Positions 1 through 56,319 of a stretch of 56,319 bases of DNA are shown in pieces. Position numbers and translations under genes: made by a program. A model generated the notes under the pieces. It was not told the origin of the DNA. It saw only the letters and a program-made list of their open reading frames with translations, and made no database searches. This DNA is from Proteiniphilum sp. (GTDB taxonomy: Bacteria > Bacteroidota > Bacteroidia > Bacteroidales > Dysgonomonadaceae), in the NCBI GenBank assembly GCA_028709605.1, contig JAQVWR010000010.1, positions 1 through 56,319 on the forward strand. Reading direction: 5' to 3'. Position 1 is the first letter of the stretch; each line of letters starts with the position of its first letter.

Positions 1-2
1 CG

Positions 3-137
3 CCCCACGCGTCTGCTCCTGCAGCTTCCAAACCAACCGACAGATATCCCCACCGCTCCTTTCTGGAGCCGACCGTGAAATTATACGAAGAGTTGATCCG
101 GCTTGAAAAAGAGTTTCAAAGAGTGGCACATAACTAG
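3..137 (+). CDS. C-terminal tail of an unidentified protein (partial)
   Basis: An open frame runs in from the left edge and stops at a TAG at 135-137. The 44 visible residues begin Ala/Pro-rich and end in a charged, probably helical segment (LYEELIRLEKEFQRVAHN). Codon use is GC-rich like the core of the window and unlike the AT-rich stretch that follows, so this is probably the end of a real gene. I do not recognise the family. The start and nearly all of the protein lie outside the window. Confidence 0.45.
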   Translation, partial: PHASAPAASKPTDRYPHRSFLEPTVKLYEELIRLEKEFQRVAHN

Positions 138-509
138 CCGCTCCAAACACGTGTAAGGATGATTAGAGAAGAGCAGCTGTCACTGGTTATGTTCTCCTGT
201 ATCGCTTTCATGATAATTCACCGAATTTTTCTATCACAACAGCCGCAACATCCGCTCGCTGCATACCCAGTACACGATGCATATCAATATTTTACAAGAA
301 AATATAAACCATTACATTATTATCTAAATATTCGTTACATTTGCACGTAATCTTTTTGATACTGGAACAAAAGATGATATGCACAGTAATACATGCGGAT
401 GATATGATTATTCGTAAACAAACCAAATAAGACAGGTCTATACGAATATTTTGGATTTATTGCGCAAATGCTACATTGGGCAACATGCTAAAAAGGCTCA
501 CAACCAAAA
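138..509. other. AT-rich gap of 372 bp with one promoter-like box
   Basis: No convincing gene is visible. A 63-codon open frame at 159-350 has no recognisable features and no initiation context. The stretch is visibly more AT-rich than the rest of the window. It contains a perfect TAnnTTTG box at 336-343, which may be the leftover promoter of the broken darTG operon downstream. Short open frames at about 374-430 and 440-491 give no recognisable protein. Confidence 0.5.
336..343 (+). promoter_or_regulatory. Candidate -7 box, possible relic darTG promoter
   Basis: TACATTTG matches the Bacteroidetes -7 consensus TAnnTTTG. It lies about 170 bp upstream of the surviving darT homology. No clear -33 element is visible. 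Confidence 0.3.
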
Positions 510-743
510 ATCCTCACCTCATTTTACGACAAGTCAAAAATTAACGAGCTTGTGAATATTATTGATTGGGAAGCAGTAAAAGCTTCCTATTGGGGAGGTA
601 CAGATAATTTAAATATCAAAAGAAAAAAGCAAGCTGAATTTTTAGTTTCTGGAGATTTATCACCAGATTATATTACAACTTTTGGATGTTACAACGCAAA
701 AGCTAAAGACAAAATTAAGATGATGCCACAAGCTTACTATTAA
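510..743 (+). pseudogene. darT: DarT-like ADP-ribosyltransferase (DUF4433), C-terminal remnant
   Basis: The frame ending at 743 reads ...FYDKSKINEL..., IDWEAVKASYWGG, KRKKQAEFLV, then YN and a final YY. This follows the C-terminal pattern of DarT: a D-W-x(4)-A-x-YW segment, the RKxQAEFLV motif, and an aromatic end (usually WYY). DarT ADP-ribosylates thymidines in DNA and is about 200 residues long; here only the last third remains. The N-terminal NAD-binding part is absent, and the frame is closed by a TAA at 489-491. A GTG at 552 could be called as a start, but the homology begins upstream of it, so this is a remnant and not a small gene. The stretch between YN and the final YY is also shorter than usual. 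Base composition is AT-rich, which fits acquired DNA. Confidence 0.7.
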
Positions 744-754
744 AACTACAGGTT

Positions 755-1054
755 ATGATAAAATATATAACAGTATCAGATGGCTATGATGTGGTAAAGA
801 CGCATATTGAAAGCAATGCCGAGTTAAAATGTATTGCAAAAAAAACGATAGATTTTTTAACCGGTTTTTATTCAGATTTTGCACTTGAACTATTATCTTC
901 AATTGATTTTATTACAATAAATCTGAACTCGTTTGAAAAAGAGCCTATAAATAAACAATTGGAAAATTGGAATGACAGAAAAAGAAGTATGTTTTCAAAT
1001 CCAAAATATATTGATATTTCCATCAAACAATTACAAAAAGCCGAATTTGTGTAA
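755..1054 (+). pseudogene. darG: DarG-like antitoxin remnant, C-terminal domain only
   Basis: Ninety-nine codons follow the darT remnant after 11 bp. From about residue 30 the protein matches the C-terminal domain of macrodomain antitoxins of the DarG type: IDFLTGFYSDFALELLSSIDF resembles the L-I-x-GF-x(4)-G-x-ELL-x-T-V-H-W motif, and WNDRKRSMF followed by I..A..L resembles WNERKKRLF...I..A...L. The N-terminal macrodomain that removes ADP-ribose from DNA is missing. The first residues (MIKYIT) look like the usual DarG start, so the gene may carry a large in-frame internal deletion. The order toxin then antitoxin is retained. Expression is possible, but deglycosylation activity should be lost. 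Confidence 0.65.
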
Positions 1055-1086
1055 AAAGTACGATAGTCCAACACGTGGTATGAATA

Positions 1087-1118
1087 ACTGCCGCCACCCT
1101 GTTGATGGTGACGGCAGT
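1087..1118 (-). terminator. Hairpin downstream of the ABC operon
   Basis: A 12-bp inverted repeat with one mismatch (1087-1098 against 1107-1118) and an 8-nt loop lies 25 bp past the permease stop on the minus strand. No strong U-run follows, so its role as terminator is uncertain. Confidence 0.35.
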
Positions 1119-1142
1119 ACTCTCAGCATAAGGCTGATTTTC

Positions 1143-2201
1143 TCACCTCGACCGGATCTCCCGCCGCATAAAGGATCGGTAGGAGAGAATAAAGCAGAGG
1201 AGGGTGAGGGCGATCAACCCGGTAAGCTGCGGCCATACCAGCAGCAGGCTCTGTCCCAAAGGCAGGGGACCGGGGATGGCGCCCTCTATCTGCTCCATGG
1301 TGAGGGGTCCCAGGCTGCGCACGGAGGGCATCAGCAGTGTGGAGGTAGCCTGGCTGAACAGTTCGTTCGGCATCACCTGCATCAGCAGGAAGCGGAAGCG
1401 CTCAAACAGGTAAACCGACCGTTCCCCGGCATAGGGTGATGGTGCTGCTGCCTTGATCAGGACGTTGGCGATCAGGGGATAGAACACCGTGAAGAAGAGC
1501 CAGACGGCAATACCGGCCAGCGCCGAGGTGGCGGACTGCCGGAAGCGTACCGAGAAGAAGAGCGACAGGTTGAGCCAGAGTGCCACGTAGACGATACTGA
1601 GCAGTGTGAAGAAGATGATCCGCATGAACTCGGACGGCGTGGGCGGGATGCCCAGGGCCACCAGCCCCGCACCGATCACCAGGAAGCTGAGCAGGAAGAA
1701 TAGGAGTGAGATCACCAACAGAGCCGCGGTGAACTTGGCATTGATCACGTAATCTCGCGGAATGGGCTGCGCCAGCAGCCGGCTCAGCGTACCCCTGTTC
1801 TGCTCCGTGTTGACCGCATCGAAGCCGAGGCTGATGCCCAACAGCGGTCCCAGGAAACCGATAAAGACGAAGTAAGGTGGCAGGCTGCCGTCCGACAGGG
1901 TGAAGAGCTTCAGGAAGAAAAACTCCTCCTCGTTGCTGCCAACCGCATGGGTAATGGCGGAGAGGGCGGTGTAAAGCGAGCCCACACAAGTGAGCAGAAT
2001 GATTGCCATCAGGATGACCACACGCCAGCTGCAGATATGATCGCTCATCTCTTTTCGTACCATGGTACGAAAAGCCCCCGGTGCGGCTCCGGATTCGCTG
2101 AATGAGGAGAACTCCTTCCGTATCGCAAGGATCAGACGCCGCAGATGCTCCTCATAAAATGTTGCGGAAAAATATTTATGCAGATGCAGTGTGATCTTCA
2201 T
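1143..2201 (-). CDS. ABC-2 type transporter permease
   Basis: A 352-residue integral membrane protein, the permease of an exporter whose ATPase is encoded just upstream. After a soluble N-terminal region there are about six hydrophobic segments: near [84 protein letters not shown] and [13 protein letters not shown]. The stretch [21 protein letters not shown] is typical of ABC-2 permeases of the NosY/ABC2_membrane_2 type. I place the start at 2201 because GGAGG lies 8 bp upstream; an open frame continues to 2306 but lies inside the ATPase gene. The start overlaps the ATPase stop by 26 bp, suggesting translational coupling. The substrate is unknown. Confidence 0.88.
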
Positions 2202-2967
2202 TGTGCGTTCCTCCTTCAAAATAACGGTTATAAATATCTTCCAAACCATACTCCCTACCTTCTGCCGAAACATTGCAGGAGAAGAGTTGCCGGGCGAGCG
2301 AGGCAATATCGCCCTGCGCCAGCAGACTGCCTTTTACAAAGATCCCTACACGGTCGCACACCTGCTGTACCTGATGCAGATGGTGCGAGGAGAAGAGCAC
2401 CGTGATGCCCTCCCCGCGGCTCAGGGTGACGATCAGCCGCAAGAAATCGCGAATGCCGGAGGGGTCGATGCCGAGGGTCGGCTCATCAAGGATGATCACC
2501 TCCGGGTTGCGGATCAGCACATCGGCCAGTCCCAGCCGTTGTCGCATACCGCGCGAGTACTTCCCTGTCTTCTTGCCGATCTCCTCCGCCAGGCCTACGC
2601 GTTCCATCAGTTGCAGGGAACGGCTGCGTGCCTCCCCCTCGGTGAGACCGTTAAGACGGGCGGTGTAGATCAGGTTGTCTAAGCCGCTCAGGTCGTCGTA
2701 GAAGCCCACATCCTCGGGCAGGTAACCTACATGGCGTTTCACTTCAATAGGTTGCCGCACGGGATCGAGGCCGCACACCCGCACGCTGCCTGCAGTGGGC
2801 TCGGTCATACCCATCAGCATCAGGATGGTGGTCGACTTGCCGGCGCCATTGGGACCGAGCAGGCCGAACACCTCGCCCCGTCCGATCTCCAACGTGAGAT
2901 CGCTGACCGCAGTGAAGTCGCCATATCGTTTTGTGAGATGGCTGGTAACGATGGTGGGTGACTGCAT
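2176..2967 (-). CDS. ABC transporter ATP-binding protein
   Basis: A 263-residue ABC ATPase that would power the adjacent permease. Walker A is GPNGAGKST at about residues 38-46, the signature region is [14 protein letters not shown] near 140, Walker B is [10 protein letters not shown] near 158, and the switch histidine follows in [10 protein letters not shown]. The overall pattern is that of CcmA/NatA-type exporters (drug, Na+ or NosF-like). It starts 3 bp after the stop of the NEW3-domain gene, so the three genes form one operon: NEW3 protein, ATPase, permease. Confidence 0.93.
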
Positions 2968-2970
2968 GGC

Positions 2971-4119
2971 TTACCTCCTTCCGTATTTACGGAACAGATA
3001 GACCACTGTACCGACGGCACCTAAGATGATGAGGATGCCGAGCCAGCCCCACAACAGCGGCGTCTTCACCGACATGCGAAACGAGGCGGTGGAGGTAGCT
3101 TCCGGCGTCTGTGCCGTGAGATTGATCACATAATCGCCCGGGATAGCCTTCTCATAAGCCCGCATCCGGGCCTTCACCTGGACACTCTCACCCGCAGCAA
3201 CCAGAGGAATGGTATCGGGGGTGAAACTCACCTCCCACCCCTGCGGATTGCCGGCACTCATCCGCACGCTGTTCAGGTCGGTGGAACCGCTATTGCGCAC
3301 CACCAACTCAATATTTCTGTGGCGGCCGGCGGTGATCTTCTCACTGAGACGGCCGTCGGTGGTGGTGAGCTCTATGCCGTAGCTGCCGGAGACATCCACC
3401 ACCAGCTCCAGGCGGGCGGAGCTGCTACCGGTGCTGGCCACCACCGGAATGATATACTTCCCCGCTTTCACGTTGTAGGGAGCCTTCATTTCCACCGGGA
3501 TATCTTTGCTTTGTCCCGGCTCGATCTCCACCGAGGTGGCCTGCTGATAGTTGGGTTTGAAAACGACCGTCCAGCCGCGTGGGGCCTGCGAGCTGAGCGC
3601 ATACAGCTGCTTCTCGCCAGTCTGGTTCTCCAGCTTGGTGCGGAAGTTGAAGTCGGAGGTGGCATGCCCCTGCATATTAGCCTGGTCGGCAGTGAAGACG
3701 GTCTTGACCGTGCCCTGCTCCGACACCTCCACGGTGAGCGGCAGCACGCTGTGGCCACGGGCAGTCACGCGGAAGGTATAGACTCCCTTCTCAATGTCGT
3801 AGGGCAGCTCCACCTTCAGGTTCAGGCTCTTCTTCTCGCGAGGGAGCACCGAGATGACCTGTGCGTTCCAGCCGCCTGAGCGGAGCGTCAGCTTCCAGTC
3901 CTTCGGGATCCCTTCCAGACCCACCTCGGCTGTAGCGATAGCGCCACCGTTATTGATCAGGTCGATGGTGTAATCGATGGTCTCGCCGGGTGGCACAGTA
4001 ATGCGCGGGTAAGGGGTATAGAGGCGCAGCGACTGCGCGGTGGCTGCTTTGACGCCTGAGAGAATAATCAGTAAAACTGACAGACAAAAACGGGTCAAAA
4101 TCTGCGTACGATTCAACAT
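2971..4119 (-). CDS. Secreted, membrane-anchored NEW3-domain protein
   Basis: A 382-residue exported protein with a signal peptide (MLNRTQILTRFCLSVLLIIL, cleavage near AQS), a body of repeated Ig-like beta domains and one C-terminal membrane helix (WGWLGILIILGAVGTVVYLF) followed by a basic tail. Phrases such as VPPGETIDYTIDLINNG, GIPKDWKLTL and VEIEPGQSKDIPVEMKAP are typical of the NEW3/alpha-galactosidase-associated domain (COG1470). The start is placed at 4119 because AGGAGG precedes it at good spacing; the longer frame to 4269 has no support. First gene of an operon with an ABC ATPase and permease, so it is probably an extracytoplasmic partner of that transporter; this role is inferred from position. 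Confidence 0.82.
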   Translation of the reverse strand: MLNRTQILTRFCLSVLLIILSGVKAATAQSLRLYTPYPRITVPPGETIDYTIDLINNGGAIATAEVGLEGIPKDWKLTLRSGGWNAQVISVLPREKKSLNLKVELPYDIEKGVYTFRVTARGHSVLPLTVEVSEQGTVKTVFTADQANMQGHATSDFNFRTKLENQTGEKQLYALSSQAPRGWTVVFKPNYQQATSVEIEPGQSKDIPVEMKAPYNVKAGKYIIPVVASTGSSSARLELVVDVSGSYGIELTTTDGRLSEKITAGRHRNIELVVRNSGSTDLNSVRMSAGNPQGWEVSFTPDTIPLVAAGESVQVKARMRAYEKAIPGDYVINLTAQTPEATSTASFRMSVKTPLLWGWLGILIILGAVGTVVYLFRKYGRR

Positions 4120-4513
4120 AAATGATCCTCCTTTCGTAGTAAAATTTTTGATTGAATAGTATAACTGTCTTTTGAATGTTCTTTCTCTTTTTAACTTCTG
4201 TCGGTCATTTTTCGCAATATGAATCTTCAGGTTTTTTGAATGTTTTTCCAACCCGGTTGAGGCCGGCATCCTGTTACGGGAGAAATATTCTTCGGACGCA
4301 AAAATATATAATTGAGATTTGCCGGAAAAGTGTTTTAAATAATTTAACAGGAACGGATTTGCACAACACCTCCTTCCCGGTCAGCACGATCGGCAGAAGT
4401 GATGATTTACCGGTTATGCCCTACCCGGCTCAGCTCCGGGGAGGGTGGCAGCCAATCTCCAAAGCAATGCGCAGAAAGCACTCCTTAGCCGGAATAGGAT
4501 ACAAGACAGCGGC
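4120..4513. other. Intergenic region upstream of the NEW3-ABC operon
   Basis: About 390 bp between DUF389 (ends 4514, minus strand) and the NEW3 gene (starts 4119, minus strand). No credible gene is seen. It holds a candidate -7 box at 4299-4306 and a small CCCGG/CCGGG inverted repeat near 4426-4443 without a U-run. Confidence 0.5.
4299..4306 (-). promoter_or_regulatory. Candidate -7 box for the NEW3-ABC operon
   Basis: On the minus strand this reads TATTTTTG, matching TAnnTTTG. It lies about 180 bp upstream of the operon's first start codon; no clear -33 element. Confidence 0.35.
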
Positions 4514-5863
4514 TTAATTTCGCACCTCCTCAAAGACCGTCTTCACCTGCCGGTTGTTCAGGCGGTTTTCGAGCCACTCTCCGATACGCTCTCTGTCGGC
4601 AGGCTTCAGCCCGTTGCGCGGCACGGTAAAGACCACCAGCGGCACCCTGGCCGAACGGCGGGTGGTGTCGTTCACAGCGGAGAAGAGATAGGTCTCCGCA
4701 TAGGAGCAGCCGGCGATTTGCGGAAACAGAGGCTTGATCTCCGACAATATCTTCTCGCCGAAGAGAGGAATGCTGCGGATGCTGTCGACCCGGCCCTCGC
4801 TCCGGCGCAAAGAAAAGGTAGCGGCAGCCAACTGACTTGCCAGCCGCTCCGACTCTGACTGATATTTCCGCACGTTTTCCTGCACCATGCTGGCATCATA
4901 CCCCTGGCGAATCACCAGTCGCGAGGTGTCGAGCCGATGGGCAAGCGCTCTCTCCCTGATATTCATTCTGATAGAGTCATTCAGCCCATAACCGGAATAG
5001 AGCAACTCGATGGTGCGCGATTGCGGGTTCACCTGCCTGTTTTGCAAGTAGTTGCCTTCCAGAAGGGTCACCTCTCCGATAAAGCTCTCAGCTTTCTGAG
5101 CAAACTGCTCGTTCTTCACTAAGTTGACCCCGAAGAAGATACTCGGGACAAGCGTGAGGATAATGACGGCGGAGATGACGCGGTTGACATGTTTCTTTCT
5201 CGCCGAATCGACAATGGAGCGGATGGGGAACTTGAGAAACTGGCAGACAATGAGCGCAGCGAAAGCGATGAAGACGGTATTGATGGTGAAGAGATAGAGC
5301 GCACCGAAGAAGAAGTCGAACTGGAGGGTCGCCAGCCCGTAACCCGCCGTACAGATGGGCGGCATCAGGGCAGTGGCGATCGCCACCCCGGGGATCACGT
5401 TGCCTTTCAGGCGGCTGCTCATGGCCACGATGCCGGCCAGCCCCCCGAAAAGGGCAATGATCACATCGTAGATGGTGGGACTGGTGCGCGCCAACAGCTC
5501 CGAGTGGGCCTCATTCAGGGGCGAGAGAAGAAAATAAAACGCCGAGGTGAGCAGGCTGACCCCCACGGCAAAGGAGAAATTCTTCAGTGAGCGGCGCAGC
5601 AGATGGAAATCATAGGTCGCCAGGCTATACCCCATCCCGTTGATGGGACCCATCAGCGGGGAGATCAGCATGGCGCCGATGATCACCGCCGTGGAGTTCA
5701 TGTTAAGGCCCACGGAAGCCACCACAATGGCAAACATCAACACCCAGAGATTGGTGCCCCTAAAGACGATCCCGCTCTCAATGTTGTCGTGAATGGTGTC
5801 GTACCCCTCCATCTCGCTGCGCAGATCAAACCACCGCAGCAGCTTCTCAACCCTCTTCTTCAT
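4514..5863 (-). CDS. DUF389 family integral membrane protein
   Basis: A 449-residue membrane protein with the DUF389 core in the first ~250 residues: ANMNSTAV-like GLNMNSTAVIIGAMLISPLMG, then FGGLAGIVAMSSR, GNVIPGVAIATALMPPICTAGYG and a final hydrophobic block ending near IFFGVNLV. About eight membrane spans are expected. The C-terminal ~190 residues are soluble and helical with a possible coiled coil (MVQENVRKYQSESERLASQLA). The molecular function of DUF389 proteins is not established. A minus-strand -7 box (TAGATTTG, 5881-5888) lies 18 bp upstream, implying a very short leader. It stands alone, with an intergenic gap on its downstream side. Confidence 0.85.
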   Translation of the reverse strand: MKKRVEKLLRWFDLRSEMEGYDTIHDNIESGIVFRGTNLWVLMFAIVVASVGLNMNSTAVIIGAMLISPLMGPINGMGYSLATYDFHLLRRSLKNFSFAVGVSLLTSAFYFLLSPLNEAHSELLARTSPTIYDVIIALFGGLAGIVAMSSRLKGNVIPGVAIATALMPPICTAGYGLATLQFDFFFGALYLFTINTVFIAFAALIVCQFLKFPIRSIVDSARKKHVNRVISAVIILTLVPSIFFGVNLVKNEQFAQKAESFIGEVTLLEGNYLQNRQVNPQSRTIELLYSGYGLNDSIRMNIRERALAHRLDTSRLVIRQGYDASMVQENVRKYQSESERLASQLAAATFSLRRSEGRVDSIRSIPLFGEKILSEIKPLFPQIAGCSYAETYLFSAVNDTTRRSARVPLVVFTVPRNGLKPADRERIGEWLENRLNNRQVKTVFEEVRN

Positions 5864-5880
5864 CGCAATTCATGTTTTCG

Positions 5881-5888
5881 CAAATCTA
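5881..5888 (-). promoter_or_regulatory. Candidate -7 box of the DUF389 gene
   Basis: Minus strand TAGATTTG, a perfect TAnnTTTG match, 18 bp upstream of the start codon. It lies just beyond the U-run of the terminator at 5891-5928, so the upstream gene ends where this promoter begins. Confidence 0.45.
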
Positions 5889-5890
5889 CG

Positions 5891-5928
5891 AAAAAAATCA
5901 TTCTCCGCACGCCGTGAGGTGGAGAATG
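5891..5928 (-). terminator. Intrinsic terminator of the serine palmitoyltransferase-like gene
   Basis: On the minus strand CATTCTCC (5928-5921) pairs perfectly with GGAGAATG (5906-5899) across a 14-nt loop and is followed by ATTTTTTT (5898-5891). It lies 31 bp beyond the stop of the gene at 5960-7150. Confidence 0.7.
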
Positions 5929-5959
5929 TTGTGTGACGAAGTAGTCATAAAAGCTCACC

Positions 5960-7150
5960 TCAGAGCACACCCGTTTTTTTGAAGACCCCGGTGATGCACT
6001 CGACGGAACGGTCAATCTGTTCAATGGTGTGGGTGGCCATCAGCGAGTAGCGAATCAGTGTATCGTTGGGAGCCACGGCCGGCGGCACTACCGGATTGAC
6101 AAAGATCCCCTCCTCGAAGAGTAATTTCGTGACGAGAAAGGTCTTATCATTGTCCCGCACATAGAGCGGCAAAATGGGCGTGGAAGTGGGTCCCAGCTCG
6201 AAGCCCCTCTCCCGGAACTGCCGGATAGCATAGTCGGTCACCTCCCAGAGACGCTTCACCCGCTCCGGCTCCGCCTTCAGGATATCCAGTGCAGCCGAGG
6301 CGGCAGCAGTAGCTGCCGGCGTGATGCTGGCGCTGAAGATGTTGGTACGGGCGTTGTGACGCAGGTAGTTGATCACCGGATAGTCACCTGCCACAAAACC
6401 ACCGATGGAAGCGAACGACTTGCTGAAGGTGCCCATCACCAGATCCACGTCGTCGAGCAGGCCGAAGTGATCGCACACGCCGCGGCCGCTGTAGCGCTTG
6501 CCCAGCACACCGAGGCTGTGTGCCTCATCCACCATGATACTGGCTTTGTACTTATGAGCCAGCTTCACGATCTCCGGCAGATTGGCCAGGTCGCCCTCCA
6601 TACTAAAGACACCGTCGACAACGATCAGCTTCACCTTGCGCGGGTCACACCGCTTCAGCTGCTTCTCGAGCGACTCCATGTCGTTGTGGCGGAACTTATA
6701 CTTGGTGGAAAAGGAAGTGCGCAATCCTTCAATGATCGAAGCATGGTCCCGCTCATCCCAGATGATAAAGTCATCGCGTCCGGTAAGGCAGCCTAATACG
6801 CCCTCGTTAACGGAGAAGCCGGTAGAGAAGACAATTGCCTCCTCCTTGTGCATAAAGTTAGCCAGTTTACGTTCCAGCTCAAGATGTATATCGAGGGTGC
6901 CGTTCAGGAAGCGAGAGCCGGCCATGCCGGTACCATACTTCTTTGTGGCAGCGATGGCGGCCTCCTTCACCTTCGGGTGATTGGTCAGTCCCAGGTAAGC
7001 GTTGGAGCCGAACATCAGCACTTTTTTCCCGTTGATGACCACCTCCGTATCCTGGTCACTCTCGATGGCCCGGAAATAGGGGTAGATGCCGGCAGCTTTC
7101 GCACGCTGCGGGGCATCATACTTCATCATTTTATCCTTTAAAAGATTCAT
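5960..7150 (-). CDS. spt: Serine palmitoyltransferase-like alpha-oxoamine synthase
   Basis: A 396-residue PLP enzyme of the alpha-oxoamine synthase family. SNAYLGLTNHPKV lies near residue 50, the substrate and cofactor motifs DERDHASI and VDEAHSLG follow, and the Schiff-base lysine is in GTFSKSFASIGGF. The start LLKDKMMKYDAPQ and GIYPYFRAIE resemble the enzyme Bacteroides uses to condense serine with an acyl-CoA or acyl-ACP for sphingolipid synthesis, which is why I prefer this over BioF or glycine C-acetyltransferase (Kbl). The ATG at 7150 is preferred; the longer frame would start with TTG at 7168. A -7 box TATCTTTG sits at 7224-7231 and a terminator at 5891-5928, so it is probably transcribed alone. 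Confidence 0.82.
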   Translation of the reverse strand: MNLLKDKMMKYDAPQRAKAAGIYPYFRAIESDQDTEVVINGKKVLMFGSNAYLGLTNHPKVKEAAIAATKKYGTGMAGSRFLNGTLDIHLELERKLANFMHKEEAIVFSTGFSVNEGVLGCLTGRDDFIIWDERDHASIIEGLRTSFSTKYKFRHNDMESLEKQLKRCDPRKVKLIVVDGVFSMEGDLANLPEIVKLAHKYKASIMVDEAHSLGVLGKRYSGRGVCDHFGLLDDVDLVMGTFSKSFASIGGFVAGDYPVINYLRHNARTNIFSASITPAATAAASAALDILKAEPERVKRLWEVTDYAIRQFRERGFELGPTSTPILPLYVRDNDKTFLVTKLLFEEGIFVNPVVPPAVAPNDTLIRYSLMATHTIEQIDRSVECITGVFKKTGVL

Positions 7151-7223
7151 TTGAAGAAAATTAATCAAAACAGACCTCAGGCTGTCACTGCCTCTGAAGT
7201 TTTTTTCCTGCGAAACTAACGTA

Positions 7224-7231
7224 CAAAGATA
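7224..7231 (-). promoter_or_regulatory. -7 box of the serine palmitoyltransferase-like gene
   Basis: Minus strand TATCTTTG, the most common form of the Bacteroidetes -7 element, 73 bp upstream of the ATG at 7150. Confidence 0.5.
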
Positions 7232-7361
7232 GCAATTAATTTATATTCTCTCAGTAGCGCCATTTTTTTTGCACCCGGCAGAGAGGCGGATCCCTGCAGC
7301 CAGAACATTTTCCGGCTCCAGGTGTTTTATCATGAACAAACACTCAAAAACAAATACAACA

Positions 7362-7880
7362 ATGGTAAGTAAGGAATTGGAAAGTGCAATCAACAAACAA
7401 ATCAACGCCGAATTTTGGTCGGCCTATCTCTATCTCTCCATGTCGGCCCATTTCGCGCACGAAGGGCTACCCGGTTTTGCCAACTGGTTCAACGTGCAGT
7501 TCCGCGAAGAGCAGGATCATGCCCTCAAACAGATGAACTACCTCAACTCCAAGGGAAACAGGGTGGAACTGACACCCATTGAGAAGGTAGATACGAAATG
7601 GGACTCGGTACTGCATGCCTTTGAGGAAACGCTCAAGCATGAGAAGATAGTCACCTCGCTGATCAACAACCTGATATCCGTTGCCCGTCGCGAGAACGAC
7701 TTCGCTACCGAGAACATGTTACAGTGGTTTGTGAACGAGCAGGTAGAGGAAGAGGAGACCGCACAGGGAATGATTGACAGCCTGAAGCTGATCGGCAACA
7801 ACGGATTCGGACTCTATACAATGGACAAGGAGCTGGCACAGAGAAGCTATGTCCCCCTGACCGGCGAACAGGCATCATGA
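7362..7880 (+). CDS. ftnA: Ferritin, non-heme iron storage protein
   Basis: A 172-residue ferritin of the bacterial FtnA type that oxidises Fe(II) and stores the mineral in a 24-subunit shell. The four-helix bundle carries the ferroxidase ligands: Glu in INAEFWSAYLYLSM, the FREEQDHA motif near residue 50, a glutamate in the third helix and Glu/Gln residues in FVNEQVEEEETA. The start at 7362 (MVSKELESAINKQ) fits the family; an upstream ATG at 7332 would add ten residues. The leader is A-rich without a Shine-Dalgarno sequence. The stop overlaps the next gene by 4 bp (ATGA), so the lipoprotein downstream is probably co-expressed. Confidence 0.92.
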   Translation: MVSKELESAINKQINAEFWSAYLYLSMSAHFAHEGLPGFANWFNVQFREEQDHALKQMNYLNSKGNRVELTPIEKVDTKWDSVLHAFEETLKHEKIVTSLINNLISVARRENDFATENMLQWFVNEQVEEEETAQGMIDSLKLIGNNGFGLYTMDKELAQRSYVPLTGEQAS

Positions 7881-8782
7881 CGCGAAAACACATAGGCGCC
7901 TTCCTGGTGCTTTTGCTGCTGATATCCTGCAGCAGCCTCACCTCCGGCAGCGACAACAGTCTGCTGTGGAAAGTATCGGGCAACGGGCTGAAGAAGCCCT
8001 CCTACCTCTTCGGCACGCACCATCTGGTGCCGCTCACCTTCCTCGACAGCATCCCCGGCATTCAAGAAGCCTTTGAAAGCGCCGAACAGACTGTGGGAGA
8101 GCTCAATATAGACAATATGGTACGGATGCAGGCGGACATCATGGGCAGGGCTATGCTGCCAGAAGGAACGAGCTATGAGATGCTGCTCAGCGAAGCAGAC
8201 AGGGCAAAGCTCGACAGCACCCTCACCAGCCTGATGGGAATGGGTCTTGCCCAGTTCGGCAGGCTACGGCCAGCGATGTTGCAGAACCTCATCTCGGTGA
8301 CCCTCTACCAGCGGTACTACCCCACCCTCACCGGCGGGACCGGTCTCGACCAGTATTTCCAGGAAGAAGCGCGGAAGCGTTCCCGTCCCGTTCAGGGGCT
8401 GGAAAACACCGACGATCAGATCTACGTATTACTGGAGATGCAGCCGCTGGAAAGACAGGCGGAAATGCTGGCCTGCATGGTGAAGCATCCGGAGATGCTA
8501 AAGGAGCAAATGGATGAGCTACAGCGTGCCTATCATGCACAGGATCTGGATGCCCTGTGGGCACTCTACACAGCAGACGATCCCGATGATCCCTGTCCCT
8601 CCACCGAAGAGGAGAAGCATGCACTCAACGGGGCGCGCAACGCAAAGTGGATGAAGAAGCTGCCGGCAATCATGGCAGAGAAATCTTCATTCATTGCCGT
8701 GGGATGTCTCCACCTACCAGGGGAGGAGGGCTTGATCGAAGGGTTGCGCAAACTGGGCTACAAGGTAGCACCTGTACGGTAA
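7877..8782 (+). CDS. TraB/GumN family lipoprotein
   Basis: A 301-residue protein with a lipoprotein signal (LVLLLLISC, lipidated Cys near residue 18). The family hallmarks are visible: KPSYLFGTHHLVPL near residue 40, with the GTxH motif, and FIAVGCLHLPGEEGLIEGLR near the C-terminus, with the second G-x-LHLPG motif. TraB/GumN proteins are proposed metal-dependent hydrolases related to Tiki proteases; this activity is unproven for bacterial members. Overlaps the ferritin stop by 4 bp. Converges on rlmD. Confidence 0.85.
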   Translation: MTRKHIGAFLVLLLLISCSSLTSGSDNSLLWKVSGNGLKKPSYLFGTHHLVPLTFLDSIPGIQEAFESAEQTVGELNIDNMVRMQADIMGRAMLPEGTSYEMLLSEADRAKLDSTLTSLMGMGLAQFGRLRPAMLQNLISVTLYQRYYPTLTGGTGLDQYFQEEARKRSRPVQGLENTDDQIYVLLEMQPLERQAEMLACMVKHPEMLKEQMDELQRAYHAQDLDALWALYTADDPDDPCPSTEEEKHALNGARNAKWMKKLPAIMAEKSSFIAVGCLHLPGEEGLIEGLRKLGYKVAPVR

Positions 8783-8821
8783 CAGCCGAGAAATCATTTG
8801 CCACCGGACGGGAAGGAGGGC

Positions 8822-10234
8822 TCACCCCCTCTTTTCCAGCAATACCACGTTCTCCACATGATGGGTGTGGGGGAACATGTCGACCGGCTGCACCCGCGTT
8901 ACCCGGTAAGCCGTGTCCAGCAGGTTCAGGTCGCGCGCCTGTGTGGCGGGATTACAGCTCACATAGACAATCCTTTCTGGTGCTGCAAACAAAATGGCAT
9001 TGACCACATCTTCATGCATCCCTGCACGGGGCGGGTCGGAGATAATCACATCGGGACGGCCGTGTTCCGCGATAAATCCTGCCGTGAGCACATCCTTCAT
9101 ATCTCCCGCAAAAAAAAGCGTATTATGAATTCCGTTGATCTGAGAATTTACCCGTGCATCCTTTATCGCTTCTTCTACATATTCAATACCGATTACCTCT
9201 TTTGCACTGCGTGCGATGAAATTGGCGATGGTACCCGTACCGGTATAGAGATCGTACACCCGCTCCACACCCGTGAGCTGCGCGAAGCTGCGCGCCACCT
9301 CGTAGAGATGATGCGCCTGCTCGCTGTTGGTCTGGTAGAACGACTTGGGGCCGATGCGAAACTGCAGCCCCTCCATCTCCTCGATGATATGATCGCGCCC
9401 CTTCCAGACCACAACCTCCTGGTCCGTGATAGTGTCGTTTGCCTTTTGGTTGATGATGTAGAGCAGTGAGGTGATCTGCGGAAACTGCGCAGCAAGATGG
9501 TTCATCAGCTGTTCCCGCTTCTCCGGATCATCTTCGAAGAAGACCACGATCACCATCCACTCGCCAAGGGAGCTGTTGCGGATCAGCAGCGTACGCATCA
9601 GCCCGTTTTGATTGCGCAGGTCGAAAAAGCTGTAGCCGTGATCTATGCAAAAGCTGCGGACACTGTTGCGGATCTCGTTGGAGAGATCATCCTGCAGCCA
9701 ACATTTGTCGATATCGAGCACCTTGTCGAACATGCCGGGGATATGGAACCCCAGGGCGTTCATCTGCGCAAACTCCCGGTCGGAAGTGATCTCCTCCTCG
9801 GTGAGCCATCGCTTGTTGGAGAAGGTGAACTCCAGCTTGTTACGATAGAAGGTGGTCCGCGGTGCCCCTAAGATGGGACTGATTTGCGGCAGCTCCACCT
9901 TCCCGATCCTTGTCAGGTTGTCGGTCACCTGCTGCTGCTTATACTTCAGCTGCTCTTCATAGGGCAGGATCTGCCACTTGCAACCGCCGCATACACCGAA
10001 ATGGCGGCAGAAAGACTCGCTCCTCACAGGCGAGAGGGTGTGAAACTGCACCACCCGCCCCTCGGCAAAGCTGCTCTTCTTGCGGGTCAGCTGGATATCG
10101 GCCACGTCGCCCGGCACCGCAAAGGGCACGAACAGCGCCATGCCGTCGACCTTCGCCACGGCTTTCCCCTCGGCCGCCACGCCGGTGATGGTTACTTTCT
10201 CCAGCAGCGGAAGCTGTTTTCTCTTTCTTGCCAT
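8822..10234 (-). CDS. rlmD: 23S rRNA (uracil-5-)-methyltransferase, RlmD/RumA type
   Basis: A 470-residue SAM-dependent RNA methyltransferase. An N-terminal TRAM domain (about 10-70) is followed by the iron-sulfur cysteines in CRHFGVCGGCKW and a fourth in DKCWLQ. The catalytic half has the SAM motif YDLYTGTGTIANF, the DPPRAGMH motif and the nucleophilic Cys in VYVSCNPATQARDL. It would make 5-methyluridine in 23S rRNA (U1939 in E. coli); RlmCD-type dual specificity cannot be excluded. A -7 box TATCTTTG at 10257-10264 lies 23 bp upstream. Transcribed towards the TraB gene. Confidence 0.9.
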   Translation of the reverse strand: MARKRKQLPLLEKVTITGVAAEGKAVAKVDGMALFVPFAVPGDVADIQLTRKKSSFAEGRVVQFHTLSPVRSESFCRHFGVCGGCKWQILPYEEQLKYKQQQVTDNLTRIGKVELPQISPILGAPRTTFYRNKLEFTFSNKRWLTEEEITSDREFAQMNALGFHIPGMFDKVLDIDKCWLQDDLSNEIRNSVRSFCIDHGYSFFDLRNQNGLMRTLLIRNSSLGEWMVIVVFFEDDPEKREQLMNHLAAQFPQITSLLYIINQKANDTITDQEVVVWKGRDHIIEEMEGLQFRIGPKSFYQTNSEQAHHLYEVARSFAQLTGVERVYDLYTGTGTIANFIARSAKEVIGIEYVEEAIKDARVNSQINGIHNTLFFAGDMKDVLTAGFIAEHGRPDVIISDPPRAGMHEDVVNAILFAAPERIVYVSCNPATQARDLNLLDTAYRVTRVQPVDMFPHTHHVENVVLLEKRG

Positions 10235-10256
10235 CGATCATTCATTGTTTTGGGTA

Positions 10257-10264
10257 CAAAGATA
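10257..10264 (-). promoter_or_regulatory. -7 box of rlmD
   Basis: Minus strand TATCTTTG, perfect match, 23 bp upstream of the rlmD ATG; predicted leader about 15 nt. It directly follows the galactosidase terminator. Confidence 0.5.
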
Positions 10265-10293
10265 GACAAAACGCTCCACCTTTTGATGGAGCG
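10265..10293 (-). terminator. Terminator of the beta-galactosidase gene
   Basis: On the minus strand CGCTCCA (10293-10287) pairs with TGGAGCG (10278-10272), loop 8 nt, followed by TTTTG. It begins 28 bp past the galactosidase stop. Confidence 0.6.
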
Positions 10294-10320
10294 CTTACAC
10301 TATCTTTATATGATTCTGAA

Positions 10321-12870
10321 CTACTTTGCTTGAATTTTGATTGAAGCACTCCTAAGCCCTTTGGCGTTGGCATCGAAAGTAATTGTTCCAGGCTTATCGG
10401 CCGACTCAACAATTGCCACAAGCTTGCCGTTGAAAAGGTGCATCTGTGGCAGATGAAACAGGTCGAGGCTTGTGGGGTCACCGTTGGCCCCGGCACGGTA
10501 GGTTCCTGCCCCCTTCACATTGAATTTAACCAGTTCATTTACATTGGGGCAAGGGTTTCCGTTCTTGTCTTCCACCGATACGGTGATGAACGAAAGGTCT
10601 TTTCCGTCGGCACTGATCACATTCCTGTCTGCTTCCAGCACCAGACGGTGCGGTTTTCCTGCGGTGTGGATCTCTTTTTCAGCAACCGCATTCCCGTTAT
10701 TGTCATACGCCACCACCTTCACCGTTCCCGGCTCATACCGGGTATCCATCCACATCAACCGGTAGCGTTTCTGCCGTTCCAGCCCTTTCTGTGCTTCTGA
10801 GCTGTAGCTCCCTTTGAGCGGAACGGAGAGATCTTTTTTCCGTACACCCTGGCTCTTGCCGTTGATAAACAACTCTGCCGAGGGATAATTGGTATAGACG
10901 AATACCGGTGTTACCTCGCCCTCACGGCCTTCCCAGTTCCAGTGCGGAAGGATATGGAGTGTTTCAGCCTCTTTGTTCCAGTGGCTTCGGTAGAGGTAGA
11001 AGCGGTCCTTGGGAATACCTGCCAGGTCCACCGCCCCGAAGAGGGAGCTGTGGCTGGGCCAGTTGCTATAGTAGGGCGTAGGTTCGCCCAGGTAGTCGAA
11101 CCCGGTCCATATAAACTCACCGATGGTGTAGGGCAATTCCTCATGCTGGATAAAGTCGTCCTCCGGCAGGTTCGACCAGCCGGCATGCTCAAGGTCGTAG
11201 GAGGAGGCCTGATGATCGTCATACATCGCCATCGCCTTCCGCTCCACCGGGAACTTGTAAACCCCGCGTGAACTAAGCGTGGAGGTGGTCTCACTGCCAA
11301 GCACTATCTGCTGCGGCAGTTTCTCATATGCTTCCTGATAACGGAAGGAGCGGTAGTTGAAGCCCGGCACATCCATGATGGCCGCCATATGGTTGCTGAA
11401 GACATGATCGGGACGGTCCATGCCATTGGTAACCGGACGGGTGGGGTCTTCCCGGTGACAGATATCCTGCAGGAAGCGGGCCACCTTGGCACCCTGCGGG
11501 TTGCTCTGCTCCTCCACCTCATTGCCGATACACCACATTACCACGCTGGGGTTGTTCCGGTAATGATGCAATACATTGACCACATCCTTCTCTGCCCACT
11601 CCTTGAAATAGCGGTTATACCCATTTCTTACCTTAGGAATCGCCCATTCATCAAAGGTTTCCACCATCAGCATCATCCCCGTCTCATCAGCAATCCGTAC
11701 ATATTCGGGGGAGGGCATATTGTGCGAGGTACGGATGGCATTTACCCCCATGTCCTGCAAGATACCGATCTGACGGCGGATGGCCGCCTCGTTTACGGCG
11801 CCACCGAGCGGTCCCAAATCATGGTGCATGCAGGCACCCTGAAATTTCACCTTTCTGCCATTGAGCAAGAACCCTTCATCGGCAACCACCTCAACAGTAC
11901 GGATGCCGAAAGGAGTAGTATATGCATCTACAGGGTACGCCAATTCCTCAGTAGTGGTTTTGTTCCCCTCCGTTTTCACCTTTCTCTCAACCATACTCAG
12001 CACTGAATGTACCTTGTAAAGGTTGGGCTGCCTGATATCCCACAGCTGCGGATGCTCGACGATAAGTGCCTGCTCCATCTCATCCCCGTCGAATTCGGCG
12101 AATGCATCTTCCGACTCAGCCACCACCTTCCCGGCAGGATTGAGGATTGAGGTCTTCAGCCTGAGAACGTTTTGATCCGGGAATCCTTCTCCACGATCCA
12201 CTTTTGTCTTCACATGTACCTTCGCAAAGGCACCATTTACTTCGGGCGTAGTTACATAGGTTCCCCAAACAGGGATATGAGTCTTGTGAGTAGTGATCAG
12301 GTGTACGTTCCGGTAGAGTCCCGCACCGGGATACCAGCGCGACTGCTCTTCGAAGTTTTCTAAGCGGACTGCCAACGTATTGTTTTTCCCATCACTGTGC
12401 AAAAGGTCCGTAATATCGAAGTAAAACGTATTGTATCCGTTAGGCCAGTAGCCGGCCTCCTTGCCGTTTACATAGACACGGGCGTTGCTCATGGCTCCGT
12501 CAAACTGGATGGTTACGCGCCTATCGTTGGAAAAACCGGGTATAGTAAAAGTGTTTCTGTACCACCCCACTCCAACAAAAGGGAGCCCGCCGGTACGGCC
12601 GTAATGCTCTATGGCTTTGGTTTGTCCGTCCTGTACGATCGCCATGCGATGGATGTCATTCTCCTTGTCGAAAGGACCGTAGATAGCCCAATCGTGCGGC
12701 ACCCGGACCGATTGCCAGGCGCTGTCGTCGAAAGCGGCGTCCGATGACCGCGGATCATCCTCCCGTGAAAACTTCCACCCCTCTTCCAGGGTAACCTGCG
12801 TCCTGCCCTGTCCCCACGCAAGGGTCAGGCCGGCAAACAAGACCATGCAAATCAAAACCGTTTTTCTCAT
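10321..12870 (-). CDS. Secreted beta-galactosidase, glycoside hydrolase family 2
   Basis: An 849-residue exported glycosidase with a signal peptide (MRKTVLICMVLFAGLTLAWG). The N-terminal jelly-roll has VPHDWAIYGPF; the central Ig-like part is followed by the TIM barrel. The acid/base glutamate is in PSVVMWCIGNEVEEQ (about residue 420) and the nucleophile in GEFIWTGFDYLGEP (about residue 550). The C-terminal region carries DUF4982-like and Ig-like segments. These features are typical of Bacteroidetes beta-galactosidases; exact substrate is unknown. The ATG at 12870 is used; the longer frame starts with TTG. A -7 box TAGATTTG lies at 12892-12899. No SusCD genes are adjacent. Confidence 0.88.
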   Translation of the reverse strand: MRKTVLICMVLFAGLTLAWGQGRTQVTLEEGWKFSREDDPRSSDAAFDDSAWQSVRVPHDWAIYGPFDKENDIHRMAIVQDGQTKAIEHYGRTGGLPFVGVGWYRNTFTIPGFSNDRRVTIQFDGAMSNARVYVNGKEAGYWPNGYNTFYFDITDLLHSDGKNNTLAVRLENFEEQSRWYPGAGLYRNVHLITTHKTHIPVWGTYVTTPEVNGAFAKVHVKTKVDRGEGFPDQNVLRLKTSILNPAGKVVAESEDAFAEFDGDEMEQALIVEHPQLWDIRQPNLYKVHSVLSMVERKVKTEGNKTTTEELAYPVDAYTTPFGIRTVEVVADEGFLLNGRKVKFQGACMHHDLGPLGGAVNEAAIRRQIGILQDMGVNAIRTSHNMPSPEYVRIADETGMMLMVETFDEWAIPKVRNGYNRYFKEWAEKDVVNVLHHYRNNPSVVMWCIGNEVEEQSNPQGAKVARFLQDICHREDPTRPVTNGMDRPDHVFSNHMAAIMDVPGFNYRSFRYQEAYEKLPQQIVLGSETTSTLSSRGVYKFPVERKAMAMYDDHQASSYDLEHAGWSNLPEDDFIQHEELPYTIGEFIWTGFDYLGEPTPYYSNWPSHSSLFGAVDLAGIPKDRFYLYRSHWNKEAETLHILPHWNWEGREGEVTPVFVYTNYPSAELFINGKSQGVRKKDLSVPLKGSYSSEAQKGLERQKRYRLMWMDTRYEPGTVKVVAYDNNGNAVAEKEIHTAGKPHRLVLEADRNVISADGKDLSFITVSVEDKNGNPCPNVNELVKFNVKGAGTYRAGANGDPTSLDLFHLPQMHLFNGKLVAIVESADKPGTITFDANAKGLRSASIKIQAK

Positions 12871-12891
12871 TGCTGTTTTGAACAAATACTT

Positions 12892-12899
12892 CAAATCTA
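12892..12899 (-). promoter_or_regulatory. -7 box of the GH2 gene
   Basis: Minus strand TAGATTTG, perfect TAnnTTTG, 21 bp upstream of the ATG at 12870. Confidence 0.45.
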
Positions 12900-12964
12900 C
12901 TTACATACGAAGATTGATTTACCCCGACAATAAGCCAAGGCCCAGGATAATCAATGCTCTAAAA

Positions 12965-13004
12965 AGCTGAAAGCTGACCGCTAATCGCTGACTGCTGAAA
13001 GCTG
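12965..13004. repeat. Heptamer array A (six units, GCTGANN)
   Basis: GCT recurs at 12966, 12973, 12980, 12987, 12994 and 13001, exactly every 7 nt. The following bases vary (GAAA, GACC, AATC, GACT, GAAA). It lies between the fumarase stop and the GH2 promoter, about 95 nt from the next start codon, unlike the other five arrays. Confidence 0.85.
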
Positions 13005-13006
13005 TT

Positions 13007-14647
13007 TTATCCGAACGAACAGTTGGGCTGCGTCACCACCTGGAAGAAATCATTTCCTTTATCATCCACCAGGATAAACGCCGGAAAATCTTCTACCTCT
13101 ATCTTCCAGATCGCCTCCATGCCTAGCTCAGGGTACTCCACGCACTCCAGGCTCTTGATGCTGTTCTGCGCCAGGATGGCAGCAGGGCCGCCTATGCTGC
13201 CCAGATAGAAGCCGCCATGCTTCTTGCAGGCGTCGGTCACCTGCTGACTGCGGTTCCCCTTGGCCAGCATGATCATGCTGCCGCCATGCGACTGGAACAG
13301 ATCTACATAGGAGTCCATGCGCCCCGCCGTTGTAGGCCCCATAGAGCCCGAGGCATATCCTTTGGGGGTCTTTGCAGGCCCGGCATAGTAGATAGGATGA
13401 TCCTTGATATACTGCGGTAATCCCTCGCCGCGTTCGATGCGTTCTTTAAGTTTCGCATGAGCAATGTCGCGTCCCACAATGATGGTACCGCTCAGCGATA
13501 AACGCGTGGAGACCGGATATTTTGACAACTCAGCCAGTATCTCTTTCATGGGCCGGTTCAGATCAATTTTAACGCCATCACCCTCTCCGGCTTTGCGGTA
13601 TTCCTCCGGGATAAAGCGCGCCGGATGATCTTCCAGCTTCTCGATCCAAATACCTTCGCGGTTAATCTTCGCCTTGATGTTACGATCGGCTGAACAGGAA
13701 ACACCCATTCCAACCGGGCAGGAGGCACCATGGCGCGGTAGGCGGATTACCCGCACATCGTGCGCAAAATATTTTCCTCCAAACTGTGCACCCAGGCCCA
13801 GCTCTTCCGATGCTTTCTTCAGTCTCTCTTCCAGTCCAAGGTCTCGAAAAGCCTGACCGAGCTCATTTCCCTCGGAAGGGAGGTTGTCGTAATACTTAGC
13901 GGAGGCGAGCTTCACCGTCTTCAGGTTAACCTCGGCGGAAGTGCCGCCGATCACAAAGGCAAGGTGATAAGGCGGACAGGCAGCCGTGCCGAGCGATTTC
14001 ATTTTCTCAATCAGGTACTCCTCCAGTCTGCCAGGCGTCAGCAGTGCCTTGGTCTCCTGATAGAGATAGGTTTTGTTGGCCGAACCACCACCCTTGGCGA
14101 TGCAGAGGAACTTGTACTCATCGCCTTCGGTAGCATAGAGGTCGATCTGCGCCGGCAGGTTGGTTCCGGTGTTCACCTCATCGTACATGTTGAGCGGTGC
14201 GTTCTGCGAATAACGCAGGTTCTCGTTCACATAGGTGTTGTACACCCCGTGCGAGAGCGCCTCCTCGTCGTTGCCGTCGGTCCATACCCGCTGTCCCTTC
14301 TTGCCCATGATGATAGCGGTGCCGGTATCCTGACAAAAGGGGAGGATCCCTCTGGCCGAGATCTCGGCATTGCGCAGGAAGGTGAGAGCCACAAACTTAT
14401 CGTTGTCACTCGCCTCCGGGTCGGAGAGGATCTGTGCCACCTGCTGCTGGTGCTCAGGGCGCAGCAGGAACTGCACATCGCGGAAGGCAGCCTGCGCCAA
14501 CAGCGTCAATCCCTCTTGCGATACTTTCAGAATTTCCTTTCCTTCGAATTCAGATACGGAAACATGCTCCTTCGTGAGCAGATAATACTCCGTTTGATCT
14601 TTCGACATGGGGAAAGGCGACTGATACTTGAATGGTTTATTTGCCAT
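13007..14647 (-). CDS. Class I fumarate hydratase (iron-sulfur)
   Basis: A 546-residue [4Fe-4S] hydratase interconverting fumarate and malate. Cluster cysteines are visible in [11 protein letters not shown] (near residue 105), [12 protein letters not shown] and [17 protein letters not shown], matching the FumA/FumB layout. The C-terminal beta part has the [16 protein letters not shown] and [13 protein letters not shown] motifs. Alpha and beta domains are fused in one chain, as in E. coli FumA. The start is the ATG at 14647 ([17 protein letters not shown]); the frame is open to 14767 without support. A -7 box lies at 14700-14707. Likely role: the fumarate branch of anaerobic metabolism or the TCA cycle. 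Confidence 0.93.
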
Positions 14648-14699
14648 AAATAATGGATTATATTTGTTTTTATTCCTATCCGTTTTATGCTTAAGGAAA

Positions 14700-14707
14700 C
14701 AAAAATA
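14700..14707 (-). promoter_or_regulatory. Candidate -7 box of the fumarase gene
   Basis: Minus strand TATTTTTG matches TAnnTTTG, 52 bp upstream of the ATG at 14647. It overlaps the end of the U-rich tail of the hairpin at 14716-14742. Confidence 0.4.
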
Positions 14708-14715
14708 CAAAGAAA

Positions 14716-14742
14716 AAACGGCATCGAAAAATGATGCCGTTT
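14716..14742 (-). terminator. Strong hairpin with U-run upstream of fumarase
   Basis: A perfect 10-bp stem (AAACGGCATC with GATGCCGTTT, loop 7 nt) followed on the minus strand by TTTTTTCTTTG. This is a good minus-strand terminator, yet no minus-strand gene is recognised upstream of it. It may shield fumarase from read-through, or end an unannotated transcript. Confidence 0.55.
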
Positions 14743-14797
14743 CAAAATACCCATTCAATCTGTACACTGCCGATCGAAGGCTGCTTTAGTCCAAAGG

Positions 14798-14941
14798 ATG
14801 AGTTATATCGGAAGAATCATTACAAGCGGCATCGATGCCGGCACACCGATGCGGAAGTTGTTACGGAAACATTCTGTCACTGACCGTTATGATTTTCCCA
14901 AAGAAAAAGCGAAAAAACAAAATGTTATTATTTATAATTGA
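14798..14941 (+). CDS. Possible 47-residue protein, unidentified
   Basis: ATG at 14798 opens a 47-codon frame ending with TGA at 14939-14941. The product is basic (MSYIGRIITSGIDAG at the start, then MRKLLRKHS, then KEKAKKQNVIIYN at the end). AAGG lies directly before the ATG, too close for a good Shine-Dalgarno sequence. The frame contains a 14-bp palindrome, CGGCATCGATGCCG, near 14832. I do not recognise it. It could be a real small protein or a chance frame in the 357-bp gap between fumarase and feoAB; apart from the hairpin at 14716-14742 nothing else is seen there. Confidence 0.3.
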   Translation: MSYIGRIITSGIDAGTPMRKLLRKHSVTDRYDFPKEKAKKQNVIIYN

Positions 14942-14966
14942 TATAAATAAATTCTGAAGAAAAGGT

Positions 14967-14974
14967 TATCTTTG
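14967..14974 (+). promoter_or_regulatory. -7 box of feoAB
   Basis: TATCTTTG, perfect match, 30 bp upstream of the ATG at 15005. No Fur-box-like 19-bp palindrome is evident, though the flanking DNA is very AT-rich. Confidence 0.5.
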
Positions 14975-15004
14975 CAGGTCGAAACAGGAATTTTTTACGT
15001 ATCC

Positions 15005-17497
15005 ATGCGTCTTTCAGAACTCAAAACCGGGCAAAAAGCCTACATCATAAAAGTGAACGGCTGCGGCGCCTTCAGAAAAAGGATCCTCGAGATGGGATTC
15101 GTACGCGGACAGGAGGTAAAGTCCATTCTCAATGCCCCTTTGAAAGACCCCATCAAGTATGAGATCATGGAGTATGAGGTCTCCCTGCGCCGCAGCGAAG
15201 CGGTGATGGTAGAAATCTCCATGCTCAAAGAGGATGTGAAAAAAAACAACTTCAACCTGGAGGAACAGCCGGCAGCTAACGAATGTTGGAATAACGGCAA
15301 AAGAAAAAGAGAGAGACACCGCCGCCGAATGGGAGCAATCCATCCTCACGCAAAGATTATCAGGGTTGCGCTGGTGGGTAATCCCAATGCCGGGAAAACC
15401 TCCATCTTCAACCTGGCGTCGGGGGCACACGAACATGTGGGCAACTACAGCGGGGTCACCGTCAACGCTAAGGAGGGGTTCCTGACCCACAACGGCTACA
15501 CCTTCACCCTCACCGATCTGCCCGGCACCTATTCCCTATCGGCCTATACCCCCGAGGAGCTCTTCGTGCGGAAGCATATCCTGGAGGAGAAGCCCGACGT
15601 GATCGTCAACGTGGTCTCTGCCTCTGCGTTGGAGCGCAATCTCTACCTCACCACCGAACTGCTGGATCTGCAAGTTCCGATCGTCATTGCCTTGAACATG
15701 TATGATGAGCTGGAGCAGAGCGGTCGCACGTTTGATTACGAGCAATTCTCCGCGCTGACCAACACACCCATTGTTCCCACCGTGGGAAAAAGAGGGGAAG
15801 GTATTCCCCGTCTACTGGAAAAAGTAATCAGTGTGTATCAGGAGAATGAGCGTGATCCGGTGCACATCGCCTATGGGAGGGTTCTGGAGAAATCGGTCGC
15901 CATCATGGAACGGGAGCTGGCCGAAACCGCTGCCGCCAAGTGGACGATGCCGTTGCGCTATCTCTGCATCAAGCTGCTGGAAGGAGACAGAGAAGTCGAA
16001 AGACAGATCCGTCAGCTGCCCGAACAGGAAAAGATCTTCGCCCGCCGCGACAAAGAACGCTCCTATATCGAGAAACTGCTGCGGGAGGATCCGGAGTCGG
16101 CTTTCACCAATGCCCGCTACGGCTTCATTGCCGGGGGACTCAGGGAGACACTCACGGGGAAGACCCACTTTGACGACAACACGAAGCTGATCGACGCCCT
16201 GGTCACGCACAAGTACCTGGGCTTCCCCCTCTTTTTCCTCTTCCTCTGGATAATGTTCGAGGCCACCTTCCGCCTGGGAAGCTACCCCATGGCCGGGCTC
16301 GAATGGCTGGTGCAGCAGCTGGGCAACCTGATCCGGGATCATATGAATGCAGGTCCGCTCAAAGACCTGATCGTTGACGGCATCATTGGCGGCGTGGGCG
16401 GCGTGATCGTGTTCCTGCCCAACATCGTCATCCTCTACCTCTTTATCGCCTTTATGGAGGATTCCGGCTATATGTCCCGGGCCGCTTTTATCATGGACAA
16501 GGTGATGCACCGCATCGGACTGCACGGCAAGTCGTTCATCCCCCTCATCATGGGCTTCGGCTGCAATGTACCGGCCATCATGGCCACACGCACCATCGAG
16601 AGCCGCAGCAGCCGCATGATCACCATGTTCATTGTTCCGTTTATGTCGTGCAGCGCCCGCCTGCCGGTATATATTCTTTTTATCAGCGCTTTCTTCCCCT
16701 CCGGAGGCAGCTTCATCCTACTGGGGCTCTATGTTTTCGGCATCCTCGTTGCGGCACTCACGGCACGTCTCTTCCGCAACACCCTCTTTCGCGACGAAGA
16801 AACTCCCTTTGTGATGGAGCTGCCCCCCTACCGCATGCCCACGCTCAAGTCGGTCACCATCCATATGTGGGACCGCTCGCGGCAGTACCTGCAGAAGATG
16901 GGAGGCCCCATCCTGATCGGCTCTGTCATCGTCTGGTTTCTGGGGTACTTCCCCCATAACAGCGATCGCGAAAACCGGTTTGATGCCCAGACAGCACAGG
17001 TGGAAACACAATACCTGAGCGGCGGAATCAGTCAAGGAGCGAAAGAAAAGCAAATCGCGGAAATAGAACACCTCCGCAATACCGAACACCAGGAAAGCTC
17101 ATACATCGGCACCATTGGCAAACTCATCGAACCGGTAATGCGGCCGCTGGGGTTCGACTGGAAAATTTCGGTGAGTCTTCTCTCGGGGATGGCAGCCAAG
17201 GAGATCGTGATCAGCACCATGGGCGTGCTCTATACCGGCAACAGTGACGATCAGCAGTCGCTGCAGGAGCGGCTGCAGGGCGAGACCTATGCCGACGGAT
17301 CGCCGGTCTTCACCCCGCTGGTGATCGCCGGCTTCCTGCTTTTCGTACTGATCTACTTCCCCTGCATCGCCACCATCATCGCCATCAGAGAAGAGTCGCA
17401 CTCATGGAGGTGGGCGCTCTTCAGCGTCTGCTACTCCACCGGCCTGGCCTGGCTGATCGCCTTTCTGATACACCAGGCAGGGAGCCTGATGATGTAA
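15005..17497 (+). CDS. feoAB: FeoA-FeoB fusion, ferrous iron transporter
   Basis: An 830-residue fusion for Fe(II) uptake. Residues 1-75 form a FeoA SH3-like domain (MRLSELKTGQKAYI, LEMGFVRGQEV). After a basic linker the FeoB G domain has P-loop GNPNAGKTS (125-133), DLPGTYSLSAYTPEE and the G4 motif NMYD. The membrane half contains the two inverted Gate regions (for example GFGCNVPAIMATRTIES and SGMAAKEIVISTMGVLY) among about eight to ten helices. The start is the ATG at 15005; the frame extends to a TTG at 14972. FeoA fused to FeoB is common in Bacteroidetes. A small Cys-rich partner gene follows after 51 bp. Confidence 0.95.
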   Translation: MRLSELKTGQKAYIIKVNGCGAFRKRILEMGFVRGQEVKSILNAPLKDPIKYEIMEYEVSLRRSEAVMVEISMLKEDVKKNNFNLEEQPAANECWNNGKRKRERHRRRMGAIHPHAKIIRVALVGNPNAGKTSIFNLASGAHEHVGNYSGVTVNAKEGFLTHNGYTFTLTDLPGTYSLSAYTPEELFVRKHILEEKPDVIVNVVSASALERNLYLTTELLDLQVPIVIALNMYDELEQSGRTFDYEQFSALTNTPIVPTVGKRGEGIPRLLEKVISVYQENERDPVHIAYGRVLEKSVAIMERELAETAAAKWTMPLRYLCIKLLEGDREVERQIRQLPEQEKIFARRDKERSYIEKLLREDPESAFTNARYGFIAGGLRETLTGKTHFDDNTKLIDALVTHKYLGFPLFFLFLWIMFEATFRLGSYPMAGLEWLVQQLGNLIRDHMNAGPLKDLIVDGIIGGVGGVIVFLPNIVILYLFIAFMEDSGYMSRAAFIMDKVMHRIGLHGKSFIPLIMGFGCNVPAIMATRTIESRSSRMITMFIVPFMSCSARLPVYILFISAFFPSGGSFILLGLYVFGILVAALTARLFRNTLFRDEETPFVMELPPYRMPTLKSVTIHMWDRSRQYLQKMGGPILIGSVIVWFLGYFPHNSDRENRFDAQTAQVETQYLSGGISQGAKEKQIAEIEHLRNTEHQESSYIGTIGKLIEPVMRPLGFDWKISVSLLSGMAAKEIVISTMGVLYTGNSDDQQSLQERLQGETYADGSPVFTPLVIAGFLLFVLIYFPCIATIIAIREESHSWRWALFSVCYSTGLAWLIAFLIHQAGSLMM

Positions 17498-17548
17498 AGC
17501 CAGCCGACTGTCGTCGAACAAATCGCGAAGAGAGATTGTTAAGCAAAT

Positions 17549-17728
17549 ATGGATCTGCAACTATTCATCGTCATCCTCATCGGGATCATCACAGGGATCA
17601 TCCTCCTGCGACAGATCTATCGCTTCTTTTTCCTACAGAAAGACCACACGCGCTGCGGCGGCTGCACCCTGTGCGCCCTACCGGATCCCAAAAAAGAAAC
17701 GGGAGAGTCACTGCCCCGTTCCCGCTGA
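17549..17728 (+). CDS. FeoB-associated Cys-rich small membrane protein
   Basis: A 59-residue protein with one N-terminal membrane helix (LFIVILIGIITGIILL), a short basic-aromatic stretch (RQIYRFFFLQK) and a C-terminal cluster of cysteines in CGGCTLCAL. This is the pattern of the small proteins encoded after feoB in many Bacteroidetes and Firmicutes (FeoB-associated Cys-rich membrane protein family), thought to assist FeoB as FeoC does in enterobacteria. It starts 51 bp downstream of feoAB, same strand, and is very probably in the same operon. Function is inferred from position and motif. Confidence 0.8.
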   Translation: MDLQLFIVILIGIITGIILLRQIYRFFFLQKDHTRCGGCTLCALPDPKKETGESLPRSR

Positions 17729-17832
17729 GCAGACCGTTTTTTTACACTCCTGCTTGAAAAACAATTGCATGCCGGAATCATTGCATTCTTCCACCCGTTC
17801 CAAAACAGATCCGAAAGCCCGTTGTTCCCATC

Positions 17833-17866
17833 AAAAAACTCCCCCGGGAACTTGATCCTGAGGGAG
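17833..17866 (-). terminator. Terminator downstream of tRNA-Leu
   Basis: On the minus strand an 11-bp stem (one mismatch and one G-U pair) closes a 6-nt loop and is followed by TTTTTT (17838-17833). It begins 9 bp after the tRNA 3' end. Confidence 0.75.
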
Positions 17867-17874
17867 CTTCATCG

Positions 17875-17956
17875 TGCGGCCGAAGGGACTCGAACCCCCA
17901 CGCCTCTCGGCACCAGATCCTAAGTCTGGCGCGGCTACCAATTACGCCACGGCCGC
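17875..17956 (-). tRNA. tRNA-Leu (anticodon UAG)
   Basis: An 82-nt cloverleaf on the minus strand. Acceptor GCGGCCG pairs with CGGCCGC, discriminator A. The anticodon arm is CCAGA-CTTAGGA-TCTGG, giving anticodon TAG for CUN leucine codons. A long variable arm (GCC GAGA GGC) marks a class II tRNA. The T loop is TTCGAGT. CCA is not encoded. It lies 22 bp downstream of purN on the same strand, and a terminator follows, so it may be cotranscribed with purN and released by processing. Confidence 0.95.
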
Positions 17957-17977
17957 CGAAGGAGTGCAAAGATACGA

Positions 17978-18574
17978 TTAAAATTCAAACTGCTGACCGC
18001 GCGGTGCAATTTTTTTCAGCAACGCCTCTATCACGCGGGGAAAGTGAGTATACTCCAGCGCATGCACCCTGCCGGCCAGCTCTTCGGGCGTATCGCCGGG
18101 GAGCACCTCGCAGGTGGCCTGAAAGATAATGTCACCTTCATCGTAGTGTTCGTTGACATAATGAATGGTGATGCCCGATTCCGTTTCGCCTGCCTCCACC
18201 ACCGCCCGGTGCACCCGGTCGCCATACATCCCCTTCCCCCCGTGCTTGGGCAACAGAGCCGGATGAATGTTTACAATGCGCCGGGGATAAGCCTCCAGCA
18301 AAGGATGTGACACTTTTAACAGGAAGCCCGCCAGGACAATGAAACCAATGTCATGCCTGCGCAATAATTCCAGCACCGCCGTCCCCTCATCAAATTCCGA
18401 TTTGCTGAAGGTGCAGGAAGGAATCCCCAGGCGGCGGGCACGCACATGCACATACGCGTCCCTTTTATTCGAAAGAATAAGGGACACCTCCACATCTTCC
18501 CGGTTTTGGAAGTAGTCAGCAATATTTTCGGCATTACTGCCGCTCCCCGAGGCAAAAAGAGCCAGTCGTATCAT
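17978..18574 (-). CDS. purN: Phosphoribosylglycinamide formyltransferase
   Basis: A 198-residue GAR transformylase that uses 10-formyl-THF in step 3 of purine synthesis. The phosphate loop is LFASGSGSNAENI at the N-terminus; the catalytic Asn and His are in VNIHPALLPKHGGKGMYG, and the catalytic Asp in HYVNEHYDEGDII. Length matches the family. ATG at 18574 chosen over one 24 bp upstream because MIRLALFASGSGSN is the normal start. Divergent from acpP with 154 bp between; a conserved purN/acpP-fabF-rnc neighbourhood is common in Bacteroidales. Confidence 0.93.
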   Translation of the reverse strand: MIRLALFASGSGSNAENIADYFQNREDVEVSLILSNKRDAYVHVRARRLGIPSCTFSKSEFDEGTAVLELLRRHDIGFIVLAGFLLKVSHPLLEAYPRRIVNIHPALLPKHGGKGMYGDRVHRAVVEAGETESGITIHYVNEHYDEGDIIFQATCEVLPGDTPEELAGRVHALEYTHFPRVIEALLKKIAPRGQQFEF

Positions 18575-18642
18575 ATAAACAGGTAATATTCTGCACAAAC
18601 ACAGCGGTTTTGTGCACTTTTTTTGATTTTAATGGATAATTG

Positions 18643-18675
18643 TTTGCACAATTAAAGAAAAAATGCGTTACTTTG
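18643..18675 (+). promoter_or_regulatory. acpP-fabF-rnc promoter, -33 and -7
   Basis: TTTG (18643-18646) and TTACTTTG (18668-18675) are separated by 21 bp, close to the Bacteroidetes arrangement of -33 TTTG and -7 TAnnTTTG. The acpP ATG is 53 bp downstream. Confidence 0.55.
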
Positions 18676-18728
18676 CACACGCAAAAGTAAGAATAATATT
18701 TTTTATTTATTAATTAATATCGAAAGTT

Positions 18729-18965
18729 ATGTCTGAAGTAGCACAAAGAGTGAAATCGATCATTGTCGACAAATTGGGCGTGGAAGAGTCTGAAGTAACG
18801 GAAACCGCCAGTTTCACCAATGATCTGGGCGCAGATTCTCTTGACACGGTAGAACTGATCATGGAATTCGAGAAAGAATTTAACATCTCCATTCCCGATG
18901 ATCAGGCTGAAAAGATCTCTACGGTGGGAGACGCTGTTGCTTACGTAGAACAACACGCAAAATAA
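18729..18965 (+). CDS. acpP: Acyl carrier protein
   Basis: A 78-residue acidic helical protein that carries growing fatty acyl chains. The phosphopantetheine serine is in [16 protein letters not shown] (near residue 39). Everything is standard for AcpP. Followed 11 bp later by fabF and then rnc, the usual Bacteroidetes cluster. Confidence 0.97.
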
Positions 18966-18976
18966 TCCATTTTTTC

Positions 18977-20239
18977 ATGGAGTTAAAGAGAGTAGTAGTA
19001 ACAGGCCTGGGAGCGATTACTCCGCTGGGAAAAGACGTTCAGACCACATGGGAGAATGCCCTGGCAGGTAAGAGTGGCGCCGGGCCTATTACTCATTTCG
19101 ATGCATCCCTTTTCAAGACGCAGTTTGCCTGCGAAGTAAAGGATTTCAACCCGGGAGAGCTCTTCGACCGCAAAGAGGCAAGGAAATATGACCGTTATTC
19201 GCAGCTGGCCGTCAAGGCTGCCGCGGATGCGATGAAGGATTCCAAACTGGATCTGGAGAAGGAGAATCTGGACCGCATCGGCGTGATCTTTTCCGCAGGG
19301 ATCGGCGGTATCAAGACGTTCGAGGACGAGGTAGGTGAATATTTCACCAACCAGGAGAAAGGACCCAGGTTCAATCCTTTTTTCATTCCGAAAATGATAG
19401 CAGATATTGCTGCAGGGCATATCTCTATGATTTATGGACTGAGAGGTCCCAATTACGCAACCGTATCGGCTTGTGCTTCTTCCACCAACGCTATCGTAGA
19501 TGCGTTTAACCTGATACGTCTTGGCAAAGCCAACGCCATCGTCACCGGCGGTGCAGAAGCCCCCATCACCCCCTCGGCAGTGGGCGGATTCAATGCCATG
19601 CATGCCATCTCCACGCGCAACGATTCTCCGCAGTCCGCTTCACGCCCCTTCAGCGCCAGCCGCGACGGGTTCGTGATAGGCGAAGGAGGAATAGCACTCA
19701 TCCTGGAGGAGCTGGAACATGCGCGGGCACGCGGTGCCACCATCTATGCCGAAGTAGCAGGCGGCGGCATGTCGGCCGATGCCTACCACCTCACCGCATC
19801 CCACCCCGACGGACTGGGAGCGAAGTTAGTGATGCGCAACGCACTGGAGGATGCTGAAATGAATCCCGACGAGATCGACTACATCAATGTACACGGCACA
19901 TCCACGCCGGTAGGCGATATATCGGAGGCGAGAGCCATTATCGATGTGTTCGGCGAGCAAAGCTACAAGCTGAACATCAGCTCCACCAAGTCGATGACCG
20001 GACACCTGCTCGGAGGAGCAGGCGCATTAGAGGCGATGTTCATCGCCCTGGCGATCCGGGATCAGGTCGTCCCCCCCACCATCAACTTCACCGAGGGGGA
20101 TCAGGATCCTGACGTTGACTATCGGTTAAATTTCACATTCAACAAAGCTCAAAAAAGAGAGATAAGGGCTGCGTTATCAAACACTTTTGGCTTTGGGGGA
20201 CATAACGCAAGTGTAATTCTCAAGCAATACAGCAAGTAA
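18977..20239 (+). CDS. fabF: 3-oxoacyl-ACP synthase II
   Basis: A 420-residue beta-ketoacyl-ACP synthase that elongates fatty acids. The active-site Cys is in TVSACASSTNAI (about residue 165), the two histidines in NVHGTSTPVGD and SMTGHLLGGAGA, and the conserved Lys/Phe loop in SNTFGFGGHNAS. Length is normal. Cotranscribed with acpP (11 bp) and rnc (1 bp). Confidence 0.96.
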   Translation: MELKRVVVTGLGAITPLGKDVQTTWENALAGKSGAGPITHFDASLFKTQFACEVKDFNPGELFDRKEARKYDRYSQLAVKAAADAMKDSKLDLEKENLDRIGVIFSAGIGGIKTFEDEVGEYFTNQEKGPRFNPFFIPKMIADIAAGHISMIYGLRGPNYATVSACASSTNAIVDAFNLIRLGKANAIVTGGAEAPITPSAVGGFNAMHAISTRNDSPQSASRPFSASRDGFVIGEGGIALILEELEHARARGATIYAEVAGGGMSADAYHLTASHPDGLGAKLVMRNALEDAEMNPDEIDYINVHGTSTPVGDISEARAIIDVFGEQSYKLNISSTKSMTGHLLGGAGALEAMFIALAIRDQVVPPTINFTEGDQDPDVDYRLNFTFNKAQKREIRAALSNTFGFGGHNASVILKQYSK

Positions 20240-20240
20240 T

Positions 20241-21059
20241 GTGTTAAGAAGATTTGTCAAAAGAGTAAAGGCTCTCCCGCATAAGGGCAAGGAGCCTTAT
20301 CTTTCATTTTATAAGGTGTTGGGGTTTTATCCCGACTGGATAGAGCTCTACAGGGAAGCCATGACACATCGCTCCTCTTCCGTCCGATCGAAAAAAGGGA
20401 GGTGGGTGAACAATGAACGGCTCGAATTCCTGGGAGATGCCATCCTCGATGCCATCGTGGCCGATATTCTCTATAAGCAGTTTGAACACAAGAAGGAGGG
20501 ATTCCTCACCAGCACCCGCTCACGCATCGTGCAGCGGGAGACACTCAACAAGATTGCCATCGAGCTGGGTCTCGACAAGCTGATCGTCTCCTCTACGCGC
20601 AACCTGGCACACAACACGAACATCTACGGCGATGCACTCGAAGCGCTCATCGGGGCCATCTATCTGGACCAGGGTTACCGTGTGACAAAGAAATTTGTCT
20701 TCGAGACACTGATCCGGCAGCACATCAACATGGAGAAGGTGCTCAAGAGCGAAGTCGACTTTAAGTCACGTCTCATCGAATGGGGACAGAAAAACAAGGT
20801 AGATGTATGCTTCGAGCTGACCGACTCCTCCTACGATGCACAGAACAACCCGGTCTTCTTCTCCTGCGTAAAAGTCTCCGGTATTGAGGTCGGATCCGGC
20901 CAGGGATACTCGAAGAAGGAGTCGCACCAGATGGCGGCCAAGGTAGCCATCCGAAAGTTGCGGGAGAACAACGAACTGCAGGAGGTGCTGCTGGAGGCGG
21001 CCCACAGCGACACACCGGAGCCGGATAACCCGGAAGAAGAAACGAAGACAACTCCGTAA
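20241..21059 (+). CDS. rnc: Ribonuclease III
   Basis: A 272-residue double-strand RNA endonuclease. The signature NERLEFLGDAILDAIVADILY lies near residue 60, with catalytic acidic residues there and in YGDALEALIGAIYLD. A double-stranded RNA-binding domain covers about 170-245 (ending KKESHQMAAKVAIRKL), then an acidic tail. The start is a GTG at 20241, one base after the fabF stop; no better ATG exists before the catalytic core. A bidirectional terminator follows at 21105. Confidence 0.94.
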   Translation: MLRRFVKRVKALPHKGKEPYLSFYKVLGFYPDWIELYREAMTHRSSSVRSKKGRWVNNERLEFLGDAILDAIVADILYKQFEHKKEGFLTSTRSRIVQRETLNKIAIELGLDKLIVSSTRNLAHNTNIYGDALEALIGAIYLDQGYRVTKKFVFETLIRQHINMEKVLKSEVDFKSRLIEWGQKNKVDVCFELTDSSYDAQNNPVFFSCVKVSGIEVGSGQGYSKKESHQMAAKVAIRKLRENNELQEVLLEAAHSDTPEPDNPEEETKTTP

Positions 21060-21104
21060 CCGGTGGACTGCTGCCAGGCACAAGAAGGCACAAATCAAGA
21101 GATC

Positions 21105-21134
21105 AAAAAAAGGCACTTTTCAGTGCCTTTTTTT
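21105..21134. terminator. Bidirectional terminator between rnc and pfkA
   Basis: AAAAAAAGGCACT (21105-21117) pairs perfectly with AGTGCCTTTTTTT (21122-21134) around a 4-nt loop. The A-run and T-run flanks serve both the rnc operon and convergent pfkA, whose stop is 3 bp away. Confidence 0.85.
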
Positions 21135-21136
21135 GA

Positions 21137-22153
21137 TTACCGTATCCCGAACGAGATTCCCATTCTTTTGCCCTGCACCACCAGGTCGGTTTCAGGTGTC
21201 ACCAGGCGCAGCTTTCCGGCCACCTCCGAGAGAGGCACATCAGAGATCTCACTGCCCAGCTTGGCCACCATTCGTCCAAACCGTCCCTGACGGATCAGCT
21301 CCACAGCATGTCCCCCCAGCAGGGTACCCAGGTTGCGGTCATAAGGGGAGGGCGATCCGCCCCGCTGGATATAACCCAGCACGGTCTCGCGTGTCTCAAA
21401 CCCCGTCTGCTCCTGTATCTCACGGGCAAAATAGATTCCCGGCTTCTCTTTGGAGGGCACCTGGATCCCTTCGGCTACCGCCACGATGGAGTAGGCCTTC
21501 CCCATCTCCATCCGCTTCTTGATCTTGTCGATGACCTCATTCATGTTAAAACCCAGCTCCGGCAGCAGAATGATATCCGCCCCACCGGCCATGCCCGCAT
21601 AGAGGGTGATCCATCCGGCATGATGGCCCATCAGCTCGATCATCATCACGCGCCGATGAGAGCTGGCGGTGGAGTGAAGCCGGTCGATAGCATCCGTGGC
21701 GATGTTCACCGCTGTATCGAAGCCGAAGGTTACGTCGGTACCGTAGATATCATTATCGATGGTCTTGGGGATCCCCACCACGTTCAACCCCAACTCGGAG
21801 AGCATCCAGGTAGTGCGCTGCGTGCCGTTTCCGCCGATGCATACCAGACAATCGAGCTCCAGATCATGGTAGGCTTGCTTGATCTGCTCCCGGTCGCTTT
21901 CATCGGGTGAGTTGATCATCTTACGAAACACCTTCTCGCGTGCCGTCCCGAGGATGGTTCCACCCAGGTTCAGGATCCCGGAGAGCGAGTGATCAACCAG
22001 CTCCACGACATCTTTATGGAGCAGACCGGAGAAACCGTTCTGGATGCCAATCACCTGCATGCCATAGTGGTTGATGGCTGTTTTGCCAACGCCCCGGATC
22101 GTGGCGTTGATGCCGGGCGCGTCGCCACCCGATGTGAGAATACCTACCTTCAT
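21137..22153 (-). CDS. pfkA: 6-phosphofructokinase
   Basis: A 338-residue PfkA-family kinase acting on fructose 6-phosphate in glycolysis. VGILTSGGDAPGINA is at the N-terminus, catalytic Asp in PKTIDNDI, substrate motifs MIELMGHHAGW and AEGIQVP, and LGYIQRGGSPS. Two phosphoryl-donor positions are worth noting: GGNGTQ keeps the Gly expected for ATP use, while PKTIDND has Lys where E. coli PfkA has Gly. PPi-dependent enzymes usually have Asp plus Lys, so this is a mixed signature; ATP is the likelier donor. Candidate -7 box TATATTTG at 22225-22232. Confidence 0.92.
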   Translation of the reverse strand: MKVGILTSGGDAPGINATIRGVGKTAINHYGMQVIGIQNGFSGLLHKDVVELVDHSLSGILNLGGTILGTAREKVFRKMINSPDESDREQIKQAYHDLELDCLVCIGGNGTQRTTWMLSELGLNVVGIPKTIDNDIYGTDVTFGFDTAVNIATDAIDRLHSTASSHRRVMMIELMGHHAGWITLYAGMAGGADIILLPELGFNMNEVIDKIKKRMEMGKAYSIVAVAEGIQVPSKEKPGIYFAREIQEQTGFETRETVLGYIQRGGSPSPYDRNLGTLLGGHAVELIRQGRFGRMVAKLGSEISDVPLSEVAGKLRLVTPETDLVVQGKRMGISFGIR

Positions 22154-22224
22154 ACTTGTTGATTTAGAAAGTTACAAAGAAAACAAAAAAGGGGAAAGAA
22201 TGATCGGATCCTTCTGTTTAATTT

Positions 22225-22232
22225 CAAATATA
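22225..22232 (-). promoter_or_regulatory. Candidate -7 box of pfkA
   Basis: Minus strand TATATTTG, TAnnTTTG match, 71 bp upstream of the pfkA start. The rest of the 213-bp gap to lpxB shows nothing clear. Confidence 0.35.
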
Positions 22233-22366
22233 TTTCAGCGTATGTTGCAGTCCCCCGACAGAGGGTGACTCCGGTCAGTACTGCGGTCATGCGACGGTGC
22301 GGAGAAATGGGATCTGCTTCAGATCTGTCGCAGGAGTCACCGCATGCCCGGCACAACGGGATCCGC

Positions 22367-23503
22367 TCAGGAAAGCAGCCGGGTACAGATTACCGCGGCA
22401 GCCCTGTCCGAAGCACCCGGCTCCCCCAGCGTCTGTTGCAGCTCCCGATAGCTCGCGAGCATGTTTCGGCGATAGCTCTGTACATGCAGTAGCTGCTGCA
22501 GCTCCCTGCGGATATTGTACACGGTGAATAATTTTGCGAACAGCTCTTTCACCACCTCGCGGCCGCTGATCAGGTTAACCAGCGAAATAAAAGGGGTATG
22601 CAGGAGATATTGGAAGCCCAAATAGGTCAGTCGCGGCAGCGGGGTGCGATAGCAGACCACTTGCGGCACGTTGAGCAGTGCCGTCTCGAGCGTGGCAGTG
22701 CCGGAGGTGACCAGCGCCGCCTCCGACTGTGCCAGGATGCGATAGGTCTCTCCAAAGAGCACGGTAACCTGCGGAAAGCCCTGCTCATAGGGCTTGTAAA
22801 AATCGGGATCAATTCCCGGTGCACCCGCCACAACAAACTGATAACCGCCGGCGAATCCCTTCACTGCCTCCAGCATGGCCGGCATGTTGGCACGGATCTC
22901 CTGTTTGCGGCTGCCGGAAAGGAGAGCAATGATCGGTTTGCTGTCCAGTCCGTTCGCTGCCGTAAACTCGCTGAAGGTCTCCTCCCGGTGACTTCTCTGA
23001 GCAATCGCGTCGACCGTGGGATTCCCTACATAATGAACCGGGTAGTGATGCTTCTTGAAGAAATCCACTTCAAAAGGAAGGATACAAAGCATCTCATCCA
23101 CATATTTTTTGAACGACTGTACACGGTACTCTTTCCAGGCCCACACCTTGGGGGAGATATAGTAAAATACAGGGATGCCCAGCTGCTGCTTCACATATTT
23201 TGCGATCTTCAGGTTGAACCCGGGATAATCGACCAGGATCACCGCATCGGGACGATAACGGGCAATGTCGCTTTTGCAGATGGAAAGGTTGCGCAGGATG
23301 GTCCGCGCATGCAACACCACCGGCAGCAAACCCATGAACGCCATCTCGCGGTAATGCTTTACCAGAATCCCCCCTTCCTGCTCCATCAGGTCACCGCCAA
23401 AGAAACGGAATGCCGCCTCCCTGTCGAGTTGCGACAGCGACCGCATCAGGTTCGATGCATGCAGATCGCCCGATGCCTCTCCTGCAATCAGATAATACTT
23501 CAT
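22367..23503 (-). CDS. lpxB: Lipid-A-disaccharide synthase
   Basis: A 378-residue GT19 enzyme that joins lipid X and UDP-2,3-diacylglucosamine to give the lipid A disaccharide backbone at the inner membrane. Family motifs: YYLIAGEASGDLHASNLMR at the start, FFGGDLMEQEGG, VDYPGFNLKIAKY, YYISPKVWAWKEYR, LPFEVDFFKKH, VGNPTVDAI, LLSGSRKQEI and the C-terminal VTSGTATLETAL. Downstream of surE in the same direction. A heptamer array fills the 47-bp gap and ends 7 nt before the lpxB ATG. Confidence 0.94.
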   Translation of the reverse strand: MKYYLIAGEASGDLHASNLMRSLSQLDREAAFRFFGGDLMEQEGGILVKHYREMAFMGLLPVVLHARTILRNLSICKSDIARYRPDAVILVDYPGFNLKIAKYVKQQLGIPVFYYISPKVWAWKEYRVQSFKKYVDEMLCILPFEVDFFKKHHYPVHYVGNPTVDAIAQRSHREETFSEFTAANGLDSKPIIALLSGSRKQEIRANMPAMLEAVKGFAGGYQFVVAGAPGIDPDFYKPYEQGFPQVTVLFGETYRILAQSEAALVTSGTATLETALLNVPQVVCYRTPLPRLTYLGFQYLLHTPFISLVNLISGREVVKELFAKLFTVYNIRRELQQLLHVQSYRRNMLASYRELQQTLGEPGASDRAAAVICTRLLS

Positions 23504-23541
23504 ATTTTTTAGCTTTCAGCGATCAGCAGTCAGCAGTCAGC
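23504..23541. repeat. Heptamer array B upstream of lpxB
   Basis: On the plus strand AGC recurs at 23511, 23518, 23525, 23532 and 23539. Read in the lpxB direction the units are GCTGACT, GCTGACT, GCTGATC, GCTGAAA, then GCTAAAA and the ATG. The A of ATG lies 10 nt (7+3) after the last GCT. Confidence 0.88.
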
Positions 23542-23550
23542 TCCAAAATG

Positions 23551-24315
23551 CTAAATCTCCCACTTCTTCAGCTCCGGCAGAAAATCGTATGCCGTCATAT
23601 TGATCTTCACCGGCACAACCGCCGCATATCCGTTAGCCAACGCCCATTCATCGCTATCCACATTGTCAGCCTCCCAATTCTCGAAGTTACCGGTCATCCA
23701 GAAGACATCTCTCCCCAAACCGTCCTGAGAGGGTTGATACTCATTTACCCACTTGCCCTCGGTCTGGGTAGTCATCCGGACACCTTTTATTTCGCCGGCA
23801 GGGACATTGACATTGAGACAAACGCCCCGTGGAAGGCCTGTCCCGATCACTCTGGCAGCCAGCCTGCGTGCCAGCGATGCCGTCGCCGAGAAATCGGCAT
23901 CAGCGGAAAAGTCGCAAAGCGAGAAGCCGATGGAGGGAACCTCGAAGATACACCCTTCGATGGCAGCACCCATGGTGCCGGAGTAGATGACACTGATGCC
24001 CGCATTGGAACCGTGGTTGATGCCCGAGACCAGCAGATCCGGTTTGCGGGGTACAAACTCATTCAGCGCCAGCTTCACGCAGTCAACCGGTGTGCCGTTG
24101 CACATGTAGGCAGTAAGCCCCTCCTCGCGGTGATAAACCCTGGCCCTCAGTGGCAACGAGGTGGAAATGGCACTCGACATCCCCGACTGGTGTGTGTCGG
24201 GCGCAAAAACAATGATCTCTCCCAGTCCTTTCATCGCTTCCATCAGCGAGTTGATTCCCTTCGCCTGATACCCGTCGTCGTTGGTAACCAGGATCAGGGG
24301 TTTTCTGTTACCCAT
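23551..24315 (-). CDS. surE: 5'/3'-nucleotidase SurE
   Basis: A 254-residue metal-dependent nucleotidase and exopolyphosphatase family member. The metal site is formed by LVTNDDG near residue 11, SGMSSAIS, and LVSGINHGSNAG; GTPVDC is also conserved. I choose the ATG at 24315 (MGNRKPLILVTNDDG), not 24333 or 24414, because the -7 box TATCTTTG at 24336-24343 would place transcription start at about 24330, inside the longer forms. The next gene in the same direction is lpxB; the pair is probably an operon. Confidence 0.92.
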   Translation of the reverse strand: MGNRKPLILVTNDDGYQAKGINSLMEAMKGLGEIIVFAPDTHQSGMSSAISTSLPLRARVYHREEGLTAYMCNGTPVDCVKLALNEFVPRKPDLLVSGINHGSNAGISVIYSGTMGAAIEGCIFEVPSIGFSLCDFSADADFSATASLARRLAARVIGTGLPRGVCLNVNVPAGEIKGVRMTTQTEGKWVNEYQPSQDGLGRDVFWMTGNFENWEADNVDSDEWALANGYAAVVPVKINMTAYDFLPELKKWEI

Positions 24316-24335
24316 ATACTCATTTTTTTTCATGG

Positions 24336-24343
24336 CAAAGATA
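24336..24343 (-). promoter_or_regulatory. -7 box of surE-lpxB
   Basis: Minus strand TATCTTTG. A TTG lies 22 bp further upstream as a possible -33 element. It helps fix the surE start codon. Confidence 0.5.
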
Positions 24344-24430
24344 GTGAAATAAAGCCATTTTCCCGCAACGGGAATTGTTACGAACAAAAATAAATCGCTC
24401 AATGGTACAGGCAAAACGCCAACTATTGTA

Positions 24431-24438
24431 TATCTTTG
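24431..24438 (+). promoter_or_regulatory. -7 box of the alkaline phosphatase gene
   Basis: TATCTTTG, perfect match, 35 bp upstream of the ATG at 24474. No clear -33 element or Pho-box-like direct repeat. Confidence 0.5.
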
Positions 24439-24473
24439 AATGTTGATTCAGTAAATCTTATATTTTTTCAGAT

Positions 24474-26102
24474 ATGCGTAAAATTCAGATTTTCTTTTTT
24501 CTACTGCTCGCTTCGGCAACCCTCTTTGCTTCGGAAGTGAGACCGGTAAAGAACCTGATCGTGATGATCCCCGACGGCACCTCCATAAGCGTCTACTCGG
24601 CGGCACGCTGGTTCAAGTATTACAACGGGCTGGGAGAACGACTGAACATAGACCCTTACATCACCGGCACCGTCACCACCTTCTCCTCCAACGCCCCCAT
24701 CGGAGACTCCGCCCCTACCAGTTCGGCTTACGCCACGGGGGTGCTCCAGCAGACGGGGAACATTGCCATCCACCCCGAGGTGTCGGACAACGATCTCTTC
24801 CCGGTGGATGCCGCCCGCACCTGGCAGCCGGCAGCCACCATCCTCGAGGCATTGAAGATCGAGAAGCACAAAGCGGTGGGTTTAGTGGTCACCTGCGAGT
24901 TTCCCCATGCCACGCCGGCCGATTTTTCCGCGCACCACTATAAGCGCAACAACTACAAAGCACTCGCTCCGCAAATAGCCTATCAGAACCTCGATGTGAT
25001 GTTTGGCGGTGGCAACGGCATCCTCACCGACGATATCCGGCAGCATTTTGCCAATAACGGTACCACCCTGATCCAAAACGACCGGCAGGCACTGCTCGAT
25101 TACAAGGGTGAGAGAAAGATATGGGCGCTCTTTGGTGAGAAAGCGCTGCCTTACAATATCGACAGGAACCCCGATAAGGTACCCTCCCTTGCCGAGATGA
25201 CCGGCAAGGCGCTGGAGCTCCTCTCCAGAAATGAGAACGGCTTTTTCCTGATGGTGGAAGGCAGTCAGGTGGATTGGGCGGCGCACGCCAACGATCCGGC
25301 GACCATGATCAACGAGTTCCTCGCCTTCGATGAGGCGGTGGGCAAGGTGACGGAGTTTGCCAAAGCCGACGGAAACACGGCCGTGGTGATCCTCTCCGAC
25401 CACGGCAACAGCGGCTTCTCTATCGGCAGCAGAAGATGCAGCGGCTACGACCGCCTCTCTATTGCAGAGCTGTTCGGCACCGTCTCAAAATTCAAGCTGA
25501 GCAACAACGGATTAGAGTCGATCCTGATCAAAACGCCGCCGGAGAAGATCAAAAGCGTCTTCAAAGAGTATACCGGCATTGATATCACCCAAGAAGAGCT
25601 GGAGAAGCTGCTCTCCTCAAAGAACTACAAGGAAACCGATTATATGAAGGTGGGTACCAGCGACAACTTAGCACACAACATCGGGGACATCCTGAACACA
25701 CACACCTGCTTTGGCTTCACTACCGGCGGTCACACCGGAGAAGAGGTACTGCTGGCAGCCTACCACCCGCAGGGGGATGTGCCAAGGGGCAATATACGGA
25801 ATACGGATCTGAACCGCTACCTGCAGCAGGTGACCGCGTTAGACTGTTCGCTCGAGGAGCTGTCGGACCGTATCTTCGTGAAGCATGACAAGGTGTTTGA
25901 AGGCATGAGTTACTCCATCAACAGGGACAACCCCGACTACCCCGTACTGATGGTGAAGAAAGGCAAAACACGAATAGAGATCCCCGCCTTCTCCTCCGTG
26001 GCGAAGAAGAACGGCAAACCATTCGACATCGGATCGGTGGTGGTTTATATCGACAAGAACGACACCTTTTATCTCCCGGCAAGCCTGAGAGAACTGTTCT
26101 GA
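24474..26102 (+). CDS. Alkaline phosphatase (PhoA superfamily), exported
   Basis: A 542-residue phosphomonoesterase with a signal peptide (IQIFFFLLLASATLFAS). The metal site starts with IVMIPDGTS (Asp), the phosphorylated Ser is in IGDSAPTSSAYATG near residue 85, and further ligands are in VDWAAHAND, VVILSDHGNSG and TTGGHTGEEV. The core extends to about residue 440; the last ~100 residues form an extra beta-rich domain, also seen in other Bacteroidetes homologs. It probably acts in the periplasm to release phosphate. Followed by a terminator at 26125. Confidence 0.9.
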   Translation: MRKIQIFFFLLLASATLFASEVRPVKNLIVMIPDGTSISVYSAARWFKYYNGLGERLNIDPYITGTVTTFSSNAPIGDSAPTSSAYATGVLQQTGNIAIHPEVSDNDLFPVDAARTWQPAATILEALKIEKHKAVGLVVTCEFPHATPADFSAHHYKRNNYKALAPQIAYQNLDVMFGGGNGILTDDIRQHFANNGTTLIQNDRQALLDYKGERKIWALFGEKALPYNIDRNPDKVPSLAEMTGKALELLSRNENGFFLMVEGSQVDWAAHANDPATMINEFLAFDEAVGKVTEFAKADGNTAVVILSDHGNSGFSIGSRRCSGYDRLSIAELFGTVSKFKLSNNGLESILIKTPPEKIKSVFKEYTGIDITQEELEKLLSSKNYKETDYMKVGTSDNLAHNIGDILNTHTCFGFTTGGHTGEEVLLAAYHPQGDVPRGNIRNTDLNRYLQQVTALDCSLEELSDRIFVKHDKVFEGMSYSINRDNPDYPVLMVKKGKTRIEIPAFSSVAKKNGKPFDIGSVVVYIDKNDTFYLPASLRELF

Positions 26103-26124
26103 CACATCACCACCTGCGCACCGT

Positions 26125-26156
26125 AAAAACTCCACTCAATTGAGCGGAGTTTTTTT
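26125..26156 (+). terminator. Terminator of the alkaline phosphatase gene
   Basis: An 11-bp stem with one mismatch (ACTCCACTCAA with TTGAGCGGAGT) directly followed by seven T; the A-rich left flank allows minus-strand use too. Confidence 0.75.
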
Positions 26157-26178
26157 GTGATTGAAAGCACACAACCGA

Positions 26179-26469
26179 CTACCTGTCAGCCTCTTCCCTG
26201 CTCCTGACATTGCCCCGGAACGAGATGGACTGCCTGTTCACGTCATTCACCACCAGGCTGGATGAACCATTTTCCCAGATGTCGAAGCTGAAAGTGACCG
26301 ACCGGTCCAGATCGTGTATCGTGATCAGGGCAATCCAGTTTCCCCTGCGACTGCCGGAACCATACCGATAAATAAAATCGGTGCTGGTAAACTGAAATCC
26401 TCCTTCATTCAAATGACGGATGATCCAACGCCGGATTGTACAAATCAATCCGCTGCAGATGAATCCCAT
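26179..26469 (-). CDS. Hypothetical protein, 96 residues
   Basis: A small frame 30 bp downstream of the DUF6427-type gene on the same strand. The first ~20 residues are partly hydrophobic (MGFICSGLICTIRRWIIRHL); the rest is rich in beta-forming residues (NWIALITIHDLDRSVTFSFDIWEN, in two pieces) with an Arg/Glu-rich end. Codon use is similar to its neighbours. I do not recognise a family. It may be a real conserved small protein or the remains of a longer one. Converges on the alkaline phosphatase gene. Confidence 0.5.
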   Translation of the reverse strand: MGFICSGLICTIRRWIIRHLNEGGFQFTSTDFIYRYGSGSRRGNWIALITIHDLDRSVTFSFDIWENGSSSLVVNDVNRQSISFRGNVRSREEADR

Positions 26470-26499
26470 ATAATAAACAGCCTGAGTACCCGAAATGTT

Positions 26500-27519
26500 T
26501 CAGGAAAGGAACGCATGGAAAGGATCAAAATGAGAGAGATAAAACAGCAGCATCACGACTATGTTGAGAGATGCCAGCCATCCATCGCTCCTGGCATTCG
26601 TACGGGTGAAATAGTAGGCATTCAGGTAGGAGATCAACGCGATGGCAAGGGTCAGGAAGAAGAGCGTCCGGCTCCAGTAGATGACCTGGAGCAGCAGGAG
26701 AAACACAACTAAATAGACCACAAACCGCATCAGCTTGAGGGTGAGCACTTTGTCCCGGGAGTATGTCCGGGTGCTGAGAATCATGTTCGAGATAAAAAAG
26801 AGCGCCACAAACAGCACGGCGATCCATTCTGTAATGGAATAGTCCGGAAGGAGGGGAACGGAGAAAGCGGAAAAGAAGCGGAAAGGCTGCAGGAAGCCAT
26901 ACACATCATCCTGAAGGAAATGGACTGAGAAAAGGGAGAGATAAACCAGCAGGATGCCGAACAGAAAGGTGAGAAGAGCACGCCACTGAGAACCGCGCAT
27001 GGACCGTTCGCCTCTCCACCAGAGGGGTACAAGCGCCAATGCCCCAATGTGGAAGAGGGAAGCGAACGCAATCAGGATGGCCGACCGGAAGGAGCACAGA
27101 TAGGCTTCCTGTTTTTGATAGGATTGCAGCAGCGGAAAGAAAGCCAGCAGAACACCGATCACCGCCACCAAATCGGCCGACATGACCAGGAACCGGGGAT
27201 GAAGACTCAACAGGAAGAGCGGCACCATAAAAGGGAGGTTCGACCGTGTGCGGATCAACGCAAAACGGTTGTTCATTGAGTGGATCAGTCTGGCAATCAG
27301 CAAAACGGAGAGGGTGGATGCCGCCAGTGAAACCACCGGATCGGAGAAAAAAGGAGCCAGATACTGCCAGAGATGGCTGCTGTCAGGGTAGGATATTGGC
27401 CTGTCTTTTGCCTGAGAAAACAGCAGCACCCGCATTCCTATGATCACCAACGCAACAGGGAACGATACAAAACGTCCCTCAACGACGGTTCTCCGGAAGG
27501 TGCGGACAAAAGATGACAT
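26500..27519 (-). CDS. DUF6427-type polytopic membrane protein
   Basis: A 339-residue protein with about ten hydrophobic segments spread over its length, for example FPVALVIIGMRVLLF, VAVIGVLLAFFPLL, LLTFLFGILLVYLSLF, IAVLFVALFFISNMIL and VVYLVVFLLLLQVIYW. The general layout, the ends and the position next to a purine gene remind me of Bacteroidetes proteins labelled DUF6427; this is a weak family call. The function is unknown. Encoded 21 bp downstream of purD in the same direction and probably cotranscribed. Confidence 0.7.
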   Translation of the reverse strand: MSSFVRTFRRTVVEGRFVSFPVALVIIGMRVLLFSQAKDRPISYPDSSHLWQYLAPFFSDPVVSLAASTLSVLLIARLIHSMNNRFALIRTRSNLPFMVPLFLLSLHPRFLVMSADLVAVIGVLLAFFPLLQSYQKQEAYLCSFRSAILIAFASLFHIGALALVPLWWRGERSMRGSQWRALLTFLFGILLVYLSLFSVHFLQDDVYGFLQPFRFFSAFSVPLLPDYSITEWIAVLFVALFFISNMILSTRTYSRDKVLTLKLMRFVVYLVVFLLLLQVIYWSRTLFFLTLAIALISYLNAYYFTRTNARSDGWLASLNIVVMLLFYLSHFDPFHAFLS

Positions 27520-27540
27520 ATCTGAATGGAAATAGGGATG

Positions 27541-28818
27541 TTACAGCTTACACAGGTCGAAACCAATATCCTTCCGGTAATTGCAGCGCTCAAAACGGAT
27601 CCGGGAAAGGCTGCAATAGGAACGCTCCAGGGCATCATCCATCGTCTGACCATAGGAGGTGATAGCCAGCACGCGCCCTCCATCGGTGACCACCCGGTTC
27701 TCTTTCCTCCGGGTGCCGGCATGAAAGAGGATGCTGTCGGTCACCTGATCAAGACCCAGGATCTCCTTTCCTTTCTCATACGGCCCCGGATAACCACCCG
27801 AGACCATCATCACCGTGACGGCCGTACGATCGTCGATCTCCAGCTTCCTCCGGTCGAGCGTCTCCGTGGTGACGCCGATAAAGAGATCGAGCAGATCAGA
27901 CTTGATGAGCGGCATCACTACCTCCGTCTCCGGATCGCCCATCCGCACATTGTACTCGATCACCCTGGGCTCCCCATCTACCTTTATCAGACCCAGGAAG
28001 ATAAACCCTTTGTAATCGATCCCTTCCCGGCGCAATCCCTCGATGGTGGGCTCTACAATCCGTGTGCGCACCTTCTCCATAAACAGTTCATCGGCAAAGG
28101 GAACAGGCGAGACAGCGCCCATGCCACCGGTATTGAGACCGGTATCGCCCTCTCCGATGCGCTTATAGTCTTTGGCTACCGGCAGGATCTTATAAGAGCT
28201 GCTATCGGTCAGTACGAAGACAGAACATTCAATGCCTGAGAGAAACTCTTCGATCACCACGCGACGGCTGGCACTCCCGAACTTACCATGAAGCATCTCT
28301 TCCAGCATCCGGCCGGCTTCCTCCACATCCTCCAGGATCAGCACCCCCTTGCCGGCTGCCAGCCCGTCGGCCTTCAGGACGTAAGGCGACGGGAGGGAGT
28401 GAAGGAAGGCTTTTCCTTCCTCAATGGTATTGGAGGTGACGGTTTGGAACCGTGCCGTGGGAATCTGGTGACGCATCATGAAGTGCTTGGCAAAATCCTT
28501 GCTCCCCTCCAGCTTTGCTCCTTCCTTTGAAGGGCCGATCACGGCGATATGGCAGATGTCCTCGTCGTCACGGAAGAAATCATAAACCCCCTCCACCAGC
28601 GGATCTTCGGGTCCCACCACAATCATGTCGATGTCATGCTCCAGCGAAAACCGCTTCATCGCCCCAAAATCGGTCACCGCGATGGGCACGTTGGTACCCA
28701 ACTGAGCGGTACCCGCATTGCCCGGGGCAATATAGAGATTGTTCAAGTAACTGCTTTTGCGTATTTTCCACGCTATAGCGTGTTCACGCCCTCCGGAGCC
28801 AAGAAGAAGAACATTCAT
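27541..28818 (-). CDS. purD: Phosphoribosylamine-glycine ligase
   Basis: A 425-residue ATP-grasp enzyme, step 2 of purine synthesis. The N-terminal motif [17 protein letters not shown] is diagnostic; [27 protein letters not shown] and the metal-binding [13 protein letters not shown] follow in order. Length is normal. The -7 box TAGCTTTG at 28886-28893 lies 67 bp upstream. First gene of a run with the membrane protein and hypothetical protein downstream. Confidence 0.95.
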
Positions 28819-28885
28819 AAAATCAGTGAGTCTTTTTCAAAATTAAGTGCTGCTGCCCGGGCAGAAACAAACGGACAACAACGCA

Positions 28886-28893
28886 CAAAGCTA
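28886..28893 (-). promoter_or_regulatory. -7 box of purD
   Basis: Minus strand TAGCTTTG, TAnnTTTG match, 67 bp upstream of the start codon. No purine riboswitch fold is evident in the leader. Confidence 0.4.
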
Positions 28894-28986
28894 CTAAAAA
28901 AAATCAAAAATGGCACCGGCGGTTCTGAAAAATGGGAGCAGGGAGGAAGAAACAGGAAAAAAAAGCTCCTTTCAGCGTGAAACCGC

Positions 28987-28994
28987 TATCTTTG
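28987..28994 (+). promoter_or_regulatory. -7 box of the NPD-family gene
   Basis: TATCTTTG, perfect match, 17 bp upstream of the ATG at 29012, so the leader is only about 10 nt. Confidence 0.5.
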
Positions 28995-29011
28995 CATATA
29001 AAAAAAGAGTT

Positions 29012-29965
29012 ATGGTTCAAAACAGAGTATGCAGCCTTTTCGGCATCCGCTATCCGGTGATCCAGGGAGGGATGGTCTGGTGTAGCGGCTGGCGACTGGC
29101 CGCAGCGGTCAGCAATGCCGGGGGATTGGGACTGATCGGCGCCGGCTCGATGCATCCGGATACGTTGCGCGAGCATATTGTCAAATGCAGGGCAGCCACA
29201 CAGAAGCCTTTCGGCGTAAACATTCCGCTGATGTACCCGCAGATCGAGGAGATCATGCAGATCGTGACAGCGGAAAAGGTGCCGGTGGTCTTCACCTCCG
29301 CAGGGAACCCGAAGCCATGGACCAGCCGACTGCAAAGCGCAGGGATTACCGTGGCACACGTGGTCTCCGGCTCCCGCTTTGCCCGAAAAGCGGCAGAGGC
29401 GGGTGTCGATGCCATCGTAGCCGAAGGATTTGAAGCAGGCGGCCACAACGGACGCGAGGAGACCACCACGCTGACCCTAATCCCGCAGGTGCGTGCCGCC
29501 ACGGAGCTGCCGCTGATCGCTGCCGGCGGCATCGCCACCGGCGGGGCCATGGCGGCCGTGTTCGCACTGGGTGCCGAAGGGGTACAGGTGGGCACCCGTT
29601 TCGCACTCACCGCAGAGAGCTCCGCCAGCGAGGCTTTCAAGCAGCGATGCATCACACTGAATGAGGGAGAGACCTTCCTTTCACTGAAGAAAGTAAGTCC
29701 CACGCGACTGATTAAAAACGATTTCTTTCTGAAGGTACAGGAGCTCGAAGAACGGGGTGCCACTGCCGATGAGCTCCGCGAGCTGCTGGGGCGGGGACGC
29801 GCTAAAAAAGGCATCTTTGAAGGCGATCTCACCGAAGGAGAGCTTGAGATCGGACAGATTGCCTCCCACATCCGGAAGATCCTGCCTGCCGACGAGGTGG
29901 TCCGTCAAATGATGGAGGAGTACCACGATACGCTGCAGCGTTTGTCGGGACAATCTTTCGCATGA
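29012..29965 (+). CDS. NPD-family flavoprotein (nitronate monooxygenase or FabK-like)
   Basis: A 317-residue FMN-binding TIM barrel. RYPVIQGGMVWCSGWRLAAA and NAGGLGLIGAG mark the N-terminus; EGFEAGGHNGREE, LPLIAAGGIATGGAM and GAEGVQVGTRFALTAESSAS form the FMN site. Nitronate monooxygenases and the enoyl-ACP reductase FabK share this fold; the E-x-GGHxG motif and size suit FabK-like members, but I cannot separate the two. The start at 29012 is chosen because a -7 box at 28987-28994 would place the longer frame (from 28910) before the transcript. PtpA follows 76 bp later. Confidence 0.83.
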   Translation: MVQNRVCSLFGIRYPVIQGGMVWCSGWRLAAAVSNAGGLGLIGAGSMHPDTLREHIVKCRAATQKPFGVNIPLMYPQIEEIMQIVTAEKVPVVFTSAGNPKPWTSRLQSAGITVAHVVSGSRFARKAAEAGVDAIVAEGFEAGGHNGREETTTLTLIPQVRAATELPLIAAGGIATGGAMAAVFALGAEGVQVGTRFALTAESSASEAFKQRCITLNEGETFLSLKKVSPTRLIKNDFFLKVQELEERGATADELRELLGRGRAKKGIFEGDLTEGELEIGQIASHIRKILPADEVVRQMMEEYHDTLQRLSGQSFA

Positions 29966-30041
29966 TGACCGTCGCCCCTTCTCCATGCAACAAAAAAGCA
30001 CATGCAGGAGACCACAACACAGCACAAAAAGCAACCAATAT

Positions 30042-32216
30042 ATGACACTATACAGACGATTCCTCATTTCCTTTTTCCTCATTTTGACGGCCCTCTCCGC
30101 TCAGCTGAAGGCACAGGAAAAGCGACTCTTCACCCTAGAGGAACTGATCCCCGGCGGAAAAGAGTATGCCCGCTTCTCTCCCCGCATCCCGGCCCGCTAT
30201 CAATGGTACGGCAACCGACTGATGGTCACTGAGAACGACTCGGTCTGGGAGATAGCAGATCCCGCAGGAAAAAGCAGAAAAGAGCGGCTGCTCACCTTTG
30301 CAGCGATTACCGCCGCTCCCGGCCTGGAACAGCAGCAGGTGAACCGGCTTTCTTTCCCGCAGGAGGGGGGAGCCGTTGCCATCCTCCACACCACCGACGG
30401 TATTGCCACCTATGACCCGGAGAATAAAAGGGTGCTCGCCTTTTTCACCTACCCGGAGCAGAGTGCCGGCCATGACCTCTCTCCCTCCGGACGGCAGCTG
30501 GCCTATACGAAAGAGAACAACCTCTTTTGGCAGGACAGCGAGGGCAGGGAACATGCGGTCACCGCAGATTGTGACAAGGGGATCGTCAGCGGCCAACCGG
30601 TACACCGCAATGAGTTCGGCATCCAAAAAGGTATCTTCTGGTCGCCTGACGGCAACCGAATGGCTTTCTACCGGATGGATGAGCGGATGGTAAGCGGCTA
30701 CCCGCTGGTGGATGCCTCGGAGAGAGTGTCCGAAACGAAACCTGAAAAATACCCCATGGCAGGGATGACCAGCCACGAGGTGACCATCGGCATCCATGAT
30801 ACCCGAAACGGGGAGACCATCTTTCTGAAAACAGGGGAGCCGGCGGAGCAGTACCTCACGAATATCGCCTGGAGCCCCGGCGGAGAGTCCCTCTATGTAG
30901 CCCACCTCAACCGCAGTCAAGACACCATGCAGCTGAAACGATACAACAGCATGACGGGCGAAATGGAGCGTACCCTCTTCGAAGAGACCAATCCTAAATA
31001 TGTGGAACCGGAGAACCCGGTGCTCTTCGTAACAGGACGGGACGATCGGTTTATCTGGCAAAGCAAACGAAACGGTTACAACCATCTCTATCTCTATGAC
31101 ACCCGCGGGAGGATGCTGAAACAGCTGACTGACGGCAGCTGGGAGGTGACCGAAGTGATTGGGTTCGACGCAAAAGGAGCCAACCTCTTTTTTCTTTCCA
31201 CCCTCTCCTCTCCCATTGAGCGACATATCTGCAGTGTCAACCTCAAAAGCGGGAAGATCACACAGCATACCACCGTACCGGGCATGCATACCGCACAACT
31301 CAGTCCCTCGGGCAGATACCTGATTGACCGCTATACGGCGCACGACAATCCCGGGCAGATCGACCTGCTCGACACCCGCACGGGAAAATCGACCTGTCTG
31401 GCAGCAGCCGCTGATCCCTTTGTCCGCTATGCGATGCCATCGGTCACAGCAGGCACCCTCAAGGCGGCCGACGGGGTGACCGACCTGTATTACCGGCTGG
31501 TGAAGCCTGCCGACTTCAACCCTGCAAAAAAATACCCGGTAGCGGTCTACGTTTACGGCGGCCCCCACTCGCAGATGGTGAACAACCGCTGGCGCTACGG
31601 CTCCGGCGGCTGGGAGACCTATATGGCGCAGAAAGGCTATCTCGTCTTCGTGATGGACAACCGCGGCACCTCTTACCGCGGACTAGCCTTTGAGCAGGCG
31701 ACATACAGGCGACTGGGCACAGCAGAGGCGGAAGACCAGATGAAAGGGGTAGAGTTTCTCCGGTCGCTGCCGTTTGTGGACAGCGAAAGCATGGGCATCC
31801 ACGGCTGGAGCTACGGCGGCTTTATGACCATCAACATGTTGCTGCGCTACCCGGATGTCTTCAAAGTGGGCGTAGCCGGGGGCCCCGTCATCGACTGGAA
31901 ATACTACGAGGTGATGTACGGCGAACGCTATATGGACACCCCGCAGGAGAATCCCGAAGGGTATGCAGAAAGCAGCCTGCTCAACAGGGCGGGTAACCTG
32001 CAGGCGCGGCTGCTGATCATCCACGGCGACGAGGACCCCACGGTGGTGATGCAACACACCCTGCAGTTCCTGAAAGCGAGCATAAAAGCCGGCACCCATC
32101 CCGACCTGTTTATCTATCCGGGACACGGCCACAACATGATCGGCCCTGACAGGGTGCACCTGCATGCGCATATCACCCGTTATTTTGAGGATTTTATCCA
32201 TCGGGATAAGCCGTGA
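30042..32216 (+). CDS. ptpA: Prolyl tripeptidyl peptidase (S9, PtpA-like)
   Basis: A 724-residue exported serine peptidase with a signal peptide (RRFLISFFLILTALSAQLKA). An N-terminal beta-propeller is followed by the alpha/beta hydrolase domain. Ser is in GIHGWSYGGFMT, Asp in LLIIHGDEDPTVV and His in IYPGHGHNMIGPDRVHL. GQPVHRNEFGIQKG and MYGERYMDTPQENPEGY match what I recall of P. gingivalis PtpA, including the glutamates that hold the substrate amino end. PtpA removes Xaa-Yaa-Pro tripeptides from peptides, helping peptide-fermenting bacteria use protein. DPP IV proper has a double Glu motif not seen here. ATG at 30042 chosen for the signal peptide. Confidence 0.9.
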   Translation: MTLYRRFLISFFLILTALSAQLKAQEKRLFTLEELIPGGKEYARFSPRIPARYQWYGNRLMVTENDSVWEIADPAGKSRKERLLTFAAITAAPGLEQQQVNRLSFPQEGGAVAILHTTDGIATYDPENKRVLAFFTYPEQSAGHDLSPSGRQLAYTKENNLFWQDSEGREHAVTADCDKGIVSGQPVHRNEFGIQKGIFWSPDGNRMAFYRMDERMVSGYPLVDASERVSETKPEKYPMAGMTSHEVTIGIHDTRNGETIFLKTGEPAEQYLTNIAWSPGGESLYVAHLNRSQDTMQLKRYNSMTGEMERTLFEETNPKYVEPENPVLFVTGRDDRFIWQSKRNGYNHLYLYDTRGRMLKQLTDGSWEVTEVIGFDAKGANLFFLSTLSSPIERHICSVNLKSGKITQHTTVPGMHTAQLSPSGRYLIDRYTAHDNPGQIDLLDTRTGKSTCLAAAADPFVRYAMPSVTAGTLKAADGVTDLYYRLVKPADFNPAKKYPVAVYVYGGPHSQMVNNRWRYGSGGWETYMAQKGYLVFVMDNRGTSYRGLAFEQATYRRLGTAEAEDQMKGVEFLRSLPFVDSESMGIHGWSYGGFMTINMLLRYPDVFKVGVAGGPVIDWKYYEVMYGERYMDTPQENPEGYAESSLLNRAGNLQARLLIIHGDEDPTVVMQHTLQFLKASIKAGTHPDLFIYPGHGHNMIGPDRVHLHAHITRYFEDFIHRDKP

Positions 32217-32266
32217 CCCTACCGTGTGCTCACAGAGCTGCTCGGGGTTTTTTCCTGAAAACTTAC

Positions 32267-32274
32267 TATCTTTG
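32267..32274 (+). promoter_or_regulatory. -7 box of the MBL-glycosyltransferase operon
   Basis: TATCTTTG, perfect match, 9 bp upstream of the ATG at 32284; the transcript would be nearly leaderless. Confidence 0.5.
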
Positions 32275-32283
32275 CATCTGGTT

Positions 32284-33108
32284 ATGCAGAATGAACTATT
32301 TCCATCGGAGCGATTCTCCTTCTTCAGCCTCAGCAGCGGCAGCTGCGGCAACTGTTACTTTCTGGGCAACAGCCGCTACGGCATCCTGATCGATGCGGGA
32401 CTCGGTCCCCGCGTAATCAAAAAACGGCTCGCACAGAACGGCGTAGAGCTCTCCTCCATCATGGCGATCCTGATCACGCACGATCACTACGACCATATCA
32501 AGTCGGCCGGTTACCTGGGCGAGAAGCTGCACATTCCGGTATATGCTACCCGTGAGGTGCACCGCGGCATTGATGCCTGTCCCATGATCAGAAACCGACT
32601 GAACGGCGCTGCCAGGTATATTGAGAAGGGATCGCCTTTTCAGATTGAAGACCTGCGCATCACCGCGTTCGATGTACCCCACGACAGCAACGACAACGCC
32701 GGCTATCTCATCGAGTTCGCCGGACAGAAGCTGACGCTGGCCACCGATGTGGGAATGATCACCGATGAGGTGGCCCGGTATGCAGGGCAGGCCAACCACC
32801 TGGTGATCGAGAGCAACTACGACGAGGAGATGCTGCAAAACGGCCGCTATCCGTGGTACCTGAAACGCAGGATCACCTCCGGCACAGGCCACCTGAGCAA
32901 CCGCCAGACAGCCGAATTCCTGGCCAACAGCTACCACGCTGAGCTGCGCACCATCTGGCTGTGCCACCTCAGCGGCGACAACAACAACCCTCTGCTGGCC
33001 TACAACACCATAAAAGAGCATCTCCTTGAGAAAGGCATTGAGGTGGGACAGCAGGTGGCACTCCATGTGTTTGAGAGAAACGTTCTGTCTGATAAAACCG
33101 AACTCTGA
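32284..33108 (+). CDS. Metallo-beta-lactamase-fold hydrolase (YycJ/WalJ-like)
   Basis: A 274-residue MBL-fold protein. The metal ligands are in ILITHDHYDHI (HxHxDH), DVPHDSNDN, and LATDVGM. The beginning SLSSGSCGNCYFLG and ending region WLCHLSGDNNNP are typical of the YycJ/WalJ group, linked to cell-wall signalling or 5'-exonuclease activity in Firmicutes. In this setting its substrate is unknown. The longer frame from 32164 overlaps ptpA; ATG at 32284 fits the promoter. The stop directly abuts the first glycosyltransferase ATG. Confidence 0.87.
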   Translation: MQNELFPSERFSFFSLSSGSCGNCYFLGNSRYGILIDAGLGPRVIKKRLAQNGVELSSIMAILITHDHYDHIKSAGYLGEKLHIPVYATREVHRGIDACPMIRNRLNGAARYIEKGSPFQIEDLRITAFDVPHDSNDNAGYLIEFAGQKLTLATDVGMITDEVARYAGQANHLVIESNYDEEMLQNGRYPWYLKRRITSGTGHLSNRQTAEFLANSYHAELRTIWLCHLSGDNNNPLLAYNTIKEHLLEKGIEVGQQVALHVFERNVLSDKTEL

Positions 33109-34314
33109 ATGAAACTCCTCTTTCTCTTCGGCGGGATCCCCCCCTATATGCATGCACTGCTGAACAAGCTGGCGCAGAAGGGAGCGGCGGTGACGGCAGT
33201 GATCCCTGCCGGCAGGGACTCTATCCTGGGCAAGGGGGTGAAGGTAACCGACGGCAGCGGTGCCTGCTATCGCATCGTCGAAAGCCACACCAAAAAATCC
33301 GGCATCGGCAAAGAGGTTTTTCCACAGCTGCCCACCGTGATTGCACAGGAGCAACCCGACATCCTGATTGCCGGCTGGCCCTGGTTCTTGCAGTACTTCA
33401 CCCAACAGCAGCTGCGTACCACCCTGCGCCGCCAGAGTGTGCAGTTTGTCATCCGCGAGATTCCCTTTCAGATGCCGCCCTACGGCAAAGCACGTTCCTA
33501 CTTCAGGCTGCATCCCGCGTACGACGAAGAGATGAAAACAGTGAGCCGCGGCACCCTCTTTTATCTACGGCAGTGGATCATGATGCGGATACGGCGTTAC
33601 TGCTACGCTCATGCAGATGGCGCCCTGGCTTATGCTTCTTCGGGGAAAGAGCTGATGCCCGGCTACGGCATCGCTCACGAAAAAGTGTTCGTCACCGGCA
33701 ACAGCGGCGATACCGAGGCGCTGCTTCGGGAAAAGGAGCTGCTCCGGGATGAGTCACCCGTTCTGCCGAAGAACGACCGGCGCATCATCCATATCGGACG
33801 GCTGGTGAAATGGAAGCGGGTAGATCTGCTCCTGGATGCCTTCGCACAAGTGAGCAGTCGCTATCCCGACGCAGAACTGGTGGTAGTGGGCGACGGCCCC
33901 GAACGGGAACGACTCAGGCTGCAGGCTGAGAAGCTGAAGGTGGCCGAAAAGGTTCGCTTCACCGGCGCCCTGCATGAACCACGGGAGGTGGGAGCCCTGC
34001 TGCTTGTCTCATCGCTCTACGTGCTGGCCGGCATGGGCGGCCTCTCCATCAACGATGCAATGGCATACGGGCTGCCGGTGATCTGTTCGGTCTGTGACGG
34101 CACGGAACGCGATCTGGTGACGCACGGGGTGAACGGGTTTTTCTTCCGCGAGAATGACGCCGATGACCTGGCAGAGAAGATCGCCACCCTGTTGGATGAC
34201 CCAGACCGCCGCAAGAGAATGGGAGAAGCATCACGCGAGGTGATCGCACACCGGATCAATCTGGAAACGGTGGCCGATCGTTATATGGACGCCTTTACAC
34301 GGATTCTCGCATGA
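33109..34314 (+). CDS. Glycosyltransferase, GT4 family
   Basis: A 401-residue GT-B enzyme. The C-terminal nucleotide-sugar domain has IIHIGRLVKWKRVDLLLDAF, VVVGDGPERERL and KVRFTGALHE. At the usual E-x7-E site it reads GMGGLSINDAMAYGLPV, a variant common in Bacteroidetes where the first Glu is replaced. The start codon follows the previous stop without a gap, and its own stop overlaps the next gene by 4 bp. It probably works with the next two enzymes on a surface polysaccharide or glycolipid; the acceptor is unknown. Confidence 0.87.
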   Translation: MKLLFLFGGIPPYMHALLNKLAQKGAAVTAVIPAGRDSILGKGVKVTDGSGACYRIVESHTKKSGIGKEVFPQLPTVIAQEQPDILIAGWPWFLQYFTQQQLRTTLRRQSVQFVIREIPFQMPPYGKARSYFRLHPAYDEEMKTVSRGTLFYLRQWIMMRIRRYCYAHADGALAYASSGKELMPGYGIAHEKVFVTGNSGDTEALLREKELLRDESPVLPKNDRRIIHIGRLVKWKRVDLLLDAFAQVSSRYPDAELVVVGDGPERERLRLQAEKLKVAEKVRFTGALHEPREVGALLLVSSLYVLAGMGGLSINDAMAYGLPVICSVCDGTERDLVTHGVNGFFFRENDADDLAEKIATLLDDPDRRKRMGEASREVIAHRINLETVADRYMDAFTRILA

Positions 34315-35540
34315 AGATACTGATCATCAACACCTCCGATATCAGGGGAGGGGCTGCCATCGCCGCCTTCCGGCTGATGCAGGGTCTCAACGCAAACGGC
34401 CACCAGGCAAAGATGATGGTACGGGAAAAATTGTCGGACAACGACAACGTGATCCGGGTAGGCAGCAATCAGGCAAACCGATGGAATTTCCTCGCGGAGA
34501 GGGGCCGCATTTTTGCCTACAACCGCTTTTCACGCAAGAACCTGTTCGATGTATCGACTGCTGACAGCGGCATCGCGGTGACCACACATCCCGCATTCCA
34601 GGAGACCGACGTGATCCATCTGCACTGGATCAACCAGGGGATGCTCTCGCTGAATGAGATCGGCAGGATCCTCGCCTCGGGCAAAAAGGTGATCTGGACG
34701 ATGCATGACATGTGGCCCTTTACCGGTATCTGTCACCATGCCGCCGGCTGCAGCAGCTATGAAAGCGGTTGCGGGCAGTGCCCCTATCTGTCGGCTCCGG
34801 CATACAACGACCTTTCACACCATCTTTTTGAACAGAAAAGAAAGAGCTACGCCGGCGGGAAGATCACCTTCGTGGCTTGCAGTCACTGGTTGAGAGAGCT
34901 GGCCGCAAAGAGCCCCCTCACCGCGGGACACCCGATCCTGTCGATTCCCAACCCGATTAACACCACGCAATACAGGCCTATGGACAGGAGAGAGGCAAGA
35001 GAGAAGCTGGGACTGCCACAAGAGGCGAAGATCCTGCTCTTTGCCGCCGCAAAAGCGTCTGATCCGCGTAAAGGCACGGACTATCTGGCAGAGGCCAGCC
35101 ATATCCTGGCTGAAAAGCGAAAGGATATCCTCATCCTGATCGCGGGCAGCCACGGGAAGGAGATGCAGCAGCAGCTTTCTCTGCCCGCAACCTGCCGGGG
35201 GTATGTGACACCCGACGATATGCCGGCTCTCTACAATGCCGCCGACCTGTTCGTGACCCCTTCGCTGCAGGAGAACCTGCCCAACACCATCATGGAGGCA
35301 ATGGCCTGCGGCACCCCCTGCGTGGGGTTCCATACCGGCGGCATTCCCGAAATGATTTCACACCAGCAGAACGGGTATGTCGCCCGCTACAGGGATGCGG
35401 CCGACCTGGCGCAGGGCATTATCTGGGCATTACAGACATCCGTCTGGACACAGCTGTCGGAAAAAGCGCGCACCAAGGCGCTCCATCTGTATGAACAATC
35501 AGTTGTCGTACAACAATATATAAAAGTGTATCATGCATAA
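34311..35540 (+). CDS. Glycosyltransferase, GT4 family (WcaC-like)
   Basis: A 409-residue GT-B enzyme. The N-terminal half has INTSDIRGGAAIAAFRL, DVIHLHWINQG and the typical WTMHDMWPFTGICHH with a Cys-rich loop after it (CSSYESGCGQCP). The donor domain includes a DPRKGTDYL motif and PSLQENLPNTIMEAMACGTP. This pattern is seen in colanic-acid and capsule glycosyltransferases. It overlaps the upstream gene by 4 bp and the downstream gene by 8 bp. Confidence 0.88.
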   Translation: MKILIINTSDIRGGAAIAAFRLMQGLNANGHQAKMMVREKLSDNDNVIRVGSNQANRWNFLAERGRIFAYNRFSRKNLFDVSTADSGIAVTTHPAFQETDVIHLHWINQGMLSLNEIGRILASGKKVIWTMHDMWPFTGICHHAAGCSSYESGCGQCPYLSAPAYNDLSHHLFEQKRKSYAGGKITFVACSHWLRELAAKSPLTAGHPILSIPNPINTTQYRPMDRREAREKLGLPQEAKILLFAAAKASDPRKGTDYLAEASHILAEKRKDILILIAGSHGKEMQQQLSLPATCRGYVTPDDMPALYNAADLFVTPSLQENLPNTIMEAMACGTPCVGFHTGGIPEMISHQQNGYVARYRDAADLAQGIIWALQTSVWTQLSEKARTKALHLYEQSVVVQQYIKVYHA

Positions 35541-36276
35541 GCTATCGGTCATCACCGTCACCTGGAACGCCGTAACCACACTGGAACGAACCCTGCAGAG
35601 CGTCGGAGAGCAATCATGGCCTCTTCTCGAGCACCTGGTCATCGACGGCGGCTCGGACGACGGCACCGTAGAGCTGATCCGCAGCCTTTCGCATGCAAGG
35701 ATGAAGTGGGTGAGCGAACCCGACAAGGGGCTCTACGACGCCATGAACAAGGGAGCTGCCCTGGCGTCGGGCGATTATCTCTGCTTTCTGAATGCCGGCG
35801 ACACCTTTTTTGCTGCCGACACTGTGGAACAGATGATGCGTTCTTGGGCAGATCAGCCGGCACCCGATATCCTCTACGGCGAGACCGCCATCGTGGATGA
35901 GGTCGGCACTTTCCTTCATATGCGGCGGCTGAAGGCCCCCCGCAGACTTGACTGGAAGAGCTTCCGCCGGGGGATGGTGGTCTGCCACCAAGCATTTATC
36001 GTAAAGCGGGAGCTGTTCGAGCCCTACGACCTTGCCTACCGCTTCTCGTCCGATTTTGACTGGAGCATCCGCATGATGAAAAAAGCAGCGTCGATACACC
36101 ATACCCGCCTTACACTGATCAACTACCTGAATGAAGGGATGACCACCCGTAACCATAAAGCATCGCTCAAGGAACGTTACCGCATCATGGCGCACCATTA
36201 TGGGGAACTCCCGACTTTTTTGCATCATCTCTGGTTTGCGGTCAGGGCGCTGGTGAGGCAGATTAAAGGAGATTGA
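35533..36276 (+). CDS. Glycosyltransferase, GT2 family
   Basis: A 247-residue GT-A enzyme. SVITVTWNAVTTLERTLQS is the N-terminal strand, LVIDGGSDDGTVELI and SEPDKGLYDAMNKG bind the nucleotide-sugar, and CFLNAGDTF carries the DxD-equivalent. These match short-chain GT2 enzymes of capsule and O-antigen loci. Overlaps the upstream GT4 gene by 8 bp; third of a three-gene set. Confidence 0.9.
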   Translation: MHKLSVITVTWNAVTTLERTLQSVGEQSWPLLEHLVIDGGSDDGTVELIRSLSHARMKWVSEPDKGLYDAMNKGAALASGDYLCFLNAGDTFFAADTVEQMMRSWADQPAPDILYGETAIVDEVGTFLHMRRLKAPRRLDWKSFRRGMVVCHQAFIVKRELFEPYDLAYRFSSDFDWSIRMMKKAASIHHTRLTLINYLNEGMTTRNHKASLKERYRIMAHHYGELPTFLHHLWFAVRALVRQIKGD

Positions 36277-36293
36277 AGAAGACAATTAAAAAA

Positions 36294-36319
36294 AGCTGAC
36301 AGCTGATTGCTGAATGCTC
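36294..36319. repeat. Heptamer array C upstream of the RNA methyltransferase
   Basis: GCT at 36295, 36302, 36309 and 36316 (units GCTGACA, GCTGATT, GCTGAAT, GCTCAAA). The chosen ATG at 36326 is 10 nt (7+3) after the last GCT. A decoy ATG at 36314 lies inside the array. Confidence 0.85.
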
Positions 36320-36325
36320 AAAAAA

Positions 36326-36862
36326 ATGAACCGAAGAAAACTCAAACTGGAAGAGCTCAACCGCATCAGTGTGGAAGAGTTCCAAAAGGCGGAAAAGATA
36401 CCGCTGACGGTGGTGCTCGACAATGTGCGCAGCCAACACAACATCGGGTCGGTGTTCCGTACGGGGGATGCCTTCCGGGTGGAGGAGATCCTGCTCTGCG
36501 GCATCACTGCGACGCCGCCGAATGCGGAGATACACAAGACTGCGCTGGGTGCGGAGGATTCTGTGAGATGGTGCTATTTAGAGGATACCCTTGCGGCAGT
36601 CAGGATGCTGCAAGAGAAAGGATATACCGTCTATGCGGTAGAGCAGGCGGAGCAGAGCCTCTCACTGGAGCAGCTGCAGCTGCAGGGGAACAAAAAATAC
36701 GCCGTGATCCTCGGTCATGAGGTGCACGGCGTACAACAGGCGGTAGTCAATGCCTGTGACGACTGCCTTGAGATCCCGCAATACGGCACGAAACACTCAC
36801 TCAATGTGTCGGTCGCCGCGGGGATCGTGATCTGGGATTTCTTCCGCCACCTCAGTCGTTGA
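36326..36862 (+). CDS. TrmH/SpoU family RNA methyltransferase
   Basis: A 178-residue SPOUT methyltransferase that 2'-O-methylates RNA. The three motifs are visible: VVLDNVRSQHNIGSVFRTGDAF near residue 33, AVILGHEVHGV near 125, and IPQYGTKHSLNVSVAAGIV near 150, forming the SAM knot. Target RNA is unknown. I start at 36326 (MNRRKLKLEELNRISVEEF); the ATG at 36314 lies inside a repeat array and adds only MLKK. Downstream of the GT2 gene in the same direction, 49 bp apart. Confidence 0.9.
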   Translation: MNRRKLKLEELNRISVEEFQKAEKIPLTVVLDNVRSQHNIGSVFRTGDAFRVEEILLCGITATPPNAEIHKTALGAEDSVRWCYLEDTLAAVRMLQEKGYTVYAVEQAEQSLSLEQLQLQGNKKYAVILGHEVHGVQQAVVNACDDCLEIPQYGTKHSLNVSVAAGIVIWDFFRHLSR

Positions 36863-36895
36863 AAACAGCTGCCATCACCGGCAGAGCCGCAGACA

Positions 36896-37639
36896 TCACA
36901 CTTCCCAACGTTCCAGCCTGAGATCCTCACCGTCAAACACTGCGTAGGAAAAGTAAGTGATCCAGTCGCCCAGGATGATCACATTCGACCGCTCCGCGAT
37001 GGGCAAGTCGAGCAGGATATGACGGTGTCCGAAGATGAAGTAGTTGATATCAGGCAGTGCCTTCAGCTTCTCTTTGGCAAAAAGCACCAGATGTTCCTTC
37101 TCCTCACCCAGGTAACCCTGCACCCCGCCGTACAGGCGGCTGTTGTTGGACCAGGCATGTGCCAGTGGAATGGTCCACCGCGGATGGATGGCCGAGAAAC
37201 AGTGGCGCAAAAAGCGACTATGAAAGATTTTCCGCAACAGGTGAAAAGAGCGGGAGTCGTCACCCAGTCCGTCGCCGTGTGCCAGGAAAAACCGCTTCCC
37301 CCCAATCTCCGTGATCAGTGGTTCAAAATGGAGCATCAGCCCGCACTCTTCAGAAAGGTAGTCGGTGAGCCAGATATCATGGTTGCCGATAAAGAAGTGA
37401 ATTTCCAGACCGCTGTCGGTGAGTTCCGACAGCTTCCCCAGCAGACGGGTGAATCCTTTCGGCACCACATACCGATATTCGTACCAGTAATCGAAAATAT
37501 CGCCGAGCAGGTAGATCGCCTGCGCATCGTGCCGCACACTGTCGAGCCAGCGACAAAGCCGGCGCTCAGTCTCCCGGCTGTCGGCATGCGACCGGGACCC
37601 CAGGTGTACATCGGCAAGGAAGTAGATCTTTTTCTCCAC
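36896..37639 (-). CDS. lpxH: UDP-2,3-diacylglucosamine diphosphatase
   Basis: A 247-residue calcineurin-type metallophosphoesterase. Metal ligands appear in order: FLADVHLGS (DxH), LLGDIFDYWYEY, FFIGNHDIWL, FLAHGDGLG and FGHRHILLD. The GDIFDYW motif and size fit LpxH, which hydrolyses UDP-diacylglucosamine to lipid X, the step before LpxB. Encoded downstream of the DUF59 gene on the minus strand; the lpxB gene is elsewhere in this window. Confidence 0.87.
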   Translation of the reverse strand: MEKKIYFLADVHLGSRSHADSRETERRLCRWLDSVRHDAQAIYLLGDIFDYWYEYRYVVPKGFTRLLGKLSELTDSGLEIHFFIGNHDIWLTDYLSEECGLMLHFEPLITEIGGKRFFLAHGDGLGDDSRSFHLLRKIFHSRFLRHCFSAIHPRWTIPLAHAWSNNSRLYGGVQGYLGEEKEHLVLFAKEKLKALPDINYFIFGHRHILLDLPIAERSNVIILGDWITYFSYAVFDGEDLRLERWEV

Positions 37640-37667
37640 GTGAATATGCTTACCCTTTCAATTCCGA

Positions 37668-37991
37668 TCACATCATCCCCAGCTCCAACAGCGCCTCCTC
37701 ACTCATCATCGAGCGGTCCCACGGCGGATCGAAGGTGAGATTGACATCCACCTTATTCACCTCCTCGATCGACTCCACCTTCATCTGCACATCCATCAGG
37801 ATAAAATCGGCTGCGGGGCAGCTGGGAGAGGTGAAAGTCATCTCGATGGCGACGTTGTTGTAGTCATCCACATCCACGTCGTAGATCATTCCCAGATCAT
37901 AGATATTGACGGGGATCTCCGGATCATATACTGTGCGGAGCATCACCACGATCTTATCCTGTAAAGCCTGCAGTTCTTCATTCATGTTCAT
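37668..37991 (-). CDS. DUF59/MIP18-type Fe-S assembly factor
   Basis: A 107-residue protein with the DUF59 pattern: RTVYDPEIPVNIYDLGMIYDV near residue 20, MTFTSPSCPAADFI with the conserved Cys, and LTFDPPWDRSMMSEEALLELG at the C-terminus. Such SufT/PaaD-like proteins help maturation of iron-sulfur proteins. Two in-frame ATGs are close together (37991 and 37985); the second has AGGA at better spacing. Upstream of lpxH, probably one transcript. Confidence 0.88.
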   Translation of the reverse strand: MNMNEELQALQDKIVVMLRTVYDPEIPVNIYDLGMIYDVDVDDYNNVAIEMTFTSPSCPAADFILMDVQMKVESIEEVNKVDVNLTFDPPWDRSMMSEEALLELGMM

Positions 37992-38037
37992 CCTGTTTTG
38001 TGATTAAACCGTTTTCACGGCATATTGTTTACCTGCT

Positions 38038-38727
38038 TCAGATGATTCCCTCATCGGCAAAGCTGTAATAGCTTTCGCCGCAGACAATGATATGATCCAG
38101 CAACGCGATGTCCATCCAGTGAGCTGCCTCCTTCAGCTTCTTCGTGATCTGCGTATCCTGGGGACTGGGTGTGCAGTTTCCCGAAGGATGATTGTGTCCC
38201 AGTAGGATGCCTGAGGCATAGTGTCCCAGTGCTTCCCGCAGGATCAGACGGATATCGACCACCGTGCCGGAGATCCCGCCGCGGCTCACCTGAAAGGAGG
38301 CAAGCACCTTGTTCGAGCGGTCGGTGAGCAGCGCCCAGGTCTCTTCGTGGTTCAGATCAGAGAGGATCGGGAAGAAATGGTCGTAGGCATCCCGTGAAGA
38401 AGTGATTTTCTTCCGATCGTTCACCTCAGCGGCTCTTCTCCTCCGCCCCAGCTCCAGGGCGGCAATCACGGTGACCGCCTTCGCCTCGCCGATGCCACGG
38501 TACTGCTGTACCAGGTCGGTGACGCCCATCCTGCCCAGCTTGTTCAGGTCATTATCGACACCGAGGAGAATACGCCTGCTCAGCTCCACCGCGCTCTCCC
38601 TGTCGTTTCCTGAGCCGATCAGGATGGCGATCAGCTCTGAGTCGGAGAGTGCGGAAACACCCTTGAGCAGCAGTTTCTCCCGCGGACGGTCCGCCTCTGC
38701 CCACTGCTTGATGCTTAACTTGCTCAT
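38038..38727 (-). CDS. radC: RadC family JAB/MPN-domain protein
   Basis: A 229-residue protein. The N-terminal part is a helix-hairpin-helix-like UPF0758 region (RPREKLLLKGVSALSDSELIAIL, in pieces, and IGEAKAVTVIAALELG). The C-terminal JAB/MPN metalloprotease-like domain has E in NHEETWALL, the HNHPSGNCTPSPQD motif and DHIIVCG. Despite the name, a DNA-repair role is doubtful; function is unknown. ATG at 38727 is used, with AAAGGAAA upstream; the longer frame begins with TTG. The -7 box TAACTTTG is at 38756-38763. Confidence 0.92.
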   Translation of the reverse strand: MSKLSIKQWAEADRPREKLLLKGVSALSDSELIAILIGSGNDRESAVELSRRILLGVDNDLNKLGRMGVTDLVQQYRGIGEAKAVTVIAALELGRRRRAAEVNDRKKITSSRDAYDHFFPILSDLNHEETWALLTDRSNKVLASFQVSRGGISGTVVDIRLILREALGHYASGILLGHNHPSGNCTPSPQDTQITKKLKEAAHWMDIALLDHIIVCGESYYSFADEGII

Positions 38728-38755
38728 ACCATTTCCTTTCAGCAATTAAACCGGA

Positions 38756-38763
38756 CAAAGTTA
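38756..38763 (-). promoter_or_regulatory. -7 box of radC
   Basis: Minus strand TAACTTTG, TAnnTTTG match, 28 bp upstream of the ATG at 38727. Confidence 0.45.
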
Positions 38764-39053
38764 CAAAGAAAAAAGCGGCATCCGCTTATTTCGCCTGATA
38801 AAGTTGCATCATGCTAATCAGCCAGTGATGAGATGCTTTGTCCCGTGCCGAAAGCTCCTCTCTGTCGACAAAAAGCGGGGATCAAACCATCATCACACGA
38901 CAAGATCCTATCAAAGAGAGATGTATGCCCCGCCAGAAAGTGCAAACGGATGCCCCCCCGAATCTCAAAGAGGGAATCCCGCATGACGGAATTCCCTCTT
39001 TGCATATTGTATAGGCGGCGGATTGACCCGATACGGCGGCTCGGAGGAAAAGG
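38764..39053. other. Gap between radC and efp
   Basis: About 290 bp without a credible gene. It contains the strong hairpin at 38966-39002. A long-range GCGGGG/CCCCGC pairing (about 38876 with 38930) followed by TTTTT on the minus strand is also visible but has a large loop. Confidence 0.45.
38966..39002 (-). terminator. Strong hairpin downstream of efp
   Basis: CAAAGAGGGAAT pairs perfectly with ATTCCCTCTTTG (12 bp), with a further CCG/CGG inner stem. It lies 51 bp past the efp stop. The U-run is short (TTTG), so it may end transcription or protect the mRNA 3' end. Confidence 0.55.
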
Positions 39054-39620
39054 TTACTCTCTTACCCGCTCTACGTACGATCCGTCGCGTGTATCCACCT
39101 TCACCTTTTCACCGGTGTTGATGAAAAGCGGCACCCGCACTTCGGCGCCGGTTTCCACGGTGGCAGGCTTCAGTGCATTGGTAGCAGTATCGCCCTTGAT
39201 GCCCGGCTCGGTATAGGTCACCTCCAACACCACATGCGTCGGCATCTCGGCGGTGAGGATGGAGCCGCTCTCGGCATGGATCTGTACTTCCACCACATCG
39301 CCCTCTTTCAGGAAACGAACGCCTTCGATCTGTTCCTCCGGGATGGGGATCTGCTCATACGTCTCGGTATTCATGAAGTTGTAGCCCATATCGTCACGAT
39401 AGAGATACTGGAACGGACGGCGTTCAATGCGCACTTCGTCTACCTTCACACCCGAGTTGAAAGTCTTTTCGAGCACACGTCCCGTGCTCACGTTCTTCAG
39501 CTTGGTGCGAACGAAAGCCCCTCCTTTTCCGGGTTTCACATGGAGAAACTCCACGATGAAGTAATACTGACCTTCAAGGTCGATGCACATGCCGTTTCTG
39601 AAATCAGCGGTTGTTGCCAT
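39054..39620 (-). CDS. efp: Translation elongation factor P
   Basis: A 188-residue EF-P, which relieves ribosome stalling at polyproline. The domain I tip is [17 protein letters not shown] with the Lys at the usual modification site (PGKGG). The C-terminal signature region reads [20 protein letters not shown]. Length and ends are standard. Preceded by a weak -7-like sequence near 39646. Confidence 0.96.
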
Positions 39621-39655
39621 AAAATGTTGTTATAGTTTTGAGACCGTAAAAGTAG

Positions 39656-39844
39656 CTATTTCATCCGTAACTTGCAAATTATAGCACATGCATGCCGAAG
39701 ACGATGCCCTGTGCAATGCTGAAGGCAAACGGCATCATCCCGATGGTAAGGAAGGCGGGGATCGAAATGCAGCTGCAGGTTCTGCGCCTGTACGGCAGCT
39801 GTTGCACAGAGAATAACAAGGGAAAAAAGGATTTTTCGTAGCAT
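39656..39844 (-). pseudogene. DUF5020-like exported protein, N-terminal remnant
   Basis: The frame has a clear signal peptide (MLRKILFSLVILCATAAVQA) followed by QNLQLHFD, the usual start of Bacteroidetes DUF5020 outer-membrane beta-barrel proteins (about 230 residues). After HFDPR the sequence changes character and stops within about 30 codons; another frame in the same stretch reads GMMPFAFSIAQGIVFGMHVL, which looks like membrane-strand or helix debris. I read this as a gene that lost most of its body. A perfect -7 box (TACTTTTG) remains at 39874-39881. Confidence 0.5.
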
Positions 39845-39873
39845 ACTGTTAATATTAGTGCGTAAAAAAACGA

Positions 39874-39881
39874 CAAAAGTA
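39874..39881 (-). promoter_or_regulatory. -7 box of the DUF5020-like remnant
   Basis: Minus strand TACTTTTG, TAnnTTTG match, 29 bp upstream of the remnant ATG. Confidence 0.4.
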
Positions 39882-39964
39882 TAAAATATATACAACCCCC
39901 CATTCAACCGATCTGATTTTTTCTCATTATCGATACAGATGGCGGATAATACGGCATAAATTTG

Positions 39965-39972
39965 TAATTTTG
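39965..39972 (+). promoter_or_regulatory. Candidate -7 box of cysS
   Basis: TAATTTTG, TAnnTTTG match, 25 bp upstream of the cysS ATG. -33 element not evident. Confidence 0.4.
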
Positions 39973-39997
39973 TCTTTTTGAGCAATCAACATCCCCT

Positions 39998-41476
39998 ATG
40001 AACGAAGAAAAGGCACAACAACTGGTGATCTACAACACCCTGAGCAGAAGGAAAGAATCGTTTGAACCGCTGCATCCGCCGCTGGTGGGCATGTATGTGT
40101 GCGGCCCCACCGTCTACAGCGACATCCATCTCGGCAACTGCCGCACCTTCATCTCCTTCGACCTGATCTACCGCTACCTGCTGCATCTCGGTTACAAGGT
40201 CCGCTATGTACGCAATATCACCGATGCGGGGCACCTGGAGGGAGACCGCGACGAGGGAGACGACAAGTTTGCCAAAAAGGCGAAGCTGGAGCAGCTGGAG
40301 CCGATGGAGATCGTACAGAAGTACACCCTGGGCTTCCATCAGGTGCTGTCGCAGTTCAACACGCTCCCCCCGGGCATCGAGCCCACCGCCACGGGACATA
40401 TCCTGGAACAGATCGAAATGATCAAACAGATCCTGGAGGCCGGTTATGCCTACGAAGTGAACGGATCGGTCTATTTCGACGTGGAGAAATACAGCCGGGA
40501 GCATACATACGGAGCGCTCACCAACCGGAAGCTGGAGGATCTGCTGGAAGGAACACGTGCGCTCGACGGACAGGATGAGAAACGGGGCCGTCTCGATTTC
40601 GCCCTCTGGATCAAAGCCAAGCCAGAGACGCTGATGCAGTGGCCCTCCCCCTGGGGATGGGGCTTCCCCGGCTGGCACATTGAGTGCTCGGCCATGAGCA
40701 GCAAGTACCTGGGCAAAACCTTCGATATCCACGGGGGGGGAATGGATCTGCAGGCCACGCACCACACCAACGAGATTGCCCAGTCGCAGGCCTGCAATCA
40801 TGCCACACCGGCGAAGTACTGGATCCACACCAATATGCTTACCGTGAACGGTGCACGGATGTCCAAAAGTGCCGGAAACGGTTTTCTGCCAAAAGAGCTT
40901 TTCACCGGCGATCACCCTCTGTTAGAGAGAGGCTATACGCCCATGACCGTCCGCTTCTTCATGGCACAGTCGCACTACCGCAGCACGCTCGACTTCTCCA
41001 ACGAAGCCCTACAGGCAGCTGAGAAGGGATACCGCAAACTGATGGAGAGCCTCTCCACAATCGATAAGATCGAACCCTCCCCCACCTCCACGGTAGATGT
41101 CGCGGAGCTGGAGGAGAAATGCTACGCGGCAATGAACGACGACTTCAACAGCCCGGTGCTGATCGCCCATCTCTTTGACGCGGTGCGCATCATCAATTCG
41201 GCCAGAGACCGGAAAGAGAGCCTCACTGCCAACGATCTGCAACAACTCAAAAGAGTGATGCACACCTTCATCTTCGAGGTGCTGGGCCTGCTCGACGAAA
41301 CCAGACAGGGTGCCGGCAATGAAGTAATGGAAGAGCTGATGGCCCTGATCCTGGATATCCGCAGGACAGCCCGTGAGAACAGGGACTGGAGCACCTCCGA
41401 CAAGATACGGGACCGGCTGAAAGCTGCCGGCATCGAGATAAAGGACACCCAGGAGGGGGTGGAATGGAGCATGTGA
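39998..41476 (+). CDS. cysS: Cysteinyl-tRNA synthetase
   Basis: A 492-residue class I aminoacyl-tRNA synthetase. [19 protein letters not shown] carries a zinc Cys and the HIGH-type motif HLGN. Further zinc ligands are in [15 protein letters not shown] and [20 protein letters not shown]; the KMSKS-type motif is ARMSKSAGN. Length is normal. Preceded by a -7 box; followed 13 bp later by the remains of a transporter gene. Confidence 0.96.
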
Positions 41477-41489
41477 CGCACTGACACCC

Positions 41490-41762
41490 ATGACAGAGAA
41501 CAGAGTAACCTTTGCCTCGAAAATAGGAATGGTGGCCGCTCCATCGGGATGGGATGCATGATCACCTACGGATCTTACTTCAACAACCACATCAACTTAA
41601 CCCAGACAGTCGTACAGGTCTCTGTCCTTGATACGCTGGTGGCGATCCTTGCAGGGATCATTGCAGATCGGTATCGGTTTTCTGAAGCTCTATATCTTTC
41701 TGTTGCGTTACATTGCCCCCCTTGCCATCCTGGCCATCTTTCTCTACGGGCTGACGGGATAA
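41490..41762 (+). pseudogene. NSS-family Na+-dependent transporter, gutted remnant
   Basis: Three separate pieces of a neurotransmitter:sodium symporter-type transporter (normally ~450 residues) are packed into 273 bp. Frame 1 from 41490 starts MTENRVTFASKIGMVAA, like the usual FASKxGxxxA start, and stops at 41561. A second frame (41549 on) reads YGSYFNNHINLTQTVVQVSV and LDTLVAILAGII, the family's central region. Back in frame 1, LKLYIFLLRYIAPLAILAIF and LYGLTG end the protein at 41762, as the last helix would. At least two large deletions and frame changes are needed. No function is expected. Confidence 0.72.
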
Positions 41763-41876
41763 CCCTTCCCGAAACAGAAAAAAACCGATTCTGCGGCTGC
41801 TAGGCAGAAAAAAACATAAAGGAGTTTAAACAAGCTAAAAGACAAAAGAAACAGCCGCCCCTTCATTTTAAAATAT

Positions 41877-41884
41877 TATTTTTG
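41877..41884 (+). promoter_or_regulatory. -7 box of aroA operon
   Basis: TATTTTTG, TAnnTTTG match, 19 bp upstream of the aroA ATG. Confidence 0.45.
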
Positions 41885-41903
41885 TAGAAAAAAACGCCCC
41901 GTA

Positions 41904-43133
41904 ATGCAACTGCAATATACAATAAGCCCCCCCGATACGGTACGCACCACGGTACATCTCCCTGCATCGAAGAGCATCAGCAACAGGGCCCTCATCCTGA
42001 ATGCATTAAGTCTCAGCTCCATCCCGGTTCACAACCTGTCGGACTGTGAAGATACCCGGGTGATCATCGATTCATTCAACTCCGACTCCAATCTGTTCGA
42101 CGTGAAGGGTGCCGGCACGGCCATGCGTTTTCTGACCGCCTTCCTGGCAGGAATGGAAGGGGAATGGATCATCAGGGGCAACCGGCGAATGCACGAACGA
42201 CCCATTCATCCGCTGGTGGAAACACTGATTGTACTGGGTGCCGAGATCGACTACCTGGAAAAGGAGGGATTCCCGCCTCTCAGGATCAGGGGAAGAGAGC
42301 TCAAGGGAGGAGAGGTCTTTCTGGCCGGGAACATCAGTTCGCAGTTCATCTCTGCACTGCTGATGATTGCTCCGTTGATGGAGAAAGGACTGATCATGAA
42401 TATTGAGCAACAGGTCATCTCCAAACCCTATATCGATCTCACCATCGGCATGATGAAGGATTACGGTGTCCATACCAAATGGGAGGAAAACAGAATCACG
42501 GTCAAACCGCAGAAATACACAGCCGTGGAATACACGGTGGAGAAAGACTGGTCGGCGGCATCCTACTGGTATGAGATCGTCTCCCTGCTGCCCGGGGCAG
42601 AGGTGATGCTGCCCGGCCTGAGAAAAGAGAGCCTCCAGGGCGATGCGAACGTAGCCAACCTCTTCTCCGATCTGGGGGTAGAGACGGAATCGGCTGCCGA
42701 CGGCATCCTCATCCGCCACGTGAAACGAAAAGCAAAAAAATTCTTCCACGATTTCGTGCAGGAGCCGGATCTGGCCCAGACCTTTGCCGCCGCCTGCTGC
42801 TTCAAGGGCATTCCGTTCCTCTTCTCGGGCACACAGAGCCTGAAGATCAAGGAGACCGACCGTATACAGGCGCTGATCAACGAGTTAAAGAAAATGGGGT
42901 TTATACTTCGCGAAAACGGTACCGGCATGCTGGAGTGGGATGGCGAACGCTGTTTCCCGGAGGAGGCACCCGCGATCGACACCTACAACGACCACCGCAT
43001 GGCCATGTCAATGGCACCGGGAGCGATCCTATCCCATCCGCTGACCATCAACGACCCGATGGTGGTCACCAAGTCATACCCCTCCTTCTGGGAAGATCTG
43101 AAACAGGCGGGATTCGCTATTCACTCAAAATAA
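41904..43133 (+). CDS. aroA: 3-phosphoshikimate 1-carboxyvinyltransferase
   Basis: A 409-residue EPSP synthase that joins shikimate 3-phosphate and PEP on the way to chorismate. LPASKSISNRALILNAL holds the substrate Lys; GAGTAMRFLTAFLA and the Arg in NRRMHERPIHPLV follow; QFISALLMIAPL, then KESLQGDANV and IKETDRIQAL, and the C-terminal DTYNDHRMAMSMAPGA are in order. Slightly shorter than the usual ~430 residues, as is common in Bacteroidetes. Supplies the chorismate used by the trp operon in this window. Followed after 7 bp by a small conserved-looking gene. Confidence 0.93.
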   Translation: MQLQYTISPPDTVRTTVHLPASKSISNRALILNALSLSSIPVHNLSDCEDTRVIIDSFNSDSNLFDVKGAGTAMRFLTAFLAGMEGEWIIRGNRRMHERPIHPLVETLIVLGAEIDYLEKEGFPPLRIRGRELKGGEVFLAGNISSQFISALLMIAPLMEKGLIMNIEQQVISKPYIDLTIGMMKDYGVHTKWEENRITVKPQKYTAVEYTVEKDWSAASYWYEIVSLLPGAEVMLPGLRKESLQGDANVANLFSDLGVETESAADGILIRHVKRKAKKFFHDFVQEPDLAQTFAAACCFKGIPFLFSGTQSLKIKETDRIQALINELKKMGFILRENGTGMLEWDGERCFPEEAPAIDTYNDHRMAMSMAPGAILSHPLTINDPMVVTKSYPSFWEDLKQAGFAIHSK

Positions 43134-43140
43134 ACCGATT

Positions 43141-43575
43141 ATGCAAAGTGTCTATTTCTTTATCGCCCTCATCGCCTTCTTTGTCATCGCGCTCACCCTC
43201 TCCAATGCCTTACAACGCAAAAAAGGAAACACTCGTGAGCGGGAGACCCCTGCCCCTCCCATCGACCTGGGCAGCAGCAACGGCTGCTGCGGAGCACACG
43301 AGGTGTGTGAAAAAGACAGCCTGATTGCCGCTTTTGCCGAACCGACCGAATACTTCGACGACGAAGAGCTGGACAAATACCGCAACCGCGAATCGGACCG
43401 GTACACCGCGGAGGAAGCTGATGAGTTCCGGGAGGTATTTTATTCGGTGCTCGACGAAGAGAAGCCCCGCTGGATCAGAAGCCTGCAAATGAGAGAGATC
43501 GAACTCCCCGATCAGCTGAAAGATGAAGTGCTGATGATCGTAAACGATCTGAGAGCCCAAAATATACACGCCTGA
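43141..43575 (+). CDS. Conserved-looking membrane-anchored protein with CCGAHEVC motif
   Basis: A 144-residue protein. One N-terminal membrane helix (FFIALIAFFVIALTLSNAL) is followed by a basic stretch and the Cys-rich motif NGCCGAHEVCEKDSLIA near residue 50. The rest is acidic and helical (FDDEELDKYRNRESDRYTAEE..., then FREVFYSVLDEEKPRWIRSLQ). I know similar uncharacterised proteins in Bacteroidetes but no function. The cysteine cluster beside a metal-transport permease (10 bp downstream) could mean metal handling; that is only an inference. Cotranscribed with aroA. Confidence 0.72.
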   Translation: MQSVYFFIALIAFFVIALTLSNALQRKKGNTRERETPAPPIDLGSSNGCCGAHEVCEKDSLIAAFAEPTEYFDDEELDKYRNRESDRYTAEEADEFREVFYSVLDEEKPRWIRSLQMREIELPDQLKDEVLMIVNDLRAQNIHA

Positions 43576-43585
43576 TTGCCGAGAG

Positions 43586-44401
43586 ATGATGAATATCCCG
43601 GAACTGATTCAATATACCTTTTTCCGCAACGCCCTCCTGGGCGCTCTGCTTGCCAGCATCGCCTGCGGAATCATCGGCACCTATGTGGTTACCCGGCGAC
43701 TGGTATTCATCAGCGGAGGCATCACTCATGCCTCTTTCGGCGGACTGGGTGCCGGCTTCTTCTTCGGCTTTCCTCCCATCCTCTCGGCTATGATCTTCTC
43801 GGTGCTGTCGGCCTTCGGCATTCAGTGGCTCTCGCATAAGCAGGGGGTTCGCGAAGACTCCGCCATCGCCGTCTTCTGGTCGTTCGGCATGGCGCTCGGC
43901 ATCCTGCTCACCTTCCTCACCCCGGGATATGCTCCAAACCTGTCGGAATATCTCTTCGGCAACATCCTCACCATCACGCGGACCGACCTGGCGGCACTGC
44001 TCACCCTGTCGTTCCTCCTGCTGCTTTTCTTTGTTTTTTTTTACCACGCCATCGTTTCGGTATCGTTCGACAGCGAGTTTGCCCGCACCCGGCGCCTGCC
44101 TGCCCTGTTCATTGAGTATGCCATGATGTTCTTTATTGCCGTCACCATCGTGCTGAGCATCCGGCTGGTAGGAATCGTCCTGCTGATGTCGCTGATCACC
44201 GTACCCCAGATGACCGCCAACCTCTTCACAGTGAACTACGCGAAGATGATCGTCCTCTCCATCTTCTTCAGCCTTGTCGGCTGTGTTGCCGGACTGTTGC
44301 TCTCCTACTATCTGAACGTTCCTTCCGGTGCATTCATCATCTTTGTGCTGATCGTGATCTTTTTCATCGCAAAAGGAATAAAAGCTCTCGCAAAACAATA
44401 A
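43586..44401 (+). CDS. Zinc/manganese-type ABC transporter permease (ZnuB-like)
   Basis: A 271-residue ABC-3 family permease for Zn, Mn or Fe chelates. FFRNALLGALLASIACGIIG and TYVVTRRLVFISGGITHASFGG mark the N-terminus; then LGAGFFFGFPP, SIAVFWSFGMALGILL-like segment and the late VGIVLLMSLITVPQMTANLF motif. About eight helices. Two adjacent ATGs (43586, 43589) are possible. The ATPase and binding protein genes are not in the neighbourhood, so partners must be encoded elsewhere. Follows the CCGAHEVC protein. Confidence 0.88.
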   Translation: MMNIPELIQYTFFRNALLGALLASIACGIIGTYVVTRRLVFISGGITHASFGGLGAGFFFGFPPILSAMIFSVLSAFGIQWLSHKQGVREDSAIAVFWSFGMALGILLTFLTPGYAPNLSEYLFGNILTITRTDLAALLTLSFLLLLFFVFFYHAIVSVSFDSEFARTRRLPALFIEYAMMFFIAVTIVLSIRLVGIVLLMSLITVPQMTANLFTVNYAKMIVLSIFFSLVGCVAGLLLSYYLNVPSGAFIIFVLIVIFFIAKGIKALAKQ

Positions 44402-44452
44402 AACCCGTATTACGCAGTTATATATCAGAAACGTACAACGGGTATCAACAAG

Positions 44453-45021
44453 GTGAAAAGGCAGGTCATCAGCTACACAGGATTCATTTCTTCCCTACTT
44501 CTCTTCTTCTTTCTTTGCACAGGATGTACCACGGGGAAGAACAATGCCTCCACGCGTGCCTTCCACGAGCTCACAACCCGATACAACATCTATTACAACG
44601 CCGAACAAGCTTATCATCAAATACTGGAGGAGCAGTCCCGTACCTTCACCGACCAGCTGCTGCCCCTCTATCCGCAAGCGATTCTGCACGGGAAAAGATT
44701 GTACCTTTGGATCCTCGTTCCTCTCGCGGAAAAGCACCAGGTGAGGAGACCCACAAGGGGATCCCGTCTGCCAGAGAAACCGAACAACTCACTCCCGATG
44801 CGTTGCTGCGGAAACTGGAGCAAAATGCCCAAAAAGTGCTGCAGCAAACGCAGGAACCATCATCCGGCAAAATCAGGGAGAAACAGTTGAAAGAGAAGGA
44901 GCGGATGCAGGAAGAGAGGATCCGCCAGCGGGAGAAGGAGCTGAAGGAGAGAGCACACAGACGAGAAGCGCTGCTCAAACAACGGGAAAGGGAACGAGCC
45001 CAAAAAATTCGAAAAAGATGA
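44453..45021 (+). pseudogene. PorW/SprE-like lipoprotein, deleted and frameshifted
   Basis: The first ~75 codons encode a lipoprotein signal (LLLFFFLCTGC) and STRAFHELTTRYNIYYNAEQ ... LLPLYP, the N-terminus of the TPR-containing PorW/SprE-type proteins (usually many hundred residues). At about 44665 the coding sense moves to another frame, which reads a Lys/Glu/Arg-rich tail ([20 protein letters not shown]...RKR) like the C-terminus of that family and ends at 45021, overlapping the next ATG by 4 bp. The original frame runs on to 44890 as nonsense. The whole TPR middle is missing. PorW-type proteins support the type IX secretion system or gliding; this copy cannot. A second intact copy could exist elsewhere. 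Confidence 0.68.
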
Positions 45022-45608
45022 AAAAGATCGTATTTGCCACCAACAACAGGCATAAACTGGAGGAGATCCGTAAGATCGCGGAGGGACAACTGGAGATACT
45101 CAGCCTCTCTGATATCGGCTGCAATGAGGAGATTGATGAGACAGGCAGCACCCTCGATGAGAACGCAATGATAAAGGCTGCCTACGTGCAGGAGCGATAT
45201 GGCTATGACTGTTTTGCCGATGACACCGGCCTGGAAGTGGAGGCACTGCAAGGCGCTCCCGGTGTCTTCTCGGCACGCTATGCGGGGGAAGCCTGCCGGG
45301 CGGAAGACAACATGGACAAGCTGCTTGCCGAAATGTCCGGACACGATCACCGCAACGCACGCTTCCGCACGGTAATCGCACTGATCTGCGACGGAGAGGT
45401 ACATCTGTTTGAAGGAGTCATCAACGGCACCATCACCCGCGAGAAAAAGGGCAATGACGGCTTCGGCTATGACCCACTCTTCGTGCCCGAAGGAGATACA
45501 CACACTTTCGCCGAACTGGGGAACGAGGTGAAGAACAGCATCAGTCACCGGGCGCTGGCAACCGAGAAGCTGATGAAATTCCTTCTGGAGAAAACCCAAA
45601 GCGCATAG
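45018..45608 (+). CDS. rdgB: Non-canonical purine NTP pyrophosphatase (RdgB/HAM1)
   Basis: A 196-residue enzyme that hydrolyses ITP, dITP and XTP and so keeps damaged purines out of nucleic acids. [14 protein letters not shown] is the N-terminal substrate loop, followed by [23 protein letters not shown] (split), [26 protein letters not shown] and NSISHRALA near the end. All key motifs are present. ATG overlaps the stop of the PorW-like remnant by 4 bp, an ancestral operon joint that survived the decay. Confidence 0.94.
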
Positions 45609-45643
45609 AAAGTTAAAACAACCCAGGATCATCAAAAAATCAC

Positions 45644-45651
45644 TATCTTTG
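45644..45651 (+). promoter_or_regulatory. -7 box of the Gfo/Idh gene
   Basis: TATCTTTG, perfect match, 30 bp upstream of the ATG at 45682. Confidence 0.5.
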
Positions 45652-45681
45652 GGTGCTAATCCTTCAAACAGAAGAGAACCT

Positions 45682-46743
45682 ATGTCTACCAACATCCGCA
45701 CGGGCATCATCGGCTACGGCCTTTCCGGCCGGGTATTTCATGCCCCCTTTATCGACGTGGTGGAGGGATACGACCTGACTAAGATCAGCACCTCCCGCCC
45801 CGCAAGCATCGCAATGATTGAAGAACGCTACCCGGTCACGGCTGTCGTCCCCGACGGAAAAAGCATCATCGATGATCCGGAGATCGACCTGGTGATCGTC
45901 ACCTCACCCAACACCGACCACTTCCGCTGGTCGCGCGAAGCCCTGCTGGCGGGCAAGCATGTGGTGGTGGAGAAACCTTTTACCGTCGACGTGTCGGAAG
46001 CCGATGAACTGATAGAGATCGCCCACAGACAGCAGAAGATCCTCACGGCATACCACAACCGCCGCTTTACCAGCGATACACGAACGGTGAAAAAACTGCT
46101 CGACAGCGGGCTGCTGGGGGAGATCGTCGACTATGAGACCCATTTTGACCGGTATCGTGCCGATCCCCGCCCTGGCGGTGCCTGGCGCGAACAGCCGCTA
46201 CCCGGATCCGGTATCTTCTACGATCTGGGCTCTCACCTGATCGATCAGGCTCTCTGGTTCTTCGGCATGCCGGAGGCGGTAACGGCTGAGATCAACATGC
46301 AGCGTGAATGGGCGAAAGCCGATGACCATTTCGACGTGCGCCTGCACTACCCCTCCTTCACAGCCACCCTCAAGTCGGGCATGATCTGCCGTATCCCGGG
46401 ACCCACCTATCTGCTGCACGGCACCAACGGTTCGTTCGTCAAGTACGGACTGGATGTGCAGGAAGCTGCCCTCGATGGGGGAGCCATCCCGAAGGGAAAA
46501 GAGTGGGGACGTGAGCCGGAGAGCATCTGGGGAACAATCCACGCCGAGTACAAAGGGGTGAAGTTCCAGGGAAAAGTAGAGAGCGAGCCGGGCGATTACC
46601 GCGACTACTTCATCAACCTGCGCGACGCCATCAACGGCAAGGCGGAGCTGGCAGTAAAGCCGGAAGAGGCACGCAACGTGATACGAATCATCGAGCTGGC
46701 CTTTCAAAGCAACAGGGAGAAGAGAACGATCACAATCGAATAA
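45682..46743 (+). CDS. Gfo/Idh/MocA family oxidoreductase
   Basis: A 353-residue NAD(P)-dependent dehydrogenase. The Rossmann motif is TGIIGYGLSGRVFHAPF at residues 7-23; LVIVTSPNTDHF and the catalytic-site GKHVVVEKPFTVDVSEAD follow, and GSGIFYDLGSHLIDQALWFFG is in the C-terminal domain. It resembles the E. coli YdgJ/YhhX group. Substrate, probably a sugar derivative, is unknown. Start at 45682 (MSTNIRT); the longer frame starts at the -7 box. Alone on its transcript. Confidence 0.9.
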   Translation: MSTNIRTGIIGYGLSGRVFHAPFIDVVEGYDLTKISTSRPASIAMIEERYPVTAVVPDGKSIIDDPEIDLVIVTSPNTDHFRWSREALLAGKHVVVEKPFTVDVSEADELIEIAHRQQKILTAYHNRRFTSDTRTVKKLLDSGLLGEIVDYETHFDRYRADPRPGGAWREQPLPGSGIFYDLGSHLIDQALWFFGMPEAVTAEINMQREWAKADDHFDVRLHYPSFTATLKSGMICRIPGPTYLLHGTNGSFVKYGLDVQEAALDGGAIPKGKEWGREPESIWGTIHAEYKGVKFQGKVESEPGDYRDYFINLRDAINGKAELAVKPEEARNVIRIIELAFQSNREKRTITIE

Positions 46744-46872
46744 AAGACCTACAGCAATGTACACAACGGCATCGGTGTTGTGGGTGCCGTATCAACCGCA
46801 ACGGCACAAATCCATATTCCCCCGTTTCCGGGAGGAGAAAACAGGATTCCCAGAAGATGACAACGATCTTGC

Positions 46873-47757
46873 CTACAAAAAGAAAATGGTCGCTCCACCA
46901 ATGCTGATCACTGCCCCAATCACCTGACGGGCTGTGATCTTCTCTTTGAACATGATGGCGGTGGGAATGATGATAAAGATAGGTGTCAGCGCCATCAGCG
47001 CGGAGGCAATCCCTGTCTCGGTGTGCTGCACCGCGTAGAGCGAGAGGGATACCCCTATGAAGGGTCCGAAAACAGTACCGATCGTGATCGCCTTCATCCC
47101 CGTGTTATCGCGCAACGTCATGAACACGCGCCGCCATCGGCCCACAAAGGTTACCAACAGGGCAAAAGCAACAAAACCAAAGATGGCCCTGATCTGGGTA
47201 GCTGCAATCGGGTCATAGTCACCCATCCCCTTCTTACTCAGAATCAATCCCACTGCCTGTCCCAGTGCACCTCCCAACGCGTATAGAAAGCCCCGCAGAG
47301 GGATATTCAGCTTCAGGTTCTTACCGGCCACGGCAATCATGATGCCGGTTACGCTCACTACGATCCCCGCGATACTTTTCAGTGAGAGGATCTCCTGCAG
47401 GAAGAACCAGCCGATGACAGCGGTGATCATCGGGGCAAGGCTCATCACCAGCTGTGAGGTTCTTGAGCCGATCAGTATATAAGACTTAAAAAGTAAAAGA
47501 TCGCCCAGAAAGAAACCAACGATACCGGAGAGACCCAGCCATGCCCAGTTATAGGCATTGGCATCCATTGGGAAGAACATCCCGCGGGTGAAGAGGGTGG
47601 TGATTCCCAGAAAGAGTATCCCCAGGAAGATGCGAATGATGTTCACCGACAGTGAGCCGGTGCGGCGACCAGCTTTCTCGAAGAAGATGGCGCTGAGCAT
47701 CCAGCAAACGGCAGTTAGGAGTGAGGCTATCTCACCGATATGTGACTGAAATGGCAT
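46873..47757 (-). CDS. EamA/DMT family permease
   Basis: A 294-residue membrane protein with ten predicted helices arranged as two EamA repeats (first from IASLLTAVCWMLSAIFFEKAG, second from FLYALGGALGQAVGLILSKKG). Family hallmarks: an end-of-repeat segment LAPMITAVIGWFFLQEIL and, in repeat two, LTPIFIIIPTAIMFKEKI, with a final GAVISIGGATIFF. Such carriers export amino acids or other metabolites. It lies next to the trp operon on the same strand, so tryptophan or aromatic export is a possibility only. A -7 box TACATTTG is at 47801-47808. Confidence 0.88.
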   Translation of the reverse strand: MPFQSHIGEIASLLTAVCWMLSAIFFEKAGRRTGSLSVNIIRIFLGILFLGITTLFTRGMFFPMDANAYNWAWLGLSGIVGFFLGDLLLFKSYILIGSRTSQLVMSLAPMITAVIGWFFLQEILSLKSIAGIVVSVTGIMIAVAGKNLKLNIPLRGFLYALGGALGQAVGLILSKKGMGDYDPIAATQIRAIFGFVAFALLVTFVGRWRRVFMTLRDNTGMKAITIGTVFGPFIGVSLSLYAVQHTETGIASALMALTPIFIIIPTAIMFKEKITARQVIGAVISIGGATIFFL

Positions 47758-47800
47758 TTATCTGATCCCTTAATACTGTAACCATGAAAAAATGTGGCAG

Positions 47801-47808
47801 CAAATGTA
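47801..47808 (-). promoter_or_regulatory. -7 box of the EamA gene
   Basis: Minus strand TACATTTG, TAnnTTTG match, 43 bp upstream of the ATG. It lies in the 75-bp gap after trpA, so the permease has its own promoter. Confidence 0.45.
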
Positions 47809-47832
47809 CGGGATTTTTTTGAATATGCAGGA

Positions 47833-48603
47833 TCAGCGAATCGCTTCCCTCAGTTTTTTCGCGGCTTCCGCAATCGATGGCTCGCTGCCCAGCAGAGAGA
47901 TGAAGCGGCTGCCGATGATGGCGCCCGACGCTTCGCGGCAGGCAGCCTCGAAGGTCGCCCTGTTGGAGATGCCGAAGCCGACGAGCCGCGGGTTTTGCAG
48001 TCCCATGCCATTGACCTTCCGGAAGTAGGCCAGATTGCTCTCGCCGAAGCTCTCTTTCGCCCCGGTAACCGATGCAGAGGAAACCATATAGATAAAGCCG
48101 GAGGTATGATCGTCGATCAGCCGGATGCGCTCCTCGGAAGTCTCGGGGGTGATCAGCATGATCATATGGAGCCCATGCCGGTCGGCAACAGGCTTGTAAT
48201 GTTCCATATACTCGGCGAAGGGCAGATCGGGGATGATCAGCCCGTCGATGCCGCAACGCTGTGCTGCAGCACAATAGTTCTCAAAGCCGAACTGCAGGAT
48301 GGGGTTCAGATAACCCATCAGCACCAGCGGCACGGTAACCGTGGCACGTACCTGCGCCAGCTGGCTGAAGAGTTTCTTCACGCTCATGCCGTTGTGCAGC
48401 GCTTGTGTCCCCGATGCCTGTATCACCGGGCCGTCGGCCATCGGATCGCTGAAGGGCACCCCGATCTCGATCAGGTCCACGCCCTCCTCCTCCAGCGCCT
48501 GCATTACCTTCACAGTGTCATCGAGGGAAGGGTAGCCCGCCGTAAAATAAACCGATAGGATATGCTCCTTTTTTTGTTGAAATAGTTGGTCAATCCTGTT
48601 CAT
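47833..48603 (-). CDS. trpA: Tryptophan synthase alpha chain
   Basis: A 256-residue TIM barrel that cleaves indole-3-glycerol phosphate to indole. Catalytic Glu and Asp are in VDLIEIGVPFSDPMADGPVIQ (near residue 50, split for length), and the glycerol-phosphate region is near VSSASVTGAKE and VGFGISNRATFE. The start overlaps the end of trpF by 14 bp. Last gene of the trp operon. Confidence 0.95.
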   Translation of the reverse strand: MNRIDQLFQQKKEHILSVYFTAGYPSLDDTVKVMQALEEEGVDLIEIGVPFSDPMADGPVIQASGTQALHNGMSVKKLFSQLAQVRATVTVPLVLMGYLNPILQFGFENYCAAAQRCGIDGLIIPDLPFAEYMEHYKPVADRHGLHMIMLITPETSEERIRLIDDHTSGFIYMVSSASVTGAKESFGESNLAYFRKVNGMGLQNPRLVGFGISNRATFEAACREASGAIIGSRFISLLGSEPSIAEAAKKLREAIR

Positions 48604-49213
48604 GTCTGATTTGATATAAAAATAATTTTAATAAGACAACAGCCTTCATCGCCGGGGCGGTTTCAAAACCGCTGTTGAGATCGATGCCGGCAAATTGCGG
48701 ATGGGAGAACGCCCTGACGGCATCCGCATCATCCGGCGTGATGCCCCCGCTCAGCAGGAAAGGGGTCTTCCCCCGATAGTCTGAGAGCAGCTCCCAGCAG
48801 AACTTTTTACCGGAACCACCGTACTGCGGGGTACCCGTGTCGAAAAGGAAGAAGTCACAGCTCCCCTCATACGGTTGTATCTGCTCCGCGGGGAAAGGTT
48901 TTCCGCTCTCCACACCGAACACCTTGATCACCCGGTATCCCTGAAGCCGAAAAGCCCTGCAAACGTCCGGAGGCTCACTGCCATGCAGTTGCAGAAGCTG
49001 CAGCCGATAGTGTGCAGCAAGCTCCGTCACCTTCTCAGGCGCTTCATCAACAAACACCCCCACCCTTTTCATCCGTTCAGGGAGATAGGTAAGCTGATTA
49101 CCGGCATAACGCGGCGAGCCCGGGTAAAAGATAAAACCCATCCAGTCGGCACCCAGCTGTTCCACCGCCCGGATATTGTCTGCATTCCGCATGCCGCATA
49201 TTTTGATGATCAT
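48590..49213 (-). CDS. trpF: Phosphoribosylanthranilate isomerase
   Basis: A 207-residue TIM barrel that isomerises PRA to CdRP. Catalytic Cys in MIIKICGMRN at the N-terminus, the catalytic Asp in FFLFDTGTPQYGGSGKKF, then FLLSGGITPDDA and GIDLNSGFETAPAMK. ATG at 49213 is chosen; the frame upstream reaches into the heptamer array at 49228-49260, which ends 14 nt before the ATG. Confidence 0.95.
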   Translation of the reverse strand: MIIKICGMRNADNIRAVEQLGADWMGFIFYPGSPRYAGNQLTYLPERMKRVGVFVDEAPEKVTELAAHYRLQLLQLHGSEPPDVCRAFRLQGYRVIKVFGVESGKPFPAEQIQPYEGSCDFFLFDTGTPQYGGSGKKFCWELLSDYRGKTPFLLSGGITPDDADAVRAFSHPQFAGIDLNSGFETAPAMKAVVLLKLFLYQIRHEQD

Positions 49214-49227
49214 AATTTTTTGATATA

Positions 49228-49260
49228 AGCTGCAAGCTATTAGCAATAAGCTTTAAGCTT
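49228..49260. repeat. Heptamer array F upstream of trpF
   Basis: AGC recurs on the plus strand at 49228, 49235, 49242, 49249 and 49256. In the trpF direction units are GCTTAAA, GCTTATT, GCTAATA, GCTTGCA and GCTTATA, a T/A variant with TAA stops. The ATG is 17 nt (14+3) after the last GCT. Confidence 0.8.
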
Positions 49261-49270
49261 CTTATTATTG

Positions 49271-49322
49271 AACCATAAACTACGAACTTTCCAACCCACA
49301 AACCTACTAACCTACTAACCTA
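49271..49322. repeat. AAC-rich tandem repeat at the trpC 3' end
   Basis: AAC recurs at 49271, 49278 and 49285 (7-nt step), then AACCTACT-type units at 49301, 49309 and 49317 (8-nt step). On the trpC strand it reads GGTTAGTA repeats, and the last trpC codons (DRLVG) lie within it. Confidence 0.65.
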
Positions 49323-50104
49323 TCAATTTCTCCCAGGAATGTTTTCAGCGACTCCCCCGGATCTTCGCTCTTCATAAAATGCTCGCCGATCAGGAATCCC
49401 CGGTAGCCGGCATCACGCAGCTCCCGCACGATCATCGGATCGGAGATACCACTCTCGGAAATCAGCAACGCCTCCTTCGGCAGGAGGCTGATCATCCGAA
49501 ACGACTTGTGCACGTCGGTGACAAAACTGCCCAGATGACGGTTGTTGATGCCGATCAGCCGGTTGAGCGGAGTGATGTATTCTGTCTCCCGCTCATCGTG
49601 CAGCTCCAGCAACACCTCCAACTGCAACTGGTAAGCCAGCTCCGTAAAGCGCCTGCACTCTTCCCGCGTGATGGCGGCGGCGATCAGCAAGATCGCGCTG
49701 GCACCCGAGCATTTGGCTTCATAGATCTGGTACGCGTCAACGATGAACTCTTTCCGCATCACCGGGATGGTCACGTTCTTCGTTGCTGCACACAGGTCGG
49801 CCCGTGTGCCGCCAAAGTAGGGCTCATCGGTCAGCACCGACAATGCTGCCGCCCCTGCGGCTTCATATGCCTTCGCCACAGTTGTTACCTCCGCCAGCCG
49901 GTTAATCCACCCCTTGCCGGGGGAACGCCGCTTGAACTCGGCGATAATACCGGTAGATGACTGTTCCAATGCAGTTTTCAGCGAATGAAAGGGAATCGTT
50001 TCTGCCGACACCCTTTTCTCCAGAATAGAAAAAGGTGTTTCCTCTTTCCGTCGTGCCACCTCCTTTATTTTGTGCGCGATGATCTCTTCCAGTATATCTT
50101 GCAT
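49307..50104 (-). CDS. trpC: Indole-3-glycerol phosphate synthase
   Basis: A 265-residue TIM barrel that closes the indole ring. IIAEFKRRSPGKGWIN has the catalytic Lys and phosphate site, VLTDEPYFGGT and PVMRKEFIVDAYQI hold further catalytic residues, and IGINNRHLGSF and LLISESGI follow. A stand-alone TrpC (not fused to TrpF). The heptamer array D abuts its ATG directly, and its last codons lie in another tandem repeat. Confidence 0.96.
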   Translation of the reverse strand: MQDILEEIIAHKIKEVARRKEETPFSILEKRVSAETIPFHSLKTALEQSSTGIIAEFKRRSPGKGWINRLAEVTTVAKAYEAAGAAALSVLTDEPYFGGTRADLCAATKNVTIPVMRKEFIVDAYQIYEAKCSGASAILLIAAAITREECRRFTELAYQLQLEVLLELHDERETEYITPLNRLIGINNRHLGSFVTDVHKSFRMISLLPKEALLISESGISDPMIVRELRDAGYRGFLIGEHFMKSEDPGESLKTFLGEIDRLVG

Positions 50105-50160
50105 AGTTTTTAGTTTTTAGTTTTCAGCGGTCAGCGATCAGCAATCAGTGGTCAGCCGAG
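50105..50160. repeat. Heptamer array D abutting trpC
   Basis: Eight units with AG starting at 50105, 50112, 50119, 50126, 50133, 50140, 50147 and 50154. In the trpC direction: GCTGACC, ACTGATT, GCTGATC, GCTGACC, GCTGAAA, ACTAAAA, ACTAAAA, ACT then ATG. The ATG itself occupies positions 4-6 of the next unit. Confidence 0.92.
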
Positions 50161-50192
50161 ATCTTTTGAATGCTGATGCCGGGGCTCATATT

Positions 50193-51188
50193 TTATTGGT
50201 TGATTTCCGTAAATTTCTCCAACACATACAGTGCTTTTTTTCCATAGAGGGCATCTTTCGCGATCTCCAGACACTCGCCGATGGGCTTCTCCTGCTCAAT
50301 AGTCTGTATGCCGAAAGCGGCATTGGCCAACACCGTATTCATCTGTGCCTCCGTTCCTTCGACGTGCAGCACCCTGTGGAAGATGCGGGAGGCCTCTTCG
50401 GGGGTATCCCCGCCGTAGAGCGCTTCCTGCGCCACCGGGCTGAAACCCAGGTCACCCGGCATAAAAAGCTGCTCCCCCATGTTCGACACCACCTTGAAAC
50501 GGCCGGTGAGGGAGATCTCATCATAGCCGTCGAGGCTGTGCACAATACTGAACCGCTTGTTCTCCGCCTGGTAGATGTAGCTGTAAAGCCTCGACATGGC
50601 AAGATTATAGACCCCCAGCATCTGATGGCGCGGCTGCACCGGGTTCACTAGCGGCCCCAGCACATTGAAGAAGTTGCGCACACCTAAGCTCTTCCGCACC
50701 GGGGCCACTGCTTTCAGCGCGGGACTGAACAGCGGTGCGTGGAGATAAGCCAGCCCGCAGTCATCAAGGCTTCGGCGAAGCCGGTTGTTGTCCGTAGTAA
50801 ACCGCACCCCGAGACTTTCGATCACGTTGCTCGCCCCACTGATGGAGGTAGCCCCGTAATTGCCGTGCTTCACCACGGGATAGCCTGCTCCGGCAACCAC
50901 GAAGCAGGCAGTGGTGGAGATGTTGAAGGTATTCTTGCCGTCGCCGCCGGTACCCACGATATCGAGGGGATCATAGTCGGAGAGGTCTGCCTGTACCCGC
51001 ATCTCGAGGAGTGCATCGCGAAAGCCGAGGATCTCATCTACCGAGATGCTGCGCATCAAGAAGGAGGTGATGAGCGAGGCGATCTGTGTCTCTGGGACAT
51101 CACCCTTCACAATGGTGAACAGCACCTCTTTGGCTTGTTCCCTTGTGAGGTACTGATAATCGAATAGTTGGTATAGGATCTCTTTCAT
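50193..51188 (-). CDS. trpD: Anthranilate phosphoribosyltransferase
   Basis: A 331-residue enzyme joining anthranilate and PRPP. The PRPP site is DIVGTGGDGKNTFNISTTAC (near residue 80), followed by VVKHGNYGATSISGASNV and the FNVLGPLVNPVQPRHQMLGV region that binds anthranilate. Length is normal. Starts 11 bp downstream of the trpG stop. Confidence 0.95.
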   Translation of the reverse strand: MKEILYQLFDYQYLTREQAKEVLFTIVKGDVPETQIASLITSFLMRSISVDEILGFRDALLEMRVQADLSDYDPLDIVGTGGDGKNTFNISTTACFVVAGAGYPVVKHGNYGATSISGASNVIESLGVRFTTDNNRLRRSLDDCGLAYLHAPLFSPALKAVAPVRKSLGVRNFFNVLGPLVNPVQPRHQMLGVYNLAMSRLYSYIYQAENKRFSIVHSLDGYDEISLTGRFKVVSNMGEQLFMPGDLGFSPVAQEALYGGDTPEEASRIFHRVLHVEGTEAQMNTVLANAAFGIQTIEQEKPIGECLEIAKDALYGKKALYVLEKFTEINQ

Positions 51189-51199
51189 GCTCTTATTAT

Positions 51200-51802
51200 T
51201 CAGGGTTGCGGAAAAAGGGGATGATCGAGAAAGTTGCGAATAATGGCCGTGCCCTCGGGGGTGAGGATCGACTCGGGGTGGAACTGCACTCCGTGCAGAT
51301 CGAGCGTACGATGCCTCATCGCCATGATGTAACCTGCGCGGTCCACGGCGGTGATCTCCAGAGAAGAAGGATAATTATCTTTAGAAACAATCCAGGAGTG
51401 GTAGCGTCCCACCTCTATTTCTTCCGGAAGGCCGGTGAAGAGATAATCGTCCGCGACGAAACGAATCGGTGTCTGCACCCCGTGAAAGACGACGGGGATG
51501 TTCTCCAGCCGGGCACCGAACACCTGCCCGATTGCCTGATGACCGAGGCAGACACCCAGAATGCTTTTGCTGTCGGCATACCGCTCAATGAGTGGCAGCA
51601 GCAACCCCGCCTCTTCGGGCAAGCCGGGACCGGGAGAGAGGATGATCTTGTCATATCGCTCCACCTCCTCCAGAGTCATCCTGTCGTTGCGGATCACATC
51701 CACATCGGTATGACCCAACGACTGTACCGCATGCAACAGGTTATAGGTGAAGGAGTCGTAATTGTCGAATATCAATATCTTTTTCATCATCATATGATTC
51801 AT
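51200..51802 (-). CDS. trpG: Anthranilate synthase, glutamine amidotransferase subunit
   Basis: A 200-residue class I amidotransferase that supplies ammonia to TrpE. IFDNYDSFTYNLLH at the start, LSPGPGLPEEAG, the nucleophile in GVCLGHQAIGQVFG, and the His-Glu pair in GVQFHPESILTPEG. Several in-frame ATGs occur; the one at 51802 overlaps the trpE stop as TAATG and suggests coupling, while the one at 51787 (MKKILIFDNYDSF) is the family-like start. TrpE and TrpG act as a complex. Confidence 0.94.
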   Translation of the reverse strand: MNHMMMKKILIFDNYDSFTYNLLHAVQSLGHTDVDVIRNDRMTLEEVERYDKIILSPGPGLPEEAGLLLPLIERYADSKSILGVCLGHQAIGQVFGARLENIPVVFHGVQTPIRFVADDYLFTGLPEEIEVGRYHSWIVSKDNYPSSLEITAVDRAGYIMAMRHRTLDLHGVQFHPESILTPEGTAIIRNFLDHPLFPQP

Positions 51803-53208
51803 TAACTATTATAGAGGGTGGCTGCCTTGTCGATGGCCCGTTTGAGGGCTCCCAGCTTGCTGTTCACCTCCCGCAGCTCATACTCGTCGTTGCTCTGTGA
51901 GACGACGCCCGCGCCGGCCTGGTACCAAAGCTCGTTGTTGCGGCTCACGAAGGTACGGATGGTGATCGCCTGATTGATGTCGCCGTTGAGACCGATGAAC
52001 CCAATACAACCACCGTAGGCACCGCGGTTATGCGATTCGATCTCAGAGATCAGCTGCATTGCCCTCACCTTGGGTGCACCCGAGAGAGTGCCGGCCGGGA
52101 AGGTATCAAAGAAAGCCTTGAGGGGATCGGCCGCCACGTTAAGCGTGCCGGTAACGCGTGATACCAGATGGATCACATGCGAGTAGAACTGCGGCTCCTT
52201 GTAGAAGTCCACCTTCACATCGTGTGCATGGCGACTCAGGTCGTTGCGTGCCAGGTCCACCAGCATCACATGTTCCGCGTTCTCCTTCGGGTCGTTCAGC
52301 AGGAACTCCATCGCCTTCCTATCCTCCTGGTGGTTGCCGGTGCGTTTTGTCGTTCCCGCAATGGGGTCGATGCTGATCTGCCGGCCGCTGATCTTGCAGT
52401 GCGTCTCGGGGGAGGAGCCGAAGATACGGAATCCGCCGAAATCGAAATAGAAGAGGTAAGGCGACGGGTTGATGGAGCGCAGTGCACGGTACACCTTAAA
52501 GTCATCACCCGAGAAGGGCTGTATAAAGCGGCGGGAGAGGACGATCTGAAAGACGTCGCCCCGCAGGCAGTGCTGCACCCCCTGTCGTACATATCCCTTG
52601 AACTCCTCATCGGTGATGGTGCTCCGCTCCTCCCCTTCGGTGAAGAAGTTATAGGTGGCAAAATTGCGCTGGCTGATCAGCGACTCCACCTTTACCAGGC
52701 TGCTCACCTCCTGTTCCCCCTGCAGCTCAAACAGATGGATCTCATCGGTGAAATGGTTGAACATCAACACATACTTGAACAGGATATAGAGCATGTCGGG
52801 GGCATCGTTGCGCTCCTCACGGCTCTCCCTGATGGCGATGTGCTCGGTGTACTTTACGCAGTTGAAGGTGGTATAGCCGAAGAGGCCGCACTGCTGCAGC
52901 TCGTCACCCTTCACCTCAAAACGGGCGATAAAGCGGTTCAACGCATCGGAGACGGTGAACATTTCGGAGAGCGGTTGTTGCTCCTCCTCACCGTCGGGGA
53001 ACAGCGAGGTGCATACGCCCCGGTTCACCTCAATGCGGGCGATCGGCTTGAGAGCCAGGTAGGAGATGCTGTTCTGGCCGGCATGGAAGTCGGAGCTCTC
53101 CAGCAGTGCCGACTGAGGAAAACTGTCCCTCACCTTGAGATAGACGCTTACCGGGGTATGGAGGTCGCCCATCATCGTTTTGCGATTTATTTGATATTTG
53201 TATTGCAT
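51802..53208 (-). CDS. trpE: Anthranilate synthase component I
   Basis: A 468-residue chorismate-using enzyme. The N-terminal SALLESSDF matches the LLES motif that binds feedback tryptophan. The C-terminal chorismate domain has QIVLSRRFIQ, SINPSPYLFYFDFG, ETHCKISGRQISIDPIAGT (Mg and substrate), AEHVMLVDLARNDLSR and FDTFPAGTLSGAPKVRAMQL, GAYGGCIGF. So the enzyme is probably inhibited by Trp as well as controlled by attenuation. Array E lies just upstream of the ATG. Confidence 0.95.
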   Translation of the reverse strand: MQYKYQINRKTMMGDLHTPVSVYLKVRDSFPQSALLESSDFHAGQNSISYLALKPIARIEVNRGVCTSLFPDGEEEQQPLSEMFTVSDALNRFIARFEVKGDELQQCGLFGYTTFNCVKYTEHIAIRESREERNDAPDMLYILFKYVLMFNHFTDEIHLFELQGEQEVSSLVKVESLISQRNFATYNFFTEGEERSTITDEEFKGYVRQGVQHCLRGDVFQIVLSRRFIQPFSGDDFKVYRALRSINPSPYLFYFDFGGFRIFGSSPETHCKISGRQISIDPIAGTTKRTGNHQEDRKAMEFLLNDPKENAEHVMLVDLARNDLSRHAHDVKVDFYKEPQFYSHVIHLVSRVTGTLNVAADPLKAFFDTFPAGTLSGAPKVRAMQLISEIESHNRGAYGGCIGFIGLNGDINQAITIRTFVSRNNELWYQAGAGVVSQSNDEYELREVNSKLGALKRAIDKAATLYNS

Positions 53209-53222
53209 AAGGTTGATTTTTT

Positions 53223-53262
53223 AGCTGATTACTGATTGCTGAAAGCTGATCGCTGACCGCTT
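53223..53262. repeat. Heptamer array E between trpB and trpE
   Basis: On the plus strand GCT (once ACT) recurs at 53224, 53231, 53238, 53245, 53252 and 53259. In the trpE direction the motif is the reverse complement (TCAGCNN). The ATG at 53208 lies 17 nt (14+3) after the nearest GCT on the trpE strand. The trpB stop is 3 bp beyond the array. Confidence 0.88.
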
Positions 53263-53264
53263 CA

Positions 53265-54470
53265 TCATAAAGCAAATTGGTCTTCATACCTGAAATAGGT
53301 CTCCAGGTCCTTATCCCCTCTGCCCGACAGGGTGAGGACCACTACCTCGCCGGGAGCAAAGGAAACCTTCTCCAGTGCCGCCAGGGCATGGGCGGACTCC
53401 AGTGCAGGGATGATCCCCTCCCGTCGGGTAAGCTCGTAGGCAGCACGAAGCGCCTCATCGTCCGTGATAGCCAGCACCTGAGCCCGTTTAATCTGTGCCA
53501 GGTAGGCATGAATAGGGCCGATGCCCGGATAGTCGAGGCCGGCAGAGATGGAATAAGGCTCCGTGATCTGACCATCCTCATTCTGCATCAGCAGCGTGCG
53601 GCAACCGTGCAACACACCCGCTTTACCGAGATGGATCGTGGCAGCAGACTCACCGCTCTCCACCCCTTTTCCCCCCGCCTCCGCCAGCAAGATGCGTACC
53701 TTATCATTGTTGAGGTATTCATAGATGGTACCTGCGGCATTGCTGCCCCCTCCCACGCAGGCCACCAGCCAGTCGGGGTAGTCGCGCCCCTCTTTCTCGG
53801 TGAGCTGCACTTTGATCTCACGGCTGATCACCGACTGCAGCCGGGCCACTAAGTCGGGGTAAGGATGCGGCCCGATAGTGGAGCCGATGATGTAATGGGT
53901 GTCGACAGGGTGACTGCACCAGTCGCGGATCGCTTCGTTGGTGGCATCCTTCAGTGTCATGTTACCCGAGGTGACCGGCACCACCGTGGCACCCATCATC
54001 TGCATCTTCTTCACGTTCACCTGCTGTCGTTCCACATCGGTTTTGCCCATGTAAACGGTGCAGGGCATCTGCATCAGCGCACAGACGGTGGCAGTGGCGA
54101 CACCGTGCTGACCGGCGCCTGTCTCGGCAATGATCCGCGTCTTGCCCATCTCGCGGGCGATCAGGATCTGTCCGATGGTGTTGTTGATCTTGTGTGCCCC
54201 GGTATGATTGAGATCCTCCCGCTTCAGATAGACCTTTGCTCCAAAGCGCTCCGAGAGCTGGCGGGAGAGGTAGAGCGGTGAGGGGCGCCCCACATAATCG
54301 CGCAGCAGTGCATCGAAATCTGCCCGGAAGCGTTCACTCTCCATGATCCGCAGGTAGGACTCCCGCAGATCGGTTACGCACTTATGCAGGATCTCGGGGA
54401 TGTAAGCGCCGCCGAACTCCCCGTAATACCCTCGCTCATCAATGGATAATGTTTGCATATCATCAGTCAT
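53265..54470 (-). CDS. trpB: Tryptophan synthase beta chain
   Basis: A 401-residue PLP enzyme making Trp from indole and serine. YYGEFGGAYIPEIL at the start, the PLP lysine in HTGAHKINNTIGQ, IAETGAGQHGVATAT with the catalytic Glu, ACVGGGSNAAGT for phosphate, and LSGRGDKDLETY at the end. First structural gene of the operon (trpB first is usual in Bacteroidetes). ATG at 54470 or 54458. The leader with the attenuator begins about 220 bp upstream. Confidence 0.96.
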   Translation of the reverse strand: MTDDMQTLSIDERGYYGEFGGAYIPEILHKCVTDLRESYLRIMESERFRADFDALLRDYVGRPSPLYLSRQLSERFGAKVYLKREDLNHTGAHKINNTIGQILIAREMGKTRIIAETGAGQHGVATATVCALMQMPCTVYMGKTDVERQQVNVKKMQMMGATVVPVTSGNMTLKDATNEAIRDWCSHPVDTHYIIGSTIGPHPYPDLVARLQSVISREIKVQLTEKEGRDYPDWLVACVGGGSNAAGTIYEYLNNDKVRILLAEAGGKGVESGESAATIHLGKAGVLHGCRTLLMQNEDGQITEPYSISAGLDYPGIGPIHAYLAQIKRAQVLAITDDEALRAAYELTRREGIIPALESAHALAALEKVSFAPGEVVVLTLSGRGDKDLETYFRYEDQFAL

Positions 54471-54502
54471 TTAATTGTTTCTCTCTGTCGGTCCTGCAGG
54501 CT

Positions 54503-54523
54503 GCCGGCAACCTTAAAGCCGGC
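54503..54523 (-). other. GCCGGC hairpin in the trpB leader
   Basis: GCCGGC (54503-54508) can pair with GCCGGC (54518-54523), 6 bp with a 9-nt loop, between the attenuator and the trpB ATG. It may affect trpB translation; no direct support. Confidence 0.35.
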
Positions 54524-54549
54524 TCTTCGGACAGCACCTCACAAAACCC

Positions 54550-54583
54550 AAAAAGCCTGTCGCAGGATTGCGACAGGCTTTTT
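54550..54583 (-). terminator. trp operon attenuator terminator
   Basis: AAAAAGCCTGTCGC (54550-54563) pairs perfectly over 14 bp with GCGACAGGCTTTTT (54570-54583), loop 6 nt, and reads into TTTTTGGG on the minus strand. It sits 40 bp after the trpL stop and about 80 bp before trpB, inside the predicted leader transcript, so it would stop trp transcription unless overridden. Confidence 0.8.
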
Positions 54584-54614
54584 ATATGATTTGAATCTTC
54601 TATAAACGCACGAT

Positions 54615-54648
54615 GCTACTCCTTACGACCTTGTGAGTTGTAAGCAGC
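54615..54648 (-). promoter_or_regulatory. Pause-like hairpin of the trp leader
   Basis: On the minus strand GCTG-CTTAC (54648-54640) pairs with GTAAG (54626-54622) and, after a 2-nt bulge, TAGC (54619-54616 region). Its 5' arm lies directly after the two Trp codons, where a stalled ribosome would mask it. Confidence 0.45.
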
Positions 54649-54682
54649 GCCACCAATATCCGTTTAATATCTGATTGTTCAT
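54623..54682 (-). CDS. trpL: trp operon leader peptide
   Basis: ATG at 54682 opens a 19-codon frame, MNNQILNGYWWRCLQLTRS, ending in TAA at 54623-54625. Tandem Trp codons occupy positions 10 and 11, the hallmark of amino-acid leader peptides. It lies about 10 nt after the predicted transcription start and 40 bp before a strong intrinsic terminator, all upstream of trpB on the same strand. Ribosome stalling at the Trp codons during Trp shortage would change the leader fold and let transcription reach trpBEGDCFA. The competing antiterminator is not obvious: AGGAGTAGC can pair with GCAATCCT with one mismatch and one bulge. Confidence 0.75.
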   Translation of the reverse strand: MNNQILNGYWWRCLQLTRS

Positions 54683-54700
54683 TTTGCTAATAATGATTTG

Positions 54701-54731
54701 CAAAGGAATCAATTCCTACCATAAAATGCAA
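54701..54731 (-). promoter_or_regulatory. trp operon promoter (-33 TTG, -7 TTCCTTTG)
   Basis: On the minus strand TTG (54731-54729) is followed after 20 bp by TTCCTTTG (54708-54701), one base off TAnnTTTG. Predicted start near 54693, about 10 nt before the trpL ATG. Confidence 0.55.
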
Positions 54732-54769
54732 CTATTCCCGGTTTTTTAACATTATTTTTTTCATCCGTC

Positions 54770-54786
54770 TTGTTCAATTTGAACAA
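54770..54786. promoter_or_regulatory. 17-bp palindrome, candidate operator
   Basis: TTGTTCAA-T-TTGAACAA is a perfect 8+1+8 inverted repeat. It lies 11 bp upstream of the -7 box at 54797-54804 and about 40 bp from the divergent trp promoter's -33 element. Size and symmetry fit a dimeric repressor site. Confidence 0.5.
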
Positions 54787-54796
54787 AAGAATCCAT

Positions 54797-54804
54797 TATC
54801 TTTG
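54797..54804 (+). promoter_or_regulatory. -7 box of the DUF6146-like gene
   Basis: TATCTTTG, perfect match; the ATG at 54913 is about 108 bp downstream, leaving an unusually long leader for this window. Confidence 0.5.
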
Positions 54805-54912
54805 GTGTACGAATGTGCTTGTCTGACGTCGTCCGTCACGTCAGGCCAACATCATCCGTGCACGGTGTACAAGCCGAATACTCTATGTCAAACGGAAAAG
54901 CATGAAACGATC

Positions 54913-55332
54913 ATGAAAAAGACAATCTATTTTTTCGCAGTCGCAGCACTCCTTGCTGCCTGCTCCGGGCCAAAAGGGATGGTCAGGATAGAACCGAACG
55001 GAAATACAGCTGAGGAAGATTCTGTCGCATATGAACTGATCGTGTTCGATGCGGGCTTTGAATCATGGTATATGCTTCAGAACGCTCCGGCCCGATACCG
55101 TTCCCAACAGTACTACGAGCAGTGGAACCGGCAATATGTATCGGAATGGAATAATTTGGCAACCCATCCCCGAAGAAGATCATTCTTTCAGCCCATTATG
55201 GGGTACGAACCGGGGGTCAATTACGGCTTTGAGCTGAATCACAAGCTGTTCTACTATTTCCAGTATGTAGAGCAGGTACTGGGGATTCCGATTCTGACCA
55301 ACCGCCCGGCCGGAGGGATCGTAGCCGGATAA
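54913..55332 (+). CDS. DUF6146-like lipoprotein
   Basis: A 139-residue lipoprotein (MKKTIYFFAVAALLAACSG, Cys near residue 17). The mature part has YELIVFDAGFESWYMLQNAPA, QYYEQWNRQYVSEWN and NYGFELNHKLFYYFQYVEQV (each shown in part), a pattern I associate with the small Bacteroidetes DUF6146 family. Function unknown. The longer frame from 54802 has no start support. Its stop lies at the edge of the broken copper ATPase gene on the other strand, so the last few residues might be affected by that deletion. Confidence 0.7.
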   Translation: MKKTIYFFAVAALLAACSGPKGMVRIEPNGNTAEEDSVAYELIVFDAGFESWYMLQNAPARYRSQQYYEQWNRQYVSEWNNLATHPRRRSFFQPIMGYEPGVNYGFELNHKLFYYFQYVEQVLGIPILTNRPAGGIVAG

Positions 55333-56062
55333 TGTGCAGTTCTGCAATCGCCTCCCTCGAGCCGGGTTTCATCTTGTCGGTGATGCCCACCACTCCCAGC
55401 GCTATTCCCTTGTCGGCAAACAGGCAAGCGGTATGTGCCGCATCTGCCTCAAGGTAAACCTGTTGTTTCAGGTTGGCAGGGACCACAACATTTCTGGATG
55501 CCAGATATTGCAGATTGCCGACATAATAGGTCTCACCCTCATAGGTCCCTTCCATACCCTTTCCACTCACCTGTGTTACGCAGACATCGTCAAGGAGGGT
55601 GCTTGTTTCCTTCAGCTCTGCCGTGATGGCATCGGCCAGGGGATGTGCAGAGTGGTACTCGGTGCTGTAAAGAATATCACGGTGCAGGGGAGTGGCGTCA
55701 AGCGACCAGGTGATAGTCGTCACCTGCGGCTTCCCCTCTGTAATGGTGCCGGTCTTATCAAACACCACCACATCGATCTTCTTCGCTGTCTCCAGGCTCA
55801 CTGCATCCTTGATTAGGATACCCTCCTCCGCACCTTTCCCGATACCGACCATAATCGCCGTGGGTGTAGCCAGCCCTACTGCCCAGACAGTATCGCGACG
55901 AAGCTTTATATAGTTCTCTTTACGGAGGTGTTCTACCTTTTCAAACGAAACCTCTTCCTCCTCTATAAGCAGATCATACCCTGCCTCCCGGAGGGCAGCT
56001 TTCATATCCGCAAGCGTCGTCACTCCCGGAAGGAATATCTGATATCTGTTTTCTCTGCTCAT
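55217..56062 (-). pseudogene. copA: Copper P1B-type ATPase, truncated at both domains
   Basis: The frame starts MSRENRYQIFLPGVTTLADM, the end of a heavy-metal-binding domain plus linker (LREAGYDLLIEEEEVSFEK). It then jumps to AVGLATPTAIMVGIGKGAEEG, so most membrane helices and the usual CPC ion-binding motif are gone. The P domain DKTGTITEGKPQV and the N-domain HP motif (YHSAHPLADAI) are present, but homology ends at AIAELHII (about 55329), before the TGDN and GDGIND motifs. The last 36 codons read antisense through the DUF6146-like gene. ATG at 56062 (longer frame to 56098). It cannot transport ions. Confidence 0.8.
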
Positions 56063-56136
56063 ACGGATATAAAACACTGGGAAGGTGAGGATGTGCATCC
56101 TTCCCTTTCCTTTACACTTTTTGTCAAAAATAGTTG

Positions 56137-56144
56137 TATTTTTG
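56137..56144 (+). promoter_or_regulatory. -7 box of the S9 peptidase gene
   Basis: TATTTTTG, TAnnTTTG match, 61 bp upstream of the ATG at 56206. Confidence 0.4.
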
Positions 56145-56205
56145 TTCGTACGGACAACAGAGGCCTCCTTAAGCGGGCTTCTCTCTTAATGAAAACAGAA
56201 AAGTT

Positions 56206-56319
56206 ATGCATCGAATCTTACCACTCACAATCGCCGGCTTCCTTTTTTCCGCCTCTCTCTTCTCACAGAAAAAACCGCTCGACCACTCGGTCTACGACAG
56301 TTGGAAAAACATTGTCGGG
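56206..56319 (+). CDS. S9 family peptidase, N-terminus only (partial)
   Basis: Thirty-eight codons run off the right edge. A signal peptide (ILPLTIAGFLFSASLFS) is followed by QKKPLDHSVYDSWKNIVG, a start I associate with exported Bacteroidetes prolyl-oligopeptidase-like (S9) proteins. Everything catalytic lies outside the window, so this is a tentative family call. Confidence 0.6.
   Translation, partial: MHRILPLTIAGFLFSASLFSQKKPLDHSVYDSWKNIVG

Follow-up and report, generated by a model that had tools for sequence, protein, structure and literature searches.

A polar, degenerate heptamer repeat family at the gene junctions of Proteiniphilum

RCTGANN arrays form a stranded, genome-wide family in a Proteiniphilum MAG. 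Read on the GCTGA strand, they adjoin a coding edge with their 3' end (a start in the same direction, or the stop of an oppositely directed gene) and rarely do so with their 5' end; this polarity is a stronger rule than the phase of the arrays relative to ATG. Family, strandedness and polarity were observed directly, as were a preferred spacer before the start codon, a CCGCTG head on part of the copies, and changes of repeated word and of orientation at the same gaps. The simplest account is that of a heptameric repeat family which fills gene junctions and is halted by a stop codon or by the initiation spacer, and the arrays are suggestive of repeat filler with a start signal as its boundary rather than of a new code.

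Heptamer arrays in the window and beyond

The window, i.e. the whole stretch of 56,319 nt that was analysed (G000:C8:1-56319), derives from a MAG of 2.30 Mb in 136 contigs (88% complete), and the nearest named records to its TrpE are those of Proteiniphilum and of other Dysgonomonadaceae-type MAGs. Arrays were detected as RCTGANN, with 15 core letters scored across three units. A preliminary description of the window had placed five arrays with a 7-nt period directly upstream of start codons. Re-reading of the sequence confirmed the presence of such arrays, five of which score at least 14/15 core letters as compared to none in 12 dinucleotide shuffles (at 13/15, six arrays versus 0–3 in the shuffles). 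Four of the five described arrays indeed read forward to the gene concerned. In the surE–lpxB gap, an array at 23509..23541 (minus strand) is followed by the A-rich 7-nt spacer AAAAAAT (23504..23510, minus strand), which leads from the last GCT to the ATG of lpxB (22367..23503, minus strand; PF02684), while the array at 36295..36320 (plus strand) precedes a SpoU/TrmH-type methylase gene of the SpoU rRNA methylase family, trmH (36326..36862, plus strand; PF00588), with its ATG at 36326. The array forward to trpF in the trpC–trpF gap (49228..49260, minus strand) consists of the variant units GCTTANN and GCTAANN and was missed by the RCTGA detector, and that forward to trpC (50110..50156, minus strand) continues as ACTAAAA units, the last ACT of which lies 3 nt from the ATG. 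The fifth, in the trpB–trpE gap (53224..53263, plus strand), is reverse to trpE, and 1 nt separates its 3' end from the stop codon of trpB. Additionally, a sixth array, absent from the preliminary description and among the five scoring at least 14/15, was located at 12966..13005 (plus strand); it is reverse to the gene that follows it, a fumarase gene (13007-14608, minus strand), with 1 nt between its 3' end and the stop codon. The ten window genes examined are unrelated to one another. The reported distances from the last GCT to the A of the ATG were reproduced, being 10 nt for lpxB and trmH, 17 nt for trpF and trpE and 24 nt for trpC, and thus 3 modulo 7 in all five cases; however, since the trpE array is reverse and adjoins the trpB stop, its distance to trpE is probably incidental.

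The exact pattern (GCTGANN)3 occurs 74 times in the source genome, as compared to zero matches of the pattern read backwards, and where up to two mismatches are allowed these values become 250 and 1, respectively. It is present in 19 of 61 genomes (the source genome included), 18 of which are among the 37 genomes of the genus Proteiniphilum, and the longer pattern (GCTGANN)4 was found in 53 of 395 genomes across the phylum (again including the source genome), where some matches are a single heptamer, e.g. GCTGAGT, repeated in tandem. Arrays scoring at least 13/15 are located inside called genes in 15 of 313 cases (six genomes). The make-up of the unit was derived from 252 arrays with 1446 units in all, collected by exact-pattern fetching and a detector that favour intact cores and at least three units. 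In interior units, the core letters C, T and A are each conserved at near 0.99 and the core G at 0.96, and the two NN letters are variable, with G at just 0.04 and 0.02; position 1 of the unit is G in 0.86. The commonest array length is five units (95 of 252 arrays), and CCTGAAT units are present in some arrays. Adjacent units carry the same NN in 229 of 942 comparisons (0.24, versus 0.12 when permuted), a likeness of neighbours that would be expected of a simple repeat kept by slippage. In short arrays (up to six NN), NN identity at lag 1 was 112/610 (0.18; the permuted figure of 0.12 is from all arrays), and most units are therefore not fresh copies.

Period 7 also stands above other periods in the named loci of congeners, with 27 arrays as compared to 14 at period 8 and 8–9 at most others, on a constant background of 7–8 at every period that is probably due to unmasked runs of N. 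These period-7 arrays include words unlike GCTGA. Among 39 arrays labelled as non-GCTGA, some of which are mislabelled GCTGA-type arrays, the two most variable positions are adjacent in 20 cases as compared to 13 expected (p=0.015), and a pattern of five fixed and two free letters that is general beyond GCTGA words is thus a lead only.

Polarity, spacer and phase at coding edges

Polarity was assessed on 247 arrays scoring at least 14/15 outside genes, each read on its GCTGA strand. For 170 of these, the coding edge ahead of the 3' end is a start (no more than 10 nt away in 51), and for 72 it is an opposite-strand stop (no more than 10 nt away in 48). Behind the 5' end, a stop is this close in 19 of 158 cases and a divergent start in none of 77. 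In co-directional gaps of at least 150 nt, forward arrays lie no more than 15 nt from the start in 26/71 and from the stop in 1/71, and reverse arrays in 0/25 and 15/25, respectively. The same holds for gaps of 80–150 nt (forward arrays at the start in 29/46 and at the stop in 4/46; reverse arrays in 1/19 and 15/19). In gaps shorter than 80 nt, forward arrays often meet both edges (start 17/20, stop 13/20) and reverse arrays reach the start in 1/8 and the stop in 8/8. Two further genomes, in gaps of at least 80 nt, displayed forward arrays at the start in 15/31 and at the stop in 3/31, and reverse arrays in 0/10 and 4/10, respectively.

Within 30 nt of an ATG, 79 forward and five reverse arrays were counted, so that the enrichment near starts for which a genome-wide search had been proposed is borne out. 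A typical junction reads GCTAAAAAAT-ATG. For the 79 forward arrays (six genomes), the gap between the last unit and the ATG is 5 nt in 22 and 4–7 nt in 41, and in the two further genomes it is 4–7 nt in 14 of 20 arrays. The preferred feature is a spacer of about 7 nt, often AAAAAAT, from the last RCT to the ATG, which supports the earlier idea that spacing may matter. In array genes, A makes up 0.61–0.80 of the letters at positions -6 to -2 before the ATG, and T makes up 0.66 at -1; the corresponding values in 307 genes without arrays are 0.36–0.42 and 0.33, although mis-called starts would dilute the values of this second set. A study on Bacteroidota initiation regions (Baez 2019, PMC6847099) states that A at -3 favours initiation and that Shine-Dalgarno sequences are absent. 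This Kozak-like preference agrees with the A-rich spacer of the arrays, although what this study describes is an initiation context, and the heptamer arrays are a repeat.

The claim that the ATG always falls at one phase holds beyond the window as a bias. It was assessed on 817 kb around arrays from six Proteiniphilum genomes, window included (stretches taken from the exact-pattern matches listed, at most 20 per genome), which contain 313 arrays at 13/15 or more. The 79 forward arrays (at least 14/15) ending no more than 30 nt from a called ATG are distributed over phases 0 to 6 as 5, 8, 11, 32, 10, 9 and 4 (p=1.3e-8), phase 3 thus accounting for 32/79 where chance would give 1 in 7; hence the phases in these genomes are non-uniform, uniformity being the outcome that the preliminary description had named as refuting it. 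The bias persists when the first in-frame ATG after the array is used instead (36 of 96), when a single array per orthologous downstream gene is retained (mean of 17.6/47, p=4e-5), and when the window genes and their orthologues are left out (26/71; one per gene 13/44, p=0.007). It was not seen in the five start-proximal reverse arrays, nor was it significant in the two further genomes (4/20, chi-square p=0.43), in which set two arrays share one ATG and the stretches of one genome were picked from matches ending in ATG. Pooled over eight genomes, phase 3 amounts to 36/99; most of the bias stems from the first six genomes, and nowhere in these data beyond the window is it absolute. Arrays ending 8–30 nt from the ATG are in phase 3 in 11/39 pooled cases (10/34 and 1/5; p=0.018), and some lattice memory therefore persists past the first spacer via degenerate units. 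A gene-caller-free replicate, based on those of the matches listed that end in ATG (from five genomes, with a single line from a sixth; 102 of 128 kept, and 26 dropped where the unit itself writes ATG), gave a weak result, with phase 3 in 22/102 and phase 5 in 23/102 (p=0.02); those of these matches with a terminal RCTAA unit were in phase 3 in 7/24 (p=0.046, likewise weak). Two distant genomes, G239 and G350, contain many GCTGA arrays, few of which lie near reliable starts; G239 is GC-rich and its gene calls looked poor.

Equivalent gaps and the CCGCTG head

Gaps were compared between genomes in 51 named loci for the trp genes and in 60 loci for lpxB and trmH, leaving out 11 lpxB gaps longer than 700 nt in which the upstream stop was not located. 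Equivalent gaps hold GCTGA arrays in either orientation, other repeated words, ordinary-looking sequence, or 1–4 nt only. Three congeners without arrays, for example, have surE–lpxB gaps of 1, 1 and 4 nt, versus 47–157 nt in four array-marked loci, other array-free gaps being longer, and four trmH orthologues, compared by eye, share one common tail to the ATG and differ in unit number. Across 76 orthologous gap pairs from the six genomes with arrays in both members, the length difference is a multiple of 7 in nine, and in closer pairs (both flanks at least 85% identical) in 4/26, both values being approximately what chance would give; one of these few is the pair L037/L145, with a difference of 14 nt. 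Since the differences do not come in 7-nt steps, gaps were replaced rather than edited stepwise between species, and evolution by whole units between species was thus rejected, as was the whole-unit length change expected of a slippage-kept simple repeat in these between-species gaps. With regard to a possible truncation of genes by arrays at their stops, stop positions among the gaps listed look, by eye, to be kept between orthologues.

A CCGCTG head (one mismatch allowed) is located 30–33 nt upstream of the array in 99 of the 247 arrays (six genomes), and the exact word precedes the first GCTGA by 31 or 32 nt in 69/247, as compared to 11/244 anywhere in control windows. Heads are distributed unevenly, being present in 33/49 arrays of G029, 30/48 of G034, 13/33 of G025, 13/32 of G018, 8/59 of the source genome and 2/26 of G033, and none was found in the window arrays. 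The stretch from head to array is partly conserved (36 of the 99 elements with a head were aligned), and the composites are tandem in places, such as in L200 where three copies lie 79 nt apart. The same 36 elements yielded a consensus energy of -0.42 kcal/mol with three pairs and no compensatory change, single folds of five window stretches ranged from z=-2.2 to 0.6 with nothing shared, and Rfam 15 at gathering score identified only tRNA and the Bacteroid-trp leader in the window and in L038, L049, L200, L113 and L123, with none over arrays. A structured RNA was rejected on these three analyses, which gave nothing shared, and the weak consensus fold and window z values likewise do not show the hairpin by which REP/BIME palindromic repeats are defined.

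Candidate explanations and related repeats

The reading that we favour, to which we assign an about even chance, is that the degenerate tandem heptamer is a fast-changing filler of gene junctions, bounded by a stop codon or by the initiation spacer. The repeat would have the form RCTGAHH, usually in four or five units and often with a GCTAA end unit, part of the copies being joined to the CCGCTG head, and would have been added to Proteiniphilum gene junctions such that the 3' side of its GCTGA strand extends to a functional boundary, i.e. a stop codon or the A-rich initiation region before the ATG. The offset to the ATG would then mainly reflect the retained spacer length (about 7 nt from the last RCT) plus some whole units between. 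Such repeats may be mostly neutral or selfish and may gain and lose units within arrays in a slippage-like manner, with initiation constraints presumably setting the spacer length. The patchy spread in the genus (18/37 genomes), the zero reversed matches, the preferred spacer, the contacts with opposite-strand stops, the very short surE–lpxB gaps of three congeners, the turnover at equivalent gaps, the likeness of adjacent NN, the common tail of the trmH orthologues and the excess of period 7 in congeners count for this account. Length differences that do not come in 7-nt steps and the modest NN identity of short arrays count against it, as does the fact that neutral slippage does not predict polarity, the split into core and variable letters, a peaked unit number or the head; nor does the account fully explain the polarity in long gaps, where only the 3' end is at gene edges. 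The preliminary description had instead suggested that arrays grew from the start codon, with the ATG as the fixed point of a 7-nt lattice. Although all five window cases lie at 7k+3 and phase 3 is overrepresented, also past the first spacer, 47/79 arrays are in other phases, orthologues differ in phase (e.g. 3, 3, 1, 2 and 2, 4, 3, 5), the gap after the last unit ranges across 4–7 nt, the two further genomes show no significant bias, and the identical array type adjoins opposite-strand stop codons. The start codon is thus not shown to be part of a lattice, its role as a seed is highly improbable, and a 7-nt phase beside an ATG can come from a retained initiation spacer.

A regulatory leader is an unlikely though substantial alternative to the filler account. 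In the 5' untranslated region of the RNA, the GCUGANN units would serve as a platform for the ribosome or for a protein that binds single-stranded RNA, and the spacer would position them at the start codon. Such a role was proposed for TAACTGA repeats by MacGregor (PMC4679880), and the excess of forward over reverse arrays near starts, a spacer of preferred length, a core that is kept while NN is free to vary, and a leader left open by the absence of conserved structure in the 36 of 99 head-bearing elements would all be in keeping with such a function. Conversely, reverse arrays adjoin the stop of the upstream gene, where the RNA has UCAGC, the exact pattern is missing from approximately half of the genus, equivalent gaps of congeners hold other words or nothing, and the window genes examined are unrelated. 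It is also unlikely, slightly more so, that the head, about 31 nt, the array and the GCTAA end together constitute a non-autonomous mobile element that inserts with its 3' end at a gene edge, new copies displacing older ones from the edge to generate tandem composites. The head at fixed distance and its excess over control windows, tandem composites such as that of L200, the polarity in gaps of at least 150 nt and gap lengths that shift by replacement rather than by 7-nt steps argue for such an element, but the uneven heads, few in the source genome and in G033 and none in the window, and junctions that vary by a few nt argue against it. Very unlikely, finally, is a dedicated process that writes 7 nt per step, five copied and two loosely specified, and extends arrays 3' on the GCTGA strand to a coding edge with different words per species; if true, the gaps between genes would be under constant rewriting into polar arrays of heptads.

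The short tandemly repeated repetitive (STRR) heptamers of heterocystous cyanobacteria are dispersed 7-nt tandem repeats, as are the Proteiniphilum arrays, and the two are likened by period and dispersal alone. Literature searches listed no published description of GCTGANN arrays in Proteiniphilum; nevertheless, the earlier remark that no named repeat family matches was too strong, as direct repeats of the heptamer TAACTGA, which upon rotation reads ACTGATA, were described upstream of starts in marine Beggiatoaceae, Cyanobacteria and some Bacteroidetes (MacGregor 2015, PMC4679880). Both kinds of repeat share a 7-nt unit with an RCTGA core, an intergenic position mostly forward near a start codon (here 15/313 in genes, and 79 forward versus five reverse) and a sporadic distribution, some TAACTGA repeats being reverse or within genes, and 7-nt indels account for most of the differences between two close Cyanothece strains. 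The TAACTGA repeats are described there as one exact heptamer, the commonest class of which ends 1 nt upstream of the start, whereas the usual unit in Proteiniphilum is GCTGAHH, with G at position 1 in 0.86 and two free letters, and the commonest gap is 5 nt (22/79); furthermore, the Proteiniphilum arrays differ from those described there in their fixed polarity at starts or opposite-strand stops and in the conserved head that some of them carry. We regard the arrays as related to the TAACTGA repeats but do not file them as a member. In Geobacter metallireducens, class 3 sites of five tandem MTYCTGA heptamers and H4 heptamer elements have been called putative global regulator binding sites (PMC2700814); they are similarly short, dispersed tandem heptamers with a similar word (compare the CCTGAAT units above), and the passages on these sites give no start-codon spacing. 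The family is now measurable by its spacer preference at starts, its contact rule at stops, its polarity and the head on part of its copies, which together can separate slippage, mobility and translational control, left open by the 2015 description. One array, L039:580-731, was noticed by eye to contain TAACTGA runs.

Strand distribution and contig ends

In G239, a distant GC-rich genome with many GCTGA arrays, matches to the exact four-unit pattern (GCTGANN)4 numbered 357 on the reverse strand versus 192 on the forward strand, and, among the matches listed, all those in the first 0.9 Mb of contig C1 lie on a single strand. This one-strand run in C1 hints at a replichore bias.

Several arrays are located at or near contig ends, both in the window's own genome (contigs C11, C22, C24 and C56) and in G350, another distant array-rich genome (contigs C44, C58, C99, C133 and C165); assemblies may therefore break at arrays, and long arrays may be under-counted.

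Additional elements of the trp cluster

Upstream of the window's trp cluster, at 54572-54702 on the minus strand, Rfam gave a match to the Bacteroidete trp peptide leader RNA (RF01692; 50.7 bits, cut-off 49). The trpC-trpF gap carries a period-8 array, AACCTACT (window 49293-49322), together with the heptamer array.

Other heptamer words and tandem composites

Long arrays of non-GCTGA heptamers, each unit pairing a core of five letters with two variable positions, were observed in L072 and other Proteiniphilum loci, as exemplified by a GAACTNN array of about 32 units. Additionally, locus L200 displays three tandem composites of CCGCTG head and GCTGA array, spaced at 79 nt (about 11,800-12,000, reverse view).
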